In this document: positions 1 through 64,000 of the stretch, one piece after another
Numbering within the stretch: the stretch's first letter is position 1
Layout of the letters: every line of letters begins with the position of its first letter
NCBI RefSeq assembly: GCF_001315985.1
Contig: NZ_BBBI01000002.1
Span: 62,001-126,000 of the forward strand
Source of the DNA: Vulcanisaeta distributa JCM 11216
Lineage (GTDB): Archaea > Thermoproteota > Thermoprotei > Thermoproteales > Thermocladiaceae
Length of the DNA: 64,000 bases
Reading direction: 5' to 3'
Position numbers and translations under genes: made by a program
The notes under the pieces: model-generated
Database searches by the model: none
What the model was told of the DNA's origin: nothing
The model's input: the letters and a program-made list of their open reading frames with translations, nothing else

Positions 1-1109
1 GAGGTTACGCAGGATTTCGGAGGTGCCGGAGAGCAGTGTATAGCCCTTACTATCTATGTACCCAAAGGACCACTCAAACAAATCACCCTCAACAAGAGCC
101 TCAGGACCCAACTTTGAAATAGCGGTTATGTATATCTTCTCAAGAGCCTCAGAAGCCAATAACTTTATTGAAGCGGTTTCAGGACCCACAATCTCACCCC
201 CCCTCAATGCAAGCATGAGCATCCTATCATAGAGTTCCTTAATGGCTAAGGCCTCCTCGAGCAGCGCCAACGTATCCGCATCACGCTTTATCTCCGCCAA
301 GTGCTTAGCAACGCTTACTGCGGCATAGGCGAAGGCGCCGCCTATGTTCAGTCTCTCGAAGTTCAGGGTAGTCATGGCAACTCTCCAACCCTCACCGACC
401 TTGCCAACAACGTTCTCCCTGGGGGACCTTAACGTTATCCAGGAAAACCTCACTAAACCCCCCCGGCCTGCCATTGATCTGCTTAATGGGCCTGTAGGTA
501 ATTCCCTCGGATTTCGTGTCCACGATAAACATAGTCAAGCCCCCTATGCCTCTCCTCAGGCGAGCCCGTCCTGGCGAGTAGTAGGTAGTAATTGGCCAGG
601 TGAAAGTCACTGCTCCAGACCTTCCTGCCATTTATTATGAAATAATCACCCTTGTCCTCGGCCCTTGTGGTTATTGCGGCTAGGTCGGAGGCGCAGCATG
701 GTTCTGAGAAGCCCTGGGCCCAAACGTCCTCGCACGTTAGTATCCTCTTCAGGTACTTCTTTTTCTGTTCCTCATTGCCGTGATAAAGAATAGCCGGGCC
801 AGCGACGGATAAGCCAATGCCCGGGCAGCCGGGGGGGTAAACAATACCAAGGCTCAGCGCAACATCCCTTACTATTAATTCCTTCCTAACATCATCGCCA
901 AACCCACCATATTCCTTAGGCCAACTTATACCAACCAAACCAGCTTCGTAAAGCGTTCTATGCCACCTAATGGCTGCATCAATGAATTTAGGGTCCTCAT
1001 AATACCAACCAATACCACCACGCCTAATCCTCATCTCAGGAGGAGCATTCCTAATGAACCAATCCCTAACATAATTCCTGAACCCCCCCTCGAGTTCAGT
1101 CTCTGGCAT
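1..1109 (-). CDS. Acyl-CoA dehydrogenase (3' end off window)
   Basis: FAD enzyme that introduces the alpha,beta double bond into acyl-CoA, the first oxidative step of beta-oxidation. The N-terminal helical part is visible, followed by the segments WAQGFSEP and INGRKVWSS, the middle beta domain (GLTMFIVDT, SEVFLDNVKVP) and the start of the C-terminal four-helix domain (ALVEGDLFEW, LLSGTSEILRN). The frame breaks twice, at a C5 run (540-544) and a G5 run (421-425), each one base longer than the conserved reading needs. Two C7 runs (458-464 and 197-203) add a glycine each. An AT-rich box at about 1135-1142 fits a leaderless ATG at 1109. The gene is divergent from the acyl-CoA synthetase and continues past the left edge. 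Confidence 0.88.
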
Positions 1110-1295
1110 ATAAAAATCTTAATTAATTAAATTATTTTTATAAGTATTGCTTTATCGTAAATAAATGACACGCATAAAATAATAGCAATATAATTTTCCT
1201 ATAGTATATTTAATAACTTATATGATTTAATGAACGAATTAAATAATATGTATTTCCGAGAAAAATTTAAATAAATTTTATTTATAATAAATTTA
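1110..1295. promoter_or_regulatory. Divergent promoter region of the fatty-acid cluster
   Basis: This very AT-rich 186-nt gap separates two divergent CoA-metabolism genes. On the plus strand TTTAAATA (1266-1273) lies about 26 nt before the ATG at 1296, so the synthetase mRNA would be leaderless. On the minus strand a box at about 1135-1142 has the same spacing to the ATG at 1109. No clear operator palindrome was recognised. Confidence 0.55.
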
Positions 1296-3079
1296 ATGAA
1301 AGAGCAGGTCTCGCAAGAACATAAGTATGATACTAGAGAAGAAATCTTTAATGAGATTATACCTGGTTATCAATTAACCATTGACAAAATACTCAAGACA
1401 GGCGTAACGTTATTTCCCAATAATGAGATTGTTTATTGGCCTCCAAATGGCCGTAGGCTTCGTTTTACATTTAGTGAGTTTAATGAGAGGGTTAACAAGC
1501 TTGGATGGGTCCTTAAGGAGCTTGGCGTGGTTGGTGGTGACCCGAGGAGGATGGGTACGAGGGTTGCCATCCTCGATTGGAACACGCATAGATTCCTTGA
1601 GTTGCTATATGCTGTTCCAATGTACGGCGCGGTGCTCCAACCGGTTAATATTAGGCTGGCCTCTGAGGAGATTATTTACGTGATGAATAAGTCCAAGGAC
1701 GAGGTAGCCTTTGTATATTCTGACTTCCTGCCATTGATAAAGGCAATAGCCCCCCCAAAGCTTGAGTACCTAAGGAAGATAGTCGTCATGCATGATGCGA
1801 GGAGCCAATAAAGATTGAGCGTATCGGCAATGCCGAGGTATACGATTATGAGGAGTTGATGAAGGAGGCCAGGGAATTCAATTACCCAGAGGAGCTCGAT
1901 GAGAGGACTGTCATGGTGATGATGTACACCTCAGGCACCACTGGGCTGCCCAAGGCAACGATATTTAGGCATAGGGAAATTGTACTACATGCAATTGCCG
2001 TATTGATAATCGCAGTGTGGAATTGGTACCCAGCGCACTACTTAAGATTCACCAGGAACGCCTATAACCCACTCGGTGAGCCATCACTCCTCCTCGTACC
2101 GTTCTACCACGTACTTGGTTGGGGGGCGCCGTATTACAACATCATGGGTGGTACGCCGAAGATAGTACTGCCGGGTAGGTATGAGTGGAATCACATCATT
2201 AGGTTGATCAAGGAAGAGAAGGTAAAGAATGCGGCGGGTGTGCCAACAATGCTATACCTAATGCTAAGCAGTCCCGAGCTCAAGGACGTGGACCTGAGGG
2301 GGGGATTCCTATGGAGCCTGGGCGGTGCGGCAGCCACTAAGGGTTGATTGAGGAGGCTAGGAAGAGGGGGGGTGTGATATTAACTAATGGTTACGGATTA
2401 ACAGAGACAGCACCAGTCGTTATAGCGCCTGCATTGTCGCCAGACCTAATAACGAGCCTAAGCGAGGAAGAACTCCAGGAATTAATAGTCAACAGCATTG
2501 GAAAGCCCCTACTTTGTTCAAGCCAGGGTAGTTGATGAGAATGGCAAGGATGTGCCTAAGGATGGAAAAACCGTGGGCGAACTGGTGCTGAGGGCACCCT
2601 GGATAACCCTGGGTTATTACGGAGACCCAGAGAAAACAAGGGCCGCCTTTAGGGATGGTTGGTTCCACACTGGGGGGGACTTGGCAACGTGGGATGAGAG
2701 GGGGGGCTTTATCTACATCGTAGATAGGGCTAAGGACGTTATCAAGAGTGGTGGTGAGTGGATATCAAGCCTTAAACTCGAGAGTTTAATATCGCTCCAT
2801 CCAGCAGTTGGGGGGGAGGTGGCGGTCATAGGCGCTGTGCATGAGAAGTGGGGGGGTGAGAGGCCCGTGGCCATCGTCGTGCTGAGGCCGGAGTTCAAGG
2901 GCAGGGTTAAGGAGGAGGATATTATAAATCATGTGAGGAAGTTCGTGGATGAGGGTGTTATACCGAAGTGGTGGGTACCTGATAAGGTGATATTTGTTGA
3001 TGAATTGCCGAAGACCGGCGCCGCTAAGATTGATAAGAAGGTGCTTAGGGATAGATATAGGGATGTATTGATTAAGTAG
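1296..3079 (+). CDS. AMP-forming acyl-CoA synthetase (fatty-acid CoA ligase)
   Basis: Activates a carboxylic acid with ATP and CoA, feeding the adjacent beta-oxidation genes. The ATP-binding loop YTSGTTGLPKA, the motif GYGLTETAPVV, the hinge region GWFHTG(G)DLATWDE and the C-terminal VKSGGEWIS-like segment IKSGGEWIS are all present, and total length (about 590 residues) is normal for the family. The frame breaks at about 1797 and 2344 (one base missing each) and at 2506-2509 (one extra C). At least six G7 runs insert an extra glycine at family motifs, for example HTGGDLA for HTGDLA and KWGGERP for KWGERP. Substrate length cannot be told from sequence. Confidence 0.88.
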
Positions 3080-3142
3080 TGAAAATAATTATTCTCTTTA
3101 AGAATTAAAAATAAATTTATTCCTAATTACCTAGGATAATTT

Positions 3143-4305
3143 ATGGGAAGGGCGTACATAACAGGTTTTCATCAAGTAATTGAGAAGGAGAGCAGGAGAG
3201 GCTTCTTCGAGTTGATTGGCGAGACTGTGCAGGGGGGCTCTTGAGATGGGTGGTATAAGTATTGACGAAATTGATGGGTTAGGTGTTGTGCACACCACCG
3301 CGGTTGATGAAAGGCCGATCAGGATAATGCTCGCTAACCAGGTTGCCAATTACCTGGGTATAAGGAGGCTTAGGTACATTGACGTAGCCGAGTTTGGGGG
3401 GCGCTTCATTCAATGCCCTTGTTTATCGGGCCGTTAGGGCTATTGAGAATGGCCTTGCGAGGGCTGTCTTGGTAATTGGCGGTGGCAAGAGTAGCGTATT
3501 TAGGAGGAGGGGGCATTGATGAGAGTCTTGTGGCTAGGAACTACGTGAGTACCCACAGGGTTATTGAGTTCCTACCAACCAGCGACTACGCATGGTAGCC
3601 CTGAGGTACTCGCATGTGTATAATGCCACTGATGAGGGTAGGGCAATGATTGCCGTCAGGGAGAGAGCCAATGCAAGGTACAATAAGGATGCATTGTTTA
3701 GGGAACCTATAAGTGTCGCTGATGTGTTGGGTTCACCAATGGTGAGTTACCCACTGAGATTGCTGGAGGTTGTAATGCCAGTAGATGGTATGTCGGCATT
3801 CCTAGTTGTTGATGAAGGCCTGGCTAGGAAATCGAGGATCACGCCAATCTCCGTTCTTGGCTACGGTGAGGCTCACGATCCATCCCCACTCTTTGATAGG
3901 GATGATATATTAAATACCGTGATCCCAATAAGCGCGGGTAAGGCACTTAGTGAGGCCGGCATCGGCTTAAACGATATTGACCTATTCATGCTTTATGATG
4001 CCTACACAATAATGGTCGTATTGGAAATAGAGGGTATAGGCTTGACCGAGGAGGGCCTGGGTTGGCGGTTTGCCGAGGAGCATGATTTCTCACCATCATC
4101 CACATACCCAATAAATGTTAACGGTGGTTCTCTAAACACGGGGGGGCAGCCAGCATACATGAGCGGTGGCGTGATACTCACAGAGGCATTAACCCAATTA
4201 TCTGGAATGGCCGGTGAAAGACAGGTCAAGGGAGTCAGCAAGGCGCTTGTTAATGCAATTGGTGGCATACTTAACCACTCAACGACGTTAATCCTCGGTG
4301 TTTAA
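3143..4305 (+). CDS. Thiolase-like acyl-CoA acetyltransferase (SCP-x type)
   Basis: Thiolase-superfamily protein for the last step of beta-oxidation, or a related lyase-type thiolase. It opens MGRAYITGF and carries EMGGISIDEIDG, VIGGGKSS, ITPISVLGYG, the helical region KALSEAGIGLNDID and the thiolase C-terminal elements INVNGG and PAYMSGG. Four frame breaks occur: at G6 runs 3232-3237 and 3396-3401 (five fit the protein), at G5 3509-3513 (four fit), and a missing base near 3591. The gene ends 1 nt before the next ATG, which codes for a DUF35 protein. Pairing of a non-decarboxylating thiolase with a DUF35 OB-fold partner is common in archaea, and some such pairs work as one complex. The usual catalytic Cys/His set was not confirmed, so an aldolase-like role is possible. 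Confidence 0.8.
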
Positions 4306-4306
4306 T

Positions 4307-4653
4307 ATGGAACTCAATGAATTATTGAAAGAATATGATAAAATCTATGAAAGTGGACAAATACCAATAACCCAGTGCAGGGCATGCGGCTATAAATTCC
4401 ACATGCCAAGGACCAGATGCCCCCCCAGGTGCGGCTCAGTGAATCTCACGGTTATCGGCTATGTCGAGGGCACCATTTACTCATACACAATAATAGAGAG
4501 GGGGGGTTACCGGCAAGGGCCATCGTCGTTATCGCGGATTTTGATGGAGCTAAGGTCAAGGCAAATTACATTGGTGAATTAAATGCGCTGAGGATAGGCG
4601 CTAGGGTAAGGGTTGTTAGGAAGGATGGTAATATATACTTTACAAATTATTAA
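4307..4653 (+). CDS. DUF35 OB-fold protein with rubredoxin-like zinc ribbon
   Basis: Small partner protein (about 115 residues) of the upstream thiolase. The N-terminal helix ELLKEYDKIYESGQIP is followed by a zinc ribbon CRACG...CP(P)RCGS and an OB-fold barrel (VIGYVEGTIYSYTII, ADFDGAKVKANYIGEL, IGARVRVV). Known relatives bind the thiolase or acyl-CoA enzyme next to them and cover its active site. A C7 run (4430-4436) puts a second proline inside the CPxC zinc knuckle. A G7 run (4500-4506) where five G fit the protein shifts the frame by two. The ATG at 4307 is preferred because it follows the thiolase stop directly. Confidence 0.82.
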
Positions 4654-4738
4654 TAGGTATATATTGATTATATAAGCTAATATATTAGGAGTAAAAATAC
4701 ACTTAATATTTACACTTACGTAATAGTTAACTTAGTGT

Positions 4739-5934
4739 ATGCCCGAGAGAATACTTATGATTGGATTTGGAACCATGGGAAGCGGCATAACCGAGGTCTT
4801 CGCAATGAATGGCTTTGAGGTTAATGTGTATGATATGTATAGAGACGTAATACCCAAGAGCCTTGAAGGCATTAGGTGGAGCCTTAATAAATTACGTGAG
4901 AAGGGGTCTTTACACGAGGATGTTGATACAATCATGAGGAGGATCCACGTATTTGATAGCCTAAGCAATGCGGCTAAGGATGTTGACCTAGTAATTGAGG
5001 CTGTATTCGAGGACCCCAAGGTCAAGCACCAGGTATACAGGGAATTGGAGGGTTATGTTAGGAGGAATACAATAATTGCAAGCAATACAAGCGGTATACC
5101 AATAACCTACCTACAATCGGTGCTTCAGTACAAGGACAGATTCGCAGGATTTCACTGGTTTAATCCGCCAGTGCTCATGAGACTTGTGGAGGTCATAAAG
5201 GGTAAGGACACAAGTGATGAAACGGCTAATGTGCTCATGGACTTGGCGAGGAGGGTTGGTAAGGAGCCAATACTCGTTAGGCGTGATGTCAGGGGTTTCA
5301 TAGCCAATAGGGTGTTTGGTGTGCTGAGTACGCAAGCCTTCATATTATACATGCGCGGTATTTATGATTATAGGGCAATTGATTCGGCATTGATCTACAA
5401 ACTCGGACTGCCAATGGGTGTCTTCGCGCTCACAGACTTCACGGGAGGGATAAAGCTAAGCTATGAGAGCAGGAACTTGTTTGAGGAGATAGATAGGGTG
5501 GCGCCCGAGACCGAGCCGTCTAAGGGGGGGCTGGCTAAGGCTAGGGCCGTCGTATTCAGCCTAATTGAGAAGATGTACAAGGAGGGCAGGATAGGCATAA
5601 GAACCGGGAAGGGATTCTATGAATACCCGGAGCCAGGTAAGTGGGTTAGGCCGGATATACCGAGGGAACTGGCGGATAGGGTGAACCTACTGGACCTGCT
5701 GGCGCCCATGGTCAACGAATCACTAAGGATGGAGAGGCTGGGCATATGCACCAGGATGATATAGATAAGGCACTAAAACTTGGCTATAACTGGCCAAGGG
5801 GCTTGTTTGAGGTATATGGCAGGGACTTCACGGCTAAGGATGTGGTAAGTACATTGCGAAGAATGAGTGACCTAATGCCAGACCTAAGGGAGTTTTATGA
5901 ACCAGACCCGGCATTACTAAATGAGGCTAGGTGA
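4739..5934 (+). CDS. 3-hydroxyacyl-CoA dehydrogenase
   Basis: NAD-dependent oxidation of 3-hydroxyacyl-CoA, the third step of beta-oxidation. The Rossmann dinucleotide motif GFGTMGSGI is at residues 7-15, followed by VIEAVFED, ASNTSG and the catalytic-histidine segment AGFHWFNPP, then RDVRGFIANRV. The C-terminal helical domain carries GRIGIRTGKGFYEY and the second repeat (IDKALKLGYNWPRG), so the protein has about 395 residues with two dehydrogenase C-domains. A single missing C near 5752 breaks the frame between them. G7 at 5524-5530 adds one glycine. It is separated from the DUF35 gene by 85 nt and may have its own promoter. Confidence 0.9.
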
Positions 5935-5975
5935 ACGTGAGCCCCCCCTCCTAAATGATGTCAAAATCATAACCC

Positions 5976-6679
5976 TCATACGTTTATAACCTTTTCATCC
6001 CTAATCACCGTAGGATTAACGTAGGCGCCCCCTCCCAGGTACTTAATCGCTAAGTCAATTATGAATTGAGCGGAATCAACCAACCTATCTTCATCGATTC
6101 CAGCACCCCCCCAGCCGTTACGATTAAGACATTCCTCGTCTCCGGCCTTATCCTGGTAATCTCGGAATCCCTATAGGGATATACATGCAGGATTAAGCCG
6201 TCCACGGTCGAGAGTATGATTTGATTCCTCGTCAATGCCCTCTGTGGCGAGCCGATCGGGTTGAAGACCTCGCCATCCCTGGCATAGCGAATGACGAGGT
6301 CCTTACCGCCAAAGCTATCAATATCGTAGAGCCCAATAGGCACGAGGAATTTTATACTCGCCACATTACCAATATCAACCATTGGGTTAATCCTCGGCAA
6401 ATCCTCACCCCTGAGAATCCTCCTAAGCAAAGCCTCCTGGGCAGGCCTCTGCTTCGTCGGGTCAATACCAAGCTCATGCCAGTAAAAGTCCCTGTAATAC
6501 CTAATGATTGGGTCATCCTTAAGCCTATCAAGGCTATACTTCGACCTAACTTCCCTAACAGCATCATCAATCATACTTAACAACACACTCGGGTACTCAC
6601 TATTCTTCACGTTACGAACAATGCCCACGCCGACGAAGACCTTACCCCCCCTGAGCTTACCATCTATTGAGAATTTCAC
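5976..6679 (-). CDS. Free-standing B3/B4 (tRNA synthetase editing-type) domain protein
   Basis: Stand-alone protein of the B3/B4 fold found in the phenylalanyl-tRNA synthetase beta chain, where it clears mischarged tRNA; the function of free-standing copies is not firmly known. Visible elements are FVGVGIVRNVKN, KDDPIIRYYRDFYWHELGID, TKQRPAQEALLRRIL, NPMVDIGNVASI and DIDSFGGKDLVIRYA. I place the start at the GTG at 6679 because a TATA box TATTAATA (6701-6708) lies about 26 nt upstream and because family members begin at the equivalent of KFSIDGK; the frame stays open to a GTG at 6745, but that would run through an sRNA gene. At C7 6106-6112 the frame shifts; five C restore a C-terminus ending RDEKVINV. 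Confidence 0.75.
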
Positions 6680-6684
6680 ATGAT

Positions 6685-6708
6685 ACGCGGTAATCCGCGG
6701 TATTAATA
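6685..6708 (-). promoter_or_regulatory. TATA box and CGCGG palindrome before the B3/B4 gene
   Basis: TATTAATA at 6701-6708 sits about 26 nt before the GTG start at 6679. Directly between box and start is a perfect inverted repeat CGCGG-TAAT-CCGCG (6686-6699). The position overlaps where RNA polymerase would load, so it could be a repressor site. This is an inference from position only. Confidence 0.45.
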
Positions 6709-6722
6709 CTTTTACCCGAGCA

Positions 6723-6771
6723 TCAGCTCTGGTGCCAATCCTCACTGCTCAGAAATACCAGTCATCATCAC
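6723..6771 (-). ncRNA. C/D box guide sRNA (2'-O-methylation guide)
   Basis: Reading the minus strand: C box GTGATGA (6771-6765), a 12-nt guide (6764-6753), D' box CTGA (6752-6749), 3-nt spacer, C' box GTGAGGA (6745-6739), a second 12-nt guide (6738-6727) and D box CTGA (6726-6723). Both guides have exactly the 12-nt spacing known for archaeal dual-guide sRNPs assembled by L7Ae, Nop5 and fibrillarin. The D' guide is complementary to AAATACCAGTCA. An AT-rich box TTTTTAATA (6795-6803) lies about 26 nt upstream and is shared with the divergent sRNA at 6827. Confidence 0.82.
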
Positions 6772-6826
6772 TGAGACAAAACCAATTAAGGAAGTTTTTA
6801 ATACCTACCTCAACGCATTTAATACG

Positions 6827-6878
6827 GTGATGACCACCTCGACCCCCCCTGAGCAATGAGGAGTGGTATTACGACTGA
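6827..6878 (+). ncRNA. C/D box guide sRNA, one guide lengthened by a C tract
   Basis: C box GTGATGA (6827-6833), guide 6834-6848, D' box CTGA (6849-6852), spacer GCA, C' box ATGAGGA (6856-6862), 12-nt guide (6863-6874), D box CTGA (6875-6878). The D guide is complementary to TCGTAATACCAC, whose core GTAATACCA resembles the conserved 530-loop of 16S rRNA, so that loop is a possible target. The D' guide is 15 nt because it ends in a C7 run; with four C it would be the canonical 12. The TATA-like TTTTTAATA (6795-6803) lies about 27 nt upstream. The D box touches the stop codon of the convergent csl4 gene. Confidence 0.82.
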
Positions 6879-7451
6879 TCAAGCCCAGTACTCAACAAGG
6901 CTAACCTTACGCCTAACCACAGCACCACAATTAGGCACTGAAGCAACTCCCCCCCACCCTTCCACCTCAATGGATGACCACACCTAGGGCACTTGGCATA
7001 AACCACACCAAGCTGCGCATCCCTTAGGGTCAATGTATACGGTGGATCCCTCGATATAACCCTCGCCCTAATTATATCGCCAATTCCAAGAACCTCACTG
7101 GCGCTACTGGGTTTCCCGTTCAATAATTGGGATGGAGGTACTATACCCGTCACGTCATCCCTTAGCGCAACCTTACTGCCATTATTTTCAACACCAATTA
7201 TCTTCACAACGACAACCCTATCATTTGGCATTGCCACAACCTTACCATAAACAATATCGTTCATTTTCAACAACGAATTACTACTCCTTATCGGCTTAAC
7301 ACTGACCACATGCTCCCGATCATTACGTATGACTACCCCCATAACCTGAGCCCTTAATTTACCATCCGCATCAACCTCAACATTCTCCCCCCGGCAAATA
7401 CTCCTCAGCAACACCAACAACATCTCCTGGAGCAACGACCTCCTTACTCAT
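6879..7451 (-). CDS. csl4: Exosome RNA-binding subunit Csl4
   Basis: Cap subunit of the archaeal RNA exosome; it binds RNA and recruits it to the Rrp41/Rrp42 ring. The N-terminal domain (MSKEVVAPGDVVGV), the S1 barrel (MNDIVYGKVVAMPNDRVVV, IGDIIRARVIS) and the C-terminal zinc ribbon CPRC...C..C are all visible. Two breaks need repair: a C6 run at 7387-7392 where five fit PGENVEVDADG, and one base missing near 6937 that hides the second half of the ribbon (CLNCGAVVRR). A box CTTATAG (7477-7483) fits a leaderless ATG at 7451. The last codon abuts the D box of the convergent sRNA. Confidence 0.85.
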
Positions 7452-7486
7452 GGCTCATCCACCACTCAAACCCTGACTTATAGTCC

Positions 7487-7690
7487 TTGACTAGTGAGCA
7501 CGAAACCCTTTATAAACCTATACCCCCAAAAGCCATTGTGGTTAAGATACTCGTAACAAACCAGCGCTATAGTTATGTGACTAAAGGCCTTAATTTAAAA
7601 ATCACCTCTTACTCCGATTCTCTCATTTTCTCAGTCCTCTTTGCATTAGTCTGTTTGGGTCTCTTTGTCTGTATTATGTCTTTGGATTAG
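7487..7690 (+). CDS. Possible small membrane-anchored protein
   Basis: Open frame of 67 codons with a polar N-terminal half and one C-terminal hydrophobic segment (LIFSVLFALVCLGLFVCI). I recognise no family. A TATA-like TTTATAAAC lies inside the frame at about 7510, which would favour a shorter product or a non-coding transcript. It precedes another hydrophobic ORF with a gap of only 8 nt. It could equally be chance coding potential. Confidence 0.3.
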   Translation: MTSEHETLYKPIPPKAIVVKILVTNQRYSYVTKGLNLKITSYSDSLIFSVLFALVCLGLFVCIMSLD

Positions 7691-7698
7691 GTGGTGAA

Positions 7699-7974
7699 TT
7701 GCGTATGGGTCTTTGGTCCTTAATACACGTACTATTAATTACAATAGTCCACGTACCATGTTTATACGTAGCGCCCTCAAAATCTCACTATCAACATAAG
7801 AGAGTTACAATGCTCTTTGACAGCCTAGGGCCTTTACGTAAATTGGCTTTTATTGTTATTTTAGGTTCGTGGGCCTTCTCCATAATTGCCCTAATTACGA
7901 ATTATATCGTGAGCTTTCTAGGTTTCTTTCTTCCTGTTAAGATCTCGATTATTGTCTTCGCGTCCACGAACTAA
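7699..7974 (+). CDS. Possible small integral membrane protein
   Basis: Open frame of 91 codons with three hydrophobic stretches: LIHVLLITIVHVPCLYV near the N-terminus, LAFIVILGSWAFSIIALI in the middle and IVSFLGFFLPVKISIIVFA at the end. No family recognised. It contains no G/C tract, unlike most genes in the window. The following 180 nt (7975-8155) are AT-rich with no gene that I can see. Confidence 0.35.
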   Translation: MRMGLWSLIHVLLITIVHVPCLYVAPSKSHYQHKRVTMLFDSLGPLRKLAFIVILGSWAFSIIALITNYIVSFLGFFLPVKISIIVFASTN

Positions 7975-8155
7975 ACAATCTCCCTACTCTTAAACTAAAG
8001 CCCTATTAAAATCTACAACATCTATACATAAACCCTCTAACAAACAAATCTAATAGATACATCAGCATAGATAAAGCATACGAGGACAGGTAAGGAGAAA
8101 GGAACAAAATAAAGACATTGCTGATTTTTATATTCAAATGCCAAAATAGTAAAAA

Positions 8156-8959
8156 CTATGTCTGGAAGTCTTGATACATGTCGCATGTGGTGTATTGGTT
8201 AAACATCTGCGTATACTGAACATTAGAATTCTCAGCAGTATTATTAGCGAGCGTACCCTGATATAGATTTACACCGGAGCAGTAATAGAACGTGCCAGAG
8301 CCACCGGAATTAAAAATTACATAAGAGACGTCAGCGCCGGCCCAAACAACATTAGATGGAAACCAATAATCCGAGTATTGAGATGGTATATTCCATACAT
8401 ATGTCCAAGGCCCATTCGTATTAGGTACTGACACCTGCTCATACACATACGAAATCATGCCATTACTATTCATACCATACAGGATATACCAAACAGCGCC
8501 AGAGACGAGAGCCCACGGTACATTTGATACCTCTCCAGGAATTTGTGGTTGCCAAATGAGGGCAGGATAAATCACACATGGGGGGGGTGGGACCCATATC
8601 TGTACAGTGAATAGTAACTCATTAGAATACGCATTGTATGCAATAATTCCCTGGACCCAGTATCCATTGCCTTGAGTACATACGAGATACTGATCTGGGT
8701 TGAACTGCAACGAAATCCAGCCATCATCATTTGGTCCGTAATACTGCACAGTCATAGTATTGACGATAACCGCGTGAACACTTACAAAGCTCGGCGTACC
8801 TGTGGTATCAACCTCATAATTACACCCACCGATAGGTTGTGAGCATGTGTTTTGCGCAACCACGCGTCCTGAGAATACCAACACTACCGTTAACATTATT
8901 AAGAGCGTTAATAAAGCAATAATTGTCACATTCAGGTTCTTCATCACCATGCTAATCAC
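8156..8959 (-). CDS. Secreted protein of unknown function
   Basis: 267 residues with a clear N-terminal signal or anchor (VTIIALLTLLIMLTVVLVF, then SGRVVAQ) and an extracellular part rich in Trp, Tyr, Asn and Gly (NDDGWISLQFNPDQYLV, GNGYWVQGIIAYN, WAGADVSYVIFNSGG). Cys residues early and late (CSQPIGGC, YYCSG, TTCD) could form disulfides. The overall look is that of a secreted beta-rich protein and is loosely reminiscent of thermopsin-like acid proteases, but no catalytic motif was identified. A run of eight G (8580-8587) encodes four prolines. Its ATG overlaps the stop of the upstream secreted-protein gene by 4 nt, so the two are co-transcribed. Confidence 0.6.
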   Translation of the reverse strand: MISMVMKNLNVTIIALLTLLIMLTVVLVFSGRVVAQNTCSQPIGGCNYEVDTTGTPSFVSVHAVIVNTMTVQYYGPNDDGWISLQFNPDQYLVCTQGNGYWVQGIIAYNAYSNELLFTVQIWVPPPPCVIYPALIWQPQIPGEVSNVPWALVSGAVWYILYGMNSNGMISYVYEQVSVPNTNGPWTYVWNIPSQYSDYWFPSNVVWAGADVSYVIFNSGGSGTFYYCSGVNLYQGTLANNTAENSNVQYTQMFNQYTTCDMYQDFQT

Positions 8960-9897
8960 CCGTTGGTGTTTATCTCATTTTTATTTGAGTAAATGACTGC
9001 GTAATTCGTAGGTAATGGGTACCAGATATACCCTATTATGTACTTTGGTGCTATGTTGCTTATCCCCCCCGGCGTTATGTCGTCCATGCTTATTGATTGC
9101 AGGTTTGTGATTGACTTTGTGATCACGTATATCGTGGGCTCCTCAATGATGTATTGGCCGTTTTCAAATAATTGCTTGGCCGTTGGTAAGGACTTACTCG
9201 TGCTTCCAAAGGTGCCGATCAAACCATACTTAACCATTAACTGGACCTCCTCGGCCTCGCTCGTGATGTTGCAGACCGGTAGTGCGTAGGGGACTGCGGA
9301 GTATAGGATCACCACTATGGTGTCACCTGGAGTGACGTTGATTGCGGGGAACCCAACGCCTATTCCCGTGTGTACCACGTACCAATTCTCCGTATTAGCG
9401 ATTTGCCAGAAGTTCATGGTTTTATTACCGTAAACGTATGGATGATTGACCGTTATGGCCAATGCCTGCAGTGGCTGTGATTGATTATTTGAGGCTATTA
9501 ACCTGCCGTTCAGGTATATGCCAAGCCACATGGCATTGCCTGAATATGACATGCTGGCCCATGATGACAGCGTCTCATTTATTATGGCGGTTGGGAAGTC
9601 AATGTATAATTCATAACCATTAATCTTCATATCCCCATGAACATGGTATACAAGGGCTATTGCCGAGCCACCGGGCATGATGAGGTCATAAGAAGAATTA
9701 CACCAGATAGCACCGTATTGGATTATGATTGGCATTATGGTTGGCGGATGCTCAATTGATTGACCCACGTGAGAGGGACTCACGGAGCCGGAACCACCGA
9801 TATGCCAAGTACTACGCACGACAAGCAAGGATACAACCACAGCCACCATAACCAACACAGCCACTAACCACCCCACCCTCAAACCCATAATAATCAA
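8956..9897 (-). CDS. Secreted or membrane-anchored protein, operon partner of the 8156 gene
   Basis: About 310 residues. The N-terminus LVAVLVMVAVVVSLLVV is a signal-anchor; the rest is extracellular, with several NxS/T sites and aromatic-rich beta segments (GAIWCNSSYDLIMPGGSAIALVYH, here shortened: GNAMWLGIYLNGRLIAS; NFWQIANTENWYVVH). No family recognised. C7 at 9064-9070 adds a glycine. The ATG at about 9888 (MGLRVGW) is the likeliest start. It is followed with a 4-nt overlap by the second secreted-protein gene, so the two products may act together at the cell surface. Confidence 0.58.
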   Translation of the reverse strand: MIIMGLRVGWLVAVLVMVAVVVSLLVVRSTWHIGGSGSVSPSHVGQSIEHPPTIMPIIIQYGAIWCNSSYDLIMPGGSAIALVYHVHGDMKINGYELYIDFPTAIINETLSSWASMSYSGNAMWLGIYLNGRLIASNNQSQPLQALAITVNHPYVYGNKTMNFWQIANTENWYVVHTGIGVGFPAINVTPGDTIVVILYSAVPYALPVCNITSEAEEVQLMVKYGLIGTFGSTSKSLPTAKQLFENGQYIIEEPTIYVITKSITNLQSISMDDITPGGISNIAPKYIIGYIWYPLPTNYAVIYSNKNEINTNG

Positions 9898-10243
9898 TTC
9901 TTCTCATTTTATGGGACTTTTTTTTTACTTCGGGTGTTCAGAGAAAGTGAGTCGAGTGGGTTTAGATGGGCTTTATGGTTGAGGGTTTCTGCTTGAACGT
10001 TGTTTTTGGCTGAGTTAGTACCTATGGGTTAGACTGAGCATTTGGCAATGATTAATGGACGAAACTAATCATTAATCGGCATGGACGTGCATTGCCAATC
10101 AATTATTCTTAATTCAGAATTGCGTTTATTCACCTACCAGCCTTACCAAACAACTTTCCTCAATCATTCGACTATTAATTAAAGATTGCCCAAGACTACC
10201 CTTAAATACTCAGCAGTTAAAATAATTAGTTAGTTAGAAGGTG
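9898..10243. other. Intergenic region with a small promoter
   Basis: About 350 nt without a gene. It holds the nested inverted repeat at 10042-10098 (listed separately) and, at its right end, CTTAAATA (10201-10208), a TATA-like box about 26 nt before roughly 10230 that could drive the small ORF at 10244. Nothing else was recognised. Confidence 0.5.
10042..10098. repeat. Nested inverted repeats
   Basis: TTGGCAATG (10042-10050) pairs with CATTGCCAA (10090-10098). Immediately inside, ATTAATG (10051-10057) pairs with CATTAAT (10070-10076). The two stems leave a short unpaired 13-nt segment on the right, so the element can form a branched hairpin. It lies at the left edge of the accessory island and could be an operator, a terminator or a relic of a small mobile element. 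Confidence 0.45.
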
Positions 10244-10447
10244 ATGAGCCCCCCCTGAGCAAACCACCCGGTGTAGCCGGGGGGGCGGATGCTCGGTGGG
10301 TGATCCAACCTGCCCGGCCCCCCCGTGGGTAGTGCCTAGGCGAGAGTATTGACTTTGTAAAATGCGTATGCGGTAATTACCTAAAGGGTGATGGCAATAA
10401 TAGCGGTAGCACCGGCACTGGTGCTAATGGAAGCAATAACAATTAAA
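10244..10447 (+). pseudogene. Small gene interrupted by an in-frame TAG and a C tract
   Basis: From the ATG at 10244 (preceded by AGAAGGTG), if the C7 run at 10249-10255 is read as five C, one frame gives MSPLSKPPGVAGADARWVIQ and RPRG, then TAG, then CLGESIDFVKCVCGNYLKGD and a Gly/Asn/Ser tail to TAA at 10447. The tail composition and the CVCG pair suggest a real small protein. The TAG at about 10328-10330 lies outside any homopolymer and has no downstream-shift rescue that I found. The same DNA can form paired G7/C7 stems (10279-10285 with 10318-10324), so an RNA role is the alternative. Confidence 0.35.
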
Positions 10448-10480
10448 TAACTTAGCCAATCAATCGCCTAAACGCTCACC

Positions 10481-10733
10481 GCCCTCCCTGCCTCTCTTCA
10501 TCCTCCTCCTCCCCCCCCTCTCCTTTGTGAGCAAGGAGCCGTGGGCCCTCCTCGTGAGGGGGGCTCCCGGCTCATGAGGGGGTGCTGTGGGGGGCTTGGG
10601 ATCCACGAGCACCGGGATTCCGATGGTGTCGGGGGGGGTGTCGTTCCTCGGCTGGTGATGGGGGGGCTTGGGATCCAAAGAACCAACCGAGGAAACGACG
10701 GGAGGGCAGGTGAAGAGGGGGGGTAGGGAGGGC
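10481..10733 (+). ncRNA. Candidate large structured RNA with two matching loops
   Basis: The ends pair: GCCCTCCCT (10481-10489) with AGGGAGGGC (10725-10733), extended by CTCTTC (10494-10499) with GAAGAG (10712-10717). Inside are a GAGCCG/CGGCTC hairpin (about 10536-10572), a hairpin GTGCTGTGG/CCACGAGCAC (10582-10590 with 10603-10612) and a long stem TCGTTCCTCGGCTGGT with its near complement (10641-10656 with 10682-10698). The last two each present GGGGCTTGGGATCC in the loop region. A TATA-like AATTAAATA (10441-10449) lies about 26 nt before a start near 10473. No SRP, RNase P, C/D or rRNA signature was found, so function is unknown. Minus-strand proline-rich frames here look like by-products of G runs. 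Confidence 0.5.
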
Positions 10734-10988
10734 ATTGCCCGAGCAACAAAAACAATAAGCTAGCAAGACATCCAGCAGTCCCTAGGCAAAAACAACCAAA
10801 ATCCTATGAATCACGGGAAAATAAAGAATGTTGTTCAAGCAATTGCTGAAACAAGCGATCAATGGGAAAAATGAGGAACGTAGGAAATTAGTGAGCAGAC
10901 TCTAGGGCTTTGTTGGGTAGGTTTTGCCTAGCCCATGGGGTGGGTCTTCCGTGGGGGGGCGCCAACCATTACCGGGAGGGTGGTACGG
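10734..10988. other. Intergenic, no gene recognised
   Basis: About 250 nt between the candidate RNA and the GC hairpin. It contains A-rich sequence (10742-10880) and then G-rich sequence from 10935 that is open in one frame into the next gene but resembles nothing I know. I see no promoter of good quality and no RNA signature. Confidence 0.4.
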
Positions 10989-11019
10989 CCCCCACGGGGG
11001 GGACCCGCCCCCGTGGGGG
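10989..11019. repeat. Perfect 12-bp GC hairpin upstream of the PaREP2-like gene
   Basis: CCCCCACGGGGG (10989-11000) and CCCCCGTGGGGG (11008-11019) are exact reverse complements separated by 7 nt. The hairpin lies 25 nt before the ATG at 11044 and is flanked by further G7 runs (10953-10959, 11028-11034). It could be a transcription terminator for the island to the left, a translational block, or a recognition structure for element mobility. Confidence 0.6.
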
Positions 11020-11043
11020 GGTTAAGTGGGGGGGTGAATCAAA

Positions 11044-12729
11044 ATGACGAGGAAAGACAAGCCAAAAAAGACCCTGCCCAGGGAGGGCAGGGATCAAAAA
11101 CAAAAAGAGGCAGGGAGGGCTGTGGGTGAGGAGGTAAGGGTGCCGGAGGCGATGGATATTTGCAGTGGTGTTAGGAGGGGGGGTAGGCGCCTGGTGTGTG
11201 GAGGGCCTGTCACGGATCCGGTGGTGAGGGCTGAGGTAATTGACTTACTAAACGAGGCCATGAAACGACTAATCAGGTGGAGAGTTTGGGATGCGCAATG
11301 GATAGATGAAATGCATGTGAAGAATATGGAGAGGGCCAAGGAAGCACTAAGGCAGTTAGAGGGCAAGTACCCAAGGGAAGTAATTGAGGTCATCGAGGGA
11401 ATAATCGACGCATTACTAAACCACGTGAAAAACAGACTAAAGAAGTACTGGATAAACAACGTTAGCGAGGATGTCAAGAGGCTGATCAGGAAAATAACGA
11501 ACGGAGGTGCTAAAGTCATAATAAACAAGACCGATAAGTCGTTGACTGTGCATGTATACGGGAATCATGTTGAGCTAAATGTTAATAGTATTTTTAGGAG
11601 CAATAGCGTGATTGTTCAATTAATACTTAGAGACTTAGGTGGTTTTCACATTAACGTACCTGATGTGCTTAATGACTTAATGAGTAATGAGGAGTACGTG
11701 AAGTTGATTGAGAATGTTGTTAAATCAATGAGGGGGGGGTGGGTTTGCTGTTACAGATGAGGGTAGGGATAGGCATGGCAATAGACCGGTGATGAGTACC
11801 ACGCAGCTATGGCAAGTGATTTTATGGTTGTTATTATATCCAGCGAGTCTCATGCCTATATTAATGCCGTTAACGTAAATAAGAGCGATGTCGCGATTAA
11901 GTGGAAATTAAGGGCTAGGTGCTGTTATTCAATAAAGCGGTGTGCGTTAAGTGACGCGTTAAAATATGATGATGGAGCATTCCTAACCTTTATTTTAGCT
12001 ATTATACTAGGTGATGGCGATGTCACGCTTTCATGGCGTAGCAATTCCGTTGAACCTATAGTTAAATTTACAATAAATGCCGAGGAGTTTGAAAAGAGTG
12101 AGGAATGGAAACAAATCCTTAATAGGCTTGAGCTACTTGGCATTATGTGGAGTAAGGATGATACTAGACGGGATAGGGTCGTCATTGTAATAAGAAGTAG
12201 TTATGCCATTAATTTAGTTAGGAAAATAATTGAAGCTTTGCCACCTGTGATTAATGCTTTATTTGACGTTTTAGAAGCTTTAGGTTTCGAGAAGTGGAGT
12301 AAGATTAAGGAGGTTGCTAATACGGAGCTGCGCTTTAAAACCGGTGTTTGGCAGGTCGAAATAGGTGGTGTGAAGTTTAGCATAAGTATCCCACATTCTT
12401 ATGCCCTTGTATTAAGGGTTAAGAGGTGTGATCCTATTGAGGCTCAAAGGATCATAGACCGTATAAGGATGATTTACGGTGAAGACTTCGAAATCAAGAC
12501 TAGAAGGAACAATAAAGGATGCATAGAAATTAAAATACCCTGGAACGAAATTAAGAGGCGCGATGATATTAAGAAAGTAATAAAGATGAAGCTTTGTGAG
12601 GTACTAGCACTAGGTGAGGTAAAGAACGAAGATATGCGTGTAAAAATGACAAACCTCCTTCAAAAACTCGCCCAGACACCCACAGAGGGGGGTCGGGCAG
12701 GTAAATCCAGTTACGCCTTACCTTGCTGA
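11044..12729 (+). CDS. PaREP2b-like repeat-family protein, frame-broken
   Basis: One reading frame reconstructed from two parts (about 560 codons). The charged N-terminus (DKPKKTLPREGRDQKQKE) leads into helices (EVIDLLNEAMKRLIRW, KEALRQLEGKYPREVIEVI) and then an alpha/beta region. The central junction, broken at G8 11732-11739 and near 11845, reads GFAVTDEGRDRHGN, STTQLWQVILW, SESHAYINAVNVNKSD. The segment FLTFILAIILGDGDVTL resembles a LAGLIDADG-type helix of homing-endonuclease-like folds. Multi-copy, frequently degraded PaREP2b proteins are known in Pyrobaculum; assignment here is by overall resemblance and is moderate. The reading frame ends exactly where SurE homology begins. Confidence 0.5.
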
Positions 12730-13434
12730 AAGTCGGCCTCTGGTCTTGGCATAACCCTTCATAAGCCGCTTAGGGTCTCGGTAATGGACCTTTGCGGCTT
12801 TAAGGTGTATGCGACTTCGGGTACTCCGTCTGACACGATATACTTGGCGGCCCTGGAGATAACGGGTAATGTGGACCTTGTCCTCTCCGGCATAAACATT
12901 GGTGACAACACCTCAATGCAGGTAATACTATCGTCGGGTACTCTCGGTGCCGCCTTTCAAGCGGCGCTGCTTGGTATTCCGGCTATTGCGTATTCTGTTG
13001 ATGTTGAGAGCGGTGATGAGCTTGAGGGTAATGAGGAGCTTGAGCCGTGCTTAGGGCTATAATTAGGGAGTCGGCATTGTTCGTGCTTAGGCATGGCATG
13101 CCTAGGGGGTGTTGATGTGATTAGTATAAACTTCCCGAGGACCGTTAGTAGGGATATTAGGGTTAAGCTTGTTAGGGCTTCGAAGCTTAAGTTCTCCGAG
13201 AAGATTGATGTTAGGGTTGACCCGCGTGGAGGTAAGTACTACTGGTTGTTTGGTTCGTTGCTTGAGCCTGAGGAGAATACGGACACCTACGTGGTTCATA
13301 AGGAGGGTAACATTGCGCTTACGCCGTTGACCTTGGACATGAATGCCATGGGTCCGCGGCAAGAGGTCGATATGGACAGCCTTAATAGGCTTGTTGACGT
13401 ATTAAACACGGCATTGATTCGTTTCCGAGGTTAA
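12730..13434 (+). pseudogene. surE: 5'-truncated surE (survival protein E nucleotidase)
   Basis: SurE is a metal-dependent 5'/3'-nucleotidase. From the codon after the TGA at 12727-12729 the frame reads [63 protein letters not shown] and later GVDVISINFPR, very like the Pyrobaculum enzyme. The first 40 or so residues, which hold the metal-binding NDDG motif, are missing, and there is no start codon before position 12784. Two compensating indels (near 13045 and 13110) scramble the segment [18 protein letters not shown]. With the catalytic aspartates gone it should be inactive unless the 5' part exists elsewhere. Confidence 0.8.
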
Positions 13435-13445
13435 GAGAAATAGAA

Positions 13446-13453
13446 CTTATAAG
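13446..13453 (+). promoter_or_regulatory. TATA box of the 13478 gene
   Basis: CTTATAAG is centred about 28 nt before the ATG at 13478, so the message is expected to be leaderless. It lies 12 nt after the surE stop. Confidence 0.5.
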
Positions 13454-13477
13454 GTCAATCATGTCCGTTAGTATGGT

Positions 13478-14071
13478 ATGAACGGTCATCAAATACTATA
13501 TTTCGATGAGGTAAAGAGGGGTAATTACATGGCGTTTGTGAATCACGTACTTGAGCAAGTACCGGTTGCCTATAGGGTGGGTGCAGTCGACGTAGAGGTG
13601 ATCAATAAGTATAGGGATGAGCTGCTTGGTATTACTGATGAGTTGAGTGAGGCTTACTGTACGGCTATGTCAACAACTAATACAGACTTCTTTAAGGGAA
13701 GTGATTGCATAGGGTTTATTAAGCAGTATTGGCGTGATTTCATCATTGGCATTGATAGGAATGAGCATTGGGTTAATATGATTATGTACATGCTCAAGCT
13801 GTTTAGTGCTAATGTGGGTGTAACCGCGCTGGTAACCTTACCAATACAATTGAGTTCATTGGCTGTATCAATAATTAGCGGTGAGAATAAGCCGGTGACT
13901 CAGTTGGTGAATTCCCTTGGAAAGCTCTCGGCATTGACGACAGCCTTCTACGCGGAGGCGCTGGTTCACTTACTGACGGAGAATGTTGGTGTGCCGCTAA
14001 GTGCCTATATGATGCTTGCTGGAGGGCTCGTAAGTGAATTACTGAGGGTCTATGGCAATGCCATTGCGTGA
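13478..14071 (+). CDS. Conserved-looking helical protein of unknown function
   Basis: 197 residues without a recognisable family. The N-terminus carries FDEVKRGNYMAFVNHVLEQV; the middle is helical with YWRDFIIGIDRNEHWVNMI; the C-terminal third is hydrophobic or amphipathic (LVTLPIQLSSLAVSIIS, LTTAFYAEALVHLLTE, LSAYMMLAGGLVSELLRV). This could be a helical-bundle sensor or a weakly membrane-associated protein. It has an intact frame and no G/C tract. Its stop overlaps the promoter of ileS. Confidence 0.6.
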   Translation: MNGHQILYFDEVKRGNYMAFVNHVLEQVPVAYRVGAVDVEVINKYRDELLGITDELSEAYCTAMSTTNTDFFKGSDCIGFIKQYWRDFIIGIDRNEHWVNMIMYMLKLFSANVGVTALVTLPIQLSSLAVSIISGENKPVTQLVNSLGKLSALTTAFYAEALVHLLTENVGVPLSAYMMLAGGLVSELLRVYGNAIA

Positions 14072-14103
14072 AATTTTTAAATACTCAATATAGTCTATGG
14101 TGG

Positions 14104-17100
14104 GTGTCCGTTATTGATTCACGATTCACACTGGAGATTCAGTTCGATGTGAAAAGGATTGAGGAGGTTGTTAGGCAGTATTGGCGTGAGGCGAACATTG
14201 AGGGTAAGTGGCATGAAGGCCCTGAAAACGCCAATAAGTGGTATACATTCCTCGAGGGGGGGCCACCAACGACTAACGGCTTCCCGCATGTTGGTCATAT
14301 TAGGGGGGGTAGGACGTATAAGGACGTTGTCCTTAGGTACCATAGGCTGCTTGGTTATAGGGTTTGGGCTCAGGGTGGTTGGGATGAGCAGGGCTTGCCT
14401 GTGGAGATCGAGGTCGAGAAGAAGCTTGGGCTCAGGACTAAGAAGGATATTGAGAAGGTTGGTTATGAGAAGTTCAGTCTTGAGTGTAATTCGCTTGTTG
14501 ATTACTACCTTGAGAGGTGGAGGGAGGTTGGTACGAGGAGGCTTGGTCTATGGTTAGACCTTGATAAGGCCTATGAGACTAGGAAGCCATACTACATAGA
14601 GCACGTCTGGTCCTTCCTAAAGAATGCCTGGGAGAAGGGATTGCTATTCGAGGACTATAGAGTGTTACCATTCTGTCCAAGGTGTGAGACGGCTCTCAGT
14701 GATGCTGAGGTTGACCAGGGCTATGAGGATAGGGAGGATCCGTCAATATACGTTAAATTCCCCGTTGAGGGTTCAAGTAATACTTACTTAGTTATTTGGA
14801 CCACAACTCCCTGGACGCTAATTGATAATGAGGCTGTGGCCGTTAATCCCAACTTTAACTACGCATTGGTTAAGGCCAATATTAATAACGCTACGGAGTA
14901 CCTATGGCTCGCCGAGCCCCTTGTACCCAAGTTGATGGAGAAATTTGGAGTTAAGGATTATGAAATTGTTAGGGTTGTTAAGGGTTCGGAATTGGCTGGG
15001 ACCAGGTATGGGCACATTTACATGGGGGGGAAGGTGCCAATACATGCTAGCCACATTGATAGGGCTCATTACGTGGTTCTTGCGGACTTCGTAACGCTTG
15101 AGGAGGGTACTGGGCTTGTTCACATAGCCCCTGCCCACGGCCCTGAGGACTTTGAGGTTGCTAAGAAGTATGGTTTGCCTATTACTAATTCCGTGGAAAT
15201 TAACGGCATATTTAATGAGAACGGTGGTGAGTTTAGGGGGCAAGTACTGGCTTGATGTTTCCCAGGAAGTAATTAAAGACCTGAAGGAGAGGGGCTTATT
15301 ACTTCGTTACGAGACAATAGTACATGCATACCCACACTGTTGGAGGTGCGGTACACCGTTGATTTATAGGTCTGATAGGCAGTGGTTCATTAGGGTGTCC
15401 GCATATAGGGATAAGCTGGTTGAGGAGCTTAGGAAGGTGAAGATATACCCGGACTTCCTTAGGGATAGTTTGATAATTGGGTTGCGAATGCCAGGGATTG
15501 GACGATATCGAGGAGTAGGGTCTGGGGGGGTACGCCACTGCCTGTCTGGCGTTGTAAGGATGACCCAAGCAAGATTCTAGTAATAGGTTCCCTGGATGAG
15601 TTGAGGAAGTACGCCAAGTTCATACCTAATGTACCGAGTGAGATGCTTGTTCATAGGCCTTGGATTGACATGGTGAAAATAGAGACTGAGGACTGTAGGG
15701 AGTGGGTTAGGGAGCCATTCGTTGTGGATGTTTGGATGGATAGCGGCGTTGCTGGATAGCCAGTGTTGATGGTCTTAGGAATAAGGAGTTGTTTGATAGG
15801 TTATATCCGTATGACTGGGTTACGGAGGCGATAGATCAGACGAGGGGGGGTTGGTTCTACTCATTACTCGTTACCTCTGTCCTATGGATGGGTAGGGCGC
15901 CCTATAAGTCCATACTGATTAGTGGTCATGTTGTTGATAAGTACGGGCAGAAGATGAGTAAGTCCAAGGGCAACGTGGTTTGGGCTGAGGACCTATTCAA
16001 TAAGTGGGGGGGTGCTGACCCAACGAGGCTCTACCTACTTACTAAGTCCGCTCCCTGGGATACCATGTCCGTTGATCCCGACGAGATTGCTGAGGCCAGG
16101 AGTGTACTTTCAATACTTTGGAATGTGATTAAGTTCGCGGACACGTACATGACCCTTGACAGGTTTGACCCAGCGGTGCATAGGCTTGAGGGATTAATTG
16201 ATAAGGGGTTGATTGAGGATAGGTGGCTACTCAGTAGGTTCAATAGTAGGTTGCGTAGGTTCATTGATTATATGAACAACATGGAGCTTCACATGGCCGC
16301 CAGGGAGTGGGTTAGTCTCGTCGTTGATGACCTGAGCCATGGCTATATTAGGCTGATTAGGCGCAGGGTCTGGACTGAGGAGAGTAGGGAGGATAAGTAC
16401 GCAGCGTATGCGGTGCTTTACCACGTGATTAAGGGGGGGGCATTGATAATGGGTTCAGCCCTAGTGCCGCATATAACCGAGTATCTTTGGAACGCATTTG
16501 TTAGAAGGCTTGAGAAAAATGAAGCGGAGAGTGTGCACTTAACATTGCTACCTCAGGTGAATGAAAAGCATGTGGATGAAAAATTGGAGAAAGCCTTTGA
16601 TTTGCTATTTGCCATGTTCTCAGACATTGCGGAGATGAGGAATAGGATAAAGGTTAAGCTTAGGTGCCGTTAGCTAAGGCCGTAATTAGGGTTGAAAACG
16701 CCAACAACCTAGAAATGCTGGGACGAGTGAAGCACTTGCTTGAATACTTAGCCAATATTAAGGAGGTGGAGTTCGTTAACGAAATTGGCCAATGCAGTGA
16801 GGAGGAGTATGTCAGGGCTCAGGGAAGGGGTTACGAGATATGCCTCAGCAAGGTCATGGATAAGAAATTGTACTATGAGGCATTGGCCAGGGAGGTCGTG
16901 AGGCGCATACAGACCATGAGGGCTAAGGCCAACCTTAAGGTTGATGAGAGGATTAGGGTATACGTGAGTACGGGAAGTGATGACTTATTATCAGCCATTA
17001 AGGAGTTTATGGGTTACATAACGAATGAGGTCAGGGCAACGGATGTCATTGTTGGTAACGTGCCGGCAAACGCCTTCGCCATGGATTGGGACATTGAGGA

Positions 17101-17140
17101 CATGAGGGTTAGGATAGGGATAGAACGCATTACTCAATAA
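14104..17140 (+). CDS. ileS: Isoleucyl-tRNA synthetase
   Basis: Charges tRNA-Ile. The class I signatures are present: PHVGH (HIGH equivalent) near the N-terminus and KMSKSKGN after the editing domain, with the binding motif WDEQGLPVEIEVEK, zinc-type CPRC (LPFCPRCETALSD), and the C-terminal anticodon-binding and extension domains. A TATA box TTTTTAAATA (14073-14082) fits a leaderless GTG at 14104 rather than earlier in-frame codons. The frame breaks at G5 15236-15240 (four fit) and at single-base gaps near 15468, 15756 and 16666. G7 runs add glycines to near-invariant motifs: LEGGPP, IRGGRTY, RVWGGTPLPVW, DQTRGGWFYS, KWGGADP. The 3' end overlaps the convergent ASCH gene by 7 nt. Confidence 0.93.
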
Positions 17141-17712
17141 TCCGTTATAACGCCCATGCGAATAAGGTGCTTAAGCGACTTCCTAATAATCCTCCTAATC
17201 ACGACCCTACCCCCCCTGAGGGAATTGAATAACTTAACCGCCGCCTTACGAACACTCCCCTCATTAACCAACTCCTGCAATACCCTCCTCTCCTCCTCAC
17301 TCAATGGTACATTATACCTAAGCGCCAGCCTGGCAATATCGACGGGGCTAAGCCCGATGGAACCATCATCCCTACGCCCAATTGCCTTAGTAACCTCCAG
17401 CGTGAGTATTGTGACCCAGTCATTATTGGTGATGTTACCATAGATGCCCCCCCTTAACTCATCAATTAACGCCTCACGGCTTGTGAAGCCATCGGCGACG
17501 GCATCCTCATCCGTCAACTCAGAAACCCTCTTGTAAAGCACATTCACTATGCGCGCCTTGGCAACGACCATACCGCCACTATGAATAAAGACCTCCCTGT
17601 ACTTCGGCCTAATTATACCAAGCCTAATCGTTGTGAACCTACCATTACCCAGCTTGTCCAGGTACTTCGACTTAAGCATTAAATGTCTACCCAGGTAAAC
17701 GACCCTACGCAT
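17134..17712 (-). CDS. ASCH (PUA-like) domain protein
   Basis: ASCH domains are RNA-binding PUA-like barrels with proposed roles in RNA metabolism. The N-terminal strand LGRHLMLKSKYLDKL, the GRFTTIRLGII turn and VVAKARIVNVLYKRVSELTDEDAVADG are typical, followed by NDWVTILTLEV and a C-terminal helical extension with winged-helix flavour (SVRKAAVKLFNSLRG, IIRKSLKHLIRMGVI). I choose the ATG at 17712 because the AT box at 17741-17750 lies the right distance upstream; an earlier start at 17739 would fall in the promoter. Two C7 runs add glycines. It overlaps ileS tail to tail by 7 nt. Confidence 0.75.
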   Translation of the reverse strand: MRRVVYLGRHLMLKSKYLDKLGNGRFTTIRLGIIRPKYREVFIHSGGMVVAKARIVNVLYKRVSELTDEDAVADGFTSREALIDELRGGIYGNITNNDWVTILTLEVTKAIGRRDDGSIGLSPVDIARLALRYNVPLSEEERRVLQELVNEGSVRKAAVKLFNSLRGGRVVIRRIIRKSLKHLIRMGVITDY

Positions 17713-17740
17713 CCTTACGGTTAATGAGGGAGAGAGCACT

Positions 17741-17750
17741 TTTAAAAGCG
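17741..17750. promoter_or_regulatory. Shared palindromic TATA box
   Basis: ACTTTTAAAAG-like sequence here is nearly symmetric and lies about 26-30 nt from both the minus-strand ATG at 17712 and the plus-strand ATG at 17771. It could serve both divergent leaderless genes. This is inferred from spacing. Confidence 0.45.
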
Positions 17751-17770
17751 TTTATTCGCGGTATATGTGT

Positions 17771-18116
17771 ATGGACCTTAGGAGTATTGTTAAGTACGCA
17801 AACGCGGCCTATGCCGGCTTAATGATAGGGCTAGCCGCCTACTTCGTAGTATTAATTAAGCATGGCTACACGTTTGTGCCATCAAGCTCAAGTTCAATAA
17901 GTATTTACCAGATATTTGAGTCGGGGGGCGTTGGGAGGACCATTATTGCTTGGTATCGTTCCATGGATCATCATGGTTATGATCATTTCAACATTGTTCA
18001 TTGTTTTAGTTAACATGGTTTATGAAAATAGTCTAAAGCCTGTGGGTAAGGAGAAGAGGATTATGAAAAGAAGGGAAGAGGAGAGGAAGAAGAAAGAGAG
18101 GGGGGGCAGGAAGTAA
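17771..18116 (+). CDS. Small two-helix membrane protein with a charged tail
   Basis: About 115 residues: a first hydrophobic helix (AGLMIGLAAYFVVLI), an external loop rich in Ser, a second helix (PWIIMVMIISTLFIVLVNMV) and a Lys/Arg/Glu tail (KRIMKRREEERKKKER). The frame breaks at G6 17923-17928, where five G join the two halves as FESGALGGPLLLG. Function unknown. The topology, with a long basic cytoplasmic tail, would suit a protein- or nucleic-acid-tethering role, but that is a guess. The start follows the shared box at 17741-17750. Confidence 0.62.
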
Positions 18117-18138
18117 TTTAAATTCAATAAGGCAACAT

Positions 18139-18417
18139 TTACTCTAGTTCCTTCTCAGTTAATCTACGTTTTACAGCCCTGTCAAAAACCACCCAATTCC
18201 TATACCACTCCTCATTGGTCTTCTTAAGCTCTGTGAGTATTGCCTTGGTTAGGTCCTTGGCGGTTACCCTATCAACATCCATGAACTGGCACTCGATCTT
18301 CCTGGCAATCCTCCTTGCTACGTCAATTGGCGCGCCCGTCTTGAGTATGCTGACCACGATCTTCTCAATCACGAAGTCCTCCTCAGAACCATCCCTCTTA
18401 ATTACCTTATTTACCAT
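18139..18417 (-). CDS. Stand-alone ATP-cone domain protein
   Basis: 92 residues that consist of an ATP-cone only: the opening VIKRDGSEEDFVIEKIVVSI is the family signature, followed by RIARKIECQFMDVDRVTAKDL and WVVFDRAVKRRL. ATP-cones sense dATP/ATP in ribonucleotide reductases and NrdR repressors. Here there is no catalytic or zinc-ribbon partner, so a nucleotide-sensing regulatory role is inferred. The frame is intact and has no G/C tract. Confidence 0.78.
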   Translation of the reverse strand: MVNKVIKRDGSEEDFVIEKIVVSILKTGAPIDVARRIARKIECQFMDVDRVTAKDLTKAILTELKKTNEEWYRNWVVFDRAVKRRLTEKELE

Positions 18418-18481
18418 AAGTAATTACTAAATAAGTCACTACCTAAAATATCTTTCTCTAATTAATTAATCCGTATTTGAC

Positions 18482-19822
18482 TTAATTGCTACTTTCAAGT
18501 ATGTTTTGTGAAGATAGTAATGATTCAATTCTGTTAATATAGAGTACCTTCTCAACCTCCTCATAATTATCATTGACCCTGATCATGCCAAGCCTTATGT
18601 GGTCGACTAAGCCCTCATTAATGAAGGTCTTGGGCACGGATATCACGGCCTTACCCGTATTATAGTATATCTTTCGTAGTACACCAAGCGATAGTAGGTA
18701 ATTATCCCTATCCTCAAGTGCCACAAGTAACCCCCCCCTCTCCCAATTCATGGGTAATATGGCTATGTTCACACCACCGATGTTCCTAATCTGAAACTCC
18801 TTAACATTGCCTATGGCCACAGCCGCGCCCCCCCTCCATTGCTCAATATAATGTATTGCCATGTTGAGGCTCCTTCGTATTAGTCTCGTAATGTAGTTGT
18901 CATACCTTAGTCCATTAAATAGTGGTAGGTTCACGATGGGCTTCTCCCTGAGGTTCACATTCAATTCCCTAGATGGCATAAGGTACTTGCTATAACCCAT
19001 TTCCCTACGTATCTTCCTATCATCCCTATCCCTAACCCTGGCGTTGGGTGGGGGGGATGGTATTGTGATGACATTAACAGCAATCTTCATTAACTCTTTG
19101 ATCAAATCGGTTGATTCATCGCCACGTTTAATCACCACTGCATGGTTAGCACCGGTGCGCCTCGCCAGTTCAAGCTTAAACTTTATGGCATTTTCCTCCG
19201 AGATCCATCCATCGGTATTAATTACTACCGCATCAACATTGTAATTACGCCAAAGCTCATTAACCATCTTTGTCATGGAGTTTAATACGTAATCCCAAAC
19301 GTGTTCTATGCTCGTTGTTTTCACGAATATTGACCTCAAATTCCTTAGTTGGGTTAGGTGTGTTATGAAGCCGGTGGCTATCGAGGCTGATATAGTAGTT
19401 GGCGGGCCAATATCGTTTTGCCCCCCCGGGTCACCATCAATGACCCCCCCAACCTTAAGTCCTTCCTTCACGCCCTTATTAACGAGTATTGTGGTCACCG
19501 TGGTCTTACCAACATCCATGGCGCCCATTACCACGACTGTGGAGTTTCTCAGCCTTATTGTAGATAATGCCTTATCCCAAATGTCAATTACCTCGTTAGC
19601 TCCATTTACTGTTTCGATCTTTCCCTCGGGACCAAGTACAGCCTCTATCTTACATTCACTGAGTGACTTCGCTATTATTCTTCTACCTCTCATAACAGTA
19701 AAGGAACTCCCTGGCCCATACTCAGCACCCAATACGTAGAGCCTGCCATCAATTACCCTAACACTGGCTGGGCCATCAATGCTTAGGAACTCATTGGGGG
19801 GGCCTATGGATTGGATTTCCAC
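18482..19822 (-). CDS. Clp1/Grc3-family polynucleotide 5'-hydroxyl kinase
   Basis: Phosphorylates 5'-OH ends of RNA or DNA. The N-terminal beta domain (RVIDGRLYVLGAEYGPG) precedes the P-loop GAMDVGKTT, the lid-related segment VIDGDPG(G)QNDIGPPTTIS that matches the DADVGQ...PPG element of the family, AVVINTDGWISEENA, and a C-terminal beta domain (EQWRGGAAVAIGNVKEF, NYLLSLGVLRKI). About 445 residues is normal for archaeal members. Several G/C tracts (C8 at 18731-18738; C7 at 18828, 19421 and 19444) add glycines but keep the frame. The gene stands alone. Confidence 0.83.
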   Translation of the reverse strand: MEIQSIGPPNEFLSIDGPASVRVIDGRLYVLGAEYGPGSSFTVMRGRRIIAKSLSECKIEAVLGPEGKIETVNGANEVIDIWDKALSTIRLRNSTVVVMGAMDVGKTTVTTILVNKGVKEGLKVGGVIDGDPGGQNDIGPPTTISASIATGFITHLTQLRNLRSIFVKTTSIEHVWDYVLNSMTKMVNELWRNYNVDAVVINTDGWISEENAIKFKLELARRTGANHAVVIKRGDESTDLIKELMKIAVNVITIPSPPPNARVRDRDDRKIRREMGYSKYLMPSRELNVNLREKPIVNLPLFNGLRYDNYITRLIRRSLNMAIHYIEQWRGGAAVAIGNVKEFQIRNIGGVNIAILPMNWERGGLLVALEDRDNYLLSLGVLRKIYYNTGKAVISVPKTFINEGLVDHIRLGMIRVNDNYEEVEKVLYINRIESLLSSQNILESSN

Positions 19823-19885
19823 GATGGAATTACTAAACGTAATTATTTAAGCTTGATTACTCAATAGGATGATGGGTAAATCAGC

Positions 19886-20206
19886 TCAGTATAATGCCAA
19901 GTCCCTGAAGTCGTATGGTATTGGCTTGCCCTTTTTCTTAAGTTCGTCATACCTACTGGCCAGGAAGGCCTCAAGTATTGGGCATCCCTCGTACTTGCCG
20001 TCTCTAGGGCATTTATGGTCTTCGGTATTAAATAGTATGAAGCAGTCGCCGGACCTCGTGTCATAGTATGGGCACTTCTTGTAGTAGTCCTTCATTGACC
20101 TAACTATCCTAACGATCCACCTCTGCTTTGGATCCCTTATCTCTCGCTTTAGTTCATATTCATTTAAATCCTCCTCGTCCGAGTAACCATACCTCACTAA
20201 AACCAC
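19886..20206 (-). CDS. Small cysteine-containing protein
   Basis: 106 residues, charged and cytoplasmic, with four cysteines in the centre (KKCPYYDTRSGDCFILF, HKCPRDGKYEGCPILEAF). The spacing C-x8-C...C-x7-C could bind zinc or an Fe-S cluster. Nothing more is recognised. The frame is intact. It lies divergently to the MoxR ATPase gene, with about 120 nt between the starts. Confidence 0.6.
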   Translation of the reverse strand: MVLVRYGYSDEEDLNEYELKREIRDPKQRWIVRIVRSMKDYYKKCPYYDTRSGDCFILFNTEDHKCPRDGKYEGCPILEAFLASRYDELKKKGKPIPYDFRDLALY

Positions 20207-20330
20207 CTTTTCGAAACGACTAAGGCGTTATTGATTAAGGATATTAATACCTTTCTCCTCATGCATAGGCAAATTAGTTAAAACGATGTAGCACTAAAAA
20301 TTTAAAGCTCAAGAACTGCGTTTGTACTGA

Positions 20331-21339
20331 ATGGCATCAGGCAAGGAATTGATGGCATTACTACCAAGGCTATCAGACCTGGTTAAGAGGGAGGAGATAC
20401 AGGTTAATAAATTAGTCACAGATGCGATAAGGACCAAGGGCGTTAAGAAAATACTTACGGAGTTGGAGAGGGAGCTTAAGGGCCTGGATGACATAGCGAT
20501 GGACGTATTAAGTAGCCTTGCCGTTGGTAGGCACGTGCTGATAATGGGGCCTGTGGGCGTAGGAAAAACCACATTGGCCGAGAGTTTAGCAGAAATACTA
20601 CACGTATCAGAACCCCCCCATATATCGAGGTCGCATGCCACAGCCACATGACGGCCACGGAATTGACCGGCGATATTGATATTGCCGTAGCCCTACAGGC
20701 AGGGCTCGATCACCCACTGGCCTACATACCCGGTCCTCTTGTGATGGCTCATGGCGGCATACTAATACTTGATGAGATAAATAGGTTAAACCCCCCCTAC
20801 AGCCAGGCAGCGCTGCTTCAGGTGTTACAGGAGCACTACGTGTTCATTAGGGGGGGCTTCAAGATAAGGAGTGACTTCCTAGTAATTGCCACATCAAACC
20901 CATCCGAGTACTCGGGTGTTTATGAACTCAGTGAGGCTTTGGCGGATAGGATGAAGGTCGTGGAGATACCATACCCAGACAAGGACCTCCTCAAGTCGAT
21001 ACTATCCTGGAAGAGCAGCCTGTACATGGAGCACCTTGGTCTTAAGGCCCCAGACGCATTAACGGAGGTCACTGCGACATTCATGACCTTGGTCTCCCAG
21101 GACAGCAATATTGAGGTTGGCCCGAGCATTAGGTCGGCGATCTATGCAATAACCACGGCAATGTCAAAGGCATGGCTTGAGGTAGGGAAGTTTCGTTAAA
21201 TGACTTGAAGAGGGAAATCATTAGTAATATGGTTAATGTCGTTCGCGGAAACTTCGCCAATGAAACCGAGAAGAGGGATTATCTTTCCCGTAAGTTTGAT
21301 GAGGCAGTGATGATGTATAGGAGATATTCAAGGAGATAG
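20331..21339 (+). CDS. MoxR-family AAA+ ATPase
   Basis: MoxR ATPases act as chaperones that insert cofactors or remodel complexes together with vWA proteins. Walker A GPVGVGKTT, the segment HSHMTATELTGDID, Walker B LILDEINR, sensor 1 VIATSNPSEY and the arginine segment ADRMKVVEIPYP are present. C7 at 20613-20619 (five fit) and a missing G near 21190 break the frame; repaired, the C-terminal lid continues to SRKFDEAVMMYRRYSRR and TAG at 21337. The two proteins downstream include a vWA protein, the usual partner. Confidence 0.85.
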
Positions 21340-21422
21340 CCATTAGTATGAACAGGCATAAGTAATTAAATGGGTAAGTTATTTAATACGGCGCACACCA
21401 TCTATAGTGGGGGGGTTAAGAC

Positions 21423-21956
21423 TTGAGCACGAATATTGACCCAGCACAAATAATCACGAGGGTACTTAGCAAGGTTTATGAGTATTTACGGGAAGATTTT
21501 AGAGTTATTAGGCCTGGCTCGGTGAGGAGCTTCGAGGCTGCGGCTAGCGACATAATGATGAGAATATTGATTGAGGGTGGCTTTGATTATGATAAGTTTA
21601 AGGAGACGGTGATCCGAGTAGGCATTGAGAATCTGTACCTATCTGTAGAGACGTCAAATCCAGATGATAAAAGGAAGGTCCTTGAGGAGGCCTTTGAAAG
21701 GGCATTTGAGGATGCCGAGAAAATGCAGGAGACGACCGAGGAGGCTCCAACACAGCAGGTTGCTGGATTTAATGTTAGCAATGGTGGTGAAATTAATGAG
21801 AATGTGGAGAGAAGCGATTATGAGAGTAGTACGGGCAGTATTAGTGGTGGGTTTGGCGCTGAGTATAGTGCGAGGAGGGTCAGGAGTTACAGATGGGTAG
21901 GTCATTGGTTGCCAATGTTGATGATCATGGCAAGGACGCAAAGCTCGACTCAATAA
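21423..21956 (+). CDS. Unknown protein in the MoxR-vWA operon
   Basis: Starts at a TTG (21423) just after a G7 run, reading MSTNIDPAQIITRVLSKVYEYL. About 175 residues with an N-terminal helical region, a long acidic linker (EEAFERAFEDAEKMQETTEE) and a low-complexity Gly/Ser/Asn stretch near the C-terminus. Its end overlaps the vWA gene by 64 nt. Because the two frames abut at RRVRSYR/MGRSLV, they may be one protein split by an indel, with this as the N-terminal domain. Confidence 0.55.
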   Translation: MSTNIDPAQIITRVLSKVYEYLREDFRVIRPGSVRSFEAAASDIMMRILIEGGFDYDKFKETVIRVGIENLYLSVETSNPDDKRKVLEEAFERAFEDAEKMQETTEEAPTQQVAGFNVSNGGEINENVERSDYESSTGSISGGFGAEYSARRVRSYRWVGHWLPMLMIMARTQSSTQ

Positions 21957-22954
21957 TATCAACAATATATGAAATACTATATGGCGGTGTCGGTACAGTC
22001 AATTTCCTAAACCTTGCCCAATTAATAAACATGTTCATTGACCCATATGCAAATATTGTGGAGAAGACTAAGGTGCTCAGGAAGATGGAGCCATACCTCA
22101 GGAACTACGGCCTATTGCCTACTGACTTCAGGAGGAATAGGGATGGGGGGGAGAGGGTGTTTGAGGCTTTGAGGAATGTGGTTAGGAATGCAATGAGTGG
22201 TATGGGGCAGGTTAAGGTTGTTAGGTTCACGGACATAGATAAGTACCCAACATACGTAGTCAGCGTTAGGGAGTACAAAATTGGCGATAATTACTTCGAC
22301 GTTGACCTGCAGAAGACGGCTATGAACCTGAGCAGGAAGTCCATGATGCATAAACTATTCACTAACAAGGACATCGTGGTTAAGGAGTACGCGAATGTTA
22401 AGACCATAGACATCGTGCTTTGTTTAGACGTATCGGGGGGGAGCATGAGGGAGCTCAGTAATGGGATGCCTAAGATAGAGATCGCCAAGGATGCGGTGGG
22501 CCAGTACATACAATTCCTATCGAAAACCAACGATAGGCTTGCCATGGTACTATTCAACTTCAGGGCCGACGTACTCTGGGGGGGATTGCACCAGGTTAGG
22601 AGGTATTGGCAGCAAATGAATTACATGCTTAAGTACGTGTACGCCGGCGGCGGTACAAACCTGGCAAACGCCCTTGAGAGGTCCAGGGAGGTATTGACCA
22701 GGTCCAGGAGCAACTCTAAGCATGTTATCTGTGTGACCGATGGTAGGACTGTTAATTCGAGTATGTGCATTAAGGAGGCGGTTAGGCTTAGGAGGGGGGG
22801 TGGCGCTACAATATCCACCATAGCCATTGGCGAGAATAGCGATGATGAATTGTTAATGAGGCTTTCGAAGATTGGCGGTGGCCTATTCATAAAGATAAGC
22901 AGCATTCATGACCTGGGTAAGGCATTGATAATGGATAAGCTGCATAGCATGTGA
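21893..22954 (+). CDS. von Willebrand factor A domain protein
   Basis: Likely partner of the MoxR ATPase. A helical N-terminal region (about 170 residues) is followed by a vWA domain: strand IDIVLCLDVSGGSM, FLSKTNDRLAMVLFNF, the threonine-bearing loop GGGTNLANAL and VICVTDGR. The MIDAS metal site normally reads DxSxS; here G7 at 22435-22441 makes it DVSGGSM, with an extra glycine that should distort the site. Without the extra codon it is a textbook DVSGSM. Three other G7 runs add glycines elsewhere. Confidence 0.82.
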   Translation: MGRSLVANVDDHGKDAKLDSIISTIYEILYGGVGTVNFLNLAQLINMFIDPYANIVEKTKVLRKMEPYLRNYGLLPTDFRRNRDGGERVFEALRNVVRNAMSGMGQVKVVRFTDIDKYPTYVVSVREYKIGDNYFDVDLQKTAMNLSRKSMMHKLFTNKDIVVKEYANVKTIDIVLCLDVSGGSMRELSNGMPKIEIAKDAVGQYIQFLSKTNDRLAMVLFNFRADVLWGGLHQVRRYWQQMNYMLKYVYAGGGTNLANALERSREVLTRSRSNSKHVICVTDGRTVNSSMCIKEAVRLRRGGGATISTIAIGENSDDELLMRLSKIGGGLFIKISSIHDLGKALIMDKLHSM

Positions 22955-23032
22955 TTTGGCCTCCCATAATACATTGGGTATAAACTTGTTTTCTTTATAT
23001 ACCTACATGTGATTATTAATTCGGTGACTTCA

Positions 23033-24146
23033 ATGCTTAGGTGCTTCAGCGATTTTGTGAGCTTCATAGTGAAGTACCCATTCAGTAAGGAGGGGGGGCT
23101 CACAAGGTTCAGGGAAATAACGAGTGAGAGGGGGATTTACATTAATGACCTTGCGAATTCGGTAGTAGGTAGGCAACTGCTTCAGCGGGCCTACGAAATA
23201 CTCAGTGAGGCTGTCCTGAAAAACTCAATAACCGATGACCCCCCGACCTCGGTGAGGATGAATTACTGGCTCATTACATAGCCATAGTCCTTGCGGCGCA
23301 CCTAGATAAATCGCTTTGGAGGAGGTTTGCGGATGTTGAGAGCAAGAGGTTCTCGGGTAAGTTGGCGCTTGAGGACCCTGACTGCGTGATATACATTGCC
23401 AGGGAATTCGGTATTAATGCCGTGAGACTTAGAGACCTCGATATTTATGACGAAGGCCTGGCGCTGGCGTTTGATGTTGGTGTTAGGGTTTGGGATTACC
23501 TGAGGTTCATGCCTAAGAACGACCCCCCCTACTGGAAGCTAGTCAATAGGTACCTGCTTAAGGGTTGGGTATTAATGACGTATAAGGACCTTGTTAGGCT
23601 GGTGGAGGAGGCTGTTGAGAAAAGAGTCCTTGAGCTAATAAGTAAGGCGCACGAGAATTTAGATGAGACGAGGCCATTGATCGATGCGCTCGGTGGTATG
23701 AAGGAACTCATGGAATATAGGTCAGGGTTTACGAACAGGGTCAGGGTTCAAATAACCGGGTTAACACCGCCATGCATGGAGACAATAATTAATGAGATTA
23801 AGTCCGGAGGCAACCCAAGTCACCAAGCAAGGTTTGCCGTGGCCGCCTACATGCTCAGGAGGTGCCATGACCTCGAGGGGGGGAAGCCCATGGAGACTGC
23901 GTCGAAGAGATTATTAATTTATTTAAGACGGTGGCCGACTTTGACGAGAAGAAGACTAGGTACCAGGTGGAGCACATAGCCGGCCTTAGGGGGGGTGGGC
24001 ATAAGTTCTACATGCCGCCGTCCTGCCAGGAAATGAATAGCCTTGGCCTATGCCCAACAAACCTGGGCTGCGGCGTTAAGAATCCACTTCAGTACACAGT
24101 TAAGGCAATTAAGAAATTTCAATCAATGAAACAAGCGCAGGGTTAG
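23033..24146 (+). CDS. priL: DNA primase large subunit (PriL)
   Basis: Regulatory and Fe-S subunit of the replicative primase. The N-terminal helical domain (VSFIVKYPFSKEGG, REITSERGIYINDLA) and the C-terminal 4Fe-4S domain are present; the four cysteines are in TPPCMETI, PPSCQEM, LGLCP and LGCGVKNPLQY. The frame breaks at C6 23239-23244 (four fit DDPDLGEDELLAHY) and near 23908 (one G missing). G7/C7 runs add residues at KEGG, NDPPY, LEGGKP and LRGGGHKF. A box TTTATATA (about 22994-23001) supports a start at ATG 23033 or GTG 23024. It overlaps the next gene tail to tail by 4 nt. Confidence 0.9.
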
Positions 24147-24571
24147 GCGTACATTGTTGTCCCCTCACCCTGCCTCTGCTGTTGTGGCGGAGGCACAATA
24201 GGCATTGCAGGTGGGATACCCAATTCCTTAAGTAGTAGGTTTACTTCAAAGAATACGTACTGGCCAATCATCATCTGAATAATCTGCGGTGACTTGCCGG
24301 AATTCACCGATTTCGCAATGTCCTCGAGCTGCCTTGGGTCGCCTTGAAGAATCAACGCGCCTCTAATCGATATACTAACAATTGACGGGCTTGAACTAGC
24401 CGCCAGCGAGAAGGGTATCTCTACAATGTCGCCCCCCCTAACCACGGCATTCGGCCCAATGACCAGGTTCACATTAAACGCAACCTGAGTCTGCGGTGGT
24501 ATTAATTGTAGGCGTTCCGCATGTAGGTAATCAAACCTTATACCCACTGCCCTAAACGATATCCCAGACAT
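24143..24571 (-). CDS. Unknown protein, possibly SecB-like
   Basis: About 143 residues: repeated beta strands (QTQVAFNVNLVIGPNA, VEIPFSLAASSSPSI, VSISIRGALILQGD), a helical stretch (QLEDIAKSVNSG, IIQMMIGQYVFFEVNLLLKE), then LGIPPAMPIVPPP and a Gln-rich end. Beta sheet followed by a long helix and a LGIPPxxP tail recalls SecB-like chaperone folds, but I cannot assign it firmly. The ATG at 24571 (MSGISFR) is preferred over a TTG at 24595 from the AT-box spacing. Confidence 0.5.
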   Translation of the reverse strand: MSGISFRAVGIRFDYLHAERLQLIPPQTQVAFNVNLVIGPNAVVRGGDIVEIPFSLAASSSPSIVSISIRGALILQGDPRQLEDIAKSVNSGKSPQIIQMMIGQYVFFEVNLLLKELGIPPAMPIVPPPQQQRQGEGTTMYA

Positions 24572-24616
24572 ACTTGGCAAAACACTTAAATTCAAATGGT
24601 ATTTTAAAGCCTACGC

Positions 24617-25219
24617 ATGGGTAGTAATCAATCAAAGGAAACAGTGGATCTAATAAGGAAGGCATTGGTAAAGGTCGGTTCCGAATTGGGCAGGAGGGGT
24701 GTTGACTTTGTCCTAATTGGCAGTGCGGTGCTACCCCTGCTTTATGGAATTGACTGGAACGTACACGACATAGACGTATTCATCACGAACAAATCAACAA
24801 TAACAGAGCCCGAAATATTTGAGGAAATTGCCAGGGAGAATGATTGGGACGTGGGCATGGACATGAACGGCATGATGTACTACGAAATACTCGTTAACGC
24901 CCAAATAATTAGGGTTGACCTCATGGAGAACATCCTCGACATTTACATACCCGAGGAAATGATAAGAAATGCAGTTAAGGTGAAGGTCAACGGACTCGAA
25001 ATAAGGAGCATAAGGCTTGAGGACCTACTGGTCCTAAAGGCCAGGGAGGCTAGTGAGGAAGGTGATGAATTCCTATCAAGGATTGCCGAAATACTCGCGG
25101 ATCCAGAGAGTAAGGTAAGCATTGACAGGGAATACCTGAAAAGAGCCATTAATTACTACGCAGATGATAAGGACTCAATAGAGAGGAGACTCGAGAAATC
25201 CGGCATATACCTTGAATAA
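24617..25219 (+). CDS. Nucleotidyltransferase-fold protein
   Basis: 200 residues of the nucleotidyltransferase superfamily: FVLIGSAVLPLLYGIDW is the glycine-serine motif and HDIDVFI supplies two metal-binding acidic residues; VDLM may give the third. The C-terminal half (RLEDLLVLKAREASEEGDEFL) matches AbiEii/MNT-like antitoxin or toxin proteins. No HEPN or other partner is adjacent, so its target is unknown. An ACTTAAATT box about 28 nt upstream fits a leaderless ATG at 24617. Its stop is 1 nt from the convergent uL6 stop. No G/C tract. Confidence 0.72.
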   Translation: MGSNQSKETVDLIRKALVKVGSELGRRGVDFVLIGSAVLPLLYGIDWNVHDIDVFITNKSTITEPEIFEEIARENDWDVGMDMNGMMYYEILVNAQIIRVDLMENILDIYIPEEMIRNAVKVKVNGLEIRSIRLEDLLVLKAREASEEGDEFLSRIAEILADPESKVSIDREYLKRAINYYADDKDSIERRLEKSGIYLE

Positions 25220-25220
25220 A

Positions 25221-25799
25221 TCACTTCATGTGCTCAACAGCATAAACGTAAATACCGTCAAGGACGCCAGGACCACCCTCACGACCATGCGGGCTAATCC
25301 TTTCCTCACCCCCCCTCAAAGTAGTTGCCAACTCAACGGAAGCGGCAAACTGGCTAACGACCTCCTTATCAACGCCCTCTACGACAATGTCATCCTTAGT
25401 TGTGGAAACCTTAACGCCCTTGGGTATGTTGAGGATTATCTTCGACCTCCTACCCATGAAATTCTCAATGACCAATTGATTACCCTGAACCTTGGCATTC
25501 ATTGGGAAGTGGGAAAACACGATCTTAAGCTTGTACCTCCAGCCCCTCGTAACACCGAGGATCATGTTCCTAATGTGCCCAGCCACAGTACCAACAACAG
25601 CCTTCTCACTCCTACCAGCGAAGTAGGACTCAACGATTATGGAGCCGTCAGAAGACCTTATAATGACGGGTATATTACCGAAGTCCCTCTCCAAAGTACC
25701 CAATGGCCCCCCCTTAACAACGACCTTACTGCCACTAACATCAACCTTAACACCCTCCGGAACCTCCACCTCCTCAAACACATACGGCTGCCTAGCCAT
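25221..25799 (-). CDS. rpl6: 50S ribosomal protein uL6 (L6)
   Basis: Large-subunit ribosomal protein next to the sarcin-ricin loop. MARQPYVFEEVEVPEGVKVDV is the archaeal start, followed by the first repeat VVVKG(G)PLGTLERDF, GTVAGHIRNMILGVTRGW and the second repeat with IPKGVKV and DDIVVEGVDKEVV. About 192 residues is normal. C7 at 25707-25713 puts a second glycine in the almost universal KGPxG turn, and C7 at 25309-25315 adds one at LRGGEE. It stands alone, unusual for a gene that in many archaea sits in the spc cluster. The upstream frame is open but has no start consistent with the family. Confidence 0.92.
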   Translation of the reverse strand: MARQPYVFEEVEVPEGVKVDVSGSKVVVKGGPLGTLERDFGNIPVIIRSSDGSIIVESYFAGRSEKAVVGTVAGHIRNMILGVTRGWRYKLKIVFSHFPMNAKVQGNQLVIENFMGRRSKIILNIPKGVKVSTTKDDIVVEGVDKEVVSQFAASVELATTLRGGEERISPHGREGGPGVLDGIYVYAVEHMK

Positions 25800-25922
25800 G
25801 GCGAAAACCATGGCGCAAACCCCCCCTATTAAAGCGTTTTTGCCCCCCCACAAAGCCCATAACCACTTTGGGAGTTTACGATCAGCTAGATTTAAAAACA
25901 GACCATTCAATTTATTAATATA

Positions 25923-27465
25923 ATGATCAATTCTAAAATAACGACCAAGGGCCAAACAAGCGCGATTGAAATAGCAATAATAATACCGGCAATAATAATC
26001 GCAATAATCGTATTCATAGCCCTAATACCAAACTACTCCTACTCAGCGGGCTCGGAAGTAAACACCTTCCAACTAAACGCCATGGCCCAATCACTACTCC
26101 AATACATAGTCACTAACCCCCCCGGAAACCCAACAAACTGGGGGCTTAAACGCAAGCCAATTGGCCGCCTTCGGATTAGCCGAGCCAAACCAGCCATATA
26201 GCCTAGACCCATTCAAGGTACTAGCCCTAACCTACTGGGACTACCAAAACGGAATAAACCCACTACCACCACCATCAGGAACAACCGCAATATGCCAAGT
26301 ACCAAACGTAAGTAAAAGCCAGAGCTTCTTTGGCTACTTAAACAGACTTAATATTACAAGCCTATACATAACGGATTACTTCATACTAATACCAACAACC
26401 CTAGCAGGGGGGGCATCCCTCAACTACGCAAGTGTAAAGGAAATGCTGGGCCTAGGTAACAACTACGACTTCAAATTAACAATATACCCCGTGTTCAACG
26501 TCACGGTAACAAACAACACGTCCGCGAATACCGTAACCGTGCAAGTGACCAGGTTCAACACAAACCCACAACAACCAGTACCCAACGCAACCGTGCAAAT
26601 AACATACACAATAATGTACTACAACGCCACATCGTCAGGTGGCGGTAATTCTCAATTCCAATTCGCAATATGCGCAGGTACATCACCTCCAGAGACCACT
26701 AACAATAATGGAATAGCAGTCTTCAACATGGCAACCCTAAGCTGCACAAACACGGCAGGAAACCTAACCGTGAACCACCCATACATAAGCAACGCATCAA
26801 GCATATACATAGACGCATACGCAAGCATAAGCGGGATTGGGGACCACGGCTACCTAGTGTGGCCGACTAACATAACAATACCACTACTAATGGTGATGAT
26901 ACTACCCAACAGCACAAACACCAACTCAATACTCTTCATAGACCCAAGCGCCCTCAACACAACCTGCCTAGAAATAATCTACAACAGCACTGGGAAAAAA
27001 TCGCTTGGACTAAGGGTAATGGCAATATACAAGTCAGTCTACGGTTATGTATTCCAAGAAACCAACTTCACACTAAGCCCAGCAAACGGTAATAGCCAGC
27101 AATCACGCCCAGTACCCTGCACGAAAACCTACCAAGGTAAAGGCAACAGCAACCCAAATAGTGGTCAGAAGAGCTCTGTATGCTATTGGAACGTGCCTAG
27201 CTCGCCGATGTTCCTCATAGTCACCGTCTACAGAAACTCCCAGGGACAGGCAGGCAATATACCTAAATCGCAAATCCTCGTAATACCCTACGGAATATCA
27301 CCACAATTTTACCTAAGCAATAGAGTCATAGTCTTCGGAAAAACAATAAAGAACGCGCCAGTCGGCACGGCAACATCCCTAGTCTACATTGGGGGGGACT
27401 CAGCCTACTACGCAACCCTATACCTATACTACGGAGGAAACGTCTTCGGACCAATGGGGGGGTGA
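25923..27465 (+). CDS. Pilin-like exported glycoprotein 1
   Basis: First of six packed genes. The N-terminus KGQTSAIEIAIIIPAIIIAI fits a class III (archaeal type IV pilin) signal cleaved after KG by a PibD-type peptidase, with Glu soon after the cut and a hydrophobic helix that packs in a pilus core. Some 480 residues follow, rich in Asn, Thr and aromatic residues, with many NxS/T sites (NNTSANTVT, NATSSG) and a few Cys pairs. A G5 run at 26140-26144 (four fit NWGLNASQLAAFGLA) breaks the frame. Large size argues for an adhesin-like surface subunit. It ends 6 nt before the next start. Confidence 0.65.
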
Positions 27466-27471
27466 TTGGTC

Positions 27472-29696
27472 ATGGCTAATATAGGCAATAGGGGGGGTCA
27501 GGGATTACTAATTATTGCAATACTCCTCGTCCTCCTCATACTTGTTATAGCCCTCATCTACAGGGAATTCACAATGACCCCCAGCATACATATACCAAAG
27601 GAGCGTGTACTACGCCCTCAAGTACGACCCTCAGGTAATAGTTGAACAATTAATACAGGTAATGAACACCGTGGTTACTGCTACGCCATAAACTATAGCC
27701 AATTCCTAATGAATGAGGGAATTACCCTGTACCTACACGCACTAACCTCCATGCCAGTATCCTACTCACTCTCTAACGTAATTGAATCACAACTAAAACT
27801 AATGATAAACAGCATATACACACCAACAGGACTAATAGTACCAGAAAACGACCTAAAAACAAACATAACAGCCATAACCGGGTTCTACGGAGCACTCAGC
27901 ATACCCGGCATTAAGTACGTGTACTCAGGAGCAATGAGTCGCTAATACTGGCGAGTGCCCAACAAACCTACGACCTACCAAGCCTAGGAATACAACACCT
28001 AACACTAAACTATGCCATAAACCTAACAGCATCAATAGCACCTAACAGTATCTGCAACATAAGCCCAAACACGATGACCTACAACACAATGTTAAAGTGC
28101 ATATTCAACTTCAAAACAAACACCTACACATGCACAGGACCCGGAATATACTCCACCGGGCAAGCCAACTCACTATGGGCACCCTATTACGGGGGGGCAT
28201 ACCCAAGCCAGGAATGTTGGCAAAAGGGTGTTGGTTGGGTAGTCTCCTCAAGCATGTGCTCCACTTACTACGCCTTCTCAGGCACATACCCACTGGTGTT
28301 TGCATACCCAGTCGACGAGCTCATGGGGGGGCAGAACGGCTTCGCGATCTCCGCGACCTTCAACGTAACCCAATCACCAAACAACTACCTAGTGGGCATA
28401 AACTTCCTAACACCAACACCACCAACCAGCGGTACAGGTAATAAAGGCTACACCATCTGTATTACGCCATCAACCTCACAATCCAACAATAATAAATGCA
28501 CAGTCAGCTATACATCAAGTTCAACAATAATAAATGTGACAGTCATAGTAACGCCAAAAGAACCAATCAACCTGTTCGGTGGAAGCACCAACGGAACAGC
28601 CTTAATCTATGTCAATGGTCAACCTCAAAAACCAATAACTATTTATTTACCTAACTTCCACTTAATACCAAACACAGTATTTGGCAATAATGCATATATG
28701 CTAAGTGGCTATGACACTACTAACGGAGTATACGTGGGCTCCTGGGTAGCACTTATACTTAAAAACGCCGCGGTAATAAACGCCTCGGTAAAGTACTTTA
28801 ACAGTTACAACCTGTCCACAAACATACCAATAGAGGTATCCATAAACAACAACCCGGCACTAGGCACAATACTCAGTGGACTCGCCGTAACACCCACATT
28901 GGGAGCAAAAAGCTTCAGCATTAACTACACCGTATGCAACATAACAAGCAATGCAATAGTATTTAACGTACAAATGCCCTGGCCACCCACTGGCTACCCA
29001 ACAACCCAGTACCTCATACTCGTTAATTACAGCAATATAGTACTTGCACTAAACCCCTGGGCTCATCCTCAAAACTCATCGATTCCACAGGGTTATTCAG
29101 CTACCTCATTAGTGCCATACATGACTTATGTACTTAATGAATCGAGTAATGAATTGATTGTTAATACCTATTTCGTAAACCTTGGTATACCCACACTACT
29201 ATCAATATATGGATCAAGCACAGGCTTATACATAACAAACATAACTAACGTATATGAAACCTACGCAGTAATGGGTCCAGTAATACCAATACTACCAATA
29301 AACATACTCAAGGTCAATAACGTATTCCCAATGCACGTCATGTCCATATTCACATTCAACGAGACCCTGTATAACTTAGCCACAGGGTACACGGTAATAA
29401 GCCAGGTAGTGCCACCAGCGCAGACCCAAATAACTGGGTATGGTAGCACGGCTAATTACCCAAGCGGGCTCTATAGCTGGGTCACAGAGTACATGCGTTT
29501 CCCCCCCAACCAAACACTACCCTACACGTATTTTAACTATACAATACTGAATTGCTATGGAACAACGCAAAGCAGCAATACATACTATAATTATAATCTT
29601 TATTACATATATGCAAACGGGCAGCTTCAATACGTCGGCTATACACAAAGTCAGTATTATTACCCTAAAGGTTTGCCACCGTGCCAGTGGTGGTGA
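27472..29696 (+). CDS. Pilin-like exported glycoprotein 2, frame-broken
   Basis: Starts at ATG 27472, MANIGNRG(G)QGLLIIAILL, a class III-like signal; the hydrophobic core continues VLLILVIALIYREF. The ectodomain (about 700 residues) includes YYALKYDPQVIVEQL, a Cys-rich stretch (CTGPGIYSTGQ, QECWQKGVGW) and repeated beta segments with many NxS/T sites. Frame breaks between about 27600 and 27700 and near 27940 split it into pieces. Four G/C tracts lie inside. It is the largest of the six products. Confidence 0.6.
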
Positions 29697-29698
29697 CG

Positions 29699-31531
29699 AT
29701 GCAATCCGCTAGTTATGTTCGTGGGCAGGTGAGGATTATTGAGGCCATTGCGGCGACAATAATAGTACTCATACTAGCCGCGCTGCTCCCCCCCATGATC
29801 TTCAACTCACCGACGACGACCCTGAGGAGCCAGGTGCAGACGAATACCGAGTGGTACGCATACGACGTATTACTGACGGCCATCGGTAATCCGCAGTTCA
29901 CGTACTATGTACAGCACGGTAACTGGAGTGCCGTTCAATCGCTGCTCAACACAATTGTTGGTCCTCAGTATGATTGGTACATTGCCGTGGTTCCGTATAG
30001 AGACATTGTGGTCTTAACGTCTATTGTGAATCGTGGAAATTACGTACTGGTACCGCTGAGTATAATACCAAGTGTTTACTACGTGCCTCCGCTGGGCATG
30101 CCAATATTTATGACTAGTACGAGTGCGTCAATGCTCTCACTAAACATATACACAATAAACTCCCTACTCGGTGGTAGTTATTCAATAAACACTAGCGTGC
30201 CATTATCAAATGTAGCCTTCATACAATGCAAAAACCCACTTAATACTAACATAACACAATGCATTGAGAGCAATAACGTTAGGATGCTCAATTGGTGGCT
30301 TGAGTACTTCGATCCACGTACTGGCGTTGCCGTGGTTTGGCTCAATGCCACTGGTAATGTCTACATGCTCGTGTCTAATGGTAGCACACCCTACAATGTA
30401 TTGAGTAATTCCTCTTGCCAGTACCCGTATTGCTACCCAATCGGTGGCGTCAGTAACATCATGTACTCCTCATTCAATGCCCCCCCATATAATAATGAAC
30501 CACAATTCATTAACTACTACACGCAGCAATCACTATCTCAATGCTATTCAATTAGTAATGGCATGTACAGCGGCAGCAATTACCTAGTTAAGATAAAAAC
30601 GAGTGGTGGAACTGCGTCAGGGCAAAGCCTAAATGCTCCGACGACGGCCAGCTGCACCTTACCAGTGAGCATTAGTAGTAACGTAGGTGGAATTAACGCT
30701 TACCTAATTGGTCAATTAATGACGCCAATACCGGGTACGAACTTCACGCTAGGTTTTAAAAATATTAAAGCTGAATTATGGATATGTTTTGTTAATGATA
30801 CGTGTAAAAGTTATACAGGTTCATTGGCGGGTGCAACATTTCCAATAAATATTGGTAACATATATGTTAATGAGACCTATAAAAGTACCTATGAAAACCT
30901 CACTTTGAGTGTTATCGGTAGTAATGTTATCTATAAGGTATCATCTAAATTATACAATGGTTATCATTATGGTTATTATTACCTATATTTACTTACGTTA
31001 TCTCTATCATTTAATCCAGCGATGTGCGGTTTGAATGTAAGTGCGTCTATTTATAACCTGGTTACTATGGATAGTAATTCAACGCCGTATGGATCACCAT
31101 ACTTCTACAACTTGACAAAGTATAACGGACTCAACTGTACTCAATTGACATTGAATTTAACGTCAATGGCATTGTCAAACCCAAGCATAACCAGTATAAG
31201 CTTGGTCATTGTGCCCGGCAACTTACTAATACAGCAAAATACGCCGCAAAATCCGAACAATTGTTACGGTGTTTGCTACGTCTATAATGCCACGACCATA
31301 GTCTATGATCTATGGGTAACACAAACACCAACTACGTCTTACTACATGCCAATCACGACTTCCTATAACTTCGAATTACTTAATAGGTACAACGTAGTTC
31401 CTCAGCAGTATAGGGAAAGGTTTTTCCTAAGCGGCTTTGCACCTACGGCCTCTGCCTACGCCATCATTCAGTTGCCCAATGGCACTTATTACCTGGTTTA
31501 CCTGGGCTTAATGAGTGTGGCTGGTGGGTGA
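29699..31531 (+). CDS. Pilin-like exported glycoprotein 3
   Basis: About 610 residues. After MQSASYVRGQVRIIEAIAAT comes the hydrophobic IIVLILAALLPPMIF, a pilin-type N-terminus with Glu a few residues after the RG cut. The rest is extracellular: NTEWYAYDVLLTAIGNPQFT, Tyr/Ser/Asn-rich beta segments, several cysteines (IQCKNP, CQYPYCYP, AMCGLN, NNCYGVCYVY). The frame is intact. The start at 29699 (2 nt after the upstream stop) is chosen over upstream GTG codons. It overlaps the next start by 1 nt (TGATG). Confidence 0.62.
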   Translation: MQSASYVRGQVRIIEAIAATIIVLILAALLPPMIFNSPTTTLRSQVQTNTEWYAYDVLLTAIGNPQFTYYVQHGNWSAVQSLLNTIVGPQYDWYIAVVPYRDIVVLTSIVNRGNYVLVPLSIIPSVYYVPPLGMPIFMTSTSASMLSLNIYTINSLLGGSYSINTSVPLSNVAFIQCKNPLNTNITQCIESNNVRMLNWWLEYFDPRTGVAVVWLNATGNVYMLVSNGSTPYNVLSNSSCQYPYCYPIGGVSNIMYSSFNAPPYNNEPQFINYYTQQSLSQCYSISNGMYSGSNYLVKIKTSGGTASGQSLNAPTTASCTLPVSISSNVGGINAYLIGQLMTPIPGTNFTLGFKNIKAELWICFVNDTCKSYTGSLAGATFPINIGNIYVNETYKSTYENLTLSVIGSNVIYKVSSKLYNGYHYGYYYLYLLTLSLSFNPAMCGLNVSASIYNLVTMDSNSTPYGSPYFYNLTKYNGLNCTQLTLNLTSMALSNPSITSISLVIVPGNLLIQQNTPQNPNNCYGVCYVYNATTIVYDLWVTQTPTTSYYMPITTSYNFELLNRYNVVPQQYRERFFLSGFAPTASAYAIIQLPNGTYYLVYLGLMSVAGG

Positions 31532-32280
31532 TGGGTATGGCGAGGGGCTTGAGTGAGACTATCAGCATGGTCATTATGATGGGTGTGGTGATTGCCCTGG
31601 GTCTCATATTCTACATAATCGTTGGGATCAACTTTGGTAAGGCATCTGCAAGTGTGTCGGTCTCGCAGGTCGAGACCTTATTCGACAACATAGCCACTGA
31701 CCTGGACAGTGCCTTGTCTAGCCCAATACCATCTAATGTGCTTAGTTACCCGGTCTTTATGACCAATTACGGGACCTACAACGTTGTGTCATCCTTCTGT
31801 AATTTAACGATTAATGGAACAACCGTGTATAGTAGTGGCGGTGTAATTTTCGGCATACCGCCAAGCTATGGTTCAATGCCCAGCGGGTACATTAACGTGC
31901 TCCTGGGAAATAGGAGTTTAATAGCAGTTAATGAGTCGAGTAATTTATTTAATGTGGTGTTTTATGGAGCATCCACAATCTCCGGCGTGGCTTATGGCGA
32001 GTTCATTGCATTGTATCCCAGGGTTGCCGTGTTTACCATGGGTGGTGGTCAATACGAGTTGTTGGTGCCTGTTTTGGTTGGTCGTTTTAGGTCCAGTCTT
32101 AGTAATCTGCTTGTGTTTAATGTGACGTACCCAATCTCAATTAATTACAATTATAATAGCCCTGGGACGTACGTCATTAACTACACATGCGGCGTCAGGA
32201 ATGAAATATTGACTGGCGGTGTTGTGCTTAGTGGAAAAATTGAAATACTCCCAGTGTACATATATGTGTATTATGGGTGA
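31531..32280 (+). CDS. Pilin-like exported protein 4
   Basis: About 249 residues. MGMARGLSETISMVIMMGVV carries a class III-like RG|LSE signal and a long helix (IALGLIFYIIVGINFG). The ectodomain begins SVSVSQVETLFDNIATDLDSAL and contains NYGTYNVVSSFCNLTI and GVIFGIPPSYGSMPSGY. It is clearly paralogous to the next gene, which shares NYGTYNF.GSLCNITI and GVPPTYFSLPPGF. The frame is intact and without long G/C runs. Confidence 0.65.
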   Translation: MGMARGLSETISMVIMMGVVIALGLIFYIIVGINFGKASASVSVSQVETLFDNIATDLDSALSSPIPSNVLSYPVFMTNYGTYNVVSSFCNLTINGTTVYSSGGVIFGIPPSYGSMPSGYINVLLGNRSLIAVNESSNLFNVVFYGASTISGVAYGEFIALYPRVAVFTMGGGQYELLVPVLVGRFRSSLSNLLVFNVTYPISINYNYNSPGTYVINYTCGVRNEILTGGVVLSGKIEILPVYIYVYYG

Positions 32281-32284
32281 TTGA

Positions 32285-33133
32285 ATGAGGATTACGCTCA
32301 AGTCTACCCATACCTACTGGAGGCGCGGGCAAAGCGATGTGTTGAGTATTGTCATTTTGATTGCCGTGATAATGGTGGTGAGTGCCATATTCATTGTTTT
32401 CTCCATGGTGCAGTTCGGCAATGAAGTCTCTCAGTCATCCATTGAGTACGTTGCGTCATTCCTTACGAATGTCGCGGATGACATTGATACATTCATGTTC
32501 GTGCCAGGTGCAGTACTCACATACCAACTACCGAATACCAACTACGGAACATACAACTTTATGGGCTCATTATGTAACATAACTATTAGTACGGCTTCGA
32601 ATAATATCATCAATGAAGTAACCGGGGGGGGATTAGTATACGGTGTTCCACCAACCTATTTCTCATTACCACCTGGGTTTAGTAATGTGTGGAGGGGTTC
32701 CACATTTAATGGCGTACTCACATCATCACTGAGTGACTTCTCGTTAATTGTTAGTTACCAAACGCGCGTCTTAATGGGTACCTCAATGGCCGTTCTACAA
32801 TTTGGTTATGGTAACTTCAATGGCGTTAATTATGGCACTTACTTAGTCATGGTCCCTAGGGTTATGGCTATAAACGGCACTGGTCCCGCTGGGATTGGGT
32901 ATGTTTACATACCCGTGCTTGACCTGATTAGCAATCAGGGTAGGGGGGGCAGGTTGATCATTAGCATTCAGAACATTAGTTCCCAGTCAATAGTTCTTAG
33001 AAATGGTGGTATATTGAAGGTTAGTGAGGTTTGTTACTTCGGTAATGGCGTTAAACCAATAAGCTCAAGTGCCGTTGTGTTGGGTAATACCGTGTACGTA
33101 ACCATAGTTCAGATAGGTGTTGGCTTCGGGTGA
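32285..33133 (+). CDS. Pilin-like exported protein 5 (paralogue of 4)
   Basis: 282 residues. RRGQSDVLSIVILIAVIMVV is the signal and core helix. The ectodomain repeats the layout of protein 4: an acidic helix (VASFLTNVADDIDTFMF), NYGTYNFMGSLCNITI, then GLVYGVPPTYFSLPPGF and C-terminal strands. A G8 run (32624-32631) gives three glycines. It overlaps the next start by 1 nt. Confidence 0.65.
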   Translation: MRITLKSTHTYWRRGQSDVLSIVILIAVIMVVSAIFIVFSMVQFGNEVSQSSIEYVASFLTNVADDIDTFMFVPGAVLTYQLPNTNYGTYNFMGSLCNITISTASNNIINEVTGGGLVYGVPPTYFSLPPGFSNVWRGSTFNGVLTSSLSDFSLIVSYQTRVLMGTSMAVLQFGYGNFNGVNYGTYLVMVPRVMAINGTGPAGIGYVYIPVLDLISNQGRGGRLIISIQNISSQSIVLRNGGILKVSEVCYFGNGVKPISSSAVVLGNTVYVTIVQIGVGFG

Positions 33134-33689
33134 TGGGTATGGACACTCTGGCCTTCATAATAATGACCGTGGCCTCATGGTCCTGGTCATAGCCTTCACC
33201 TGGTACATGAACTACTACATATCCATGAACCTGCTCAACACGGCCAATTACATAACCTCGCTAGTAACGTCGGCGTTGAAGCATGAGATGGAAACCGCCG
33301 TATCGATAGCCTCCTTCAACGATGTTACGGGCGCCTTCAACTTCACTTTCATGTTGCCCACATCGTCATTCTCAACCCAGGGACTCGCCATAAACTACAA
33401 CATAACGCTATATCCAAGGAATGAGAGCATCATAATCGAACTTATGGCTAACATAACCGTGACAGCAAGCCTAGGTCCAATAACGAGAACCATGAGGACC
33501 ACCACCCTACTCTACTCATCAACACAGCCATACACAATCATAGCATACAATTGCGAGGAAGGGCATCAGGTAACTCTAGCCAACCCATCATGGAAATATC
33601 AGGGATTACCAAGCCAACTCCAATCATGTACCTGGAATAGCACCACTATTCAGAAGGGCAATGCAATAATAAGTATAAGTAAGGGCTGA
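33133..33689 (+). CDS. Exported protein 6 of the pilin-like operon, frame-broken
   Basis: From ATG 33133: MGMDTLAFIIMTVA, then, after a missing base near 33178, LMVLVIAFTWYMNYYISMNL, giving one N-terminal helix but no obvious class III cut site. The ectodomain (NTANYITSLVTSALKHEMET, FNFTFMLPTSSFSTQGLAIN) ends with CEEGHQVTL and CTWNSTTIQKG. It may be a minor or tip subunit, or a membrane partner. It ends the operon, 18 nt before an unrelated toxin-antitoxin module. Confidence 0.55.
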
Positions 33690-33707
33690 TTCATTTAGGA
33701 ATTAAAT

Positions 33708-34119
33708 ATGAGCGTTGGTGATTTGAGGTTATTTCCGTGGAGCGATTACGGTGTAGTCTTCGCAGTGCTATTTGGTTCTAGGGCGTGGGGGGGTAGGGTT
33801 ATTAAGGGTGATTGGGATGTCGCCGTTTGGTTAACCAATGTTGATAGGGACCTCGACCTTCAGTATGCATTGGCTAGGTTTCTCCATGTGCGCGATGAGG
33901 ACGTAGACCTAGTGGTTCTCAATAATTATGAGTACCTACTGCTCATTAATAATAGACGCTCTGGGTAGAGGCAGGGTAATCTACTACAGGGACCTTGATG
34001 AGTACCTCGACATCAAGTTGAGGGTTTTAGCGCCCTGCTTCGACTTTATGATTGATGCCGAGAAACTCGACCTGCTGAGGACTCAGATAAATGCGGTGAC
34101 CAAGAAATGGGCGCAATAG
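33708..34119 (+). CDS. MNT nucleotidyltransferase antitoxin
   Basis: Antitoxin half of a HEPN-MNT module; MNT proteins can inactivate the HEPN RNase, in studied cases by adenylylating it. The motif LFGSRAWGG....GDWDVAVW matches GSRARG...SDxD, and VDLVVLNN supplies a third acidic position. One base is off near 33950; the repaired C-terminal part reads DALGRGRVIYYRDLDEYLDI. G7 at 33787-33793 adds a glycine within the motif. It overlaps the HEPN gene by 13 nt. Confidence 0.78.
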
Positions 34120-34520
34120 AGCGCCTATTGAAGCTCCTTCTTCATTACACATCCTTACTGGATAACTTAAGCGTTAATGACTTGGAGGACGTGTATAAGT
34201 ACCTCTCGGCCGTGTACCTGCTACAGGTTCAAGCCCAGTCCCTCATTGATATGGCTGTTAAGGCTGCATCTGCTATGGGCTTTGAGGTTGAGGGCTACAT
34301 AGACGCCGGTAATAAGTTGGTGGGTGCTGGGTTGCTTAGTAATGAGGAGTTTAGTAGGTATAGGTCTGTCGTTAGGTTTAGGAATATCGTGGTTCATCAA
34401 TACGGCATAATTGACACCAACGTGATCCGGAGAATAATAGGTAATAGGGAGTATAGGGAGGTTGCCAGGCTCGGTATCAAGATCGTGGAGGAATTACGTA
34501 AGCGAGGAATTGATTGTTAG
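34107..34520 (+). CDS. HEPN-domain toxin
   Basis: 137-residue helical RNase toxin. The catalytic motif RxxxxH is visible as RNIVVHQYG at about residues 95-103, preceded by the helix EEFSRYRSVVRF. The N-terminal helices (LLKLLLHYTSLLDNL, YLLQVQAQSLIDMAVKAASAMGFE) are typical of the DUF86-like HEPN subfamily. It pairs with the overlapping MNT gene and ends in a 4-nt tail-to-tail overlap with the HerA gene. Confidence 0.83.
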   Translation: MGAIERLLKLLLHYTSLLDNLSVNDLEDVYKYLSAVYLLQVQAQSLIDMAVKAASAMGFEVEGYIDAGNKLVGAGLLSNEEFSRYRSVVRFRNIVVHQYGIIDTNVIRRIIGNREYREVARLGIKIVEELRKRGIDC

Positions 34521-35980
34521 GCATCCCTAACCCTAATCAGTATCGGCTTTCTAAGCGGATTCATTAGGCCAGCCACGAAGAACTCCCTAGTACCCAACTG
34601 GGCCAGGGTTGCCTCACTCACGTCGGCTAGGTCCATGTACGCGGCTATCTCCCTGAGGTCACCCTGGGCGCTCAACCTACTGAAGAACACAGTGCCGAGG
34701 TTAGCCCTAATGCTGGCTCTAACATCCCTAGCGATCCTCTGGCTAGCAACGATAAGCGATAAGCCCCCCCACTTACGGCCCTCCCTAGCCGTAGTCTCAA
34801 TAACATCGCCACATATCGTCCACTCATTCTCAGGCACGTAGTTCTGGGCCTCATCGATAACGAAGACCAGGTCAAGCGGTGCCTTACTGGCCTTGACCAG
34901 CCTCCAGGCAGCATCTATGACGTCAGCAACGATCGCCTGCTTAACCACTAGTTCAGGGTCAAGGCTTAGGTCAATGACTACTGGGCTTGACTTCAATGCC
35001 TTGTTTACGATATCCATCGGCGATAAAATCCTCCTATTAAGCTCATCGAAGAACTCATTCTCTATGAAGTAATCAATGAAGAGCCTAGCCTTCTCAACAG
35101 TCGAATCCCTGGCACCCAACCCCCTCATACTATCCACGAGGTGCTTCGTGAATAACGCCTTATCCCACTTAACCACTTGATTTGCTTGAGTGCTTGGCTG
35201 CGGATCAATTAGTTGAGCCGATTGTTGTTTCTTCATTTTCTTGTCACCGCTCACGTAAGTGATCACTGCGACCTCCAGGTACTCACCGAAGGTCTGCCAA
35301 TTAAGCCTGGCCTTCTCAGCGATTACGGAGGCTATTGTTGGTGGTGAGATGGCAATCTCCTTAGAGGTTATTACCCTATCCCTGAAATGCGGTGCGTAAT
35401 CCACACCGCTGTGGTCGAAAACAATCACGTGCTTCCCAACCCTAATTAACTCCTCAACTAGTGCCTTAACAAGCCTAGATTTACCCACGCCAGTGGCTCC
35501 AAAGACGCCAACGTGCTGATTAACGAAGCCGGCATCTAGGCTAATGGGCCAATCACTGTACTTATGACTACCAACGTAAATTGGCATGTTAGACCTCACG
35601 TAATCATTAAGGAACCTGCCATCCTTAATAACAAAGACCTTAGAACCTGGCGTTGGTACATGCCTAACCTCAAGAACAGACTTTGTGCTTGGCTTCAACG
35701 CCGCATAAAGCCTAACGGCAGCTGAGGTGAAGGGCATGAGTATTGTTTGATCAAGAACCTCAGGCCTATCTACGAAGGGCGACCTAACCCTATCCCTAAT
35801 GAGGGGCTCGAGCTTCGTAACATTCCTAACAACACCAAGTAGTAATTCATCCTCGAGGGATGGATCATGAATAATGACTAACTGCTCCTCCAGGGCCAGG
35901 TTCTCAGCCTTCTTATAGACTGAATCGGCACTAAACCAACTGATGCTCCACTCGTTGTAATACCAACCTCGATGCAGCAC
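34517..35980 (-). CDS. HerA-type DNA-translocating ATPase
   Basis: 487 residues. An N-terminal barrel-like domain precedes the P-loop VFGATGVGKSRLVKAL and VIVFDHSGVDYA; Walker B is LVFVIDEAQNYVP, followed by ARKWGG-type and sensor segments (TAREGRKWGGLSLIVASQR, GTVFFSRLS). HerA hexamers work with NurA in end resection, while relatives serve other DNA transport. No nurA or mre11/rad50 is adjacent, so a role outside resection is possible. Only one C7 tract (34764-34770), inside RKWGGLS. Confidence 0.82.
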   Translation of the reverse strand: MLHRGWYYNEWSISWFSADSVYKKAENLALEEQLVIIHDPSLEDELLLGVVRNVTKLEPLIRDRVRSPFVDRPEVLDQTILMPFTSAAVRLYAALKPSTKSVLEVRHVPTPGSKVFVIKDGRFLNDYVRSNMPIYVGSHKYSDWPISLDAGFVNQHVGVFGATGVGKSRLVKALVEELIRVGKHVIVFDHSGVDYAPHFRDRVITSKEIAISPPTIASVIAEKARLNWQTFGEYLEVAVITYVSGDKKMKKQQSAQLIDPQPSTQANQVVKWDKALFTKHLVDSMRGLGARDSTVEKARLFIDYFIENEFFDELNRRILSPMDIVNKALKSSPVVIDLSLDPELVVKQAIVADVIDAAWRLVKASKAPLDLVFVIDEAQNYVPENEWTICGDVIETTAREGRKWGGLSLIVASQRIARDVRASIRANLGTVFFSRLSAQGDLREIAAYMDLADVSEATLAQLGTREFFVAGLMNPLRKPILIRVRDA

Positions 35981-36110
35981 TTATCAAGCATTCAATGATT
36001 AATCTCAGGAGGACTTATAAATAACTAATGAGGAGATTCCCAAGTACTACGTATTATCACGGCTCACTGCATCATAAACTATTTAAAATTACCAGGTCTA
36101 ACCGCACCTA

Positions 36111-36793
36111 GTGATACTGAAGTCCACAGGCATAATCCTAGCCCTCGATGCGGAGTGGGACATAGAGAGGACAAGGTCATTCCTAGAGGGTATTATTGAT
36201 TTAATCGATGCAGTGAAGATTGGTTGGTATCAATTACTAAACATGGGCCCACAGGGAATTAGGGAGTTAACAATAGGCATGAATAAGTACTTCCTTCTTG
36301 ATATCAAGCTCGGCGATGTGGCGCATATAAATACGTACGTTATTAGGAAGGTGCATGACTTGGGGATAAACGGTGTAATAATGCACGCAATAACAGGTAG
36401 GGACAACCTCGCATCAACCATGGATGTGGCCCATAAGCTTAGTGTTGATGTGTACCTACTCGTGTCCATGAGCTCCGGCGGTGAATTATATGAAAGGAAT
36501 CTTGAGTATAACGTGACCCTTGGTATGGACCTCGGCGTTAGTGGTTTCATAGTGCCGGCCACAAAACCAGGCATAATTAGGCGGGTTAGGTCCATGGTGG
36601 GTGATGGCTATCAATTATTGTCGCCGGGTGTCGGTGTTCAAGGCGGTAAACCGGGCTGTGCAATTGCTAATGGGCTGATTTCGAGATAATCGGCAGGTCC
36701 ATAATTAATAGCAATTCACCGAGGGAAACGACACTCAACATCCTGAATATTATCAGGAAACCAATCGATTGCGATTTTCCTAATCGGGAATAA
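36111..36793 (+). CDS. pyrF: Orotidine 5'-phosphate decarboxylase
   Basis: Makes UMP, the last step of pyrimidine synthesis. The TIM barrel shows ILALDAEWD at the start, AVKIGWYQ, the catalytic LLDIKLGDVAHI (D-x-K-x-x-D), VIMHAITGRD and the phosphate-binding end LSPGVGVQGG. One G is missing near 36672 (ANGADFEIIGRSIIN), beyond which the frame continues to TAA at 36791. It starts at a GTG. The repaired 3' end overlaps the convergent Lrp gene by 14 nt. There are no other pyr genes nearby. Confidence 0.88.
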
Positions 36794-37297
36794 CCTTGTC
36801 AATCGGCAACAACCTATCCCTCCAATCAGACACAAGCTCCAGCACAAGCATAGTCTCCGTCTGCGCAATGTCGGGGGGGTGCGTCGGCAAGTAATTGATT
36901 AGGAAGTAACTGAGTTGCCTGAGGTCCTTAGCCCAAACCTTAAGCAGAAGGTCATAGTGGCCAGTTATTACGTAGGCTCCTCGATCCAGGGAAGCCTAGG
37001 ATCCTCATCACTATCCCTCAAGATCTTCTCCACGAGAAGTACCTGGGCCGACTTACCACCGCTCGGTGCGCTCCTCCTTACACTAATTAATACAAAGGCC
37101 AGTAGTGAGAAGCCAACCTTTAACGGGTCTATCACGGCCCTGTAGGACGCTATTACCTTGTCTCCCTCAAGCCTGGCAAGCCTAGTGGCTACGGTGGTCC
37201 TCGGCCTATTCAGAATCTCTGCCAACTTACTCAATTGTAATCGTCCATCTTTCTGGATCTCCTTTAGTATTTCCTTATCCAACTTATCCATTATCAT
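36780..37297 (-). CDS. Lrp/AsnC-family transcription regulator
   Basis: About 170 residues. The N-terminal winged helix (LDKEILKEIQKDGRLQLSKL, AEILNRPRTTVATRLARLE) is followed by the ligand-binding RAM domain (VIDPLKVGFSLLAFVLISV, YVITGHYDLLLKVWAKDL). One base is missing near 36975. C-terminally, G7 at 36873-36879 turns THPDIAQTETM into THPPDIAQ. Such proteins respond to amino acids or redox; no binding site was recognised. It may regulate the adjacent ferredoxin gene, which is a guess. Confidence 0.85.
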
Positions 37298-37385
37298 TGT
37301 TGCAAGTCCAGAAAGTGCACTGTTTTAATTTTTCTATTCATGAAAAACAATTACTTTTAAATATTTAATTAAACAAGTAACCCAA

Positions 37386-37712
37386 TTATGCAGGTGACCA
37401 GCTGATCTTGTACTTGGCCTTCCAGTCATTAAACTCCTTCTTCTCTGCATCACTTAGCGCCTTGCTGAACCTGTACCAATTGGCCTTGCCCTTGGCTGAG
37501 TCCGGCGCCTCGCTTGTCTTCCATATGCAGTTCACTGGGCAGACTGGTACGCAGCTGAAGTCGTCCTTGCACATGTCCCATATTAGCCTTGCCTTGCCGT
37601 TCTCATCAAGTTCCAATGCTTGGTATGGACATACACTAACGCATGCACCACAGCCGATGCATATGTCTTGGTCTACAACGACCTTCTGGAATGGGCCTGT
37701 CTTCTCTGCCAT
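37386..37712 (-). CDS. Ferredoxin with two Fe-S cluster motifs
   Basis: 108 residues. The first cluster is CIGCGACVSVCP. The second is CKDDFSCVPVCPVNCIW, with a wider C-x5-C spacing. The C-terminal extension (SKALSDAEKKEFNDWKAKYK) is typical of crenarchaeal ferredoxins that serve 2-oxoacid oxidoreductases. The frame is intact and there is no G/C run; the gene reads cleanly, which helps show that breaks elsewhere are local. Confidence 0.88.
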   Translation of the reverse strand: MAEKTGPFQKVVVDQDICIGCGACVSVCPYQALELDENGKARLIWDMCKDDFSCVPVCPVNCIWKTSEAPDSAKGKANWYRFSKALSDAEKKEFNDWKAKYKISWSPA

Positions 37713-37811
37713 ACGGAATTAAGCTTAATTGGGGTCTTAATAACTATTACTATTGATACTGCATGTACGTGGTTACGGACATAGAGTATCAATTAATAAA
37801 TAGGTTAAGTA

Positions 37812-38540
37812 CTACAGGTTGAAAAGTCTAGAGAAATTAGCGCCAACCGCGTCCCAAACATCATCAACACTCAAGCCCTTTACTTCAGCGACAATACTGG
37901 CGGCATCTTTAACCATGGGAGGCTCGAGCGTTATACCCCCCCTATACTCATACGGCCCATCGCTCTCGAGAAGTATCATGCCAAGAGGCGCCTCCCTAGC
38001 CACAGCCCTTGACTTCTCCTGTATTTTTATGGCCGCGTTTATCGACACGTAATAGCCATAATCCCTCAACTCCTGAATAAGGTTGAGAGGCCCAGTGTAC
38101 CAGTGGAACAAGACCCTATCCACGTCGGCCCTCCTAACCAACTCAAGAACATCCCTCCAGGCATCAGGTGCGTGAATATTAAGTGGCAGGTCATACTCCC
38201 TAGCCCAATTAACGAAGGCTTGAAAGAACTCAACCTGCCTATTAAAGGTTTGGGGGGGAACAAACCTCCTATCAAGCCCAACCTCACCAATGCACCTGGC
38301 CTCAGATAATAACTTCTCAACCTGCCTTAACTCGTCAAGCCTAACCTTGTCCACATTCCAGGGGTGAATGCCTACGCATGGTATGATATTCTCGTAATTA
38401 CTCGATAACTCGATTGTTCTCCTTGAGGATGGGTAATCATCGGAGACAGCCGCAATGGTTATCTCCCTAACAAACTCCGCAATCCTGCTGTCCAGGAACT
38501 CATGCAGGTGAGTATGTGCGTCATAGAGCATTATGCGCAT
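37812..38540 (-). CDS. TatD-family metal-dependent hydrolase
   Basis: About 240 residues with the amidohydrolase barrel: LYDAHTHLHEF (HxH), CIGEVGLDRR (E and D), INIHAPD-type segment LNIHAPDAW, VLFHWYTG and LLESDGPY (final Asp). TatD proteins are 3'-5' nucleases or related hydrolases. C7 at 37936-37942 and G7 at 38252-38258 add a residue each. Located directly downstream of the uS17 gene, possibly co-transcribed (23-nt gap). Confidence 0.83.
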   Translation of the reverse strand: MRIMLYDAHTHLHEFLDSRIAEFVREITIAAVSDDYPSSRRTIELSSNYENIIPCVGIHPWNVDKVRLDELRQVEKLLSEARCIGEVGLDRRFVPPQTFNRQVEFFQAFVNWAREYDLPLNIHAPDAWRDVLELVRRADVDRVLFHWYTGPLNLIQELRDYGYYVSINAAIKIQEKSRAVAREAPLGMILLESDGPYEYRGGITLEPPMVKDAASIVAEVKGLSVDDVWDAVGANFSRLFNL

Positions 38541-38563
38541 TAAGGCTGGGGATTATTAAAGGG

Positions 38564-39015
38564 TTATTGCTGTTGCTCAAGCCTGAGAACTTGGGATTTA
38601 ACCTCCGTAACATCCTCCCTCCTACCAATTACGACATGCCTAACAGTCTTACCCAAAGGCCTGGTCTCGCTAATATAAACAATGTCGCCAGGCTTAACAT
38701 CAATGCATGGAGGAACCCTAACATGCATCTTCTTCCTCCTCCTCTCATACCTCTTGTACTTAGGGTCATAATGCAACCACTCATGGATAACTGTCGCAGT
38801 TCTGCCATGAACACTCTCAACGACGACCGTGAAGACTTGATCTCTAACACTTAGGTGACCATGCCATGGGCACTCAGGGTCATTACAAACCTTCTTAGGC
38901 GGTAGGAGCCAGGGAATGCCAACATGCCTAACCCTAATAGTCTCACCATTAGGCAATTGCACCTTCTCACCAGCCTAGGCCTCTCAGGCAACTCCTTAAC
39001 AATGACCTCAACCAT
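38564..39015 (-). CDS. rps17: 30S ribosomal protein uS17 (S17)
   Basis: Binds the 5' domain of 16S rRNA. Archaeal landmarks are VGIPWLLPPKKVCNDPECPWHG, here shortened to KVCNDPECPWHG, then VRDQVFTVVVESVHGRTATV, PKYKRYERRRKKMHV, PPCIDVKPGDIV and ETRPLGKTVRHVVI. A missing base near 38975 hides the true N-terminus MVEVIVKELPERPRLV, which begins at ATG 39015; a TTTAAAAC box about 30 nt upstream fits a leaderless start. The usual neighbours of the spc cluster are absent. Confidence 0.88.
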
Positions 39016-39099
39016 CAAGCCACGTACAAATAACCCCCCCTTTAAAACAATTTCTTTTAAAGGAACCCAAAGACTTATAAGCATGGCCACTAATGCATT

Positions 39100-39185
39100 A
39101 ATGCCGCGACAGTCCCAGAGAGGACCGTGGCGGTCCCCCCCAATGAATGCGGACGGACGAACCGCGGGGATTCCGTACATTCATT
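39100..39185 (+). ncRNA. Candidate small structured RNA
   Basis: A TATA-like ACTTATAAGC (39073-39082) precedes by about 26 nt a GC-rich segment that begins near GCCGCGACAGTCC. It contains a perfect hairpin GGACCG-TGG-CGGTCC (39121-39135) and a second region with GAATG..CATTC and CGGA..TCCG pairings (about 39142-39183), and is followed by T-rich sequence (TTTTTACGTTTTT) that could terminate transcription. A C7 run lies between the hairpins. The sequence GTACATTC near the end recalls an ACA box, but I could not fold a convincing H/ACA pocket. Function unknown. Confidence 0.4.
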
Positions 39186-39210
39186 TTTACGTTTTTAACC
39201 ACCCTTTGAG

Positions 39211-40026
39211 CTACAGCATTTCGCACCTATCATAGGTATCCATTACGCGTTCCTTACTTCTTACAAACCATGAGTATAGGCGATCTCCTACTTCAGTAAC
39301 TTGCACCTTCTCATCCTTTATTCTATCCCATAACTCGTTCCATAATGAGCTACGTTTCAACTCTATATTTATTCTATCGTTTACGTTATTAAATATGCAT
39401 GGATTTATTATAGAAACATTGTTATTCTTTGCATAAATTATAAAATCATTATGCTTATCAAATGTAATTAAATACGCATGCATTCTTCTTGCTGTTTTTA
39501 TAATCAATGAATCGTGAAGTCCAATACTCTTATTAATATCTTGAAAATCATCAGGCTCAACCTCCAAATACCTAACTCTCTCACTTAGGTATTCTTTACT
39601 CCTTTCTAAATTAATAAATTGAGACTTGCCTATTTCTTGTATTATTTCAATTATATTTTTGCTAATATTATTTTTATTACTTATTTCATATACTTATTTA
39701 CCAGCGTAAACCCTATGATCCTCTTTACTTATGTTTATGCATCTTAAGACGTAATTCCATATTTCAAATAGTGAAGCGGTAGATATTAATAATTGAAAAT
39801 TAAGGGCTTGACCACGGGAAAGCAATAAATAAATTAAATTAGCTATATGGATACTCCTCCTCGTATCATTGTTACTTTCACGCATTAATGCTATTAAGAT
39901 ATTTGTATCGAGGAGTAGAGGTATTTCGTGTCTTGTTCTATTTATTTCTATGAAGAGTTGAAGCGCTGATTTAATTAAATAATCAAGTTGCATTAATATT
40001 GCCTTAATATTCCCCCCCTTGGTCAT
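39211..40026 (-). pseudogene. PIN-domain protein with an in-frame stop
   Basis: The N-terminal half has the PIN start IPLLLDTNILIALM (first catalytic Asp) and ISTASLFEIWNYVLR (Glu). After RVYAGK a TAA (39694-39696) interrupts; the same frame then resumes VYEISNKNNISKN, YLSERVRYLEVEPDD and GLHDSLIIKTARRMHAYLIT, FDKHNDFI, the second half of a PIN domain with its C-terminal acidic residues. Without the stop this would be a 271-residue RNase, larger than a simple VapC. It overlaps the upstream gene by 4 nt (ATGA). Confidence 0.68.
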
Positions 40027-40694
40027 AATTCTTCAATTTCATTGTAATTTCTCGCCTCATTTTCAAGTTCTTTAGAATCTAAGCATACAGTACACTCCCG
40101 CTTTAATTTATTAATTATTTCGATGAAGTCTTTCATAGATACACCCTTAATAATATCCGATGATTTAATATCCTCAATTCGTATCCCACGCCTCTCCATG
40201 ATTTGTATGAGCCTCGCCACGCCTTCGGCATTCATTATGTATAATGCTTTATCATGACTTTTAATAATCTCTTCAGCGGCATCACCAAGTAACCTCCTCA
40301 ACCTTGAGTCTATCTCTTCAAGTAATTTTGAGGCATCATTACCACTAAGCCTAGGCTTTAATTGACCATCCTCAATACTTATTAAACCCCCCCTGTTTGC
40401 TAAGCCGCTAAGTCTATCTTTTAGGTCTTTTATAACCCAACCATAGTGTTTAATAATTATGTAACTACCCAATTTATTCACAGCGTCAGCATTACGCATA
40501 AATTTTACGCCATCCTTACCTTCAAACACCCTTATTAATATGCTGAATGCAACGACTTTATTAATAGCTCTCTTAGTTACGGCATTACTCGATTTATAAA
40601 TCGTCCTAAGGATTAATAAGTTAATGGGGGGGTCATCAAAAACCTCATTCATTAAACCTATGTCCTTATCATGCGATTTAGCAGAAATACTCAA
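40023..40694 (-). CDS. Unknown protein paired with the PIN gene
   Basis: 223 residues, helical and charged. Segments include LLILRTIYKSSNAVTKRAIN (winged-helix-like), NKLGSYIIIKHYGWVIKDLK, LLEEIDSRLRRLLGDAAEEI and a C-terminal CTVCLDSKELENEARNY. No known antitoxin domain is recognised, but the ATGA overlap with a PIN gene and a possible N-terminal winged helix suggest an antitoxin or regulatory partner. C7 40387-40393 and G7 40626-40632 keep the frame. Confidence 0.5.
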   Translation of the reverse strand: MSISAKSHDKDIGLMNEVFDDPPINLLILRTIYKSSNAVTKRAINKVVAFSILIRVFEGKDGVKFMRNADAVNKLGSYIIIKHYGWVIKDLKDRLSGLANRGGLISIEDGQLKPRLSGNDASKLLEEIDSRLRRLLGDAAEEIIKSHDKALYIMNAEGVARLIQIMERRGIRIEDIKSSDIIKGVSMKDFIEIINKLKRECTVCLDSKELENEARNYNEIEEL

Positions 40695-40912
40695 TTTAAC
40701 TCACCCTCCTAATTTAAATTATTAATTGCATTAATAAACCAGTCAACATGACGCACAACATATTTATCCTGATTAGCATACTGTATAAGACCCTGTTGAT
40801 CTTTATGGTGTTATTACCGTAATAGTCACGACCCTCTACTTTAGTACCTTTACCTCATTAATAAATTTCGGAATAACATTTATTAAGGCCTAGTTATTCC
40901 TGCTGGGTTAGT
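40695..40912. other. AT-rich intergenic region
   Basis: About 220 nt between divergent genes. TTTATTAA at about 40877-40884 could be the TATA box of the PLP-enzyme gene. No RNA or repeat seen. Confidence 0.4.
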
Positions 40913-40919
40913 ATGGCAG

Positions 40920-41849
40920 GTGTTGGTATTTGCAGGTGGTGATGGTAAGAATGTATTTCCTAGCGTAATTGATTTCATAAGTGGTTTTTACCCGACGCCC
41001 CCCCTTGTTAGGCTTGATCGCTTTGGTGATGCCTGGGCTAAGCTTGAGTTTTTCAATCCACTTAGTAGGAGTATTAAGGACAGAACAGTGCAATTCCTAC
41101 TCCGTAAGTACTTAAGCAATGATTTACGTGGTCACCTGGTCTTTGAGGCCTCCTCGGGTAATGTGGCGATTTCCCTGGCGGCTCTGGCTAATGTTTATGG
41201 GTTTAGGTACAGGGCTTATACCACGAAGCACTTACCCGAAACCACCGAGGTGCTTCTCAAGGTCTTGGGTGCTGAGGTTGTTAGGGTTGATAGGGAGATG
41301 ATTGATGAGGAGTTTTGGCGTTGGGTTAATGAGGAGGCCGTTAGGAATGGGGGGGCAATTAATCTTAATCAGTTTGAGAATGTTGATAATCCCGAGGGTC
41401 ATTATTACGTCACTGGTGAGGAAATTGTTAGGCAGTTCAGGAGTGTCGGTAAGGTGCCTAGAGTGTTGATTGCGGGTATCGGCACTGGTGGGCATATAAC
41501 CGGCATTGCCAGGAGGCTTAGGGATGAGTTTGGTCGTGTTTATGTCGTTGGTGTTGAGCCTGCGGCGGGTAGCGCAATACCTGGCATAAAGAGGCTTGAG
41601 TCTGGGACTAGGTGGGTTCGTGAGGTTGTTGATGAGGTTGTTGATGTTAGTCTTGAGGAGGCTGTTAGGGGGGGTGTCATTACCGTGGCTAGGAATACGG
41701 GCTTGCTCATTGGTCTTAGCAGCGGCGCTGTCTTTCAAGCCTTCCTAAGGGTTAGGGAGAGGTTTGGTGATGTTACTTACCTGTTGATTTTCCCTGACGA
41801 TATTTATAAATACGTGGGCATCATTAGTCATTTCGTGAATTCCGCGTAA
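40920..41849 (+). CDS. Cysteine synthase-like PLP enzyme
   Basis: Fold type II PLP enzyme of the cysteine synthase/cystathionine beta-synthase group. The PLP lysine is in NPLSRSIKDRTVQF, the substrate loop is EASSGNVAIS, the phosphate loop is GIGTGGHITG and the C-terminal serine is in LSSGAVFQ. It keeps the normal length (about 310). The start is uncertain: GTG 40920 is in frame, but the TATA box at about 40880 points to the ATG at 40913, one frame away. C7 40998-41004 and G7 at 41349 and 41668 add residues. An alternative is O-phosphoserine sulfhydrylase; SerA at 58827 would supply a precursor. Confidence 0.83.
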   Translation: MLVFAGGDGKNVFPSVIDFISGFYPTPPLVRLDRFGDAWAKLEFFNPLSRSIKDRTVQFLLRKYLSNDLRGHLVFEASSGNVAISLAALANVYGFRYRAYTTKHLPETTEVLLKVLGAEVVRVDREMIDEEFWRWVNEEAVRNGGAINLNQFENVDNPEGHYYVTGEEIVRQFRSVGKVPRVLIAGIGTGGHITGIARRLRDEFGRVYVVGVEPAAGSAIPGIKRLESGTRWVREVVDEVVDVSLEEAVRGGVITVARNTGLLIGLSSGAVFQAFLRVRERFGDVTYLLIFPDDIYKYVGIISHFVNSA

Positions 41850-41927
41850 GTTCAGTGAAAGTTTCAGTGTACTCTTTAAATAAAAACCTGATAGGACTTT
41901 TTAACCTGTACACGTATACGTGATATG

Positions 41928-42158
41928 ATGACTGGCAGGTATAAAGTCTTCATAAACAGGAGGATGGGTAGGATCCTAGTCAGTGGTAAGTCTGAGGACA
42001 TGTCACTCATTGAGGAGGGTTGGAGAATAATCTATGAGGATAATGACTGGAAAAATGCCTTTGAATACGCCAGGAACTACGCGGACAAGCATGACTACGT
42101 ACTCGAGTGGTACCTTGAGGAAGAGAAGGAGGTTTTGAAGGACGCATTGATAAATTAA
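41928..42158 (+). CDS. Small conserved-looking protein
   Basis: 76 residues, intact, charged: MTGRYKVFINRRMGRILVSG, LIEEGWRIIYEDNDWKNAFE, YARNYADKHDYVLEWYLEEE. It looks like a compact alpha/beta protein; no family recognised. Its stop is 2 nt from the stop of the convergent aminotransferase. Confidence 0.55.
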   Translation: MTGRYKVFINRRMGRILVSGKSEDMSLIEEGWRIIYEDNDWKNAFEYARNYADKHDYVLEWYLEEEKEVLKDALIN

Positions 42159-42160
42159 AG

Positions 42161-43555
42161 TCACTTAACACGTTCCCTATCAACCTTCTTAATAACATCA
42201 ATCATTATATCCACAGCCCTCTCGGCGAGTTCCATGGGTATGTTTAGTGGTGGCGCAATCCTAATAGTAGACTTACCAGCACTAATCACGGCAACACCCC
42301 TCTTAAATGACTCATAGAGCACCCGCTCAATCTCCTTAGTCGCATACTCCTTAGTCCTCTTATTCCTAACAAGTTCAACACCAATCATTAAGCCAAGACC
42401 GCGCACGTCACCAATCAACTCCACGCGGTCCATCTCCTCCATAAACCTCTTCTTAATGTAGTCACCAACTCTGTGCATTCACCATCAGGTCCTCATCATT
42501 TATTATGTTTATGACCTCAATACCAGCTGCCAAGGCTACTGGGTTACCGCCAAAGGTATTGGCGTGAGACCCCCCCTTGGCAGGTCCATTATGTTTGTCC
42601 TACCAACTATGGCACCGAGTGGTAGGCCGGCGGCTATTGCCTTAGCCATCGTTATTATGTCAGGTTCGACACCCCAATGCTCAATAGCGAACCACTTACC
42701 GGTCCTGCCGAATCCAGCCTGCACCTCGTCATCCACGAGTAATATGCCGTACTTATCAGCGATCTTCCTCAGTCCAGGGAAGAAGTTCCTTGGCGGGACA
42801 ACATAGCCGCCCTCGCCCTGTATTGGTTCGAAGAATATCGCCGATACCTCACTTGGGTCAACCATCTTTCCGAATATCCAATCCTCCAGGTAACCGAGAA
42901 CGGCCTCGCCGCACTCCTCCTCGGTTAAGTTCCTTCCGAATGGGCACCTGTAGGGGGGGTAGGGGGGGTATGGTATGTGTATTACGTTGGGTAGCATTGG
43001 GTTGAAACCAAGCCTCTGTATTGGCTTGCTGGCTGTTAATGCCATAGAGCCGTAGGTCCTCCCGTGGAAGGCGCCCAGGAAGGCGATTATGTACGGTCTC
43101 TGATTCCTGAAGTGGCCACGTGCCACCTTCATAGCCCCCTCTATTGACTCAGTACCTGAGTTTGTGTAGAAGACACGTTTATCACCACTTATAGGCACTA
43201 TGTCTCTAAGCATTGATGCATGCTTAACAATTAATTCATAGTAAAAGTCGGTCATGCTGTAGTGCGTGAATAACTCGGCCTGCCGCTTAATTGCCTCCAC
43301 AACCCGTGGATGGCTATGCCCAACGTTCATGACGGCAATGCCAGCGTTAAAGTCAATGTATAGGTTGCCATCGACGTCCTCAACGACGGGTCCATAACCC
43401 CCCCGCCGAATAACCAGTGGGTACCACCGGCCAAAGGACTGCATTACCAGTGATTCATCCATTTTTATTATTTCCTGGGCCTTTGGACCTGGCGGCTCAA
43501 CGACTATTTTAGGAATGTTACTCGGGTCTATTGGCCAGTACCACTTGGGTGGCAT
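42161..43555 (-). CDS. Class III aminotransferase (GabT/acetylornithine type)
   Basis: PLP enzyme moving an omega-amino group, most likely 4-aminobutyrate or acetylornithine-type. Visible are YIDFNAGIAVMNVGHSHP, VFYTNSGTESIEGAMK, FLGAFHGRTYGSMALT, FFEPIQGEGGYVVP, ILLVDDEVQAGFGRTG, the PLP lysine in ITMAKAIAAGLPLGA and, after repair, GSHANTFGGNP. C7 at 42570-42576 (five fit) and an indel near 42478 break the frame.  Two adjacent G7 runs (42953, 42962) turn IPYPYPYRCPF into IPYPPYPPYRCPF. The N-terminal 40 residues fit crenarchaeal GabT proteins. Confidence 0.87.
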
Positions 43556-43651
43556 CGACTTTACCAGGATTTATCTAATTAATAAATTCTTCTCTATAGT
43601 TTTACATGATAAATAATTACGTAAATAGGTTATATCTAATTGTAACAAGGC

Positions 43652-44595
43652 TTATTTAGCCATTAGTAACTTAAGGCCTGCCATGGTTGGTGTGACTACG
43701 GCTCTGCCATCGCTTAAATACCTAGTTCTAATTAGGTTCATGTTTGAGAGCTTAATTAATTCCTTAATAACGCTATTTTTGGATGCTCCCATTGATTGAG
43801 ATACGATATCGATTAATGACGCCATTGTTGTAAACCCAAGTTCATTAACTGTCCTCAAGATTTCTAGGTCAATATCACTTAACAATTCCCTATTGTTTTC
43901 GAAATTATTACTTATGACGCTCAAACCAAGTCTCTTAATTAATACCTCGGAACCCGCACCACTGCCAACCCTAATTAATTTACCAAAGGTTTCCTGTGGA
44001 ATCGATACGGAGGTCATTATTAGTTCATCAAATATACCAATATCGTGAGGTACGTGGTTAGTCACAACGTAAATATTGCCAAGCCCCCTCACCTCCTGTA
44101 ATGAATCTTTGATCTCATCTATGTAATCAGATGCTAGTATTGCTGACCCCCTAATGCCGTTAGATGCATAATTGGCTAGTACTACGGCGGTTACCAAGGA
44201 CTTTATTGGTTCAATGAATGGGGGGGCATTTATACAGCCCTTACCCATCGGTCTCCAGATATTGACCATGCTCATTAGCCTCATGAAGTAGTAAAGCCTT
44301 GATGCGTTGTAATCAAGGTATGTTTCAAGTATGTAGTTTACAGCCTCACGTAATCTTGAGGTATTACCAAGGGCATCAAGCAGTAGTCTCAAGTCATCAT
44401 CCCTCAGATCAAGTATTCTACCCCCCCATAGTAGGGAGATCCTTGTGATGATCCCCCCGGAGTTAGTTCTACATCTATGCCAGTTTCGTTATTGTTACTT
44501 TGGCATACCATGGATACCGCCCAGTCATTGTTTGGCAATATGTTGTGAATCAAATAATCGAGTCCTAATGATCCATGCACTAGTATTATCATCAA
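43652..44595 (-). CDS. Unknown protein with C-terminal winged helix
   Basis: About 313 residues once the break at C6 44453-44458 (four fit LTPGIITRISLLWG) is repaired. The N-terminal MMIILVHGSLGLDYLIHNIL and VAVVL-type strands (SLVTAVVLANYAS, GNIYVVTNHVPHD) suggest a RecA-like or other alpha/beta fold without a P-loop. The C-terminus (DLEILRTVNELGFTTMASL, SKNSVIKELIKLSNMNLI) is a winged helix. It may be a DNA-binding regulator. Just upstream lies the inverted repeat at 44600-44639, which could be its own operator. Confidence 0.5.
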
Positions 44596-44599
44596 ATCA

Positions 44600-44639
44600 T
44601 TATTTTACTCACGGTAGAAAAGATTAACGAGTAAAATAA
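44600..44639. promoter_or_regulatory. 11-bp inverted repeat between divergent genes
   Basis: TTATTTTACTC (44600-44610) and GAGTAAAATAA (44629-44639) are perfect reverse complements with an 18-nt spacer. The repeat starts 5 nt before the minus-strand ATG at 44595 and about 60 nt before the plus-strand ATG at 44702. Its place suits an operator, possibly bound by the winged-helix protein encoded at 43652. Confidence 0.5.
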
Positions 44640-44701
44640 CGTGACTAACCCAATGTGAGGAAATTTTAAATTATTAATTAATTTACGTAGGTTCAGCATT
44701 A

Positions 44702-46232
44702 ATGACGAGGAACATAAGGACCATGGCTGTGCTGGCATCACTACTTACCCTAGTAAGTAGTTTCACATATAATATTGCCATAACGAGGAAGATACCAACA
44801 TCTGGTCTTGGCCTGTTATCGTTATTAAACGCGACAATAGCCTTCTCAACCCTACCAACGGCACTGATAAGCTTCGCCTACCCAAGGTTGACGGCCAGGG
44901 ATAATGCTGAACATTACGGCTGCCATAAACGTATCATCAATCTTCTACCTAGTGACGCTCGCCCTAACCATAGCCTACCTAGCGAGTGTTTGGTCTAAGA
45001 TGGGGGGGCCTTATGCCTGGCTCGTGCTCATTATAGCGGTGCTATCGGAAATAACGTCATACCTACAATCCATAACTAACTCCATATTGATGGTTAAGGA
45101 TAGGGGGGGTAGGTTCGTGATAACGTCCATTATTCAATCAATTACTAAGTTCATCGCCATACCAATAATAATGGCCCTTGGATGGACCATAGAGGTGATA
45201 CTGTGGTCAACGTTCTTCATAGTGTTTATACCATCGCTGTACGCCTTCATATACTCATTGAAGTATAATATTCATGTTCACAACACCCACAGATACCTAA
45301 GGGAGGTCCTTAGCGCATCCTGGGTGCCTTTAATGGGTTACGCAATTAATTCCTTTAGGTCCCTTGACGCGATGTTCATAGGCATCTTCGGCTATGCCCA
45401 GTTGGGTATTTGGTACGTGATCTTCATACTCAGCAAGCCATTTGGTTATAGTAATACGCTCATTAATGTCACCTACGGGGGGAGCTCCTTGAACGCGGAA
45501 GACTGAACATAATCTATAGGGACCTCCTAATACTACTCTTAATAACAACGTATGTGGCCTTGGCGCTGTCGTTCTTCCCCCCCGGTATCTACATAAACCT
45601 TGTTAGGCCAAGCCTACGGAGTGAGATAAACCTATTGGTACTACCCGTCATACTCCTTGCGGTAAATAGTGTCTTGGGTAATGTTAATCAATTCATTAGT
45701 AATGTGATGCAGGGCGTTGATAAGAGGGATATTCAGGATAACCGTGAAATAAGGCCCAGCGTCTACCTAAGGAGCCTCATCCTACATACGCACTTGGCCG
45801 AGCTTATCTTCACCATTGTTTATTTATCAACGATGATACCATCAATTCTACTATTTAAGGGCTTGGGGGGGTTCACGTACTACGCAGTAATTGGTGCATT
45901 AGTATCATCACTATTAGCAAACACGGCTGCGCTGGGGTTTAGATTCGTTAAGTTGGGCAGCCTTAAATCCGTGCTTAATGGCGGGGCATTAATCCTGGAT
46001 TACGCAATACCCTCACTAGTGTCAATAATTATTCTAACACTTATTGCACATGCGGTGAGGTTCACGCTTTACCCAAGCATTATTATTTCATTGATGCAGG
46101 CGGTTATTGCATCATTAATGGCTTTGATTATTTACTTCGGAATTGCGACGGCCGTGTCGGGGGAATGTGAGAAATATAGTGATGATTTTAATAAGGAGGA
46201 TAATCAACGCGATTACCGCCCCTCAACCCTAA
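44702..46232 (+). CDS. Polysaccharide flippase-like membrane protein
   Basis: About 500 residues with at least ten hydrophobic helices (LASLLTLVSSFTYNIAI, IFYLVTLALTIAYLASV, FIAIPIIMALGWTIEVI, SLVSIIILTLIAHAV). The order and the motif SNTLINVTYG resemble Wzx/PST flippases that move lipid-linked sugars, which would suit glycosylation of the pilin-like proteins. Frame breaks near 44907 and at G6 45477-45482; G7 at 45002, 45103 and 45865 add glycines. The C-terminus is uncertain: reading frames run to 46232 or 46270, overlapping the CydA' gene on the other strand. Confidence 0.72.
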
Positions 46233-47498
46233 GTGCCTGTGGTGTCCACCTCCATGAGAGGGCGGCATAAATGACGTAAAGCAGCAACGCATTAAATAGA
46301 GCAAAAACAACAAAACTACCGTAAAGTAACCCGGGCTGCACGGACACTAACTGCAGTAATGCGTTCAAATCAGGCGTTAGTAACGTGGAGACCTTTAATG
46401 TATTGGCGACCTGTAGTGTGAATTGTAGGCCGTACGCCTTAACAAGCACGGGCACCGCAGATAATGGCGGGACTATTGCGTAGGGAAGGTGAGCCAGCCC
46501 ATTCATAACCTCAGCACTAACCATCAACAGCAATACAAGGACTAACTTAAGGGCCGAAATTGACCTATTAATGAACTTAAAGGATAAGACTATTAGTACG
46601 AGTAGTATTAAGCCCAGGGCTATATCCATATAGAACACACCGGTCAATATCATGGTTGGCTCATAAACCGGGTATAGGCTTGTTGGTAGGTATGCAGGTG
46701 GTTTACCGAATATGGACCAAGCAACCGTTGGTGAGTATTGGTAAACCTCATAGAGGTACAATCCAGCGAATATTGAGTAGAGAACACCAAATACTAGGCC
46801 TACCCAATTACTGATTTTATACCCAACCAGCCTATACTCACTCTTATCGACTGAGTACCTCCACCCAAATATGGAGCTTATGAGTATCCCGGTCATCGCT
46901 ATTGCGCCGAAAAGCGTCGCTAGGAACAATGGGGGGCATACGTCGGGTTTAGGAATACCTGGGACCAATTAATACCAAGTGTGAAGCCTACCAGGGATGT
47001 CTCATCCTTAAACACCTCAACACCAGCTGGGTAATTAATGAAGGCGAAGACGAGCCTGAACATGGCCGGTATAACCGTGAGCGATACAGCCATGCCATAA
47101 CCAACGATAACATGCTTCATTGGACTAATCTTACCAAAGCCCCCCCTGTAGTAGAAGCCAATGAAGGGTAGGGCTATGGCAACGCCGAAGACTATGGCGA
47201 CGCCCCCCCAAACGGGCCATAATAAGGCTCCAGCTATGTTCGTGAATATCGGCAGCAGGCCTGCGAGGAATACGGTTATTATCGTGCCAAAGAGGCCACC
47301 GATTGCGTAAACAGTAATTAGGTAATTAGCCATGTTATGCGCCAGGTCAACGTAGACCTGCTTATTACGCTTATAACCAATTAATTCAAGTGTTGGTAAT
47401 ATCCACCCAAGGCCAAGCACCGTATAGACCAGGGGGGGTAGGTGAACAGCAAAGGCCCAGGCGATTAAGCCCACGGCGATGTCTGTTGCCGAGACCAT
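46213..47498 (-). CDS. CydA'-type second subunit of the bd oxygen reductase
   Basis: Second subunit, with about eight membrane helices. In Thermoproteota the bd-type reductase is known to consist of CydA and a CydA paralogue (CydA'), and this protein, with FAINYPAG-like segment AFINYPAGVEVF, INWSQVFLNPTYAPLFLATL and VSAEVMNGLAHLPYA, fits that better than a bacterial CydB. The frame breaks at G6 46931-46936. C7 47140, 47203 and G7 47432 add residues. It begins just after the CydA stop. Heme ligands could not be assigned with confidence. Confidence 0.72.
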
Positions 47499-47508
47499 AC
47501 CCACCACC

Positions 47509-48879
47509 TCAATACTCAATAGTCCTCATCTCAGTCTTTTCATGCTTAGGCGCTCTCTTTAGGTATAGGTAAACCATGAACACCGCTAGTGATGGCATGG
47601 CAACCTCAACAATCAATACAAGCGCCGCCAACCAAACCGGGAAGTAAAGCGTTGGATTCAGTAAACCGCCTGGTCCAACAGGTACACCAGTAATTATTGG
47701 TGGACCACCATTTGGATTGGGATCCGCCTGAACTAATATGAATGGGTATCTACCTGACTCAGCCGCAACTGCGCCGCCAATTGATGCGAAGACCGCGAAG
47801 AATGGCATTAAATAAACGCCGCTTCTCTCAAAGAAGTTTGCTAATGCCCTAGCCCAGCCAAAAACGACCAAAGAAGCCTGGGAATAAGTACCAAAGTGAT
47901 AATGCGCCGCTCCATATACCAAGTAATATGCCGAATATGACCATGAAGACCCAGTAAAACACAAATACGAAGGCTGGCGGCCTCTCATAAGCCGGCCAGC
48001 TATAGTAGCCCCCCCAGAATGCGTGGTTGAATGTACCATAGGCTAAGAAGCTCGTTAATGGGTCAACCCTGAGACCACTCCAGAACATACCCTCCAGGGC
48101 CGCCAACTTAAGCGGGTCATCCTGTAGAACTAGTTCACCCTGTAGGTGGCCAATTACGAATCCCTGTATTGCAGTTAGAATGGCCACTGTTGGTACTAGG
48201 ATCTTAAGCATCATTAACCTCTCTGGTTTCCTATCACGTATGTATAGGTATAGGTATATTGCGGCTATTATTGACCAGGTAAGTATTACCACGGCTAGTA
48301 TGCCGTGGAATATGAAGACATTAGCGCCCCCCACCAAAACATATTCCAGGCATCAACTGGCGAGGCCCACTTAACCACGTAATCCGTTAAGCCAACCACG
48401 TTCTGCCCAGTGGCCTGGTATAGGTTAATTACCTCGAGACCTGGCGGTCTCATGCTCAATGACGCCATGACCGCCAATATGTTGTAGGCACTATAATAAC
48501 CACCGAATGCTGCGGCTATGCCTATTATCCAGTGAAGGACTTGATTCCTAATCTTATTCCACGTAAATACGTAGAGCGGTAATATAATCACCTCCGTTAA
48601 GAAGGCAAATAATTCCAGGTAAAATGGAAGCACTATGGCCTCACCAATAAGTGATATGAAGTTGCTCCACAACGTGACCAGGCCAAACTCAACCAGCGTA
48701 CCGAAGGCCGCGCCAACGCCAAAGAATATCGTTGATATTACCGAGAAAGTCCTAGCAGTATTATACCAGAACTGATTATGGCTCCTGATGAATAGGTACT
48801 CAGCAACCACTGCCAGGAGTATTGTACCAAGGAAGCTCGATGCCAATGCTAAATGGGCTAAAATGCCAACCGCAGACAC
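47509..48879 (-). CDS. cydA: Cytochrome bd-type oxygen reductase subunit CydA
   Basis: Heme-bearing subunit that reduces O2 with quinol. The N-terminal helix ILAHLALASSFLGT holds a ligand histidine; helix 5 region FIFHGILAVVIL a second. The quinol-site element GHLQGELV resembles the Q-loop GHxQG signature. AAESGRYPFIL is the counterpart of the bacterial GRQPW motif. About 455 residues. The frame breaks at C6 48327-48332 and near 47870; C7 at 48009 makes FWGGYYSW from FWGYYSW. It is followed at once by CydA'. Use of oxygen at low tension is implied. Confidence 0.86.
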
Positions 48880-49061
48880 AACCCTAACATCAGTTGGCGC
48901 CCCCGAGTATGGGTTGGTCTACCATCGCAAATAATCAGTGAATTAACAATTTATATAGTGAGGCGTCATATATTTTTACTTAAATAGGCATATGTATGTT
49001 CACTAAAAATACCAACATTTAGTTATGAATATTTAAATTTATTTAAATATAAAAGAATACA
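48880..49061. other. Intergenic region upstream of cydA
   Basis: AT-rich, with TTTATATAGTG at about 48950 as the likely cydA promoter on the minus strand, followed by stretches of A/T. No gene. Confidence 0.35.
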
Positions 49062-50388
49062 TCAACCCCCCCTGAGAAACTGTCTCGCGGCAATTATTAA
49101 TGGATCCCAGACCTGGGTTACGGCAGGTAAGTAGGCCAGATCGCTCATAAATAGGTCCTCAACGGTTGCCCCCCCTTGGCCATTAATGCTGCTAATGTAT
49201 CGATTTTACCAAGCACGTAGGAACCATCATCGCCGAGCACTTGAGCACCTAAGATCCTCATGTTATCCTCATCAATTATTAGTTTTATCGTAACATAACC
49301 ACCGCCTGGGTAATATCTCGCCTTGGTCCTGGCTGTTATTGCAGCACTTCTCGCTTTAAATCCATGCCTTATTGCCTCCTGCGTTGTTAATCCCGCACTT
49401 GCTATGTATAGATTCATGAACCTAGTCATTGAGGTGCCAACAACTCCAGGGAAGGCCATGGGCTTACCAGCTATGTTACTACCTGCTACGAACCCCATCT
49501 TATTAGCCGTAGTCCCAAAGGGGGGGTGCCAGTATGGCTTGCCAGTTATTAGGTTCTTGGTCTCGGCAACGTCACCCGCGGCATAAACATTATCAATGCT
49601 CGTCCTCATATGATCATCAACCACACGGTACCTGTCTCGCCAATGCGTAGATCGAGTTGTTTCGCTAATTCCACATTTGGTTTTATACCCGTTGCGAGTA
49701 CTACGGCGTCAACAACGTACTTACCGCCATCAGTAATTACTACCTGCTTATCACCCTGGTAATCAATCTCGATTATCCTCTCATTCAATTGTAACTTCAC
49801 GCCATGCCTAATTAACTCATTTATAACGATATTACCCATATCCTCATCCAGGGACTTACGTAATGGATAACCAGACCTGCTAATCACCAATACCTCCTTA
49901 CCCCTAAACCTAAGCGCTCGGCAACCTCAAGTCCAATGTAGCCAGTACCGATAATGCCAACGCTATGCATTGAATGAAGAACCTCCCTCAACACAATGGC
50001 GTCTGCTGGATGATGTACAGTAAATACGCGGTCCCCCCTTAATCGGTATGCTCGGTATTGCCGGTACGGCACCAGTGGCGAGTACTAAGTAATCCCATCC
50101 CACTTTATTACCCCTATCCGTGATCACATAACCTGGGCCAACCTCAATGACGGCCTCATTAGTCCTAACATCAATACCCCTCTCCCTCCTGAAGTAGTCA
50201 GGTGTGTAGTGCATGAATAACTCATAATTATCGAATAGCCCCTCAAGGTAATAAGGAATCCCGCAGGGTGCGTGACTAACCATGCCCGTCCTCTCAAAAA
50301 CCACAATCTCAAGGTCGCGTTTCAATCTCCTTATTCTGGATGCCGCACTCATTCCGGCGGCACCGCCACCGATTATTACGACCCTCAT
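49062..50388 (-). CDS. FAD-dependent CoA-disulfide reductase/NADH oxidase-like protein
   Basis: Pyridine nucleotide-disulfide oxidoreductase. The FAD motif VVIIGGGAAGMSAASRIRR opens the protein; the redox cysteine is in SHAPCGIPYYLEG as in CoA-disulfide reductases and NADH oxidases; NAD binding is VGIIGTGYIGLEVAERL; the second FAD site is NVYAAGDVAE. The C-terminal dimer domain carries TRFMNLYIASAGLTTQEA. Breaks occur at C6 50033-50038, near 49905, near 49620 and at C7 49169-49175; the repaired tail ends VWDPLIIAARQFLRG. Together with the bd reductase next door it suggests peroxide or O2 defence. Confidence 0.86.
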
Positions 50389-50452
50389 ACCGCGTGAATT
50401 AAGGAAGAAAAAATAAATTATACCCTTTATAAATCAGCATGCGTGAATGCAA

Positions 50453-51013
50453 ATGCATAATGGCAATACTAATGATAAATTATCTAAGTTAATTGATATG
50501 ATGAGGGAGCTCGAGAGGTACCTGGCCGTTTTATATGGCATAGCCGCCTCAAGCACTAATGAACCGTTCATAAGCGCCATAATGAGGAAGATAAGCATTG
50601 AATCTGCAATGCATAATTACGTATTGACCACAATAAAGGAGTTGATTCATGAATGCCCGCCAAAGAAGGTCTTTGATATGGAGACGTTAACCTCATTGCA
50701 GGGGAGTATTGAGGAGGCCATAACCCACACGAAGTCCCTAATTGAGTACATAAGTTCCATGGAGAAGGTTCATTATGATGTCACGAACGTAATAATTGAT
50801 AAGTTAAATGAATTGGAGGTTTATGAGGATAATGCGGTGAGGGTTTACAGCTTCCTATTGAGGAGTTACCTACCAATAACCAGTACTAGGATTGATGAGA
50901 AACACCGTGCAGCCTCAAAGCTTATTGTTAAGTTGCTTAAGGGTATATCGGATGACGAGAAGCATCACAGTGAGTTACTGCAGGTTATTAGGGAGTACTC
51001 AATGAAGCACTGA
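50453..51013 (+). CDS. Helical protein, possibly ferritin-like
   Basis: About 187 residues, all helical. Helices contain acidic/His pairs: RELERYLAVLYGI, SIESAMHNYVL, SSMEKVHYDV, LEVYEDNAVRVY and DDEKHHSELLQV. The ExxH-like pairs in helices 2 and last suggest a di-iron ferritin-like or rubrerythrin-like protein, but spacing is not exact and metal binding is unproven. CTTTATAAAT (50425-50434) fits a leaderless ATG at 50453. It is divergent from the disulfide reductase. Confidence 0.5.
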   Translation: MHNGNTNDKLSKLIDMMRELERYLAVLYGIAASSTNEPFISAIMRKISIESAMHNYVLTTIKELIHECPPKKVFDMETLTSLQGSIEEAITHTKSLIEYISSMEKVHYDVTNVIIDKLNELEVYEDNAVRVYSFLLRSYLPITSTRIDEKHRAASKLIVKLLKGISDDEKHHSELLQVIREYSMKH

Positions 51014-51057
51014 TCACCACCGAAAGAAATTAAAGCGCATAACTCAGGTCCGGACCG

Positions 51058-52626
51058 TGAAGAAACTAACGCCCTTCCTTAGGGAGTCCACGGGACTCAT
51101 TAGGGAAATTGGTCCTTGGACAGCCCTACTAATGAATACTGCATTCATAGCCTTCCAATCAGGGTTTATACTGTTGGTATCCAGTATGTTCAATTTCCCA
51201 AGGGGGGGAACCCATTAATTGCCATAGCCATTAGCGCATTATTATTTCTACCACTAACGATACTACTCAATAAGGTGGGCATTACATATTACAGGACAGC
51301 CAGCGACTACATCTTCATAACGAGGAATCTACACCCATCAATAGGCTTCGCAACCATGTTCATGTTTGCAGTAGATCAGATGTTCTTCAATGCCGTATTA
51401 ATAAGCCTTGGATTAATCACGGGGGGGTTAGCACCTGCAATACTGGCAATAGGCATCTCGGATAACGTACCAAGTCTCATATCCCTTGGCAACTCATTAA
51501 TGAGTAGTCCATTAATGATATTCTTAATGGGCTCCGTGATATTCGCAATCCTCGTATTAATTAATATCGTTTCATCAAGGGCAGGTACATACTTAGCATC
51601 CGCAATCTCGTTATTTGGCATAGCAACATTCGTGTTGACAATAATACTGCTCAGTGTTTATGCGCCGCAAATAATTAATGCCATAAAGACCACGGCACCC
51701 AATATACTTAGCCAGGCAATTTCTGTATCAGGGGAATTACCGAGTAATGGCATGATTATGGACACGATATACTTAATACCGTACCTAGCCTACGTATTCC
51801 CCCTTCGTAAACTTCATACTATCGGTTGGTGGTGAGGTCAGGAGGGGGCAGCGCAATGCCCATAGCGATATTTGGAACCTATGCATTGAGCGTAATATTT
51901 TTGATTCTCGGTGTCTGGACTACGATAGCGTCAATAGGCATTGATAGGTTAAATGGATTATTCGCCATATACTACGGCGTCGCCAGTGGTGTTTCCTGGC
52001 CAAGTTCATTACCACCTCCATATCCACAGGCCCTGCTCATAATGGCATTGAGGAATCCATTGCTTCAGTGGTTGATAGCCATTGGATCATTCACCTGGTA
52101 CATAAATGTCGTCTCAGTCCTAATAATACAGATAGCCAGGTACCTACTGGCCCTATCCTTCGATAGGGTGCTGCCTTCAATCCTCGCTTACGTAAGCCCA
52201 AGGACCCACACACCCATCACAGCCCATATAACCGACCTAGTAATAACCCTCGTGATAATGTACCTCTACAATTTCAGCATTGTTCCGTTGCTATCGGCAA
52301 CCATGGACGCGAGCACCCTGGTCACAATACTCATGTACTTCATGATAATAACCATAACAGCCATAGTACTTGGTGTAAGGACAAAGTCGAAAGGAACGGC
52401 CGTGCTTGGCATTTACATGACCGCGTTATTCGCGTGGATAGCCTATGAGGAGGTAATGAATCCAATGGCGTACTTATTCGTACCGTCAATAAACACCTAC
52501 ATAATAGGGTTCTTTGCGGCATTATTTGTGATTGGCATTACGATTTACTACGCAGTTAGGCTTTACAGGCTTAGGAGGGAGGGCATTGACGTAAATATGC
52601 TATTTAAGGAGATACCGCCCGAATGA
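51058..52626 (+). CDS. APC-family amino acid permease
   Basis: About 520 residues and 12 or so helices. The start GTG 51058 reads MKKLTPFLRESTGLIREIGP, typical for APC transporters, and the first helix MNTAFIAFQSGFILL follows. Later segments include FMFAVDQMFFNAVLISLGLI and WYINVVSVLIIQIARYLLAL, and a short basic C-terminus. Three extra-base sites break the frame (G7 51202-51208, five fit; C5 at 51800-51804; G5 at 51841-51845). Substrate unknown. Confidence 0.78.
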
Positions 52627-52628
52627 GC

Positions 52629-52919
52629 TTAATTAACCTCCATCGTTAACGCATCAATTATTTTACCACCCCTAATCCTAATGACCGTTTCAAGTGACTT
52701 ATCTCTAACGATCACCGTTATTACACCATTCTCATAATCAATGAACGAAGCCCTCCAATCATAATTAAGTTCCACCAACTCGCCATCTCTCCAAACACCA
52801 ACCACCCTAGGATCAACATGAACTATGGACATACCACCACCAACAATACATCTCCTCTTAATCAACTTAACGAAATAACCAAATCCACTAGCCACCAATA
52901 CCTCCCTGCCACACCTCAT
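52629..52919 (-). CDS. Small protein of unknown function
   Basis: About 96 residues, mostly beta: CIVGGGMSIVHVDPRVVGVW, DGELVELNYDWRASFIDYEN, GVITVIVRDKSLETVIRI. Compact, intact, no G/C tract; no family recognised. It lies between the permease and nreA on the opposite strand and could be a small OB or PH-like barrel. Confidence 0.5.
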   Translation of the reverse strand: MRCGREVLVASGFGYFVKLIKRRCIVGGGMSIVHVDPRVVGVWRDGELVELNYDWRASFIDYENGVITVIVRDKSLETVIRIRGGKIIDALTMEVN

Positions 52920-53043
52920 CAACTCACCCAAGCCCTACTCATAGGTTTGACGTAAAGATCCACGAAGCGCCTTTTAAGGGTTCCCACTCACGAGTAGAAT
53001 AATCGAAACACCTATATACTGCTTTAAGGCTAGATTATCTGAG

Positions 53044-54293
53044 GTGCGGATAAACCCAGCACTATGCATTAGATGTAGAGGAGAATACAACCTATGCGGG
53101 CTATCCTACTGTCCAGTCCTGGCGGAGCTACGTGCTAGGTACACACTTAGAAATGCCGTTAATAAGGAACGCATTGACGGATCCTCACCACCAAGCATAT
53201 TCATTGGGCGTATTGGTTACCCAAGGGTTAATGTATACCCAGCGGCACCACCCATCCATGGCGATACCAGCAATCTCGAGAACCCAAAGACCTGGCTAAG
53301 CATGAGGCTTGAGGACTTCATATCAAGTAGACTATCGCTAATTAGGGGGGGATCTATCAGGGCTAGGGTTGAGGATGCTAGGAACCCTCCCAGGGCTTTA
53401 CACGATATACAGGTCATGACGTTACCGAACAAGCCAGTGGATTCCGAGCTAATACTTGAGAAACCTGTGGGTGCCAGGTACGTGTTTGATGAGCATTCAC
53501 CACCCTTTGGGCCGTCGGCGCCATTGCAGGAATTAAGGATCAGTTCGTTACCACCACCGCCAAGGATAGTTGATAAGGTTTACAGCGACACAGACTTGAA
53601 CGCTACGGAGGCTATATGGACGTTGTATAGCCACGGCATTGATGTGCACCACATATCAAGGCTACTAAGCGTGGGTACCCTTGGTGTTGGTAAGAGGAGG
53701 AGACTCGTGCCAACTAGGTGGTCAATAACTGCCGTTGATAAACAGGTCTCCGATAAACTGCTCAGTGAGGTTCGTGACTACCCGCTCATAAGTGAGTATA
53801 GGGTATACGTGAGGAGCTTCAAGGATAATACCTTCATAGGGATCCTGGCACCACATACCTGGCTTTATGAGTGGCTGAGGCCTGGTGGCCTGGCTCCACA
53901 TGGAATGTATGGGGGGGTGGTGATGTGGCTCTTGAGCTTGACTATGAGGGTTACTGGGGGGGGCGTGATGACTACCCATCAATAGGTGGTTGTTACTACG
54001 CAGCTAGGATAGCCGTACTTGAGGCATTACGTTCAATGCGTAGACAAGCGGCTGTCATACTATGGCGTGAGATTTACCCAGGCTTTAACCTGCCAATTGG
54101 TGTTTGGTGGGTTAGGGAGAACATTAGGGCGATGCTTAATGGACCGTACGAAAGGTTTTACGAACTAAACGACGCCCTGAGGTACGTGGCGGGTTTCCTA
54201 AAACTACCGATAAGTACCTGGGTATCTCGGTCTTACGTAATTAGGGTCCTCACAAGGCAATCAAGCCTAGTCAATTGGTTGGGCGGTAAGTAG
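53044..54293 (+). CDS. nreA: Archaeal DNA repair protein NreA
   Basis: Nre proteins act in repair of DNA alkylation damage. The zinc-like N-terminal motif CIRCRGEYNLCGLSYCPV and SPPSIFIGRIGYPRV are signatures; the middle contains SMRLEDFISSRLSLIRG and WTLYSHGIDVH; the end is RQSSLVNWLGGK, which matches a PCNA-interacting (PIP) motif QxxLxxWL, as known for NreA. Two runs damage the frame: G7 at 53911-53917 (five fit) and G8 at 53956-53963, between which YGGGDVALELDYEGYW is recovered. Followed directly by a radical SAM gene. Confidence 0.85.
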
Positions 54294-54294
54294 G

Positions 54295-55117
54295 ATGAAC
54301 GGTATAACTAAGTTAGGCAATATAATCGTGAAGGAGATAAGGGTTAAGTCAGCACTATCCAGGTCTGGGCTACCTGAGTATGACTATGCATTAAACCCAT
54401 ACCTAGGCTGCCAACATGGCTGCATTTACTGCTATGCCATGGACTTCACGAGGGGCGAACCTGGCGTTAAATGGGGGGGTGAGGTGGTCTATGTCAAGGT
54501 AAATCTAGTACAGGCGTTGCTAAGGGATATCAGGAGACTTAGGCCCGGCATAGTCGGCATATCCACAATAACGGATCCGTACCAACCCGTGGAGTCCAGG
54601 TACAAACTAACCAGGAGGTCAATCGAGGTATTGTGCAATGCGGACTATCACGTTAGTATTCAAACGAAGTCGGCATTAATCATCAGGGACATAGACGTAA
54701 TTAGCAAGTGCGGTAGGGCTGTGGATGTGGGCTTCACAATAACCACGATGAGGGATACGTACAGGGTGATAGAGCCCATGGCGGCACACCCCCATGGCAA
54801 GGGCATCAGCACTTAGGAAGATAGCCAGCCTAGGCATTGAGACCTGGATATTCCTAGGCCCGGTGATACCTAGCATAAACGATAGGGTGGAGGACTACGA
54901 GCCGGTAATACGCCTAGCCAAGGAAACAAATTCCCAAGTAATAATTGACAGGTTCAGGCCAAGGCCTATCATAATCAAGTTCATGAACAGGAAGTTGAAC
55001 CCCATATACCCCGTGACCAGGAATTGGTGGAGTGAGACCTTGAAATCTATAATGAGGCTATGCAGGGACTATGGCGTTAACTGCATCACGGCAGAGGATG
55101 AGTGGAAAATGAGGTAA
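54295..55117 (+). CDS. SPL-family radical SAM protein
   Basis: Radical SAM enzyme of the spore photoproduct lyase-like/archaeal SPL group; the cluster motif CQHGCIYCYAMD (C-x3-C-x2-C) is at about residue 40. Barrel strands include VGISTITDPYQPVES and VSIQTKSALIIRD, with GFTITTM and, after the break at C5 54789-54793, ETWIFLGPVIPSIND and VIIDRFRPRP. The start is 1 nt after the nreA stop, so the two are co-transcribed and may work in DNA repair. Confidence 0.8.
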
Positions 55118-55179
55118 AGGGGGGGAAATAATAGGTTAATGTGGGAAGATTTAAATAAAAGAAGATTAATTAATGATAT

Positions 55180-55434
55180 ATGGGGGGGAGCGTGGTTAAA
55201 ATCGATAATAGAGGTAGAATAAGACTACCAGGAAGACTTGCTAAGTATGGTTCAGTAATTATAATTGATGTCGGTGAATACTTCATAGGTATCCCAATAC
55301 CTAAGGACCCATTAATGGCAACATCCGGCATTATAAGCAGCGAAAAAAGCGTTGATGAGTTAAGGAGAGAGGCTGAGGATGAGGCGGCCAGGGATGCATT
55401 GATGAGGGCTAAGAGGATGGGCCATGCTGATTGA
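55180..55434 (+). CDS. AbrB-type VapB antitoxin
   Basis: About 84 residues. The N-terminal swapped-hairpin motif VVKIDNRGRIRLPGRLAKYG binds DNA; the C-terminal acidic helix (SVDELRREAEDEAARDALM) would neutralise the toxin. TTAAATAAAA (55151-55160) fits a leaderless ATG at 55180. G7 at 55182-55188 makes MGGSVV. It overlaps the PIN toxin gene by 11 nt. Confidence 0.78.
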   Translation: MGGSVVKIDNRGRIRLPGRLAKYGSVIIIDVGEYFIGIPIPKDPLMATSGIISSEKSVDELRREAEDEAARDALMRAKRMGHAD

Positions 55435-55843
55435 TACTGATGTATTAATTGCTCATCTAAAGGATAAGGATTGGCTTAAAGGGGTGGCTGATAAGTTACT
55501 GTCGCGAATTGTAAATGGAGATTTCGGTGTGGTATTAGTAAGTAGGGAGGTTATTCATGAGATATATTATGTACTAAGTCGAATAGGATTTAATAAACGT
55601 GAAATATTGAATAGAATTGGGGCATTAACAAATATACCAAATCTTAAATGGATACCGACCACGGTTGATACTGACTTACTGGCCTTAGCACTAATGGATC
55701 AATACGGCCTTACATCAATTTTCGACGCGTATAATGCCGCAACGTGCCTGCTTTATGATAGGGATAGAAAAATAATATCAACGGACAATGCATACGATAG
55801 GGTTGTAGGGTTATCTAGAATTGATCCTAGGAGTCTCGTTTAG
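55424..55843 (+). CDS. VapC-type PIN RNase toxin
   Basis: 139 residues: LIDTDVLIAHLKD gives the first catalytic acids, SREVIHEIYYVLSR the Glu, TSIFDAYNAATCLL the next Asp and KIISTDNAYDRV the last. Intact, with no G/C tract. Partner of the overlapping AbrB antitoxin. Confidence 0.85.
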   Translation: MLIDTDVLIAHLKDKDWLKGVADKLLSRIVNGDFGVVLVSREVIHEIYYVLSRIGFNKREILNRIGALTNIPNLKWIPTTVDTDLLALALMDQYGLTSIFDAYNAATCLLYDRDRKIISTDNAYDRVVGLSRIDPRSLV

Positions 55844-55901
55844 TGTTGCGTACTTAGAAACCTTTATTAATTGGGTCGTTGATTCACACTCGGCGAATTT
55901 A

Positions 55902-56759
55902 GTGGCTCAGGTTGGGAATGAGGAACAAATAATTAAGGAGATAATGAATGCGTTATCAGGTTCTGCGCGTTATATGTCTGATGAGATTAGGAGCACGTTT
56001 TCTAAGTACGTTGATATTTACAGGGGGTATTTCGGGCTTTGAGTCGCAGCAGATTAGTCTTGGTACGGTGGAGAATAAGAGGGTTTTTCTCGTTCAATCA
56101 TCAATCACCGAGCCTAATTATGACCCCCCCAATAACTACCTCGTGAACGCCTTCAAGGGATTCTTCAACATCGATGAGAATTTCTTCCCAACGTACCTAA
56201 TGGGTGGTATTGAGTGCTATATGCAGTCAGCGCCGAGTGAGTCTACGGGTGTTAAGGTTAGTGGTTCTATGGTGTCCATCTACAATGGTGTTGAGAGCGT
56301 TGAGGATAAGGACCTGGGTCAAGTGGTTTGCGCGAAGAAGGCCAGTATTAAGTTCTCGGACAATGTGACTAGTGAGGTGAGCGCTAGCCTGGTGACTTGT
56401 TTAAGGCTGCCTTTGATGTGATTAATAGCGTTAGGGGTAGGTTTGGTAACCTTCGCGATGACTTCATTAATACGTATGGTTTTGAGCCTGGGGACATAAC
56501 GTTGACGGGTAATGAGGTTATGCTCAGCACATTGTTTGACTTAAGTATGTCGAGTACAATGAAGGATTACATACAGAGGGTCTTCTCGAGCATTGTTCCA
56601 GGGCAGGTACCGGAGTTGATGGGCTTGGGTTTACTCTGCGGTGCACAGCCTGACCTGGTCTTCTCGTACGATGACATGGAGAGAATACTCGTGCTTGGGC
56701 ATCCACATAAGGTTAGTTCTGGTGACTGCCTTAAGTACTCAATAATTAAGTACGCATGA
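55902..56759 (+). CDS. Unknown protein, frame-broken
   Basis: About 285 residues after repair of an extra G near 56027 (YRGISGFESQQIS) and a missing base near 56402 (LFKAAFDVINSVRG). Segments: IIKEIMNALSGSARYMSDEI, NKRVFLVQSSITEPNYDP, NAFKGFFNIDENFFPTYLMG, FINTYGFEPGDITLTGNEVM and LGHPHKVSSGDCLKYSIIKY. No family recognised. A box CCTTTATTAATT (about 55861) supports a GTG start at 55902. It might be a third partner of the VapBC pair or independent. Confidence 0.5.
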
Positions 56760-56776
56760 TTTTACCGCGATTAATT

Positions 56777-57575
56777 TCACCCAGTTAAAACTTCACCTCC
56801 CTTCTCCTTTATCGCTGATGTTAAGAAATTAAGGACCTTGTTAATCTCATCCTCGGCACTTTTAACGTCCTCGGAACTAACATACACGTGAATCTCCACC
56901 AATGGTGCCTTGATTTCATGGCCCTTGGGGGGGTGGCTCTTGATGTAGATTCTATTACTCATCTTCATACCCCTCTCTATTATCGGCGCCAGGTCAGCCT
57001 CGGGAACGCCCTTAACCGTTATTGACCTCTCAACAAAGTGCAGTTTAGGCCCTATCTCACGTAGTTTAGGTTCCACGTAGTTCTCGAAAATAGCCATCAT
57101 CTCCGCTGGCACGCCGGGTAGCGCGATAATTATTGTGTTGCCCTCCTCAACCCAAATACCCGGTGCAGTACCGACAGGGTTAGGTAACGGCTTTGCCCCC
57201 CTCGGGCATTTTTGCCTGCTTAAGCCTGGGCTCGGTTAGCTCTAGACCCTTTGACTTAAATGTCTCAACCACGAGTCTCAGTGCATCGTCATTAATCACG
57301 TACTTCCTATTCAAGGCCTTGGCGAGGTACTCACTTGTCTTATCGTCGAAGGTTGGCCCTAGACCACCTGTTGAGATAACAACCCTAACGCCCCTTTTAA
57401 TGGCGTCCCTAAATACCTCAACCTCATCCTCCTCATTGTCAGGCACGGTTATTATCCTCCTAACGTCATAACCAAGGAGTGTTAGCTTCCTTGCGAGCCA
57501 GGTGGCGTTTGTGTTTACGGTTTTTCCAATGAGTAGTTCATTGCCTATTGATATGATCCATGCTGTGTAACTCAT
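56777..57575 (-). CDS. Molybdopterin-binding (MoCF/CinA N-terminal) domain protein
   Basis: About 265 residues. The N-terminal GNELLIGKTVNTNATWLA, ISTGGLGPTFDDKTSE and, after the C6 run at 57196-57201 (five fit), PEGAKPLPNPVGTAPGIWV and ALPGVPAEM are the CinA/MoCF signature. The C-terminal part (HPKGHEIKAPLVEIHVYV) is the KOW-like domain of archaeal members; the CinA deamidase domain is absent. Such proteins may act as nucleotide pyrophosphatases in NAD repair. Role unproven here. Confidence 0.85.
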
Positions 57576-57673
57576 CATGATTGGTGCCTAAAGGGCTTGT
57601 TTAAATTGTCTTTGTACTTGGTTAACAAGGACATGTTAATAAATGGGTTTGCAATTTATGTACTTGATTTGGT

Positions 57674-57922
57674 ATGAGGAGATTCGCAATAGTGATCCTG
57701 GACTTGGATGATGTCCATCCTGAGGAGGATGATAAGGTTCGCCTAATCAGGATGATTGAGGAATCCCTGCAGTGGTGGCATGGTTACCTGGGGGGGCAGA
57801 GCGATAGGTTGGGTCTTGATAAGTGGAAGGTCTACTACGTTGAGTGGGGTGATGAGCTCATGGTCGCCAGGGTACTCAACGCCCTTGGCAAGTTCAGGGA
57901 GTACATAAAGGGTGAGTTATGA
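57674..57922 (+). CDS. Small protein of unknown function
   Basis: 82 residues: IVILDLDDVHPEEDDKVRL, RMIEESLQWWHGYLGG, KVYYVEWGDELMVARVLNAL. Intact, with one G7 at 57790-57796. A compact alpha/beta protein; no family recognised. It ends 14 nt from the serine recombinase stop. Confidence 0.5.
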   Translation: MRRFAIVILDLDDVHPEEDDKVRLIRMIEESLQWWHGYLGGQSDRLGLDKWKVYYVEWGDELMVARVLNALGKFREYIKGEL

Positions 57923-57935
57923 CGTTGAGTTAAAA

Positions 57936-58699
57936 TTACTCAATCCTAGTCTCCTCATAACCACAATTGGGGCAGTGAAGCACGTACTTAATGCCGTACC
58001 TACCATCAACCTGTATCAACGCCTTATCGGCAATAACCATCCTATGCAGGCAGCGCGGGCACGTGTAATTACCCCCCCTATAACCATGCCTACTCAATAT
58101 TCTCCTCACGGCATAAAGACTAATGCCTAGTTTAGTCGATATAGCCTCTGACTCAAACCCTCACTATACAGTCTCAAGACCTCCCTAACCACGTCACTTG
58201 GCATTAAGTCGACCTTAGAAACAATCTTACCCTCAGCCCTAAGCCTCTCCATGGCTGCCTTAGTCCTCTGCCTAATGAACTCCCTCTCCATGGAGGCCAC
58301 GAAGGCCAATACGGTCCTTAAGAACTGCCTATAGGCACCATCTAGGTTTTGGAGCACGGCCTCCTTCTCACTGGTGCTAACTATGAGCAGGCCAAGCCTA
58401 TTCTCAACAATGTCCAACAACCTAAAGAGCTCCTGGAAATTCCTAACGAGCCTCGATGTTTCATAGACCAGGAGAACCATCGGCCTCGGACTAAATATGT
58501 TACTCTCAATATCCTCAACCAACTCCTTAAAGGCTGGCCTATCCATTATTGGCGATGCGCCGCTGATGGCCTCATCAATGTAAAACTTCAGTATCTGGAA
58601 TCCCCCCCTGGACTCACTCCACCGCCTCAGGTAATCAACCTGGTTAGCTGGGTCCTGCATCTCGGTGGATACCCTGACATAGGCTATGGCTGGGATCAC
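57936..58699 (-). CDS. Serine recombinase with C-terminal HTH and zinc ribbon
   Basis: Small serine recombinase (resolvase fold). AIAYVRVSTEMQDPANQVDYLR is the catalytic N-terminus (nucleophile Ser in RVST), here cited as AYVRVSTEMQDPANQ, with VLLVYETSRLVRNFQEL and a long dimer helix FVASMEREFIRQRTKAAMER. After an indel near 58140 the protein continues with an HTH (SEAISTKLGISLYAVRRIL) and a zinc ribbon (CPRC...CPNCG), to TAA at 57936. No TnpB or inverted ends are nearby, so it is either an orphan resolvase or a remnant. G7/C7 runs at 58072 and 58602 add residues. Confidence 0.8.
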
Positions 58700-58826
58700 A
58701 ACAACGGTGTTATTGCGAACACTTATTAAATGATGCGTCTGAATATTACTGGTTTCATTACGTATTCTTAATTTATAAATAATATAAATAATAATGCTTA
58801 AAAACCATAACCTATTTAGGCATTAT

Positions 58827-59762
58827 ATGGTTAGGGCGTTGATAACGGATCCGGTAGATGAGTACATAGTCAATGAATTAAGTAGGCATGGCGTTATAGT
58901 TGATTATAAACCAGGAATTAGTAAGGACGATTTATTAAGAGTTGTTGGTGATTACGAAATACTAGTGGTTAGGAGTAGAACGAAGGTCACTAGGGAGGTC
59001 ATCGATGCCGCGGGTAAGTTAAAGGTCATCGCGAGGGCCGGCGTTGGCCTTGACAATATTGACGTGAATTACGCCAGGTCAAGGGGGCATCGAGGTAATT
59101 AACGCGCCGGAGGTTCAACGCAGTCAGTTGCTGAGTTAGCTATTGGTCTAATGATCACTGCGGCGAGGCTCGTGGCTCTTCAGGACAGGCTTGTTAAGGG
59201 TGGTGATTGGCCTAAGGGTAAGTTCATGGGTACTGAATTGTTTGGTAAGGTTCTTGGTATTATTGGGTTTGGTAGGATTGGGCAGAGGGTTGCTGAGTTG
59301 GCTAGGGCTATTGGCATGAAGGTTCAGGCATATGATATAGTCGACATGAGGGATAGGGCCGTTAAGCTTGGCGTTGACTTCGTGGATTTCGACACATTGA
59401 TTAGGAGTAGTGATTTCATAACAATACACGTATCCCTAACACCAAATGCAAAACGCATGATTGGCGAGAGGGAGTTTCAAATGATGAAGGATGGCGTGAT
59501 AATAATTAATACATCCAGGGGTGAGGTAATAGACACGAGGGCGTTGCTCAAGGCGCTCAATGACGGCAAGGTGGCTGCCGCGGCACTTGACGTGCTTGAA
59601 AACGAACCACCCAGGGAACCCTGGGAAATAGAGCTTGTTAAGCACCCAAGGGTTATAATAACGCCACACATTGGCGCAGAGACTAGGGAGGCTCAAAGAA
59701 GGATTGCGGAGATACTCGTTAATAAGGTGGTGAACTACATAACTAGTAATAACATTAAGTAG
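58827..59762 (+). CDS. serA: D-3-phosphoglycerate dehydrogenase
   Basis: Oxidises 3-phosphoglycerate in serine synthesis. MVRALITDPVDEYIVNEL, VVRSRTKVTREVID and RAGVGLDNIDV belong to the substrate domain; the NAD site is LGIIGFGRIGQRVAELARAI; the catalytic Arg, Glu and His are in INTSRGEVID, DVLENEP and ITPHIGAET. Frame breaks at G5 59091-59095 (four fit RSRGIEVINAP) and near 59113. It lacks the C-terminal ACT domain, as is common in archaea. The start at 58827 is preferred over 58794. Confidence 0.87.
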
Positions 59763-59921
59763 TGAGGTGAGGATTATGTTTGACAGGGGGACCTGACGAC
59801 ACGCATCATCGTGGGCTTTCAAGCCCTCTCAGCGGTCGCACTTAATGAATTATGGGAGGTTTATTTCCGTTTCTCCGTATCACTGTAAAAGTTTTATACC
59901 ATGCTAACATATTACGTATTA
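59763..59921. other. Intergenic region with a small hairpin
   Basis: About 160 nt with a short hairpin GGGCTTTCAAGCCC (about 59814-59827), possibly a terminator for serA, and a TATA-like GTTTTATACC about 26 nt before the ATG at 59922. No RNA gene recognised. Confidence 0.4.
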
Positions 59922-60206
59922 ATGGCTGACGTAAATAGTATTGTGAATAAGGTACTGAGTATTGCGAGGGAGTTAGGCGTTGCAGCATCGGTTGAGGAGT
60001 ATGGGCGTGAGAGAGTTGTAATACTGGAGTTGGGTGAGGGCTTTGGTGTTTACGTTTCCGTGGTATGCGATGATGAGTGCGATATTGAGTATGCCGTTGG
60101 TGATGAGAATTTCACGTTTAAGCCAGGTAATGTTGAGCAATTAAGAAGGGCTGTTGAGATTATTGAGAAGTTGAATAGGGAACTCATTGGCAAACAACCA
60201 TCATAA
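59922..60206 (+). CDS. Small protein of unknown function
   Basis: 94 residues: MADVNSIVNKVLSIARELGV, ERVVILELGEGFGVYVSVVC, DIEYAVGDENFTFKPGNVEQ. A helix followed by a beta sheet and a C-terminal helix (LRRAVEIIEKLNRELIG). Intact, no G/C tract; leaderless start at ATG 59922 from the TATA box at 59886-59897. Overlaps the DsrE gene tail to tail by 6 nt. Confidence 0.55.
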   Translation: MADVNSIVNKVLSIARELGVAASVEEYGRERVVILELGEGFGVYVSVVCDDECDIEYAVGDENFTFKPGNVEQLRRAVEIIEKLNRELIGKQPS

Positions 60207-60533
60207 CTTTAGGTACGCCCAGCCCTCCGCCTGTTTTCTAACAATCTCCGCAACGCCAGCATTGACTATTTTCACACCATCTATTAATTGGTCCTCGAAT
60301 ATATTTCTACTCCTCATAGAATTTCTACAGGCAACCACGATAACCCCCCCACGCTTCATTAAATCCCTTATCCTACCCTCAACACTACTACCCTTAACCA
60401 CAGCGCTTATTGCCGATTGATGAAAAACAACCTCAACTACCACATCAGGTATTTCATTTATTAGGTTGTTGCATGAGGTCAGTGCCTGATCAATATTGTT
60501 AATATCCGAAACCTGCGCCACAACCCTAAGCAT
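60201..60533 (-). CDS. DsrE/DsrF-like sulfur relay protein
   Basis: About 110 residues of the DsrE fold: MLRVVAQVSDINNIDQALTS, EVVFHQSAISAVVKGS, GVIVVACRNSMRSRNI and VNAGVAEIVRKQAEGWAYLK. The Cys in VVACRNS matches the conserved position of the family, which carries sulfane sulfur or acts in sulfur trafficking. The start is set at ATG 60533; the frame is open further but without family resemblance. C7 at 60344-60350 makes KRGGVIV. Confidence 0.82.
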   Translation of the reverse strand: MLRVVAQVSDINNIDQALTSCNNLINEIPDVVVEVVFHQSAISAVVKGSSVEGRIRDLMKRGGVIVVACRNSMRSRNIFEDQLIDGVKIVNAGVAEIVRKQAEGWAYLKL

Positions 60534-60586
60534 CAGAAGCCCATTGAGAAACCAACTTAAAGAGCTTCCTCGATTGACCGCGATTG

Positions 60587-61339
60587 ATGAGTGGGGCCAA
60601 CATAACATTGCCTGGCTTTAATGTAATCACCGATGTGAGGGGGGGTTCATTAAGTGGCGTTAAGATGAGCCTTGCCGATAATCAATGGTTTGTAGTTGAT
60701 GAATTAATGATGTTTTTGAGGTCGAGAGGGTTTACCGTGTATGTCGAAACCATACCGCCAGGTCTCGTGCTAAGGAGGGCATTGGGTGAGCCGTTGATTA
60801 TTGGCGATTTAACAATCGATGCTAGGCCTGACATTGTGTCGTTGCCGTCTAACATGCTTAATGAACTGAATGTAAGAGATCACTTTGAGTATGTCGAGAA
60901 CGACCTAGCGATTGTTTACGTTGGTGAACCCATAAATGATTGGTGCGATTTAAGGAGTAAGAGGGTTGCAATCCCTAACCCTGTCACGGAGGGTATTGGT
61001 GCATTATTTAGGGAGATATACACTGAGTACTGCGGTGATTACTCGGAGTTTGTTGGCAGGGACTCGGTGTACCTAACGAGGATACACCATAGGGAAATAC
61101 CTGAATTGCTCCGTAATGGATTAATCGATGCGGGTGTGGTTTGGAGAACTGAGGCGATTTACTGGGGGGGCTTTAGGTACACGGTACCCAGTAGGAATAG
61201 GGTTGGTAGGCTTTCCTTCGCATTAATGCCGTGGCAGGTAATGAGGCTGTTAAGGTCTTTGAGTTATTACGTAGTGATTACGTTAAAGGATTATACGAGA
61301 AGTACGGGTTTAGGTTTGGATTGCGAGGTCATAAATTAG
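60587..61339 (+). CDS. Periplasmic-binding-type (type 2) protein, possibly metabolite-sensing
   Basis: About 250 residues of the type 2 periplasmic-binding fold: GDLTIDARPDIVSLPSNML, LAIVYVGEPINDWCDLRS, KRVAIPNPVTEGIGALFREI and LLRNGLIDAGVVWRTEAIYW resemble molybdate/tungstate-binding proteins. There is no signal peptide, so it may be cytoplasmic. A missing G near 61231 breaks the frame; the repaired tail is ELLRSDYVKGLYEKYGFRFG and its end is uncertain. G7 at 60639 and 61164 add glycines. It overlaps the next gene tail to tail by 4 nt. Confidence 0.68.
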   Translation: MSGANITLPGFNVITDVRGGSLSGVKMSLADNQWFVVDELMMFLRSRGFTVYVETIPPGLVLRRALGEPLIIGDLTIDARPDIVSLPSNMLNELNVRDHFEYVENDLAIVYVGEPINDWCDLRSKRVAIPNPVTEGIGALFREIYTEYCGDYSEFVGRDSVYLTRIHHREIPELLRNGLIDAGVVWRTEAIYWGGFRYTVPSRNRVGRLSFALMPWQVMRLLRSLSYYVVITLKDYTRSTGLGLDCEVIN

Positions 61340-61773
61340 TCCATAAAATCCTTACTGGTTTTAATCGTTACTTCCCTACCAAATATTTCGCGGATTTCTC
61401 TCCTCTTATCATTAATTCTCTTAATTAGTACTTCATCATCCGTCACCAATACTAAGCCCTTCTCTGATGCGGTGACGACGTAGGATGCATCATAATACGT
61501 CAAATTAGCCCTCACAGCTAATTTCAGTATCGCCTCTGCATTACTTGGTTTAATAACATTCATTCGATTAAGAATCTCTAATATATCCCTATACGTAATT
61601 ACTGCCTCATTCTCTGTTAAAATCCTAAATAGCGTTACATCTTTCCAAAGGGCATTACCGATTTCATACATCGTTAGATCAAGCACGTAATTTCCACGTA
61701 GAATACTTAATGCACCACGCTTCATGTGTTTAATTATATTCATGATTGATGAGGCATCAAATAGGTAACTCAT
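61336..61773 (-). CDS. VapC-type PIN RNase toxin
   Basis: 145 residues: YLFDASSIMNIIKH (catalytic Asp), LDLTMYEIGNALWKD (Glu), LTYYDASYVVTASEKG (Asp) and LVTDDEVLIKRI (Asp). The acidic quartet is complete. It overlaps the upstream VapB gene by 17 nt. No G/C tract. Confidence 0.85.
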   Translation of the reverse strand: MSYLFDASSIMNIIKHMKRGALSILRGNYVLDLTMYEIGNALWKDVTLFRILTENEAVITYRDILEILNRMNVIKPSNAEAILKLAVRANLTYYDASYVVTASEKGLVLVTDDEVLIKRINDKRREIREIFGREVTIKTSKDFMD

Positions 61774-61996
61774 CTCTCATCACGCTCATCCTAACAGCCC
61801 TAACTATTTCCTCATCCGGCACCTTACTAAGTATTTGACCGGCCTCATCAAGTAACTTAGCCAACTCCTCCTCCTCAGCCTTCCTAACCTCCTCCTCAAG
61901 CGCCCTCCTTATTACATCACTAATTGGTATGTTATACCTCCTCAATTTCTCCCATAACTCCCTCCTTACTTTTGCAGAGACGGTTACGTAACCCAT
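61757..61996 (-). CDS. VapB-type antitoxin (ribbon-helix-helix)
   Basis: 79 residues. YVTVSAKVRRELWEKLRRYN then IPISDVIRRALEEEV is a ribbon-helix-helix pattern; the C-terminal KAEEEELAKLLDEAGQILSK helix would cover the toxin. It ends overlapping the PIN toxin start. Confidence 0.8.
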   Translation of the reverse strand: MGYVTVSAKVRRELWEKLRRYNIPISDVIRRALEEEVRKAEEEELAKLLDEAGQILSKVPDEEIVRAVRMSVMRDELPI

Positions 61997-62086
61997 ATCT
62001 CCGTAATACCTTAGTCATGCATTATTATAAATCTTACTTACAGTAAAGGTAATACAAGGACACGCGGTTTTCTAGCACTGCCTACT

Positions 62087-62943
62087 TTATTGAAGACCAA
62101 CGAGCGTATTATTATACCTAAGTAGCATTTCCTTCATCTTGAGTGCGTCCTTTTCTAGGAGTGGTGATTCGTTTATTATCGTTATCTCAATATCCTCATT
62201 AGCCAACTCCTTGGCCAGTGGCTCGAATGGTGGGTTATTCGTGTCTATGGGCTCGTGCTCATCAACCCACTCACCCTTCTTATACTTAACACATGTGAAG
62301 TGGGTGTGCATTGGCTGGTCACCGAAGTACTCATGCCATGTGTTTAAAACAGCCCTATAGTCTATTGAGCCTCCATTCCTGGCAAACACGTGACCCCAAT
62401 CAATGACCGCAACAACCTGTGGATGGTTTATTTCCTTAACGAGCCTAAAGGTCTCCTCTAAATTGCCAAACTGGCTCTTCCTAGCCATGACCTCGAGACC
62501 CAACTTCACGTTCTTAATGCCATTCTCCCTCATCCAATCAACAACCCTAAGAACACCATCCCTAACAGCATTGTAGCATCCCTCCGGCCCGAGCTTACCG
62601 TAATAGGCAGGGTGGAATACAACGACCGTAGCGCCCATCGCCTCACCCTATCCAGGGACTCCTCAAGCCTCGCTATGCTCGCCTCAACCTTCTCCTTCTC
62701 CTCACTACACAGGTTTATGAAGTACGGCGCATGTACTGACAACCTAACACCGAGCTCTTTAGCAACCTCACCAGCCTCCTGCGCGGCCTCCCTGGCCATC
62801 CTAACGCCCTGTACAAACTCAACCTCCATGGCATTCAGACCAACCTCCCTAACATACCTAATACCATCTATCGTACCAGCACTCCTCTTCTTCTCCTTGG
62901 CACCTATTGGAATCCCAGCAGGCCCTAGGAATACCCTAGCCAT
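62087..62943 (-). CDS. Endonuclease IV-like AP endonuclease
   Basis: TIM-barrel zinc endonuclease for abasic sites. MARVFLGPAGIPIGAKEKKR, VGLNAMEVEFVQGVR, LSVHAPYFINL (zinc-site His), VVVFHPAYYG, LGLEVMAR (Glu), VIDWGHVFARN and MHTHFTCVKY (His pair) match the family. One indel near 62640 breaks the frame before GATVVVFHP. About 285 residues is normal. No other repair gene adjoins it. Confidence 0.84.
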
Positions 62944-63014
62944 CGAGACAAAGACCTGAAAACTAACTAAAGAGTTTTGCCTCAGTGACCAATAAATAAA
63001 TCATGAGTAATACA

Positions 63015-63383
63015 TCACCCCCCCAAGCACCTCCTGGCCTTACTCACTAACTCGCTTGAGATGCCTAGTTCATCCTTAAGGACGACACCAATAGCCAGGT
63101 CTAGTGCGAGGGGGTAGCACCGGTCAACGATCCTCATTATCTCATTGACGTTGAACGCAAGAACCTCGACATTAGGTGGAACATCCAGGTCAAGAAGCCT
63201 CCTATGCGGTGGCTCATTAAAGCTGCCTATGACAACAATATCGACATCACTATCCTCAGCAAAATCACCCCTGGCGTAAGAACCAACTAGGAACACCGTA
63301 CCACGAACCCTATCAGCAACCTGCCTAGCCAACTCCAACGCCCTATTCCTCAACTCCTCACGCCACTTAATAATCCTCTCCAT
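63015..63383 (-). CDS. MNT nucleotidyltransferase antitoxin
   Basis: About 122 residues. FLVGSYARGDFAEDSDVDIVV is the GSYARG...DxD motif, and VEVLAFNVNEIM gives the third acidic position. Partner of the HEPN gene upstream, which it overlaps by 34 nt. C7 at 63018-63024 near the end. Compare the similar pair at 33708-34520. Confidence 0.84.
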   Translation of the reverse strand: MERIIKWREELRNRALELARQVADRVRGTVFLVGSYARGDFAEDSDVDIVVIGSFNEPPHRRLLDLDVPPNVEVLAFNVNEIMRIVDRCYPLALDLAIGVVLKDELGISSELVSKARRCLGG

Positions 63384-63580
63384 AAATCCTCAATAAACGT
63401 TATAATCCTCTCGGCAGCCTTAATAGCCATTTCTGCATCATTACGTGTAAAGTACTCATAGGGCACATCCTCACTCCAGGCATCAACGTACCTAGTCGGT
63501 ACATAGAACTTATCGAGAAACTTACCCAAATCCATAATGTCAATAGGGACCTGAACCATCCTACCTAATTCACCGAGCAA
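63350..63580 (-). CDS. HEPN toxin, N-terminally truncated
   Basis: 76 residues with the HEPN C-terminal half FLDKFYVPTRYVDAWSEDVP and YFTRNDAEMAIKAAERII, typical of the KFYIPTRYPD subfamily that pairs with MNT. Usual members have about 120-130 residues; the missing N-terminal helices would lie upstream of 63580, where the frame SITHLLGELGR continues but ends without a start. Either an indel hides the beginning or the toxin is decaying. Confidence 0.72.
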   Translation of the reverse strand: MLGELGRMVQVPIDIMDLGKFLDKFYVPTRYVDAWSEDVPYEYFTRNDAEMAIKAAERIITFIEDLWRGLLSGVRS

Positions 63581-63708
63581 ATGAGTAATAGAGCGTTCTC
63601 TTAGCCATTAAAATTCATCTACTGAACTCCTCAACATCAGCACCAACACTCATTATCCCTGAAAGACTTGACTAAGACTAAGGTTAAAAGTGTATAAAGG
63701 TCCGAACC

Positions 63709-64000
63709 ATGAGTATTACTGAAATGCCCATCTACTCATGGCCATTGAGAATTTATGAACCATCAAGCGAATTACTCAGACTACCCAACGTTAGGGAGAG
63801 CCCATTTAGTGTAAAGCTCGAGAATAACAAGGTCAAGTGCACCCTATGCCATAGGCATTGCACATTATCAAATGGGCAGGTCGGTCTCTGCGGCATGAGA
63901 TTCAACGTAAACGGCAAACTCTACACAGCCGCATACGGCCTATTGACAGCGGCTGAATCAAGGCCGATGGAGATAAAGCCCCTATTCCATTACTACCCAC
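63709..64000 (+). CDS. amrS: AmmeMemoRadiSam system radical SAM enzyme (partial)
   Basis: N-terminal 97 residues of AmrS. KCTLCHRHCTLSNGQVGLCG is the cysteine-rich start of the family, followed by GKLYTAAYGLLTAAESRPME and KPLFHYYP. In other genomes it works with the Memo and AMMECR1 proteins, thought to modify a target by radical chemistry. TTAAAAG about 24 nt upstream of ATG 63709 fits a leaderless start. The gene continues past the right edge. Confidence 0.85.
   Translation, partial: MSITEMPIYSWPLRIYEPSSELLRLPNVRESPFSVKLENNKVKCTLCHRHCTLSNGQVGLCGMRFNVNGKLYTAAYGLLTAAESRPMEIKPLFHYYP

Follow-up and report, generated by a model that had tools for sequence, protein, structure and literature searches.

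Strand-phased G/C runs of seven bases in the Vulcanisaeta distributa JCM 11216 genome: almost certainly an artefact of the assembled consensus

The window analyzed here is the whole stretch of 64,000 nucleotides from Vulcanisaeta distributa JCM 11216, i.e. positions 62,001–126,000 of contig C2 of an assembly (G000) that comprises 2.42 Mb in 65 contigs and is 67.75% complete. Besides the features listed below, it holds ORFs matching the Pfam CLP1 P-loop (18485–19822, minus), the HerA central domain (DUF87; 34520–35980, minus), and the archaeal Nre N-terminal domain (53044–53982, plus), as well as three adjacent long ORFs rich in Thr, Asn, Ser, and Tyr (26161–31531) that look like surface or secreted proteins. 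A search of the window against Rfam returned one hit only, a C/D-box RNA-like match to sR28 (6721–6772, minus) that falls short of the gathering cutoff (27.2 bits against 39), and a phage collection searched with positions 8000–20000 gave no match. The runs and the gene on which the analysis draws are as follows (lengths in related genomes from alignment, unless otherwise indicated).

1–64000, no strand assigned: 142 G/C runs of at least 6 bases, i.e. 74 sevens or eights of G, 53 sevens or eights of C, and 15 sixes (run counting; lengths in unaffected relatives)
4903–4906, plus: G4, unchanged
5798–5801, plus: G4, unchanged
14068–17140, plus: leucyl-type tRNA synthetase gene, split across several ORFs (Pfam PF00133, PF13603, and PF08264; ORF pieces; indels relative to G007)
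14303–14309, plus: G7; four in the unaffected relatives G002, G007, and G010, seven in the affected relative G008
15524–15530, plus: G7; four in G002, G007, and G010 and also in the affected G008
16205–16208, plus: G4, unchanged in the window; seven in G008
16433–16440, plus: G8; five in G002 (alignment; indel comparison)
29501–29507, no strand assigned: C7; four in G002, G007, G010, and G008

The length distribution of G/C runs in the window is sharply peaked. Among the 142 runs of at least six bases, 119 (84%; 68 of G and 51 of C) are exactly seven bases long, 15 are six, and 8 are eight, which bears out a hand count in the initial annotation (about 140 runs, four in five of them exactly seven). 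Shorter G/C runs number 68 of four and 27 of five bases, while A/T runs fall off normally (189 of four, 72 of five, 4 of six, and 1 of nine). Since G/C runs of at least four bases (237) are no commoner than A/T runs of that size (266), it is the lengths that are shifted and not the number of tracts. The claim that chance would give only a few such runs holds in part; a first-order chain predicts ~42 runs of at least six bases, ~9 of them exactly seven long (summed from the table), but the corresponding regions of the unaffected relatives (three, of 75–78 kb each) contain 2–5 sixes and no sevens. Long G/C runs are present in every 8-kb bin of the window, and the excess is not confined to it but extends genome-wide in G000. 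They are densely packed at 10249–11034, where 13 runs, each 6–8 bases long, lie within <800 bases, and no Rfam family matched in this cluster.

Matching regions of G002, G007, and G010, which are unaffected, and of G008, which is affected, were fetched and aligned to the window, and changes in run length were counted only at cleanly flanked sites for which the aligned unaffected relatives share one length; sites with poorly aligned flanks were dropped. The window and G002 share 91.5% identity across 48 kb aligned, with one 7.6-kb piece scoring 84%. Where the relatives have a run of four (n = 126), the window has seven in 76 cases, four in 39, five in 7, six in 2, and three in 2, in agreement with the earlier proposal that the sevens equal four plus three bases. 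Runs of five in the relatives (n = 17) appear as five in 7 cases, six in 5, seven in 4, and eight in 1; as such, the statement that fives turn up as six, seven, or eight applies to 10 of the 17, and the other 7 remain five. In a stricter set, for which two or more unaffected relatives give the original length, seven replaces four in 33 of 58 cases and 21 of the 58 fours are unchanged, as are 3 of 3 fives. Relative to G002, 81 of the 105 insertions at G/C runs of at least four bases add three bases, 14 add one, and 10 add two, and A/T runs of at least four bases show 2 insertions and 2 deletions. The change from four to seven affects 32 of 58 coding and 4 of 6 noncoding sites, the latter being few. 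Unchanged G4 runs named in the initial annotation do exist, at 4903, 5798, and 16205, but two of them had been placed one base off, and the run at 16205 is seven in G008.

The same extra residues are not found in the unaffected relatives, as nearly every site with seven in the window has four in G002, G007, and G010 (59 sites for G002), which counts against a biological origin. Moreover, the expanded sites of the window and of the affected G008 differ. Of 59 sites scored in both for which an unaffected relative has four, 14 are expanded in neither, 11 in G008 only, 16 in the window only, and 18 in both, and the two sets of expanded sites are statistically independent (Fisher P = 0.60).

Across the whole of G000 we counted 4803 G runs of exactly seven bases, both strands included. 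Exact-seven G runs occur in the thousands in only 3 of 405 distinct Thermoproteota genomes, i.e. G000, G008 (3857), and G020 (7958), and the remaining 402 genomes scanned have at most 340 each. G008 belongs to the genus of G000 and G020 to another genus within the same family, whereas ten other, separately sequenced genomes of the genus of G000 have 0–5 such runs each. The genus assignment is supported by G004, another of its members, whose EF-1-alpha matches that of Vulcanisaeta sp. JCM 14467 at 100% identity. Completeness is low in the other two affected assemblies as well, at 67% for G008 and 47% for G020. The length spectrum is alike in the stretches sampled from the three (taken from five G000 contigs and from three contigs each of G008 and G020), being low at five and six and peaking at seven. 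By contrast, run lengths fall off smoothly in G014 and G017, from the genus of G020, and in G029, a genome with more G7 runs from another family of the order (836, 381, 130, and 17 at lengths four to seven); the depleted fours and the peak at seven thus set the affected genomes apart from G029. The genome of Pyrobaculum aerophilum reportedly contains length-variable G/C tracts, as the initial annotation noted, and the resemblance is that both cases concern G/C tracts within the same archaeal order.

The expansions strike sequence that is invariable in a living cell, in the 23S rRNA gene of G008 and in the EF-1-alpha gene of G000. A search of six genomes recovered the 23S gene in four, and the rRNA test rests on G008 because the gene was not found in the G000 and G020 assemblies. 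In the partial 23S gene of G008, about 50 of the runs compared exceed their G007 counterparts in length. Fours in G007 (n = 46) become seven in 23 cases, four in 13, five in 8, eight in 1, and three in 1; fives (n = 19) become seven in 7, eight in 6, five in 5, and six in 1; and sixes (n = 5) become eight in 4 and seven in 1, with three shorter runs also differing. Between the two unaffected genomes G002 and G007, 108 of 109 23S runs are equally long; 73 of 74 fours, all 28 fives, and all 7 sixes keep their length in G002. In an alignment from which G008 and G010 were left out because their rows were oppositely oriented, the EF-1-alpha gene of G000 shows three changes from C4 to C7 relative to G002, two of them within the motifs RGVTI and QGQTREH. 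These motifs are invariant in the three EF-1-alpha sequences compared, and they tolerate no insertion. The 23S and EF-1-alpha expansions speak against a working genome that contains them.

Errors of another kind accompany the expansions. The EF-1-alpha gene of G000 is additionally split by frameshifts, and that of G002 (L080) also carries single-base frameshifts, one or more of them at the places where G000 is frameshifted, without run expansions. Because G002 is frameshifted and not expanded, the expansion is a separate error for which ordinary long-read noise alone is insufficient. In the window, the tRNA synthetase gene at 14068–17140 has seven gains of three bases that end in runs of seven or eight G, along with three 1-base deletions and one 1-base insertion relative to G007. 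This essential gene is split by 1-base indels away from long G/C runs. With clean flanks required, the window as a whole has 28 deletions and 8 insertions of one base relative to G007, and 15 of the deletions lie at G/C doublets or triplets and 3 in A/T runs of at least four bases. Relative to G002 the counts are 21 deletions and 40 insertions, and some of the insertions may instead be bases lost on the G002 side. That the other errors in the window are mainly 1-base deletions suggests noisy long reads. Matches to tRNA genes, counted in six genomes, number 34 in G000 and 42 in G007.

The fraction of runs of at least four bases that end at six or more is 0.55–0.60 in the first samples and 0.58–0.64 in larger ones. 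It varies with the preceding base (0.54–0.64 in G000 and 0.43–0.57 in G008) and, in G020, with the second preceding base (0.43 to 0.69) and the letter (0.58 for G runs and 0.70 for C runs). These flank differences are real but modest, and we rejected sequence context as the cause. With both letters pooled, the expansion of neighboring runs is uncorrelated. When the letters are distinguished, however, pairs <20 bases apart agree in 0.76 of same-letter and 0.32 of opposite-letter cases (three genomes pooled). Within 200 bases, same- and opposite-letter agreement is 0.64 and 0.36 in G000, 0.63 and 0.38 in G008, and 0.69 and 0.38 in G020, and the difference between the two in the pooled genomes (0.29) lies far outside a shuffled maximum of 0.057 in 1000 permutations. 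In a larger sample, among opposite-letter pairs at most 80 bases apart, exactly one member is expanded in 548 of 819 pairs in G020, 148 of 241 in G000, and 48 of 76 in G008, and neither is expanded in 41, 27, and 7 pairs, respectively. This strand-phased expansion is a new observation that goes beyond the initial annotation.

The phase signal decays to background over 200–300 bases, and linear fits in three contig pieces reach zero at 259–286 bases. A strand bias shared over many kilobases was rejected, pair agreement being near background beyond 300 bases, with a weak same-letter excess out to ~2 kb. Fixed consensus windows were also discarded, as the best-scoring periods differ among the three contig pieces (1179, 1080, and 485) in a scan run without a shuffled control. 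The phase patches are shorter than genes (the median ORF is 257 aa in the G007 region), and no link to the coding strand is detectable (P = 0.56, 58 sites). Strand phase without such a link indicates that the expansion tracks a property of the reading and not of the genes.

Taken together, the long G/C runs are almost certainly an artefact of the assembled consensus and not part of the DNA of the organism. The earlier leaning toward an assembly or base-calling effect thus finds support in the 23S and EF-1-alpha genes, the independent sites of G008, and the strand phase. Under the explanation we favor, reads of one strand would report a tract about three bases too long and those of the other strand would be nearly right, and the consensus would follow the version of one strand over a short stretch of ~200–300 bases. 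The local switch between long G runs and long C runs would arise because one strand's reads overcall and the consensus locally follows one strand. A tract would end at four or seven, and seldom between, if neither strand supports five or six. The sequences themselves show that G/C runs of at least four bases gain length, in most cases exactly three bases, that none exceeds eight in the window, and that A/T runs are untouched. As a whole, and leaving the platform aside, this account of read-strand-dependent lengths taken over in patches is likely to be right, as far as assembled sequence can tell. A slight influence of the letter and of certain flanking bases is a point against it. We are less sure of the data type, which may be noisy long reads, and perhaps ones obtained from native DNA by nanopore sequencing.

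For nanopore reads, an excerpt from PMC8486125 reports that reading accuracy at longer homopolymers is poorer for C and G than for A and T, that insertion errors accompany slow translocation, and that homopolymer errors usually shorten the longer homopolymers. Going by that excerpt, published nanopore errors mostly shorten homopolymers, so a gain of three bases is not a standard error. Uncorrected long-read assemblies, as described in an excerpt from PMC12007338, likewise have gene-breaking indels, low completeness, and errors concentrated at homopolymers; their errors, however, are mainly deletions, mostly in A/T runs, unlike the strand-phased gain of three at G/C only that is seen here. Our literature search found no paper linking Vulcanisaeta with nanopore or long-read MAGs, none on guanine overcalls in long-read metagenomes, and no title on the G/C-run pattern.

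Other origins within the sequencing process are less probable. Consensus software with a badly fitting run-length table for G/C, which turns fours and fives into sevens irrespective of read strand, would fit the skipped lengths of five and six, the near-ceiling at eight, and the restriction to G/C, but it does not by itself predict that neighboring G and C runs behave in opposite ways, and we regard it as unlikely. A flow-based platform producing short reads of ~200–300 bases, with tract length set by whichever strand was read locally, would account for a phasing that fades over about a read length and for the absence of a common fixed grid (in the scan without a shuffled control). Flow-based platforms are expected to err at A/T homopolymers too, whereas A/T runs of at least four bases are nearly clean here relative to both G002 and G007, and this origin appears improbable.

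Explanations that appeal to the organism fare no better. The miscalls could be the footprint of an undescribed chemical modification of native G/C tracts of at least four bases in these hyperthermophilic archaea, in which case the tracts of one strand would read ~3 bases too long; we hold this to be a slim prospect, comparable to that of flow-based reads. Methylation miscalls through PF00145 or PF01555 were rejected, as these two families, the ones examined, do not separate affected from unaffected genomes (the DNA methyltransferase family PF00145 is present in 15 of 15 genomes and PF01555 in 14 of 15, missing only in the affected G008). Least credible of all is real tract instability, in which the organism's own tracts gain three bases as in a repair-deficient lineage. 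It could draw on the thousands of sites involved, spread over three species within a single family, and on gains that mostly preserve the frame, but it would have to strike 23S rRNA and EF-1-alpha motifs, spare A/T runs, act at a similar rate at the few noncoding sites, and be absent from a relative as close as G002. It would also have to skip lengths five and six for a sharp peak at seven, without a broad and smooth spread, and show strand phasing over patches that do not span a gene.

It follows that three species-level public assemblies carry thousands of false tract lengths, false Gly and Pro codons, and an altered rRNA gene. The signature, i.e. few G/C fours, a peak at seven, and local opposition of G and C runs, is screenable from assembled sequence alone. 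Gene models, trees, and completeness scores derived from the affected assemblies may suffer, and the extra residues could pass for lineage-specific insertions.

What the first reader, a model, noticed from the sequence alone, without database searches (positions are those of the whole stretch)
6834..6848. sRNA guide of 15 nt that would be 12 nt without three C
The C-to-D' spacing of the plus-strand sRNA is 15 nt and ends in C7; with C4 it is the standard 12. This shows the plus-three effect in a non-coding gene, where reading-frame selection cannot explain multiples of three.
Basis: partly seen in the sequence, partly recalled or inferred. Interest (0 to 1): 0.7.

Follow-up and report, generated by a model that had tools for sequence, protein, structure and literature searches.

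The report
Ordinary guide RNA with miscounted C-run
A normal archaeal RNA-methylation guide RNA appears three letters too long because this assembly miscounts runs of C and G throughout the genome, even inside ribosomal RNA, so it is almost certainly a sequencing or assembly error and not biology.

Summary
A box C/D sRNA lies at 6827-6878 (+), and its C-to-D' guide is 15 nt, running into C7. Nine same-genus orthologues have guides of 12 nt (7 of 9), 11 nt (1) and 13 nt (1); none has 15.

The extra three C are almost certainly not in the organism. Lengths shift mainly at G/C runs of 4 or more: against the nearest relative 58 of 105 four-base runs read 7, while A/T runs and shorter runs are nearly unchanged. 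The same expansion sits inside the assembly's own 16S gene: over 1068 aligned positions, 2 substitutions but 58 inserted G/C, with 12 of 23 four-base runs reading 7. Coding and non-coding runs are hit alike. Longer runs do not follow +3 strictly. No run of 9 or more exists in the 2.4-Mb assembly, despite 4803 isolated runs of 7. A second affected species is hit at independent sites.

With 12 nt, the two guides match 16S rRNA 21 nt apart. The tool or chemistry behind the error is unidentified.

The parts
6827..6833 (+). C box GTGATGA of a box C/D sRNA
   Evidence: identical in 8 of 9 orthologues (ATGATGA in G003)
6834..6848 (+). D' guide, 15 nt as assembled, 12 nt in 7 of 9 orthologues
6843..6849 (+). 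C7 run; orthologues C4 in 7 of 9, C3 in G008, C5 in G002; the expanded run
   Evidence: guide end plus first base of D'
6849..6852 (+). D' box CTGA
6856..6862 (+). C' box ATGAGGA
6863..6874 (+). D guide, 12 nt in all ten sequences; 9-bp match to 16S CGGTAATACCAG
6875..6878 (+). D box CTGA
6879..7451 (-). exosome Csl4-like gene (limits by comparison with G001) directly beyond the D box on the other strand; frame broken in this assembly by one extra C at 7387-7392 (C6) and one missing base at 6934-6935, besides a C4-to-C7 change at 6949-6955
   Evidence: G001 orthologue hits PF14382; the name Csl4 is recalled

Best explanation
This is an ordinary archaeal box C/D 2'-O-methylation guide sRNA whose two guides are predicted to pair with neighbouring sites of 16S rRNA. 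Its true D' guide is most likely 12 nt (C4). The assembled C7 is a consensus-sequence error: where the DNA has a G/C run of four, this assembly writes 7 in about 55-60% of cases, with no clear dependence on context; longer runs drift up to at most 8. Shown: the systematic length change, its lack of dependence on coding status and flanking base, its presence inside rRNA genes, its absence in a relative 95% identical over the sRNA region, and the orthologous 11-13-nt guides. Inferred: that it arose in basecalling, run-length calling or polishing of (probably long) reads. The exact tool was not identified.
For: Run-length spectrum: C4 32 and C7 51, G4 36 and G7 68, against geometric expectations of 163/3.6 and 192/5.1; A and T show no excess at 7. 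Against G006, four-base G/C runs read 3:2, 4:36, 5:7, 6:2, 7:58 (n=105); three-base G/C runs unchanged in 631 of 638; A/T four-base runs unchanged in 78 of 80; against G001 33 of 55 and against G004 20 of 37 four-base runs read 7. G006 against G001 shows no such shift (51 of 52 four-base runs unchanged). The 16S gene of the same assembly (1068 of 1510 positions present): 2 mismatches to G006 but 58 inserted bases, all G or C, four-base runs 4:8, 5:3, 7:12 (n=23); G002 23S (2047 of 3061 positions): 12 mismatches, 135 inserted bases, all G or C, 24 of 44 four-base runs at 7 (alignments). Coding 48 of 93 and non-coding 12 of 18 four-base runs at 7 (Fisher P 0.31). No significant effect of a flanking T (P 0.19 and 0.81). 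G000 and G002 independent at shared sites (G002 at 7-8 in 13 of 29 where G000 is 7, at 7 in 9 of 22 where G000 is 4; 54 sites in all). No run of 9 or more in G000 or G002, against 4803 and 3857 isolated runs of 7. None of 9 orthologues has a 15-nt guide. The 12-nt D' guide has 10 consecutive pairs with 16S, and the D guide target is 21 nt away.
Against: No reads or sequencing metadata were available, so the error was inferred, not seen in raw data. The three affected assemblies found all belong to one family, and none turned up among 229 genomes of another class, which a purely technical cause does not predict unless they share a project. A mode at +3 for four-base runs is not an error profile I met: the passages of PMC9262707 that I read describe homopolymer indels in nanopore consensus but no such mode. 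G326, unlike G000 and G002, does have some runs of 9 or more. A few three-base runs also read 7 (2 against G005, 1 against G002; 1 each against G006 and G001).
Confidence: 0.95

Rival explanations
1. A DNA modification or structure of C/G runs in this archaeal family distorts the sequencing signal, so the wrong lengths are technical but have a biological trigger. (This overlaps the best explanation: it concerns the cause of the same error.)
For: All three affected assemblies found lie in one family (G000 and G002 in one genus, G326 in another); none of 229 genomes of another class is affected. G/C runs are hit, A/T runs are not.
Against: Same-genus G006 (95% identical over the sRNA region) and G143 (same genus as G326) are not affected, though they may have been sequenced differently. 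No significant flanking-base dependence, and the same site can read 4 in one species and 7 in the other.
Confidence: 0.15
2. The genomic DNA really carries C7/G7: a mutational process adds three bases to G/C runs of four or more, and cells tolerate it or correct it in RNA (the biological 'plus-three effect').
For: The assembled letters; the effect spans coding, intergenic, sRNA and rRNA sequence, and runs of 7 are in excess in three species.
Against: 58 inserted bases in a 16S gene with only 2 substitutions; a ceiling at 8 bases in G000 and G002, unlike slippage; five- and six-base runs not strictly +3; the longer D' guide moves the 10-pair block three bases away from D' and so shifts the N+5 position; the neighbouring Csl4-like gene is frame-broken by a +1 change in a C run.
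Confidence: 0.02
3. Reading-frame selection on ordinary run slippage leaves multiples of three.
For: +3 dominates in coding runs (48 of the 56 altered four-base runs).
Against: The same dominance in non-coding runs (12 of 15 altered four-base runs; Fisher P 0.69) and in rRNA genes (12 of 15 in 16S and 24 of 33 in 23S).
Confidence: 0.01

Closest known systems
Archaeal box C/D sRNAs (2'-O-methylation guides, L7Ae/Nop5/fibrillarin)
   Same: C, D', C' and D boxes in order, 12-nt D guide, two guides with matches to neighbouring 16S sites, conserved in the genus
   Different: D' guide 15 nt as assembled; passages of PMC4644070 give guides as typically 10 to 12 nt
Homopolymer-length errors in long-read consensus assemblies
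   Same: Length changes concentrated in homopolymers, frames broken, low completeness score (67.75)
   Different: G/C runs of 4 or more, mode at 7, ceiling at 8; no such profile in the passages read of PMC9262707

Membership tests
Archaeal box C/D sRNA | C (RTGATGA), D' (CTGA), C' and D (CTGA) boxes in order within about 50-60 nt | tested here: met
   all ten sequences
Archaeal box C/D sRNA | guides of about 10-12 nt | tested here: inconclusive
   D guide 12 nt in all ten; D' guide 11-12 nt in 8 of 9 orthologues and 13 in G002 (also an affected assembly); the window's own D' guide reads 15, attributed to the run-length error
Archaeal box C/D sRNA | guide complementarity to rRNA around the N+5 position | tested here: met
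   D' guide (12 nt) 10 pairs and D guide 9 pairs to 16S, 21 nt apart; 8 of 3000 shuffled guide pairs did as well. The D' hit alone is weak: 1671 of 3000 shuffled D' guides hit rRNA somewhere (372 of 3000 for D)
Archaeal box C/D sRNA | expressed and bound by L7Ae/Nop5/fibrillarin | not testable with these tools
   no RNA data held
Archaeal box C/D sRNA | Rfam family match (not a strict requirement) | tested here: not met
   no family reached its gathering score anywhere in the window
Consensus homopolymer error | length change concentrated in homopolymers, independent of gene function | tested here: met
Consensus homopolymer error | absent from raw or short reads of the same DNA | not testable with these tools
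   no reads held

The most novel reading that the evidence does not exclude
DNA of some members of this archaeal family carries a modification or structure at C/G runs of four or more that makes a sequencing platform report about seven bases. The error pattern would then be an indirect read-out of an unrecognised DNA feature.
Probability: 0.12. Interest if true: 0.4.

Novelty: not a real feature. Interest (0 to 1): 0.12.

Why it matters
It removes a spurious biological 'plus-three' rule. It also warns that at least three archaeal assemblies, each the held genome of its species (G000, G002, G326), carry thousands of probably wrong G/C run lengths, which corrupt rRNA genes, guide RNAs and reading frames, and may be what depresses their completeness scores. 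The isolated C7/G7 count per genome is a simple screen for the problem.

Tried and rejected
Frame selection was rejected by the non-coding and rRNA counts. Context dependence of expansion: no significant effect of a flanking T on either side; longer motifs were not tested. A motif behind the single-base deletions: listed, none evident by eye. Within-assembly duplicate copies to compare run lengths: none over 150 bp and 85% identity in the eight G000 sequences given; two TnpB-type matches per genome were found for G000 and G002 and not pursued. A 23S pattern with C7 in genome contigs found two records, Cohnella sp. CFH 77786 and a soil Deltaproteobacteria MAG. The Cohnella stretch has no excess of 7-base runs (1 in 8000 bases); the soil MAG stretch is GC-rich with 4 runs of 7 and 3 of 8 in 7217 bases but no depletion of 4-base runs; neither was pursued. 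tRNA genes as a further test: none in the window or in the 12 relatives' stretches given, 4 each of G001, G002 and G006. Paper searches for the error type or a source study (others returned no paper) gave no description of it in the listings that I saw; only passages of PMC9262707 and PMC4644070 were read, other papers only as search listings.

Full report
OBSERVATION. The window carries a box C/D sRNA on the + strand: C box 6827-6833, D' guide 6834-6848, D' box 6849-6852, C' box 6856-6862, D guide 6863-6874, D box 6875-6878. Nine orthologues were found among the 12 genus genomes searched, which include G000 itself; G007 and G011 gave no match. Their D' guides are 12 nt in 7 of 9, 11 nt in G008 and 13 nt in G002; the D guide is 12 nt in all ten sequences. 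Passages of PMC4644070 give archaeal guides as typically 10 to 12 nt and state the N-plus-five rule.

TARGETS. On G006 rRNA, the 12-nt D' guide pairs with 16S TGGTCGGGGTGC (10 consecutive pairs, one of them G-U) and the D guide with CGGTAATACCAG (9 pairs), 21 nt apart. Both guides hit within 40 nt of each other in 8 of 3000 shuffled guide pairs; singly, 1671 of 3000 shuffled D' guides and 372 of 3000 shuffled D guides hit rRNA somewhere, so it is the pairing of the two sites that carries weight. The D' guide also hits 16S position 30 and one 23S site, so this target is a prediction. The 15-nt guide keeps the same 10-pair block, but three bases further from D'; two of the three added bases can pair, not contiguously, and the N+5 position moves. 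The sites lie around the 530 loop by my own counting, not by a tool.

GENOME-WIDE EFFECT. In the window C and G runs of 4 are depleted and runs of 7 enriched, while A and T runs show no excess at 7. Aligned to G006, four-base G/C runs read 3 (2), 4 (36), 5 (7), 6 (2) and 7 (58) of 105; three-base G/C runs are unchanged in 631 of 638 and four-base A/T runs in 78 of 80. G006 against G001 shows no shift (51 of 52 unchanged). Isolated C7/G7 runs number 4803 in G000 against at most 340 in the other 299 phylum genomes sampled, which are mostly of high completeness. In the class (81 genomes) only G000, G002 (3857) and G326 (7958) stand out, the next being 310. In another class (229 genomes) the highest is 333. 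Five 20-kb stretches of G326 show the same excess at 7, while four of G143, of the same genus, do not.

WHY IT IS AN ERROR. First, the assembly's own 16S gene (cut by the contig end; 1068 of 1510 positions) has 2 mismatches to G006 but 58 inserted bases, all G or C; four-base runs read 4 (8), 5 (3) and 7 (12) of 23. Some lie in or beside highly conserved stretches, such as the run before ATTAGATACC (the conservation is recalled). G002's 23S (2047 of 3061 positions) shows the same: 12 mismatches, 135 inserted G or C, 24 of 44 four-base runs at 7. Counted with flanking sequence the figures are 13 of 27 and 26 of 46. Ribosomes built from such genes would not be expected to work (inference). Second, the change is not a clean +3: five-base runs in the two rRNA genes become 7 (11) or 8 (10) of 26, with 2 at 6 and 3 unchanged, and six-base runs become 8 in 4 of 6; in the window five-base runs against G006 read 5 (4), 6 (5), 7 (4) and 8 (1) of 14. 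Third, there is a ceiling: no C/G run of 9 or more exists in G000 or G002; G326 does have some. Fourth, the altered sites look random: no significant effect of a flanking T, and G000 and G002 do not agree beyond chance (Fisher P 1.0 on 51 of 54 shared sites, those where G000 reads 4 or 7). Fifth, coding (48 of 93) and non-coding (12 of 18) four-base runs both go to 7 without significant difference; the coding map is of ORFs of 80 aa or more in G006. Sixth, the neighbouring Csl4-like exosome gene, open in G001, is frame-broken here by one extra C in a C run (7387-7392) and one missing base (6934-6935, also missing in G006 but present in the 8 other orthologues), besides a C4-to-C7.

LIMITS. No reads or metadata were available, so the step that made the error (basecalling, run-length calling or polishing) is inferred. 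The restriction of affected assemblies to one family is unexplained: it may reflect one sequencing project, or a DNA feature that distorts the signal. G006 is itself a low-completeness assembly (63) with single-base deletions against G001, so it is not a perfect yardstick, but G001 and G004 (99% complete) give the same picture for four-base runs (33 of 55 and 20 of 37 read 7). G002's 13-nt guide comes from an assembly with the same problem, so its true length is open.

VERDICT. The sRNA is a new member of a known kind; the 15-nt guide is not a real feature. The host looks like a Vulcanisaeta relative; that name is recalled and comes from no call.

Noticed in passing
window 7558-12729: A stretch of about 5.2 kb absent from G001, G004 and G006 interrupts a surE gene shortly after its start (G001 orthologue hits PF01975); it replaces roughly 90 bases and carries two predicted proteins without Pfam matches and an unscanned 306-aa ORF at 11809-12729.
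   Followed up: partly
window 6934-6935: One base missing in the Csl4-like gene (TTAGG-CA), shared by G000 and G006 but by none of the 8 other orthologues; a real change or a shared systematic deletion error.
   Followed up: partly
G326 (loci L061-L065): A member of another genus of the same family, 47% complete, has 7958 isolated C7/G7 runs, the highest count of any genome searched with that pattern.
   Followed up: partly
L059:6502-6520 and L060:463-481: C7 in a normally C4 stretch of 23S (recalled) in Cohnella sp. CFH 77786 and in soil MAG CTSoil_087, without the depletion of 4-base runs seen here.
   Followed up: no
G000:C19 end and G002:C10 start: Contigs end inside the 16S gene (G000) and begin inside the 23S gene (G002), where expanded G/C runs are dense.
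   Followed up: no

What the first reader, a model, noticed from the sequence alone, without database searches (positions are those of the whole stretch)
10481..10733. 253-nt RNA candidate with duplicated loop sequence
The segment has pairing ends, three internal hairpins, its own TATA box and two separate loops that both show GGGGCTTGGGATCC. Stem arms around the two loops differ, so the loop motif appears to be what is conserved. It matches no RNA class I know and lies in an accessory island.
Basis: partly seen in the sequence, partly recalled or inferred. Interest (0 to 1): 0.75.

Follow-up and report, generated by a model that had tools for sequence, protein, structure and literature searches.

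The report
Twin-loop RNA in archaeal mobile intron
A previously undescribed structured RNA sits inside selfish, intron-like DNA elements of the heat-loving archaeon Vulcanisaeta; each copy shows the same short "address" sequence on two separate loops, and that address differs from element to element, as one would expect of a targeting RNA, but nothing here shows what it targets.

Summary
In detail: window 10481-10733 (+) has closing arms, three hairpins and GGGGCTTGGGATCC in two loops. It is a real RNA family: 14 recognisable copies in six of 12 Vulcanisaeta genomes, a masked copy in a seventh, none found outside the genus, no Rfam match. Compensatory changes support the stems; G-U pairs far outnumber A-C, which fits RNA from this strand.

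The loop sequence is the most variable part between copies, but both loops of one copy carry nearly the same sequence (mean edit distance 1.5 within, 6.1 between elements; 0 of 100,000 permutations). Loop type follows neither the RNA scaffold nor the neighbouring protein.

Wherever enough downstream DNA is held, an ORF with two LAGLIDADG-like motifs and a LAGLIDADG-like predicted fold follows. The element's ends pair in an element-specific way; in eight elements, window included, they form an archaeal bulge-helix-bulge splice motif. The window copy lies in a 5.2-kb insert that breaks surE.

Best reading: conserved RNA core of a LAGLIDADG, intron-like mobile element that presents an exchangeable specificity sequence twice, probably for base-pairing. 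No partner was found in the element, its ends, two empty sites or (two loop types) the host genome. Guide function is inferred.

The parts
10481..10733 (+). Twin-loop RNA (whole), closed by stem P1
   Evidence: fold and z-score; homologues; closing stem in the fold of each relative drawn
10536..10573 (+). Hairpin P2
   Evidence: hand pairing in 12 copies: lower stem 67 of 67 pairs Watson-Crick; upper stem 74 Watson-Crick, 28 G-U, 2 A-C, 1 other
10581..10613 (+). Hairpin P3 with variable loop 1
   Evidence: stem GGUGCU/AGCACC against GGGGCU/AGCCCC in relatives
10591..10604 (+). Loop copy 1, GGGGCTTGGGATCC
10640..10699 (+). Hairpin P4 with variable loop 2
   Evidence: lower stem GUCGUU/AACGAC against GCCGCC/GGCGGC, GCCUC/GAGGC, GCCGU/ACGGC
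10663..10676 (+). Loop copy 2, GGGGCTTGGGATCC
10201..10211 (+). TATA-like box of the conserved promoter (inferred)
   Evidence: a TATA-like box recurs upstream of the leader in the listed copies
10241..10307 (+). Short structured leader repeat (SR), GAUGAG...UGAUCCA; presumed 5' exon
   Evidence: same leader in the listed elements, and before other genes of the large elements
10308..10334 (+). 5' half of the bulge-helix-bulge: helix strand, GUGG, bulge GUA, GUG
10759..10916 (+). Second conserved, probably structured domain downstream of the RNA
   Evidence: aligned in relatives; structure only inspected by eye
10933..11026 (+). GC-rich third domain before the LAGLIDADG ORF
   Evidence: seen by eye in relatives
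11044..11760 (+). LAGLIDADG ORF, N-terminal piece (frameshift at a G8 run near its end)
   Evidence: alignment A2; one gene in relatives, read through with stops in the window copy
11809..12729 (+). LAGLIDADG ORF, C-terminal piece with motif IILGDGD
   Evidence: A2; fold of a homologue
12677..12702 (+). 3' half of the bulge-helix-bulge: CAC, CCAC, bulge AGA, helix strand
7562..12729 (.). Whole insert in surE; about 90 bp of surE missing
   Evidence: comparison with G008, G010 and G007

Best explanation
The segment is the conserved RNA core of a LAGLIDADG-encoding, intron-like mobile element of Vulcanisaeta. Inferred course: transcription starts near the SR leader; the element's two ends pair into a bulge-helix-bulge, where the host's tRNA-splicing endonuclease would cut out a roughly 2-3 kb RNA holding the twin-loop RNA and the LAGLIDADG reading frame. 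The protein, a homing-endonuclease or maturase type by fold, would work with this RNA. The RNA is a fixed scaffold (P1-P4) that shows one short, exchangeable specificity sequence of about 8-12 nt on two hairpins. Both copies must match, most likely because both base-pair with the same or nearly the same nucleic-acid sequence, for instance two DNA copies brought together in homing. Shown here: RNA family, covariation, twin loops, exchangeability of the loops, the protein's motifs, the end pairing. Inferred: transcription, splicing, complex formation, base-pairing and target.
For: Family of 14 recognisable copies in six genomes (a masked one in a seventh), only in the genus. Compensatory changes. 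G-U over A-C: 30 to 5 in the hand pairing, about 40 to 10 by my count of the table. Loops match within a copy, 0 of 100,000 permutations, also with one copy per loop type. Loop distance is unrelated to protein distance (rho 0.05, p 0.74) and to scaffold identity (rho -0.17, p 0.20): L004 and L010 have 97% identical scaffolds and the same loops but 28% identical proteins, while pairs with 50-53% identical proteins have different loops. This speaks for interchangeable pairing specificity rather than protein recognition. A LAGLIDADG ORF follows in every copy with enough downstream DNA. Two LAGLIDADG-like motifs; nearly all of the 50 PDB matches listed for the model are homing endonucleases, with a LAGLIDADG maturase and WhiA among them. 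Bulge-helix-bulge of 3-nt bulge, 4-bp helix, 3-nt bulge in eight elements; end pairing -29.8 kcal/mol own against -15.7 foreign. Archaeal rRNA introns use this motif and often encode homing endonucleases (PMC4496867).
Against: No partner for the loops was found: no excess in the flanks, at the element ends or at two empty sites; the window's 14-mer has no other copy in its own genome, and the 12-mer GGACGATAGAYC none outside the RNA in the two genomes that use it; matches in the fetched DNA look like chance. No expression data. The bulge-helix-bulge was noticed after the inverted repeats were, is imperfect in L004 and L005, and no splicing was tested. Structure model confidence is moderate (best model pLDDT 75, the others 48-60) and Foldseek TM-scores are low. 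The elements are not in rRNA or tRNA genes. Most LAGLIDADG relatives have no such RNA.
Confidence: 0.4

Rival explanations
1. The loops are a double protein-binding site: the RNA copies the two half-sites read by the two-fold LAGLIDADG protein and so represses or titrates it.
For: Two near-equal loops and a protein with two LAGLIDADG-like motifs; association in every copy that could be checked.
Against: Loop type does not follow the protein: rho 0.05; L004 and L010 share the RNA with 28% identical proteins.
Confidence: 0.2
2. Control RNA of the antisense or incompatibility type: the loops are recognition loops for an antisense transcript or for sibling elements, setting copy number or exclusion.
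For: Element-specific loops on a common scaffold; both strands fold stably.
Against: Elements with the same loops live in one genome (window with L002; L004 with L010); strand bias in G-U pairs; no antisense promoter was sought.
Confidence: 0.15
3. A processing or stability structure of the element's transcripts, with loops kept alike by gene conversion and no targeting role.
For: In the large elements the RNA directly follows a 212-aa-type ORF, like a 3' UTR.
Against: Stems of P3 and P4 differ while only the loops stay alike; conversion of about 12 nt again and again without selection is unlikely (inference).
Confidence: 0.15
4. The two loops pair with each other (kissing loops) and are alike because the pairing sequence is self-complementary.
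For: GGAUCC in the window and GACGCGUC in L069 are palindromes.
Against: Palindromes are not enriched (8 of 11 P4 loops against 7.1 in shuffles, p 0.42); L003 and L033 have none; own P3-P4 duplex -10.0 against -8.9 foreign.
Confidence: 0.05

Closest known systems
Archaeal bulge-helix-bulge introns with LAGLIDADG homing endonucleases (Thermoproteales rRNA introns)
   Same: Bulge-helix-bulge at the ends, LAGLIDADG reading frame inside, mobile, same archaeal order
   Different: Not inserted in rRNA or tRNA genes; brings its own pairing ends, leader and a large conserved RNA with twin variable loops
IS110-family bridge RNA
   Same: Structured RNA of a mobile element with two separate variable loops; there one loop pairs with target and one with donor DNA (PMC11208160)
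   Different: Two loops near-identical here; LAGLIDADG protein in place of the IS110 recombinase; no paired target or donor found
TIGR-Tas guide RNAs
   Same: RNA-guided DNA targeting in phage and parasitic bacteria (PMC12045711, abstract); short paired guides are recalled from memory
   Different: No guide array; other protein family; different RNA architecture
PaRep2b (PF07775) repeat proteins of Pyrobaculum
   Same: Multi-copy protein family in Thermoproteales, called a putative transposon in the P. oguniense genome paper (PMC3558965)
   Different: PF07775 has no match above its cut-off in the four Vulcanisaeta genomes searched

Membership tests
Archaeal bulge-helix-bulge intron | Two 3-nt bulges on opposite strands around a 4-bp helix at the ends | tested here: met
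   eight elements including the window; L004 and L005 only approximately
Archaeal bulge-helix-bulge intron | Interrupts an rRNA or tRNA gene | tested here: not met
   window insert in surE; the others checked lie in or beside protein genes
Archaeal bulge-helix-bulge intron | Spliced out of a transcript | not testable with these tools
   no RNA data
LAGLIDADG homing endonuclease | Two LAGLIDADG motifs with acidic residues, LAGLIDADG fold | tested here: met
   motifs GLxxTDGS and xxILGDG in alignment A2; model and Foldseek, moderate confidence
LAGLIDADG homing endonuclease | Match to library models of the family | tested here: not met
   no Pfam or NCBIfam hit over cut-off; only a weak PHROG LAGLIDADG hit, E 0.09
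IS110 bridge RNA | IS110-type recombinase in the element | tested here: not met
   no such protein among the element ORFs searched; the adjacent ORF has LAGLIDADG features
IS110 bridge RNA | Loops complementary to target and donor DNA | tested here: inconclusive
   no match above chance, but guides shorter than about 9 nt or split guides are not excluded
Any Rfam family | Score at or above the gathering threshold | tested here: not met
   whole window and eight related loci; none at E up to 0.5 in the eight loci
PaRep2b (PF07775) | Pfam cut-off 20.4 bits | tested here: not met
   no match over cut-off in G003, G007, G010, G004

The most novel reading that the evidence does not exclude
A LAGLIDADG protein is directed by a trans-acting RNA whose two loops each pair with one of two near-identical DNA sites, that is, an RNA-guided homing system unrelated to CRISPR, OMEGA or IS110, carried by a spliced, perhaps circular, archaeal intron.
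Probability: 0.2. Interest if true: 0.95.

Novelty: new variant of a known kind. Interest (0 to 1): 0.72.

Why it matters
Hypervariable twin loops that change together on a constant scaffold, independently of the protein, are what one expects of interchangeable targeting sequence, and here they go with a protein class believed to read DNA by itself. If the loops guide, homing endonucleases would gain an RNA-guided branch. If they do not, this is still a structured RNA family inside a new type of archaeal intron-like element, with relatives in complete genomes of cultured species, in which circular-RNA sequencing could decide quickly.

Tried and rejected
Known RNA families: none. Partner of the loops in cis: exact words within 6 kb at chance level, duplex energies own against foreign loops, leader and element ends, two empty sites, all negative. 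Partner elsewhere: 14-mer and 12-mer searches of the hosts' own genomes find only the loops; 13-nt matches in fetched DNA, including a Pyrobaculum-type tRNA intron beside a LAGLIDADG relative, are about what chance gives by my estimate. Kissing loops: not supported. PaRep2b identity of the protein: my first name for it (also in my notes), withdrawn. Viral contigs: pattern not found. The 212-aa upstream protein: mostly helical, low-confidence model, no fold match. My first reading of the paired ends as DNA-transposon inverted repeats was replaced by the bulge-helix-bulge reading; both remain possible.

Full report
1. What is there. Nothing in the window reaches an Rfam gathering score; low-threshold matches over this stretch are weak.

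2. Relatives. BLAST finds a second copy (84%) and a partial one in the window's own genome and further copies in four genomes of the same genus, with only 27-nt matches outside it. A covariance model finds 14 clear copies in six of the genus's 12 genomes, one of them a deleted copy without P4, plus two weak matches that overlap known copies on the other strand. A seventh genome has a copy masked by N behind the same upstream gene. Records in the named collection show the genus to be Vulcanisaeta (JCM 16159, JCM 14467); three actinobacterial hits in that scan are probably chance.

3. It is an RNA. Stems change on both sides and keep pairing: P3 GGUGCU/AGCACC to GGGGCU/AGCCCC; P4 base GUCGUU/AACGAC to GCCGCC/GGCGGC, GCCUC/GAGGC and others; P4 middle CCUCGG/CCGAGG to CCUGGG/CCCAGG and CCGCGGG/CCCGCGG (arms chosen by hand). 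On MAFFT alignments the covariation score is reached by 5 of 500 shuffles for P3 and 7 of 500 for the base of P4; 8 of the 34 RNAalifold pairs show changes on both sides. G-U pairs outnumber A-C 30 to 5 in the hand pairing and about 40 to 10 by my count of the table, as expected if the plus strand is the RNA. Thirteen copies fold below their shuffles (z -3.6 to -8.7 on the plus strand).

4. Twin loops. Each copy shows nearly the same 12-14 nt on P3 and P4: window GGGGCUUGGGAU twice, L005 and L013 GGACGAUAGA twice, L006 UCACUUGAU / UCAUUAGAU, L007 GCUUCGCGAU / GCUAGGCGAU, L012 GCAAUUAGA / GCAGUUAGA, L033 GCAGAUGAAA / GACGAUGAAA, L003 AGUAGGAUGGCU twice, L069 GAAGACGCGU / GAGGACGCGU; L063 is the least alike. 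Mean edit distance is 1.5 within and 6.1 between elements, with 0 of 100,000 permutations as good, also with one copy per loop type. The loops follow neither protein (rho 0.05) nor scaffold (rho -0.17). L004 and L010, in one genome, share a 95% identical stretch of 223 nt while their proteins are 28% identical: the RNA can be exchanged as a cassette.

5. Neighbours. In every copy with enough downstream DNA an ORF of about 450-650 aa follows (some are broken), with motifs GLxxTDGS and xxILGDG. It has no Pfam match over a cut-off and is not PaRep2b by Pfam, but the predicted fold of an L069-type protein matches homing endonucleases: E-DreI 1.2e-4, I-LtrI, I-DmoI, I-Tsp061I. The family is multi-copy in most genomes of the genus and reaches other genera of the order; most copies have no RNA nearby. 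Large elements also have a 212-aa-type ORF ending just before the RNA, a HerA-like ATPase and a helicase. A short leader after a TATA-like box precedes the RNA (in large elements the 212-aa-type ORF lies between) and also precedes other element genes.

6. Ends. Just after the leader and at the end of the LAGLIDADG ORF lie sequences that pair with each other in an element-specific way (window ACCUGCCCGGCCCCCC with GGGGGGUCGGGCAGGU; at least 24 bp in L069): -29.8 kcal/mol own, -15.7 foreign. In eight elements they form a helix, a 3-nt bulge (AGA or AAA) on the 3' strand, GUGG/CCAY, a 3-nt bulge (GUA or AGA) on the 5' strand, and a second helix (the string check failed for the L010 3' strand because that copy has one extra G, which leaves the pairing possible; the window, L007, L012 and L033 have 1-2 extra unpaired nt on the 5' strand, and L033's first helix is only partly paired in that register). 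This is the topology of archaeal introns, in which the motif is cut by the tRNA-splicing endonuclease and many introns encode homing endonucleases (PMC4496867). The 3'-end motif was not seen at RNA-less copies in a simple scan.

7. Insertions. The window insert breaks surE, which is intact in G008, G010 and G007; about 90 bp of host sequence are missing and no target duplication is seen. L070 is inserted between protein genes at a place that is empty in four other genomes. L069 adjoins a truncated aminotransferase gene.

8. Mechanism. Exchangeable loops on a fixed scaffold, doubled and kept alike, fit base-pairing specificity better than recognition by the adjacent protein. I therefore prefer a targeting role within a LAGLIDADG ribonucleoprotein of an intron-like element. 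Splicing, expression, binding and targeting are inferred. In the way it might work the nearest comparison is IS110 bridge RNA (PMC11208160); membership is not claimed, because the recombinase is missing and no paired targets were found.

9. Limits. G-run lengths in the window assembly are unreliable; 14 copies are a small sample from one genus; helix arms were chosen by hand; loop boundaries were set by eye; the bulge-helix-bulge reading came late and was not tested on a control set.

Noticed in passing
window 10241-10307 and L020, L021, L024: Leader repeat GAUGAG-hairpin-UGAUCCA directly downstream of TATA-like boxes, repeated before several genes of the large elements; no Rfam match. Looks like a family of structured 5' leaders.
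   Followed up: partly
L114, L116, L122, L132: RNA-less LAGLIDADG relatives lie close to the 3' ends of tRNA genes (Pyrobaculum-like genomes and Vulcanisaeta), as if inserted there.
   Followed up: partly
window 8156-9897 and L051 (G002:C3:126004-127797): The two exported-protein-like ORFs beside the RNA in the window are 93% identical to a pair in JCM 16159, where they lie on the other side of the element: a circular permutation of cargo and RNA module.
   Followed up: partly
window 10759-10916: Second conserved domain downstream of the RNA, with CAGCANNCCC/GGGNNUGCUG arms and purine-rich single strands; possibly another structured RNA.
   Followed up: no
window 14068-17140 (IleRS), 12784-13434 (surE), 11044-12729: Genes split by frameshifts, the last at a G8 run: probable sequencing or assembly errors.
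   Followed up: no
L021 (G003:C1:953000-969000) and L020: Large Vulcanisaeta element with HerA/TrwB-like ATPase, DEAD-like helicase and an 846-aa protein of long hydrophobic stretches, near tRNA-Met; possibly a DNA-transfer element.
   Followed up: no

Follow-up and report, generated by a model that had tools for sequence, protein, structure and literature searches.

The G7 run in the metal site of a Vulcanisaeta vWA gene is almost certainly an artefact of homopolymer length in the draft assembly

A MoxR-vWA locus with an extra glycine in the metal site

The window, a 64-kb stretch of the Vulcanisaeta draft genome G000 (2.42 Mb in 65 contigs, 68% complete), carries a vWA protein gene adjoined by a gene for a MoxR-type AAA+ ATPase (Table 1). 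The translated ORF at 21893-22954 matched the Pfam VWA profile (PF00092) with 52.1 bits against a curated cut-off of 23.8, which is 13-17 bits lower than the 65-69 bits of close homologues; a six-frame PF00092 search of the same genome gave no match at the cut-off, though the translated ORF matches. The gene is conserved across the genus and family, and most close relatives in the genus encode it as one open frame of 507-511 codons. Apart from the differences described below, the protein of the window is 99% identical to that of its closest relative. In the ATPase gene, AAA_3 (7.7e-15) and AAA_5 (2e-10) domains were detected in 20648-21196, together with weak P-loop matches in 20331-20648. Downstream of the vWA gene, the DNA primase large subunit gene (PF04104, 4e-13; window positions 23009-23979) is split into several ORFs and has seven-base runs inside it, which points to assembly error in a gene that should be essential.

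Table 1. Features of the vWA locus, in window coordinates
Feature	Position	Strand	Remark
MoxR-type AAA+ ATPase gene, upstream	20331..21199	+	Two broken ORFs (20331-20651, 20648-21199) with three seven-base runs
G7 closely preceding the vWA gene	21409..21415	+	G4 in G002 and G007
N-terminal part of the vWA gene	21423..21956	+	Cut short where one base is missing near 21871, compared with G002 and G007
ORF, C-terminal two thirds of the vWA protein	21893..22954	+	Pfam VWA match
Further G7 in the vWA gene	22145..22151	+	One extra glycine relative to relatives
G7 in the MIDAS codons	22435..22441	+	G4 at the homologous site of the complete genome G007 (TCG GGG AGT)
Further G7 in the vWA gene	22578..22584	+	One extra glycine relative to relatives (WGGL vs WGL)
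Further G7 in the vWA gene	22794..22800	+	One extra residue relative to relatives

The plus strand at 22427-22447 reads GACGTATCGGGGGGGAGCATG (TCG GGG GGG AGC across the run), with the G7 at exactly 22435-22441, and the translation of the ORF contains LCLDVSGGSMREL. An earlier note had claimed that this run turns the vWA MIDAS into DVSGGSM, and both its coordinates and its reading proved exact. As written, the window copy therefore departs from the ungapped DxSxS arrangement of the vWA domain (PF00092). The motif reads D(V/T)SGSM without insertion in 24 of 24 homologues, at identities from 99% down to 42%, and its residues form invariant columns in the family alignment. The complete genome G007 has exactly four G at the site (TCGGGGAGTATG), while other relatives mostly use synonymous codons that contain no run of four. 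No insertion at the motif was found in the vWA structures retrieved from the PDB by profile, where the displayed alignments spanning the motif were ungapped; a PDB search with a single protein as query returned nothing at E 0.01. The accompanying statement that known vWA proteins tolerate no insertion at this site holds for the relatives and for the best solved vWA structures, which is narrower than a survey of all vWA proteins. We judged the departure in the window copy to be a sequencing error.

Run lengths in the window and among related genomes

Exact G/C run lengths in the window were bimodal, with 68 runs of four, 27 of five, 15 of six, 119 of seven, and 8 of eight, whereas A/T runs fell off smoothly with length. 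Markov models based on the composition of the window predicted 5-7 G/C sevens, against the 119 observed. In 200 kb drawn from three complete Vulcanisaeta genomes (60-80 kb each) there were no G/C runs of seven, and none was longer than six. Runs of four occurred there at 20-28 per 10 kb, compared to 10.6 in the window. When kept G4 and G7 runs were compared for sequence context, no position stood out after allowing for 24 tests, nor did kept and expanded runs cluster along the window.

We then aligned the window to its relatives and read every run from the side of the relative. Where the relative had a G/C four, the window carried three additional bases at 48 of 83 sites for the closest relative, G002 (BBDN, JCM 16159), 19 of 33 for G007, 10 of 16 for G003, and 7 of 14 for G010, with the other fours mostly unchanged. 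G/C fives of the relatives appeared as five to eight in the window, while G/C runs of one to three were nearly always unchanged and A/T runs practically so. About 1-3% of G/C threes were one or two bases short in the window relative to relatives. Since an addition of three preserves the reading frame, four-to-seven errors do not themselves break genes. The breaks, such as the unrelated missing base near 21871 in the vWA gene, come from other one-base errors; frames would be disrupted by losses in short G/C runs, not by the additions of three.

In the reverse reading, sevens of the window corresponded to four (48) or five (3) bases in G002 and never to seven. This result bears on the possibility that the excess is an artefact genome-wide and yet the G7 at 22435-22441 is real, placing an extra glycine in the MIDAS. 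A single site is not provable from an assembly, but an insertion missing from every homologue read, over the whole range of identities and within invariant columns, combined with the lack of any true seven among the aligned runs, makes this reading very unlikely. That the vWA MIDAS of a Vulcanisaeta strain truly accommodates the inserted glycine as DVSGGSM is likewise highly improbable.

Counts of G7 and C7 over 25 genomes of the family gave 4803 in G000, 3857 in G008 (BBBJ, V. distributa JCM 11217), and 7958 in G020, a 47% complete draft from another genus of the family. Each of the ten remaining Vulcanisaeta genomes had 0-5 such runs, and no other family member had more than 119; three drafts carry the signature, and the other 22 family genomes searched lack it. 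A class-wide search of 81 genomes revealed no further case near the level of the affected drafts. At the vWA locus of G020, three bases were likewise added at 6 of 10 runs of four. Two other JCM drafts, G002 and G004 (BBDM, JCM 14467), had no G/C excess. They showed a slight excess of A/T sevens and eights (9 in 80 kb and 12 in 60 kb, respectively), which complete relatives lack entirely or almost entirely.

Ribosomal RNA genes and real expansion of runs

The organism could instead truly have expanded G/C runs, with a lineage-specific process adding three bases to G4 and C4 that is tolerated because the frame is kept. Most changes are indeed frame-preserving additions of three, and the vWA protein is otherwise nearly identical to that of its closest relative. 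Because +3 preserves the frame, a real and tolerated expansion is not excludable from protein genes alone; the 16S gene can decide.

The 16S rRNA gene of G000 agreed with that of the sister strain G002 at 1229 of 1232 aligned bases (99.8%). Three bases were added at 11 of the 24 G4/C4 runs of the reference, and one or four bases at four more. Among the affected segments is the sister strain's AAAGGGGATTAGATACCCC, which is near-universal in small-subunit rRNA. Similarly, the partial 23S rRNA of V. distributa JCM 11217 carried three additional bases at 22 of 43 runs of four. In both genes the length differences lay only in homopolymers, and here they fall within conserved non-coding RNA. The 16S rRNA as written could not form working ribosomes, and a cell would scarcely survive with it, so its DNA does not hold the runs in their written form.

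Additions of three thus dominate even in the 16S and 23S genes, whose products have no reading frame to keep and whose conserved segments are hit as well, which argues against real expansion. The signature also occurs in three drafts, one of them from another genus, with intervening relatives that lack it; the affected sites differ between G000 and G008; and the affected drafts are 47-68% complete. Collectively, these observations make a real expansion extremely improbable. It is just as implausible that the vWA gene is a pseudogene decaying in a living cell, as its split near 21871 and four in-frame G7 runs might suggest, given that its neighbours, including the MoxR ATPase gene and the presumably essential DNA primase large subunit gene, are broken alike and that most relatives in the genus have a single open vWA frame.

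Origin of the error, its consequences, and comparison with known systems

Since the draft writes most G/C fours as seven, even within an rRNA gene, the G7 at 22435-22441 is, on the sequence comparisons above, almost certainly an artefact of homopolymer length in this draft assembly. The earlier note had put the site forward as a diagnostic case for the reality of the seven-base runs, and its implied suspicion that they are not real is backed by the homologues, the rRNA genes, the run-length spectra, and the sister drafts. On this reading, a base caller or consensus step turned many true G/C fours into seven and reported true G/C fives or sixes mostly as six to eight, leaving A/T runs and shorter G/C runs largely right. 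Behind the observed excess of sevens, their mapping to fours in relatives, their presence in rRNA genes, and their confinement to three drafts within the family may lie a fault in the calibration of G/C signal to length from run length four upward, with output of mostly seven or eight. The DNA of the cell almost certainly has a normal MIDAS, DVSGSM, at this site.

The inserted glycine is not a real feature; it reflects no novel biology, and the biology of the locus is ordinary. The finding's sole use is to warn about data quality. Thousands of G4-to-G7 errors occur in each of at least three archaeal species-representative drafts, placing spurious residues at thousands of sites and accompanying low estimates of completeness. 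Any gene prediction, protein family, phylogeny, or rRNA survey drawn from these drafts inherits the errors.

One feature counts against an artefact: the jump from four to seven, with five or six only rarely produced, is unusual for homopolymer miscalling of the ordinary kind, and our literature search for a four-to-seven homopolymer error found no specific description. Flow-based sequencing usually gives a spread of +1 and -1 errors that grows with length, unlike the sharp +3 peak at fours, limited to G/C, observed here. In other respects the drafts resemble Ion Torrent and other flow-based data, in that the errors concern homopolymer length alone, few bases are substituted, completeness drops, and the platform is documented for a sister draft (PMC9872577). 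According to PMC9872577, the Ion Torrent PGM was used for that draft, BBBK (V. souniana JCM 11219). Its accession neighbours BBBJ; further JCM drafts of the genus include BBCT and BBDO (PMC5069417). We infer that the Ion Torrent PGM was also the platform here, although it is documented only for the neighbouring-accession draft BBBK.

As in other MoxR-vWA and CoxE-like pairs, an AAA_3/AAA_5 ATPase lies immediately upstream and its partner bears a vWA domain with a MIDAS, and no distinctive difference remains here once the homopolymer error is discounted. By sequence, the locus likely encodes a MoxR-vWA pair of the ordinary kind whose MIDAS is intact.
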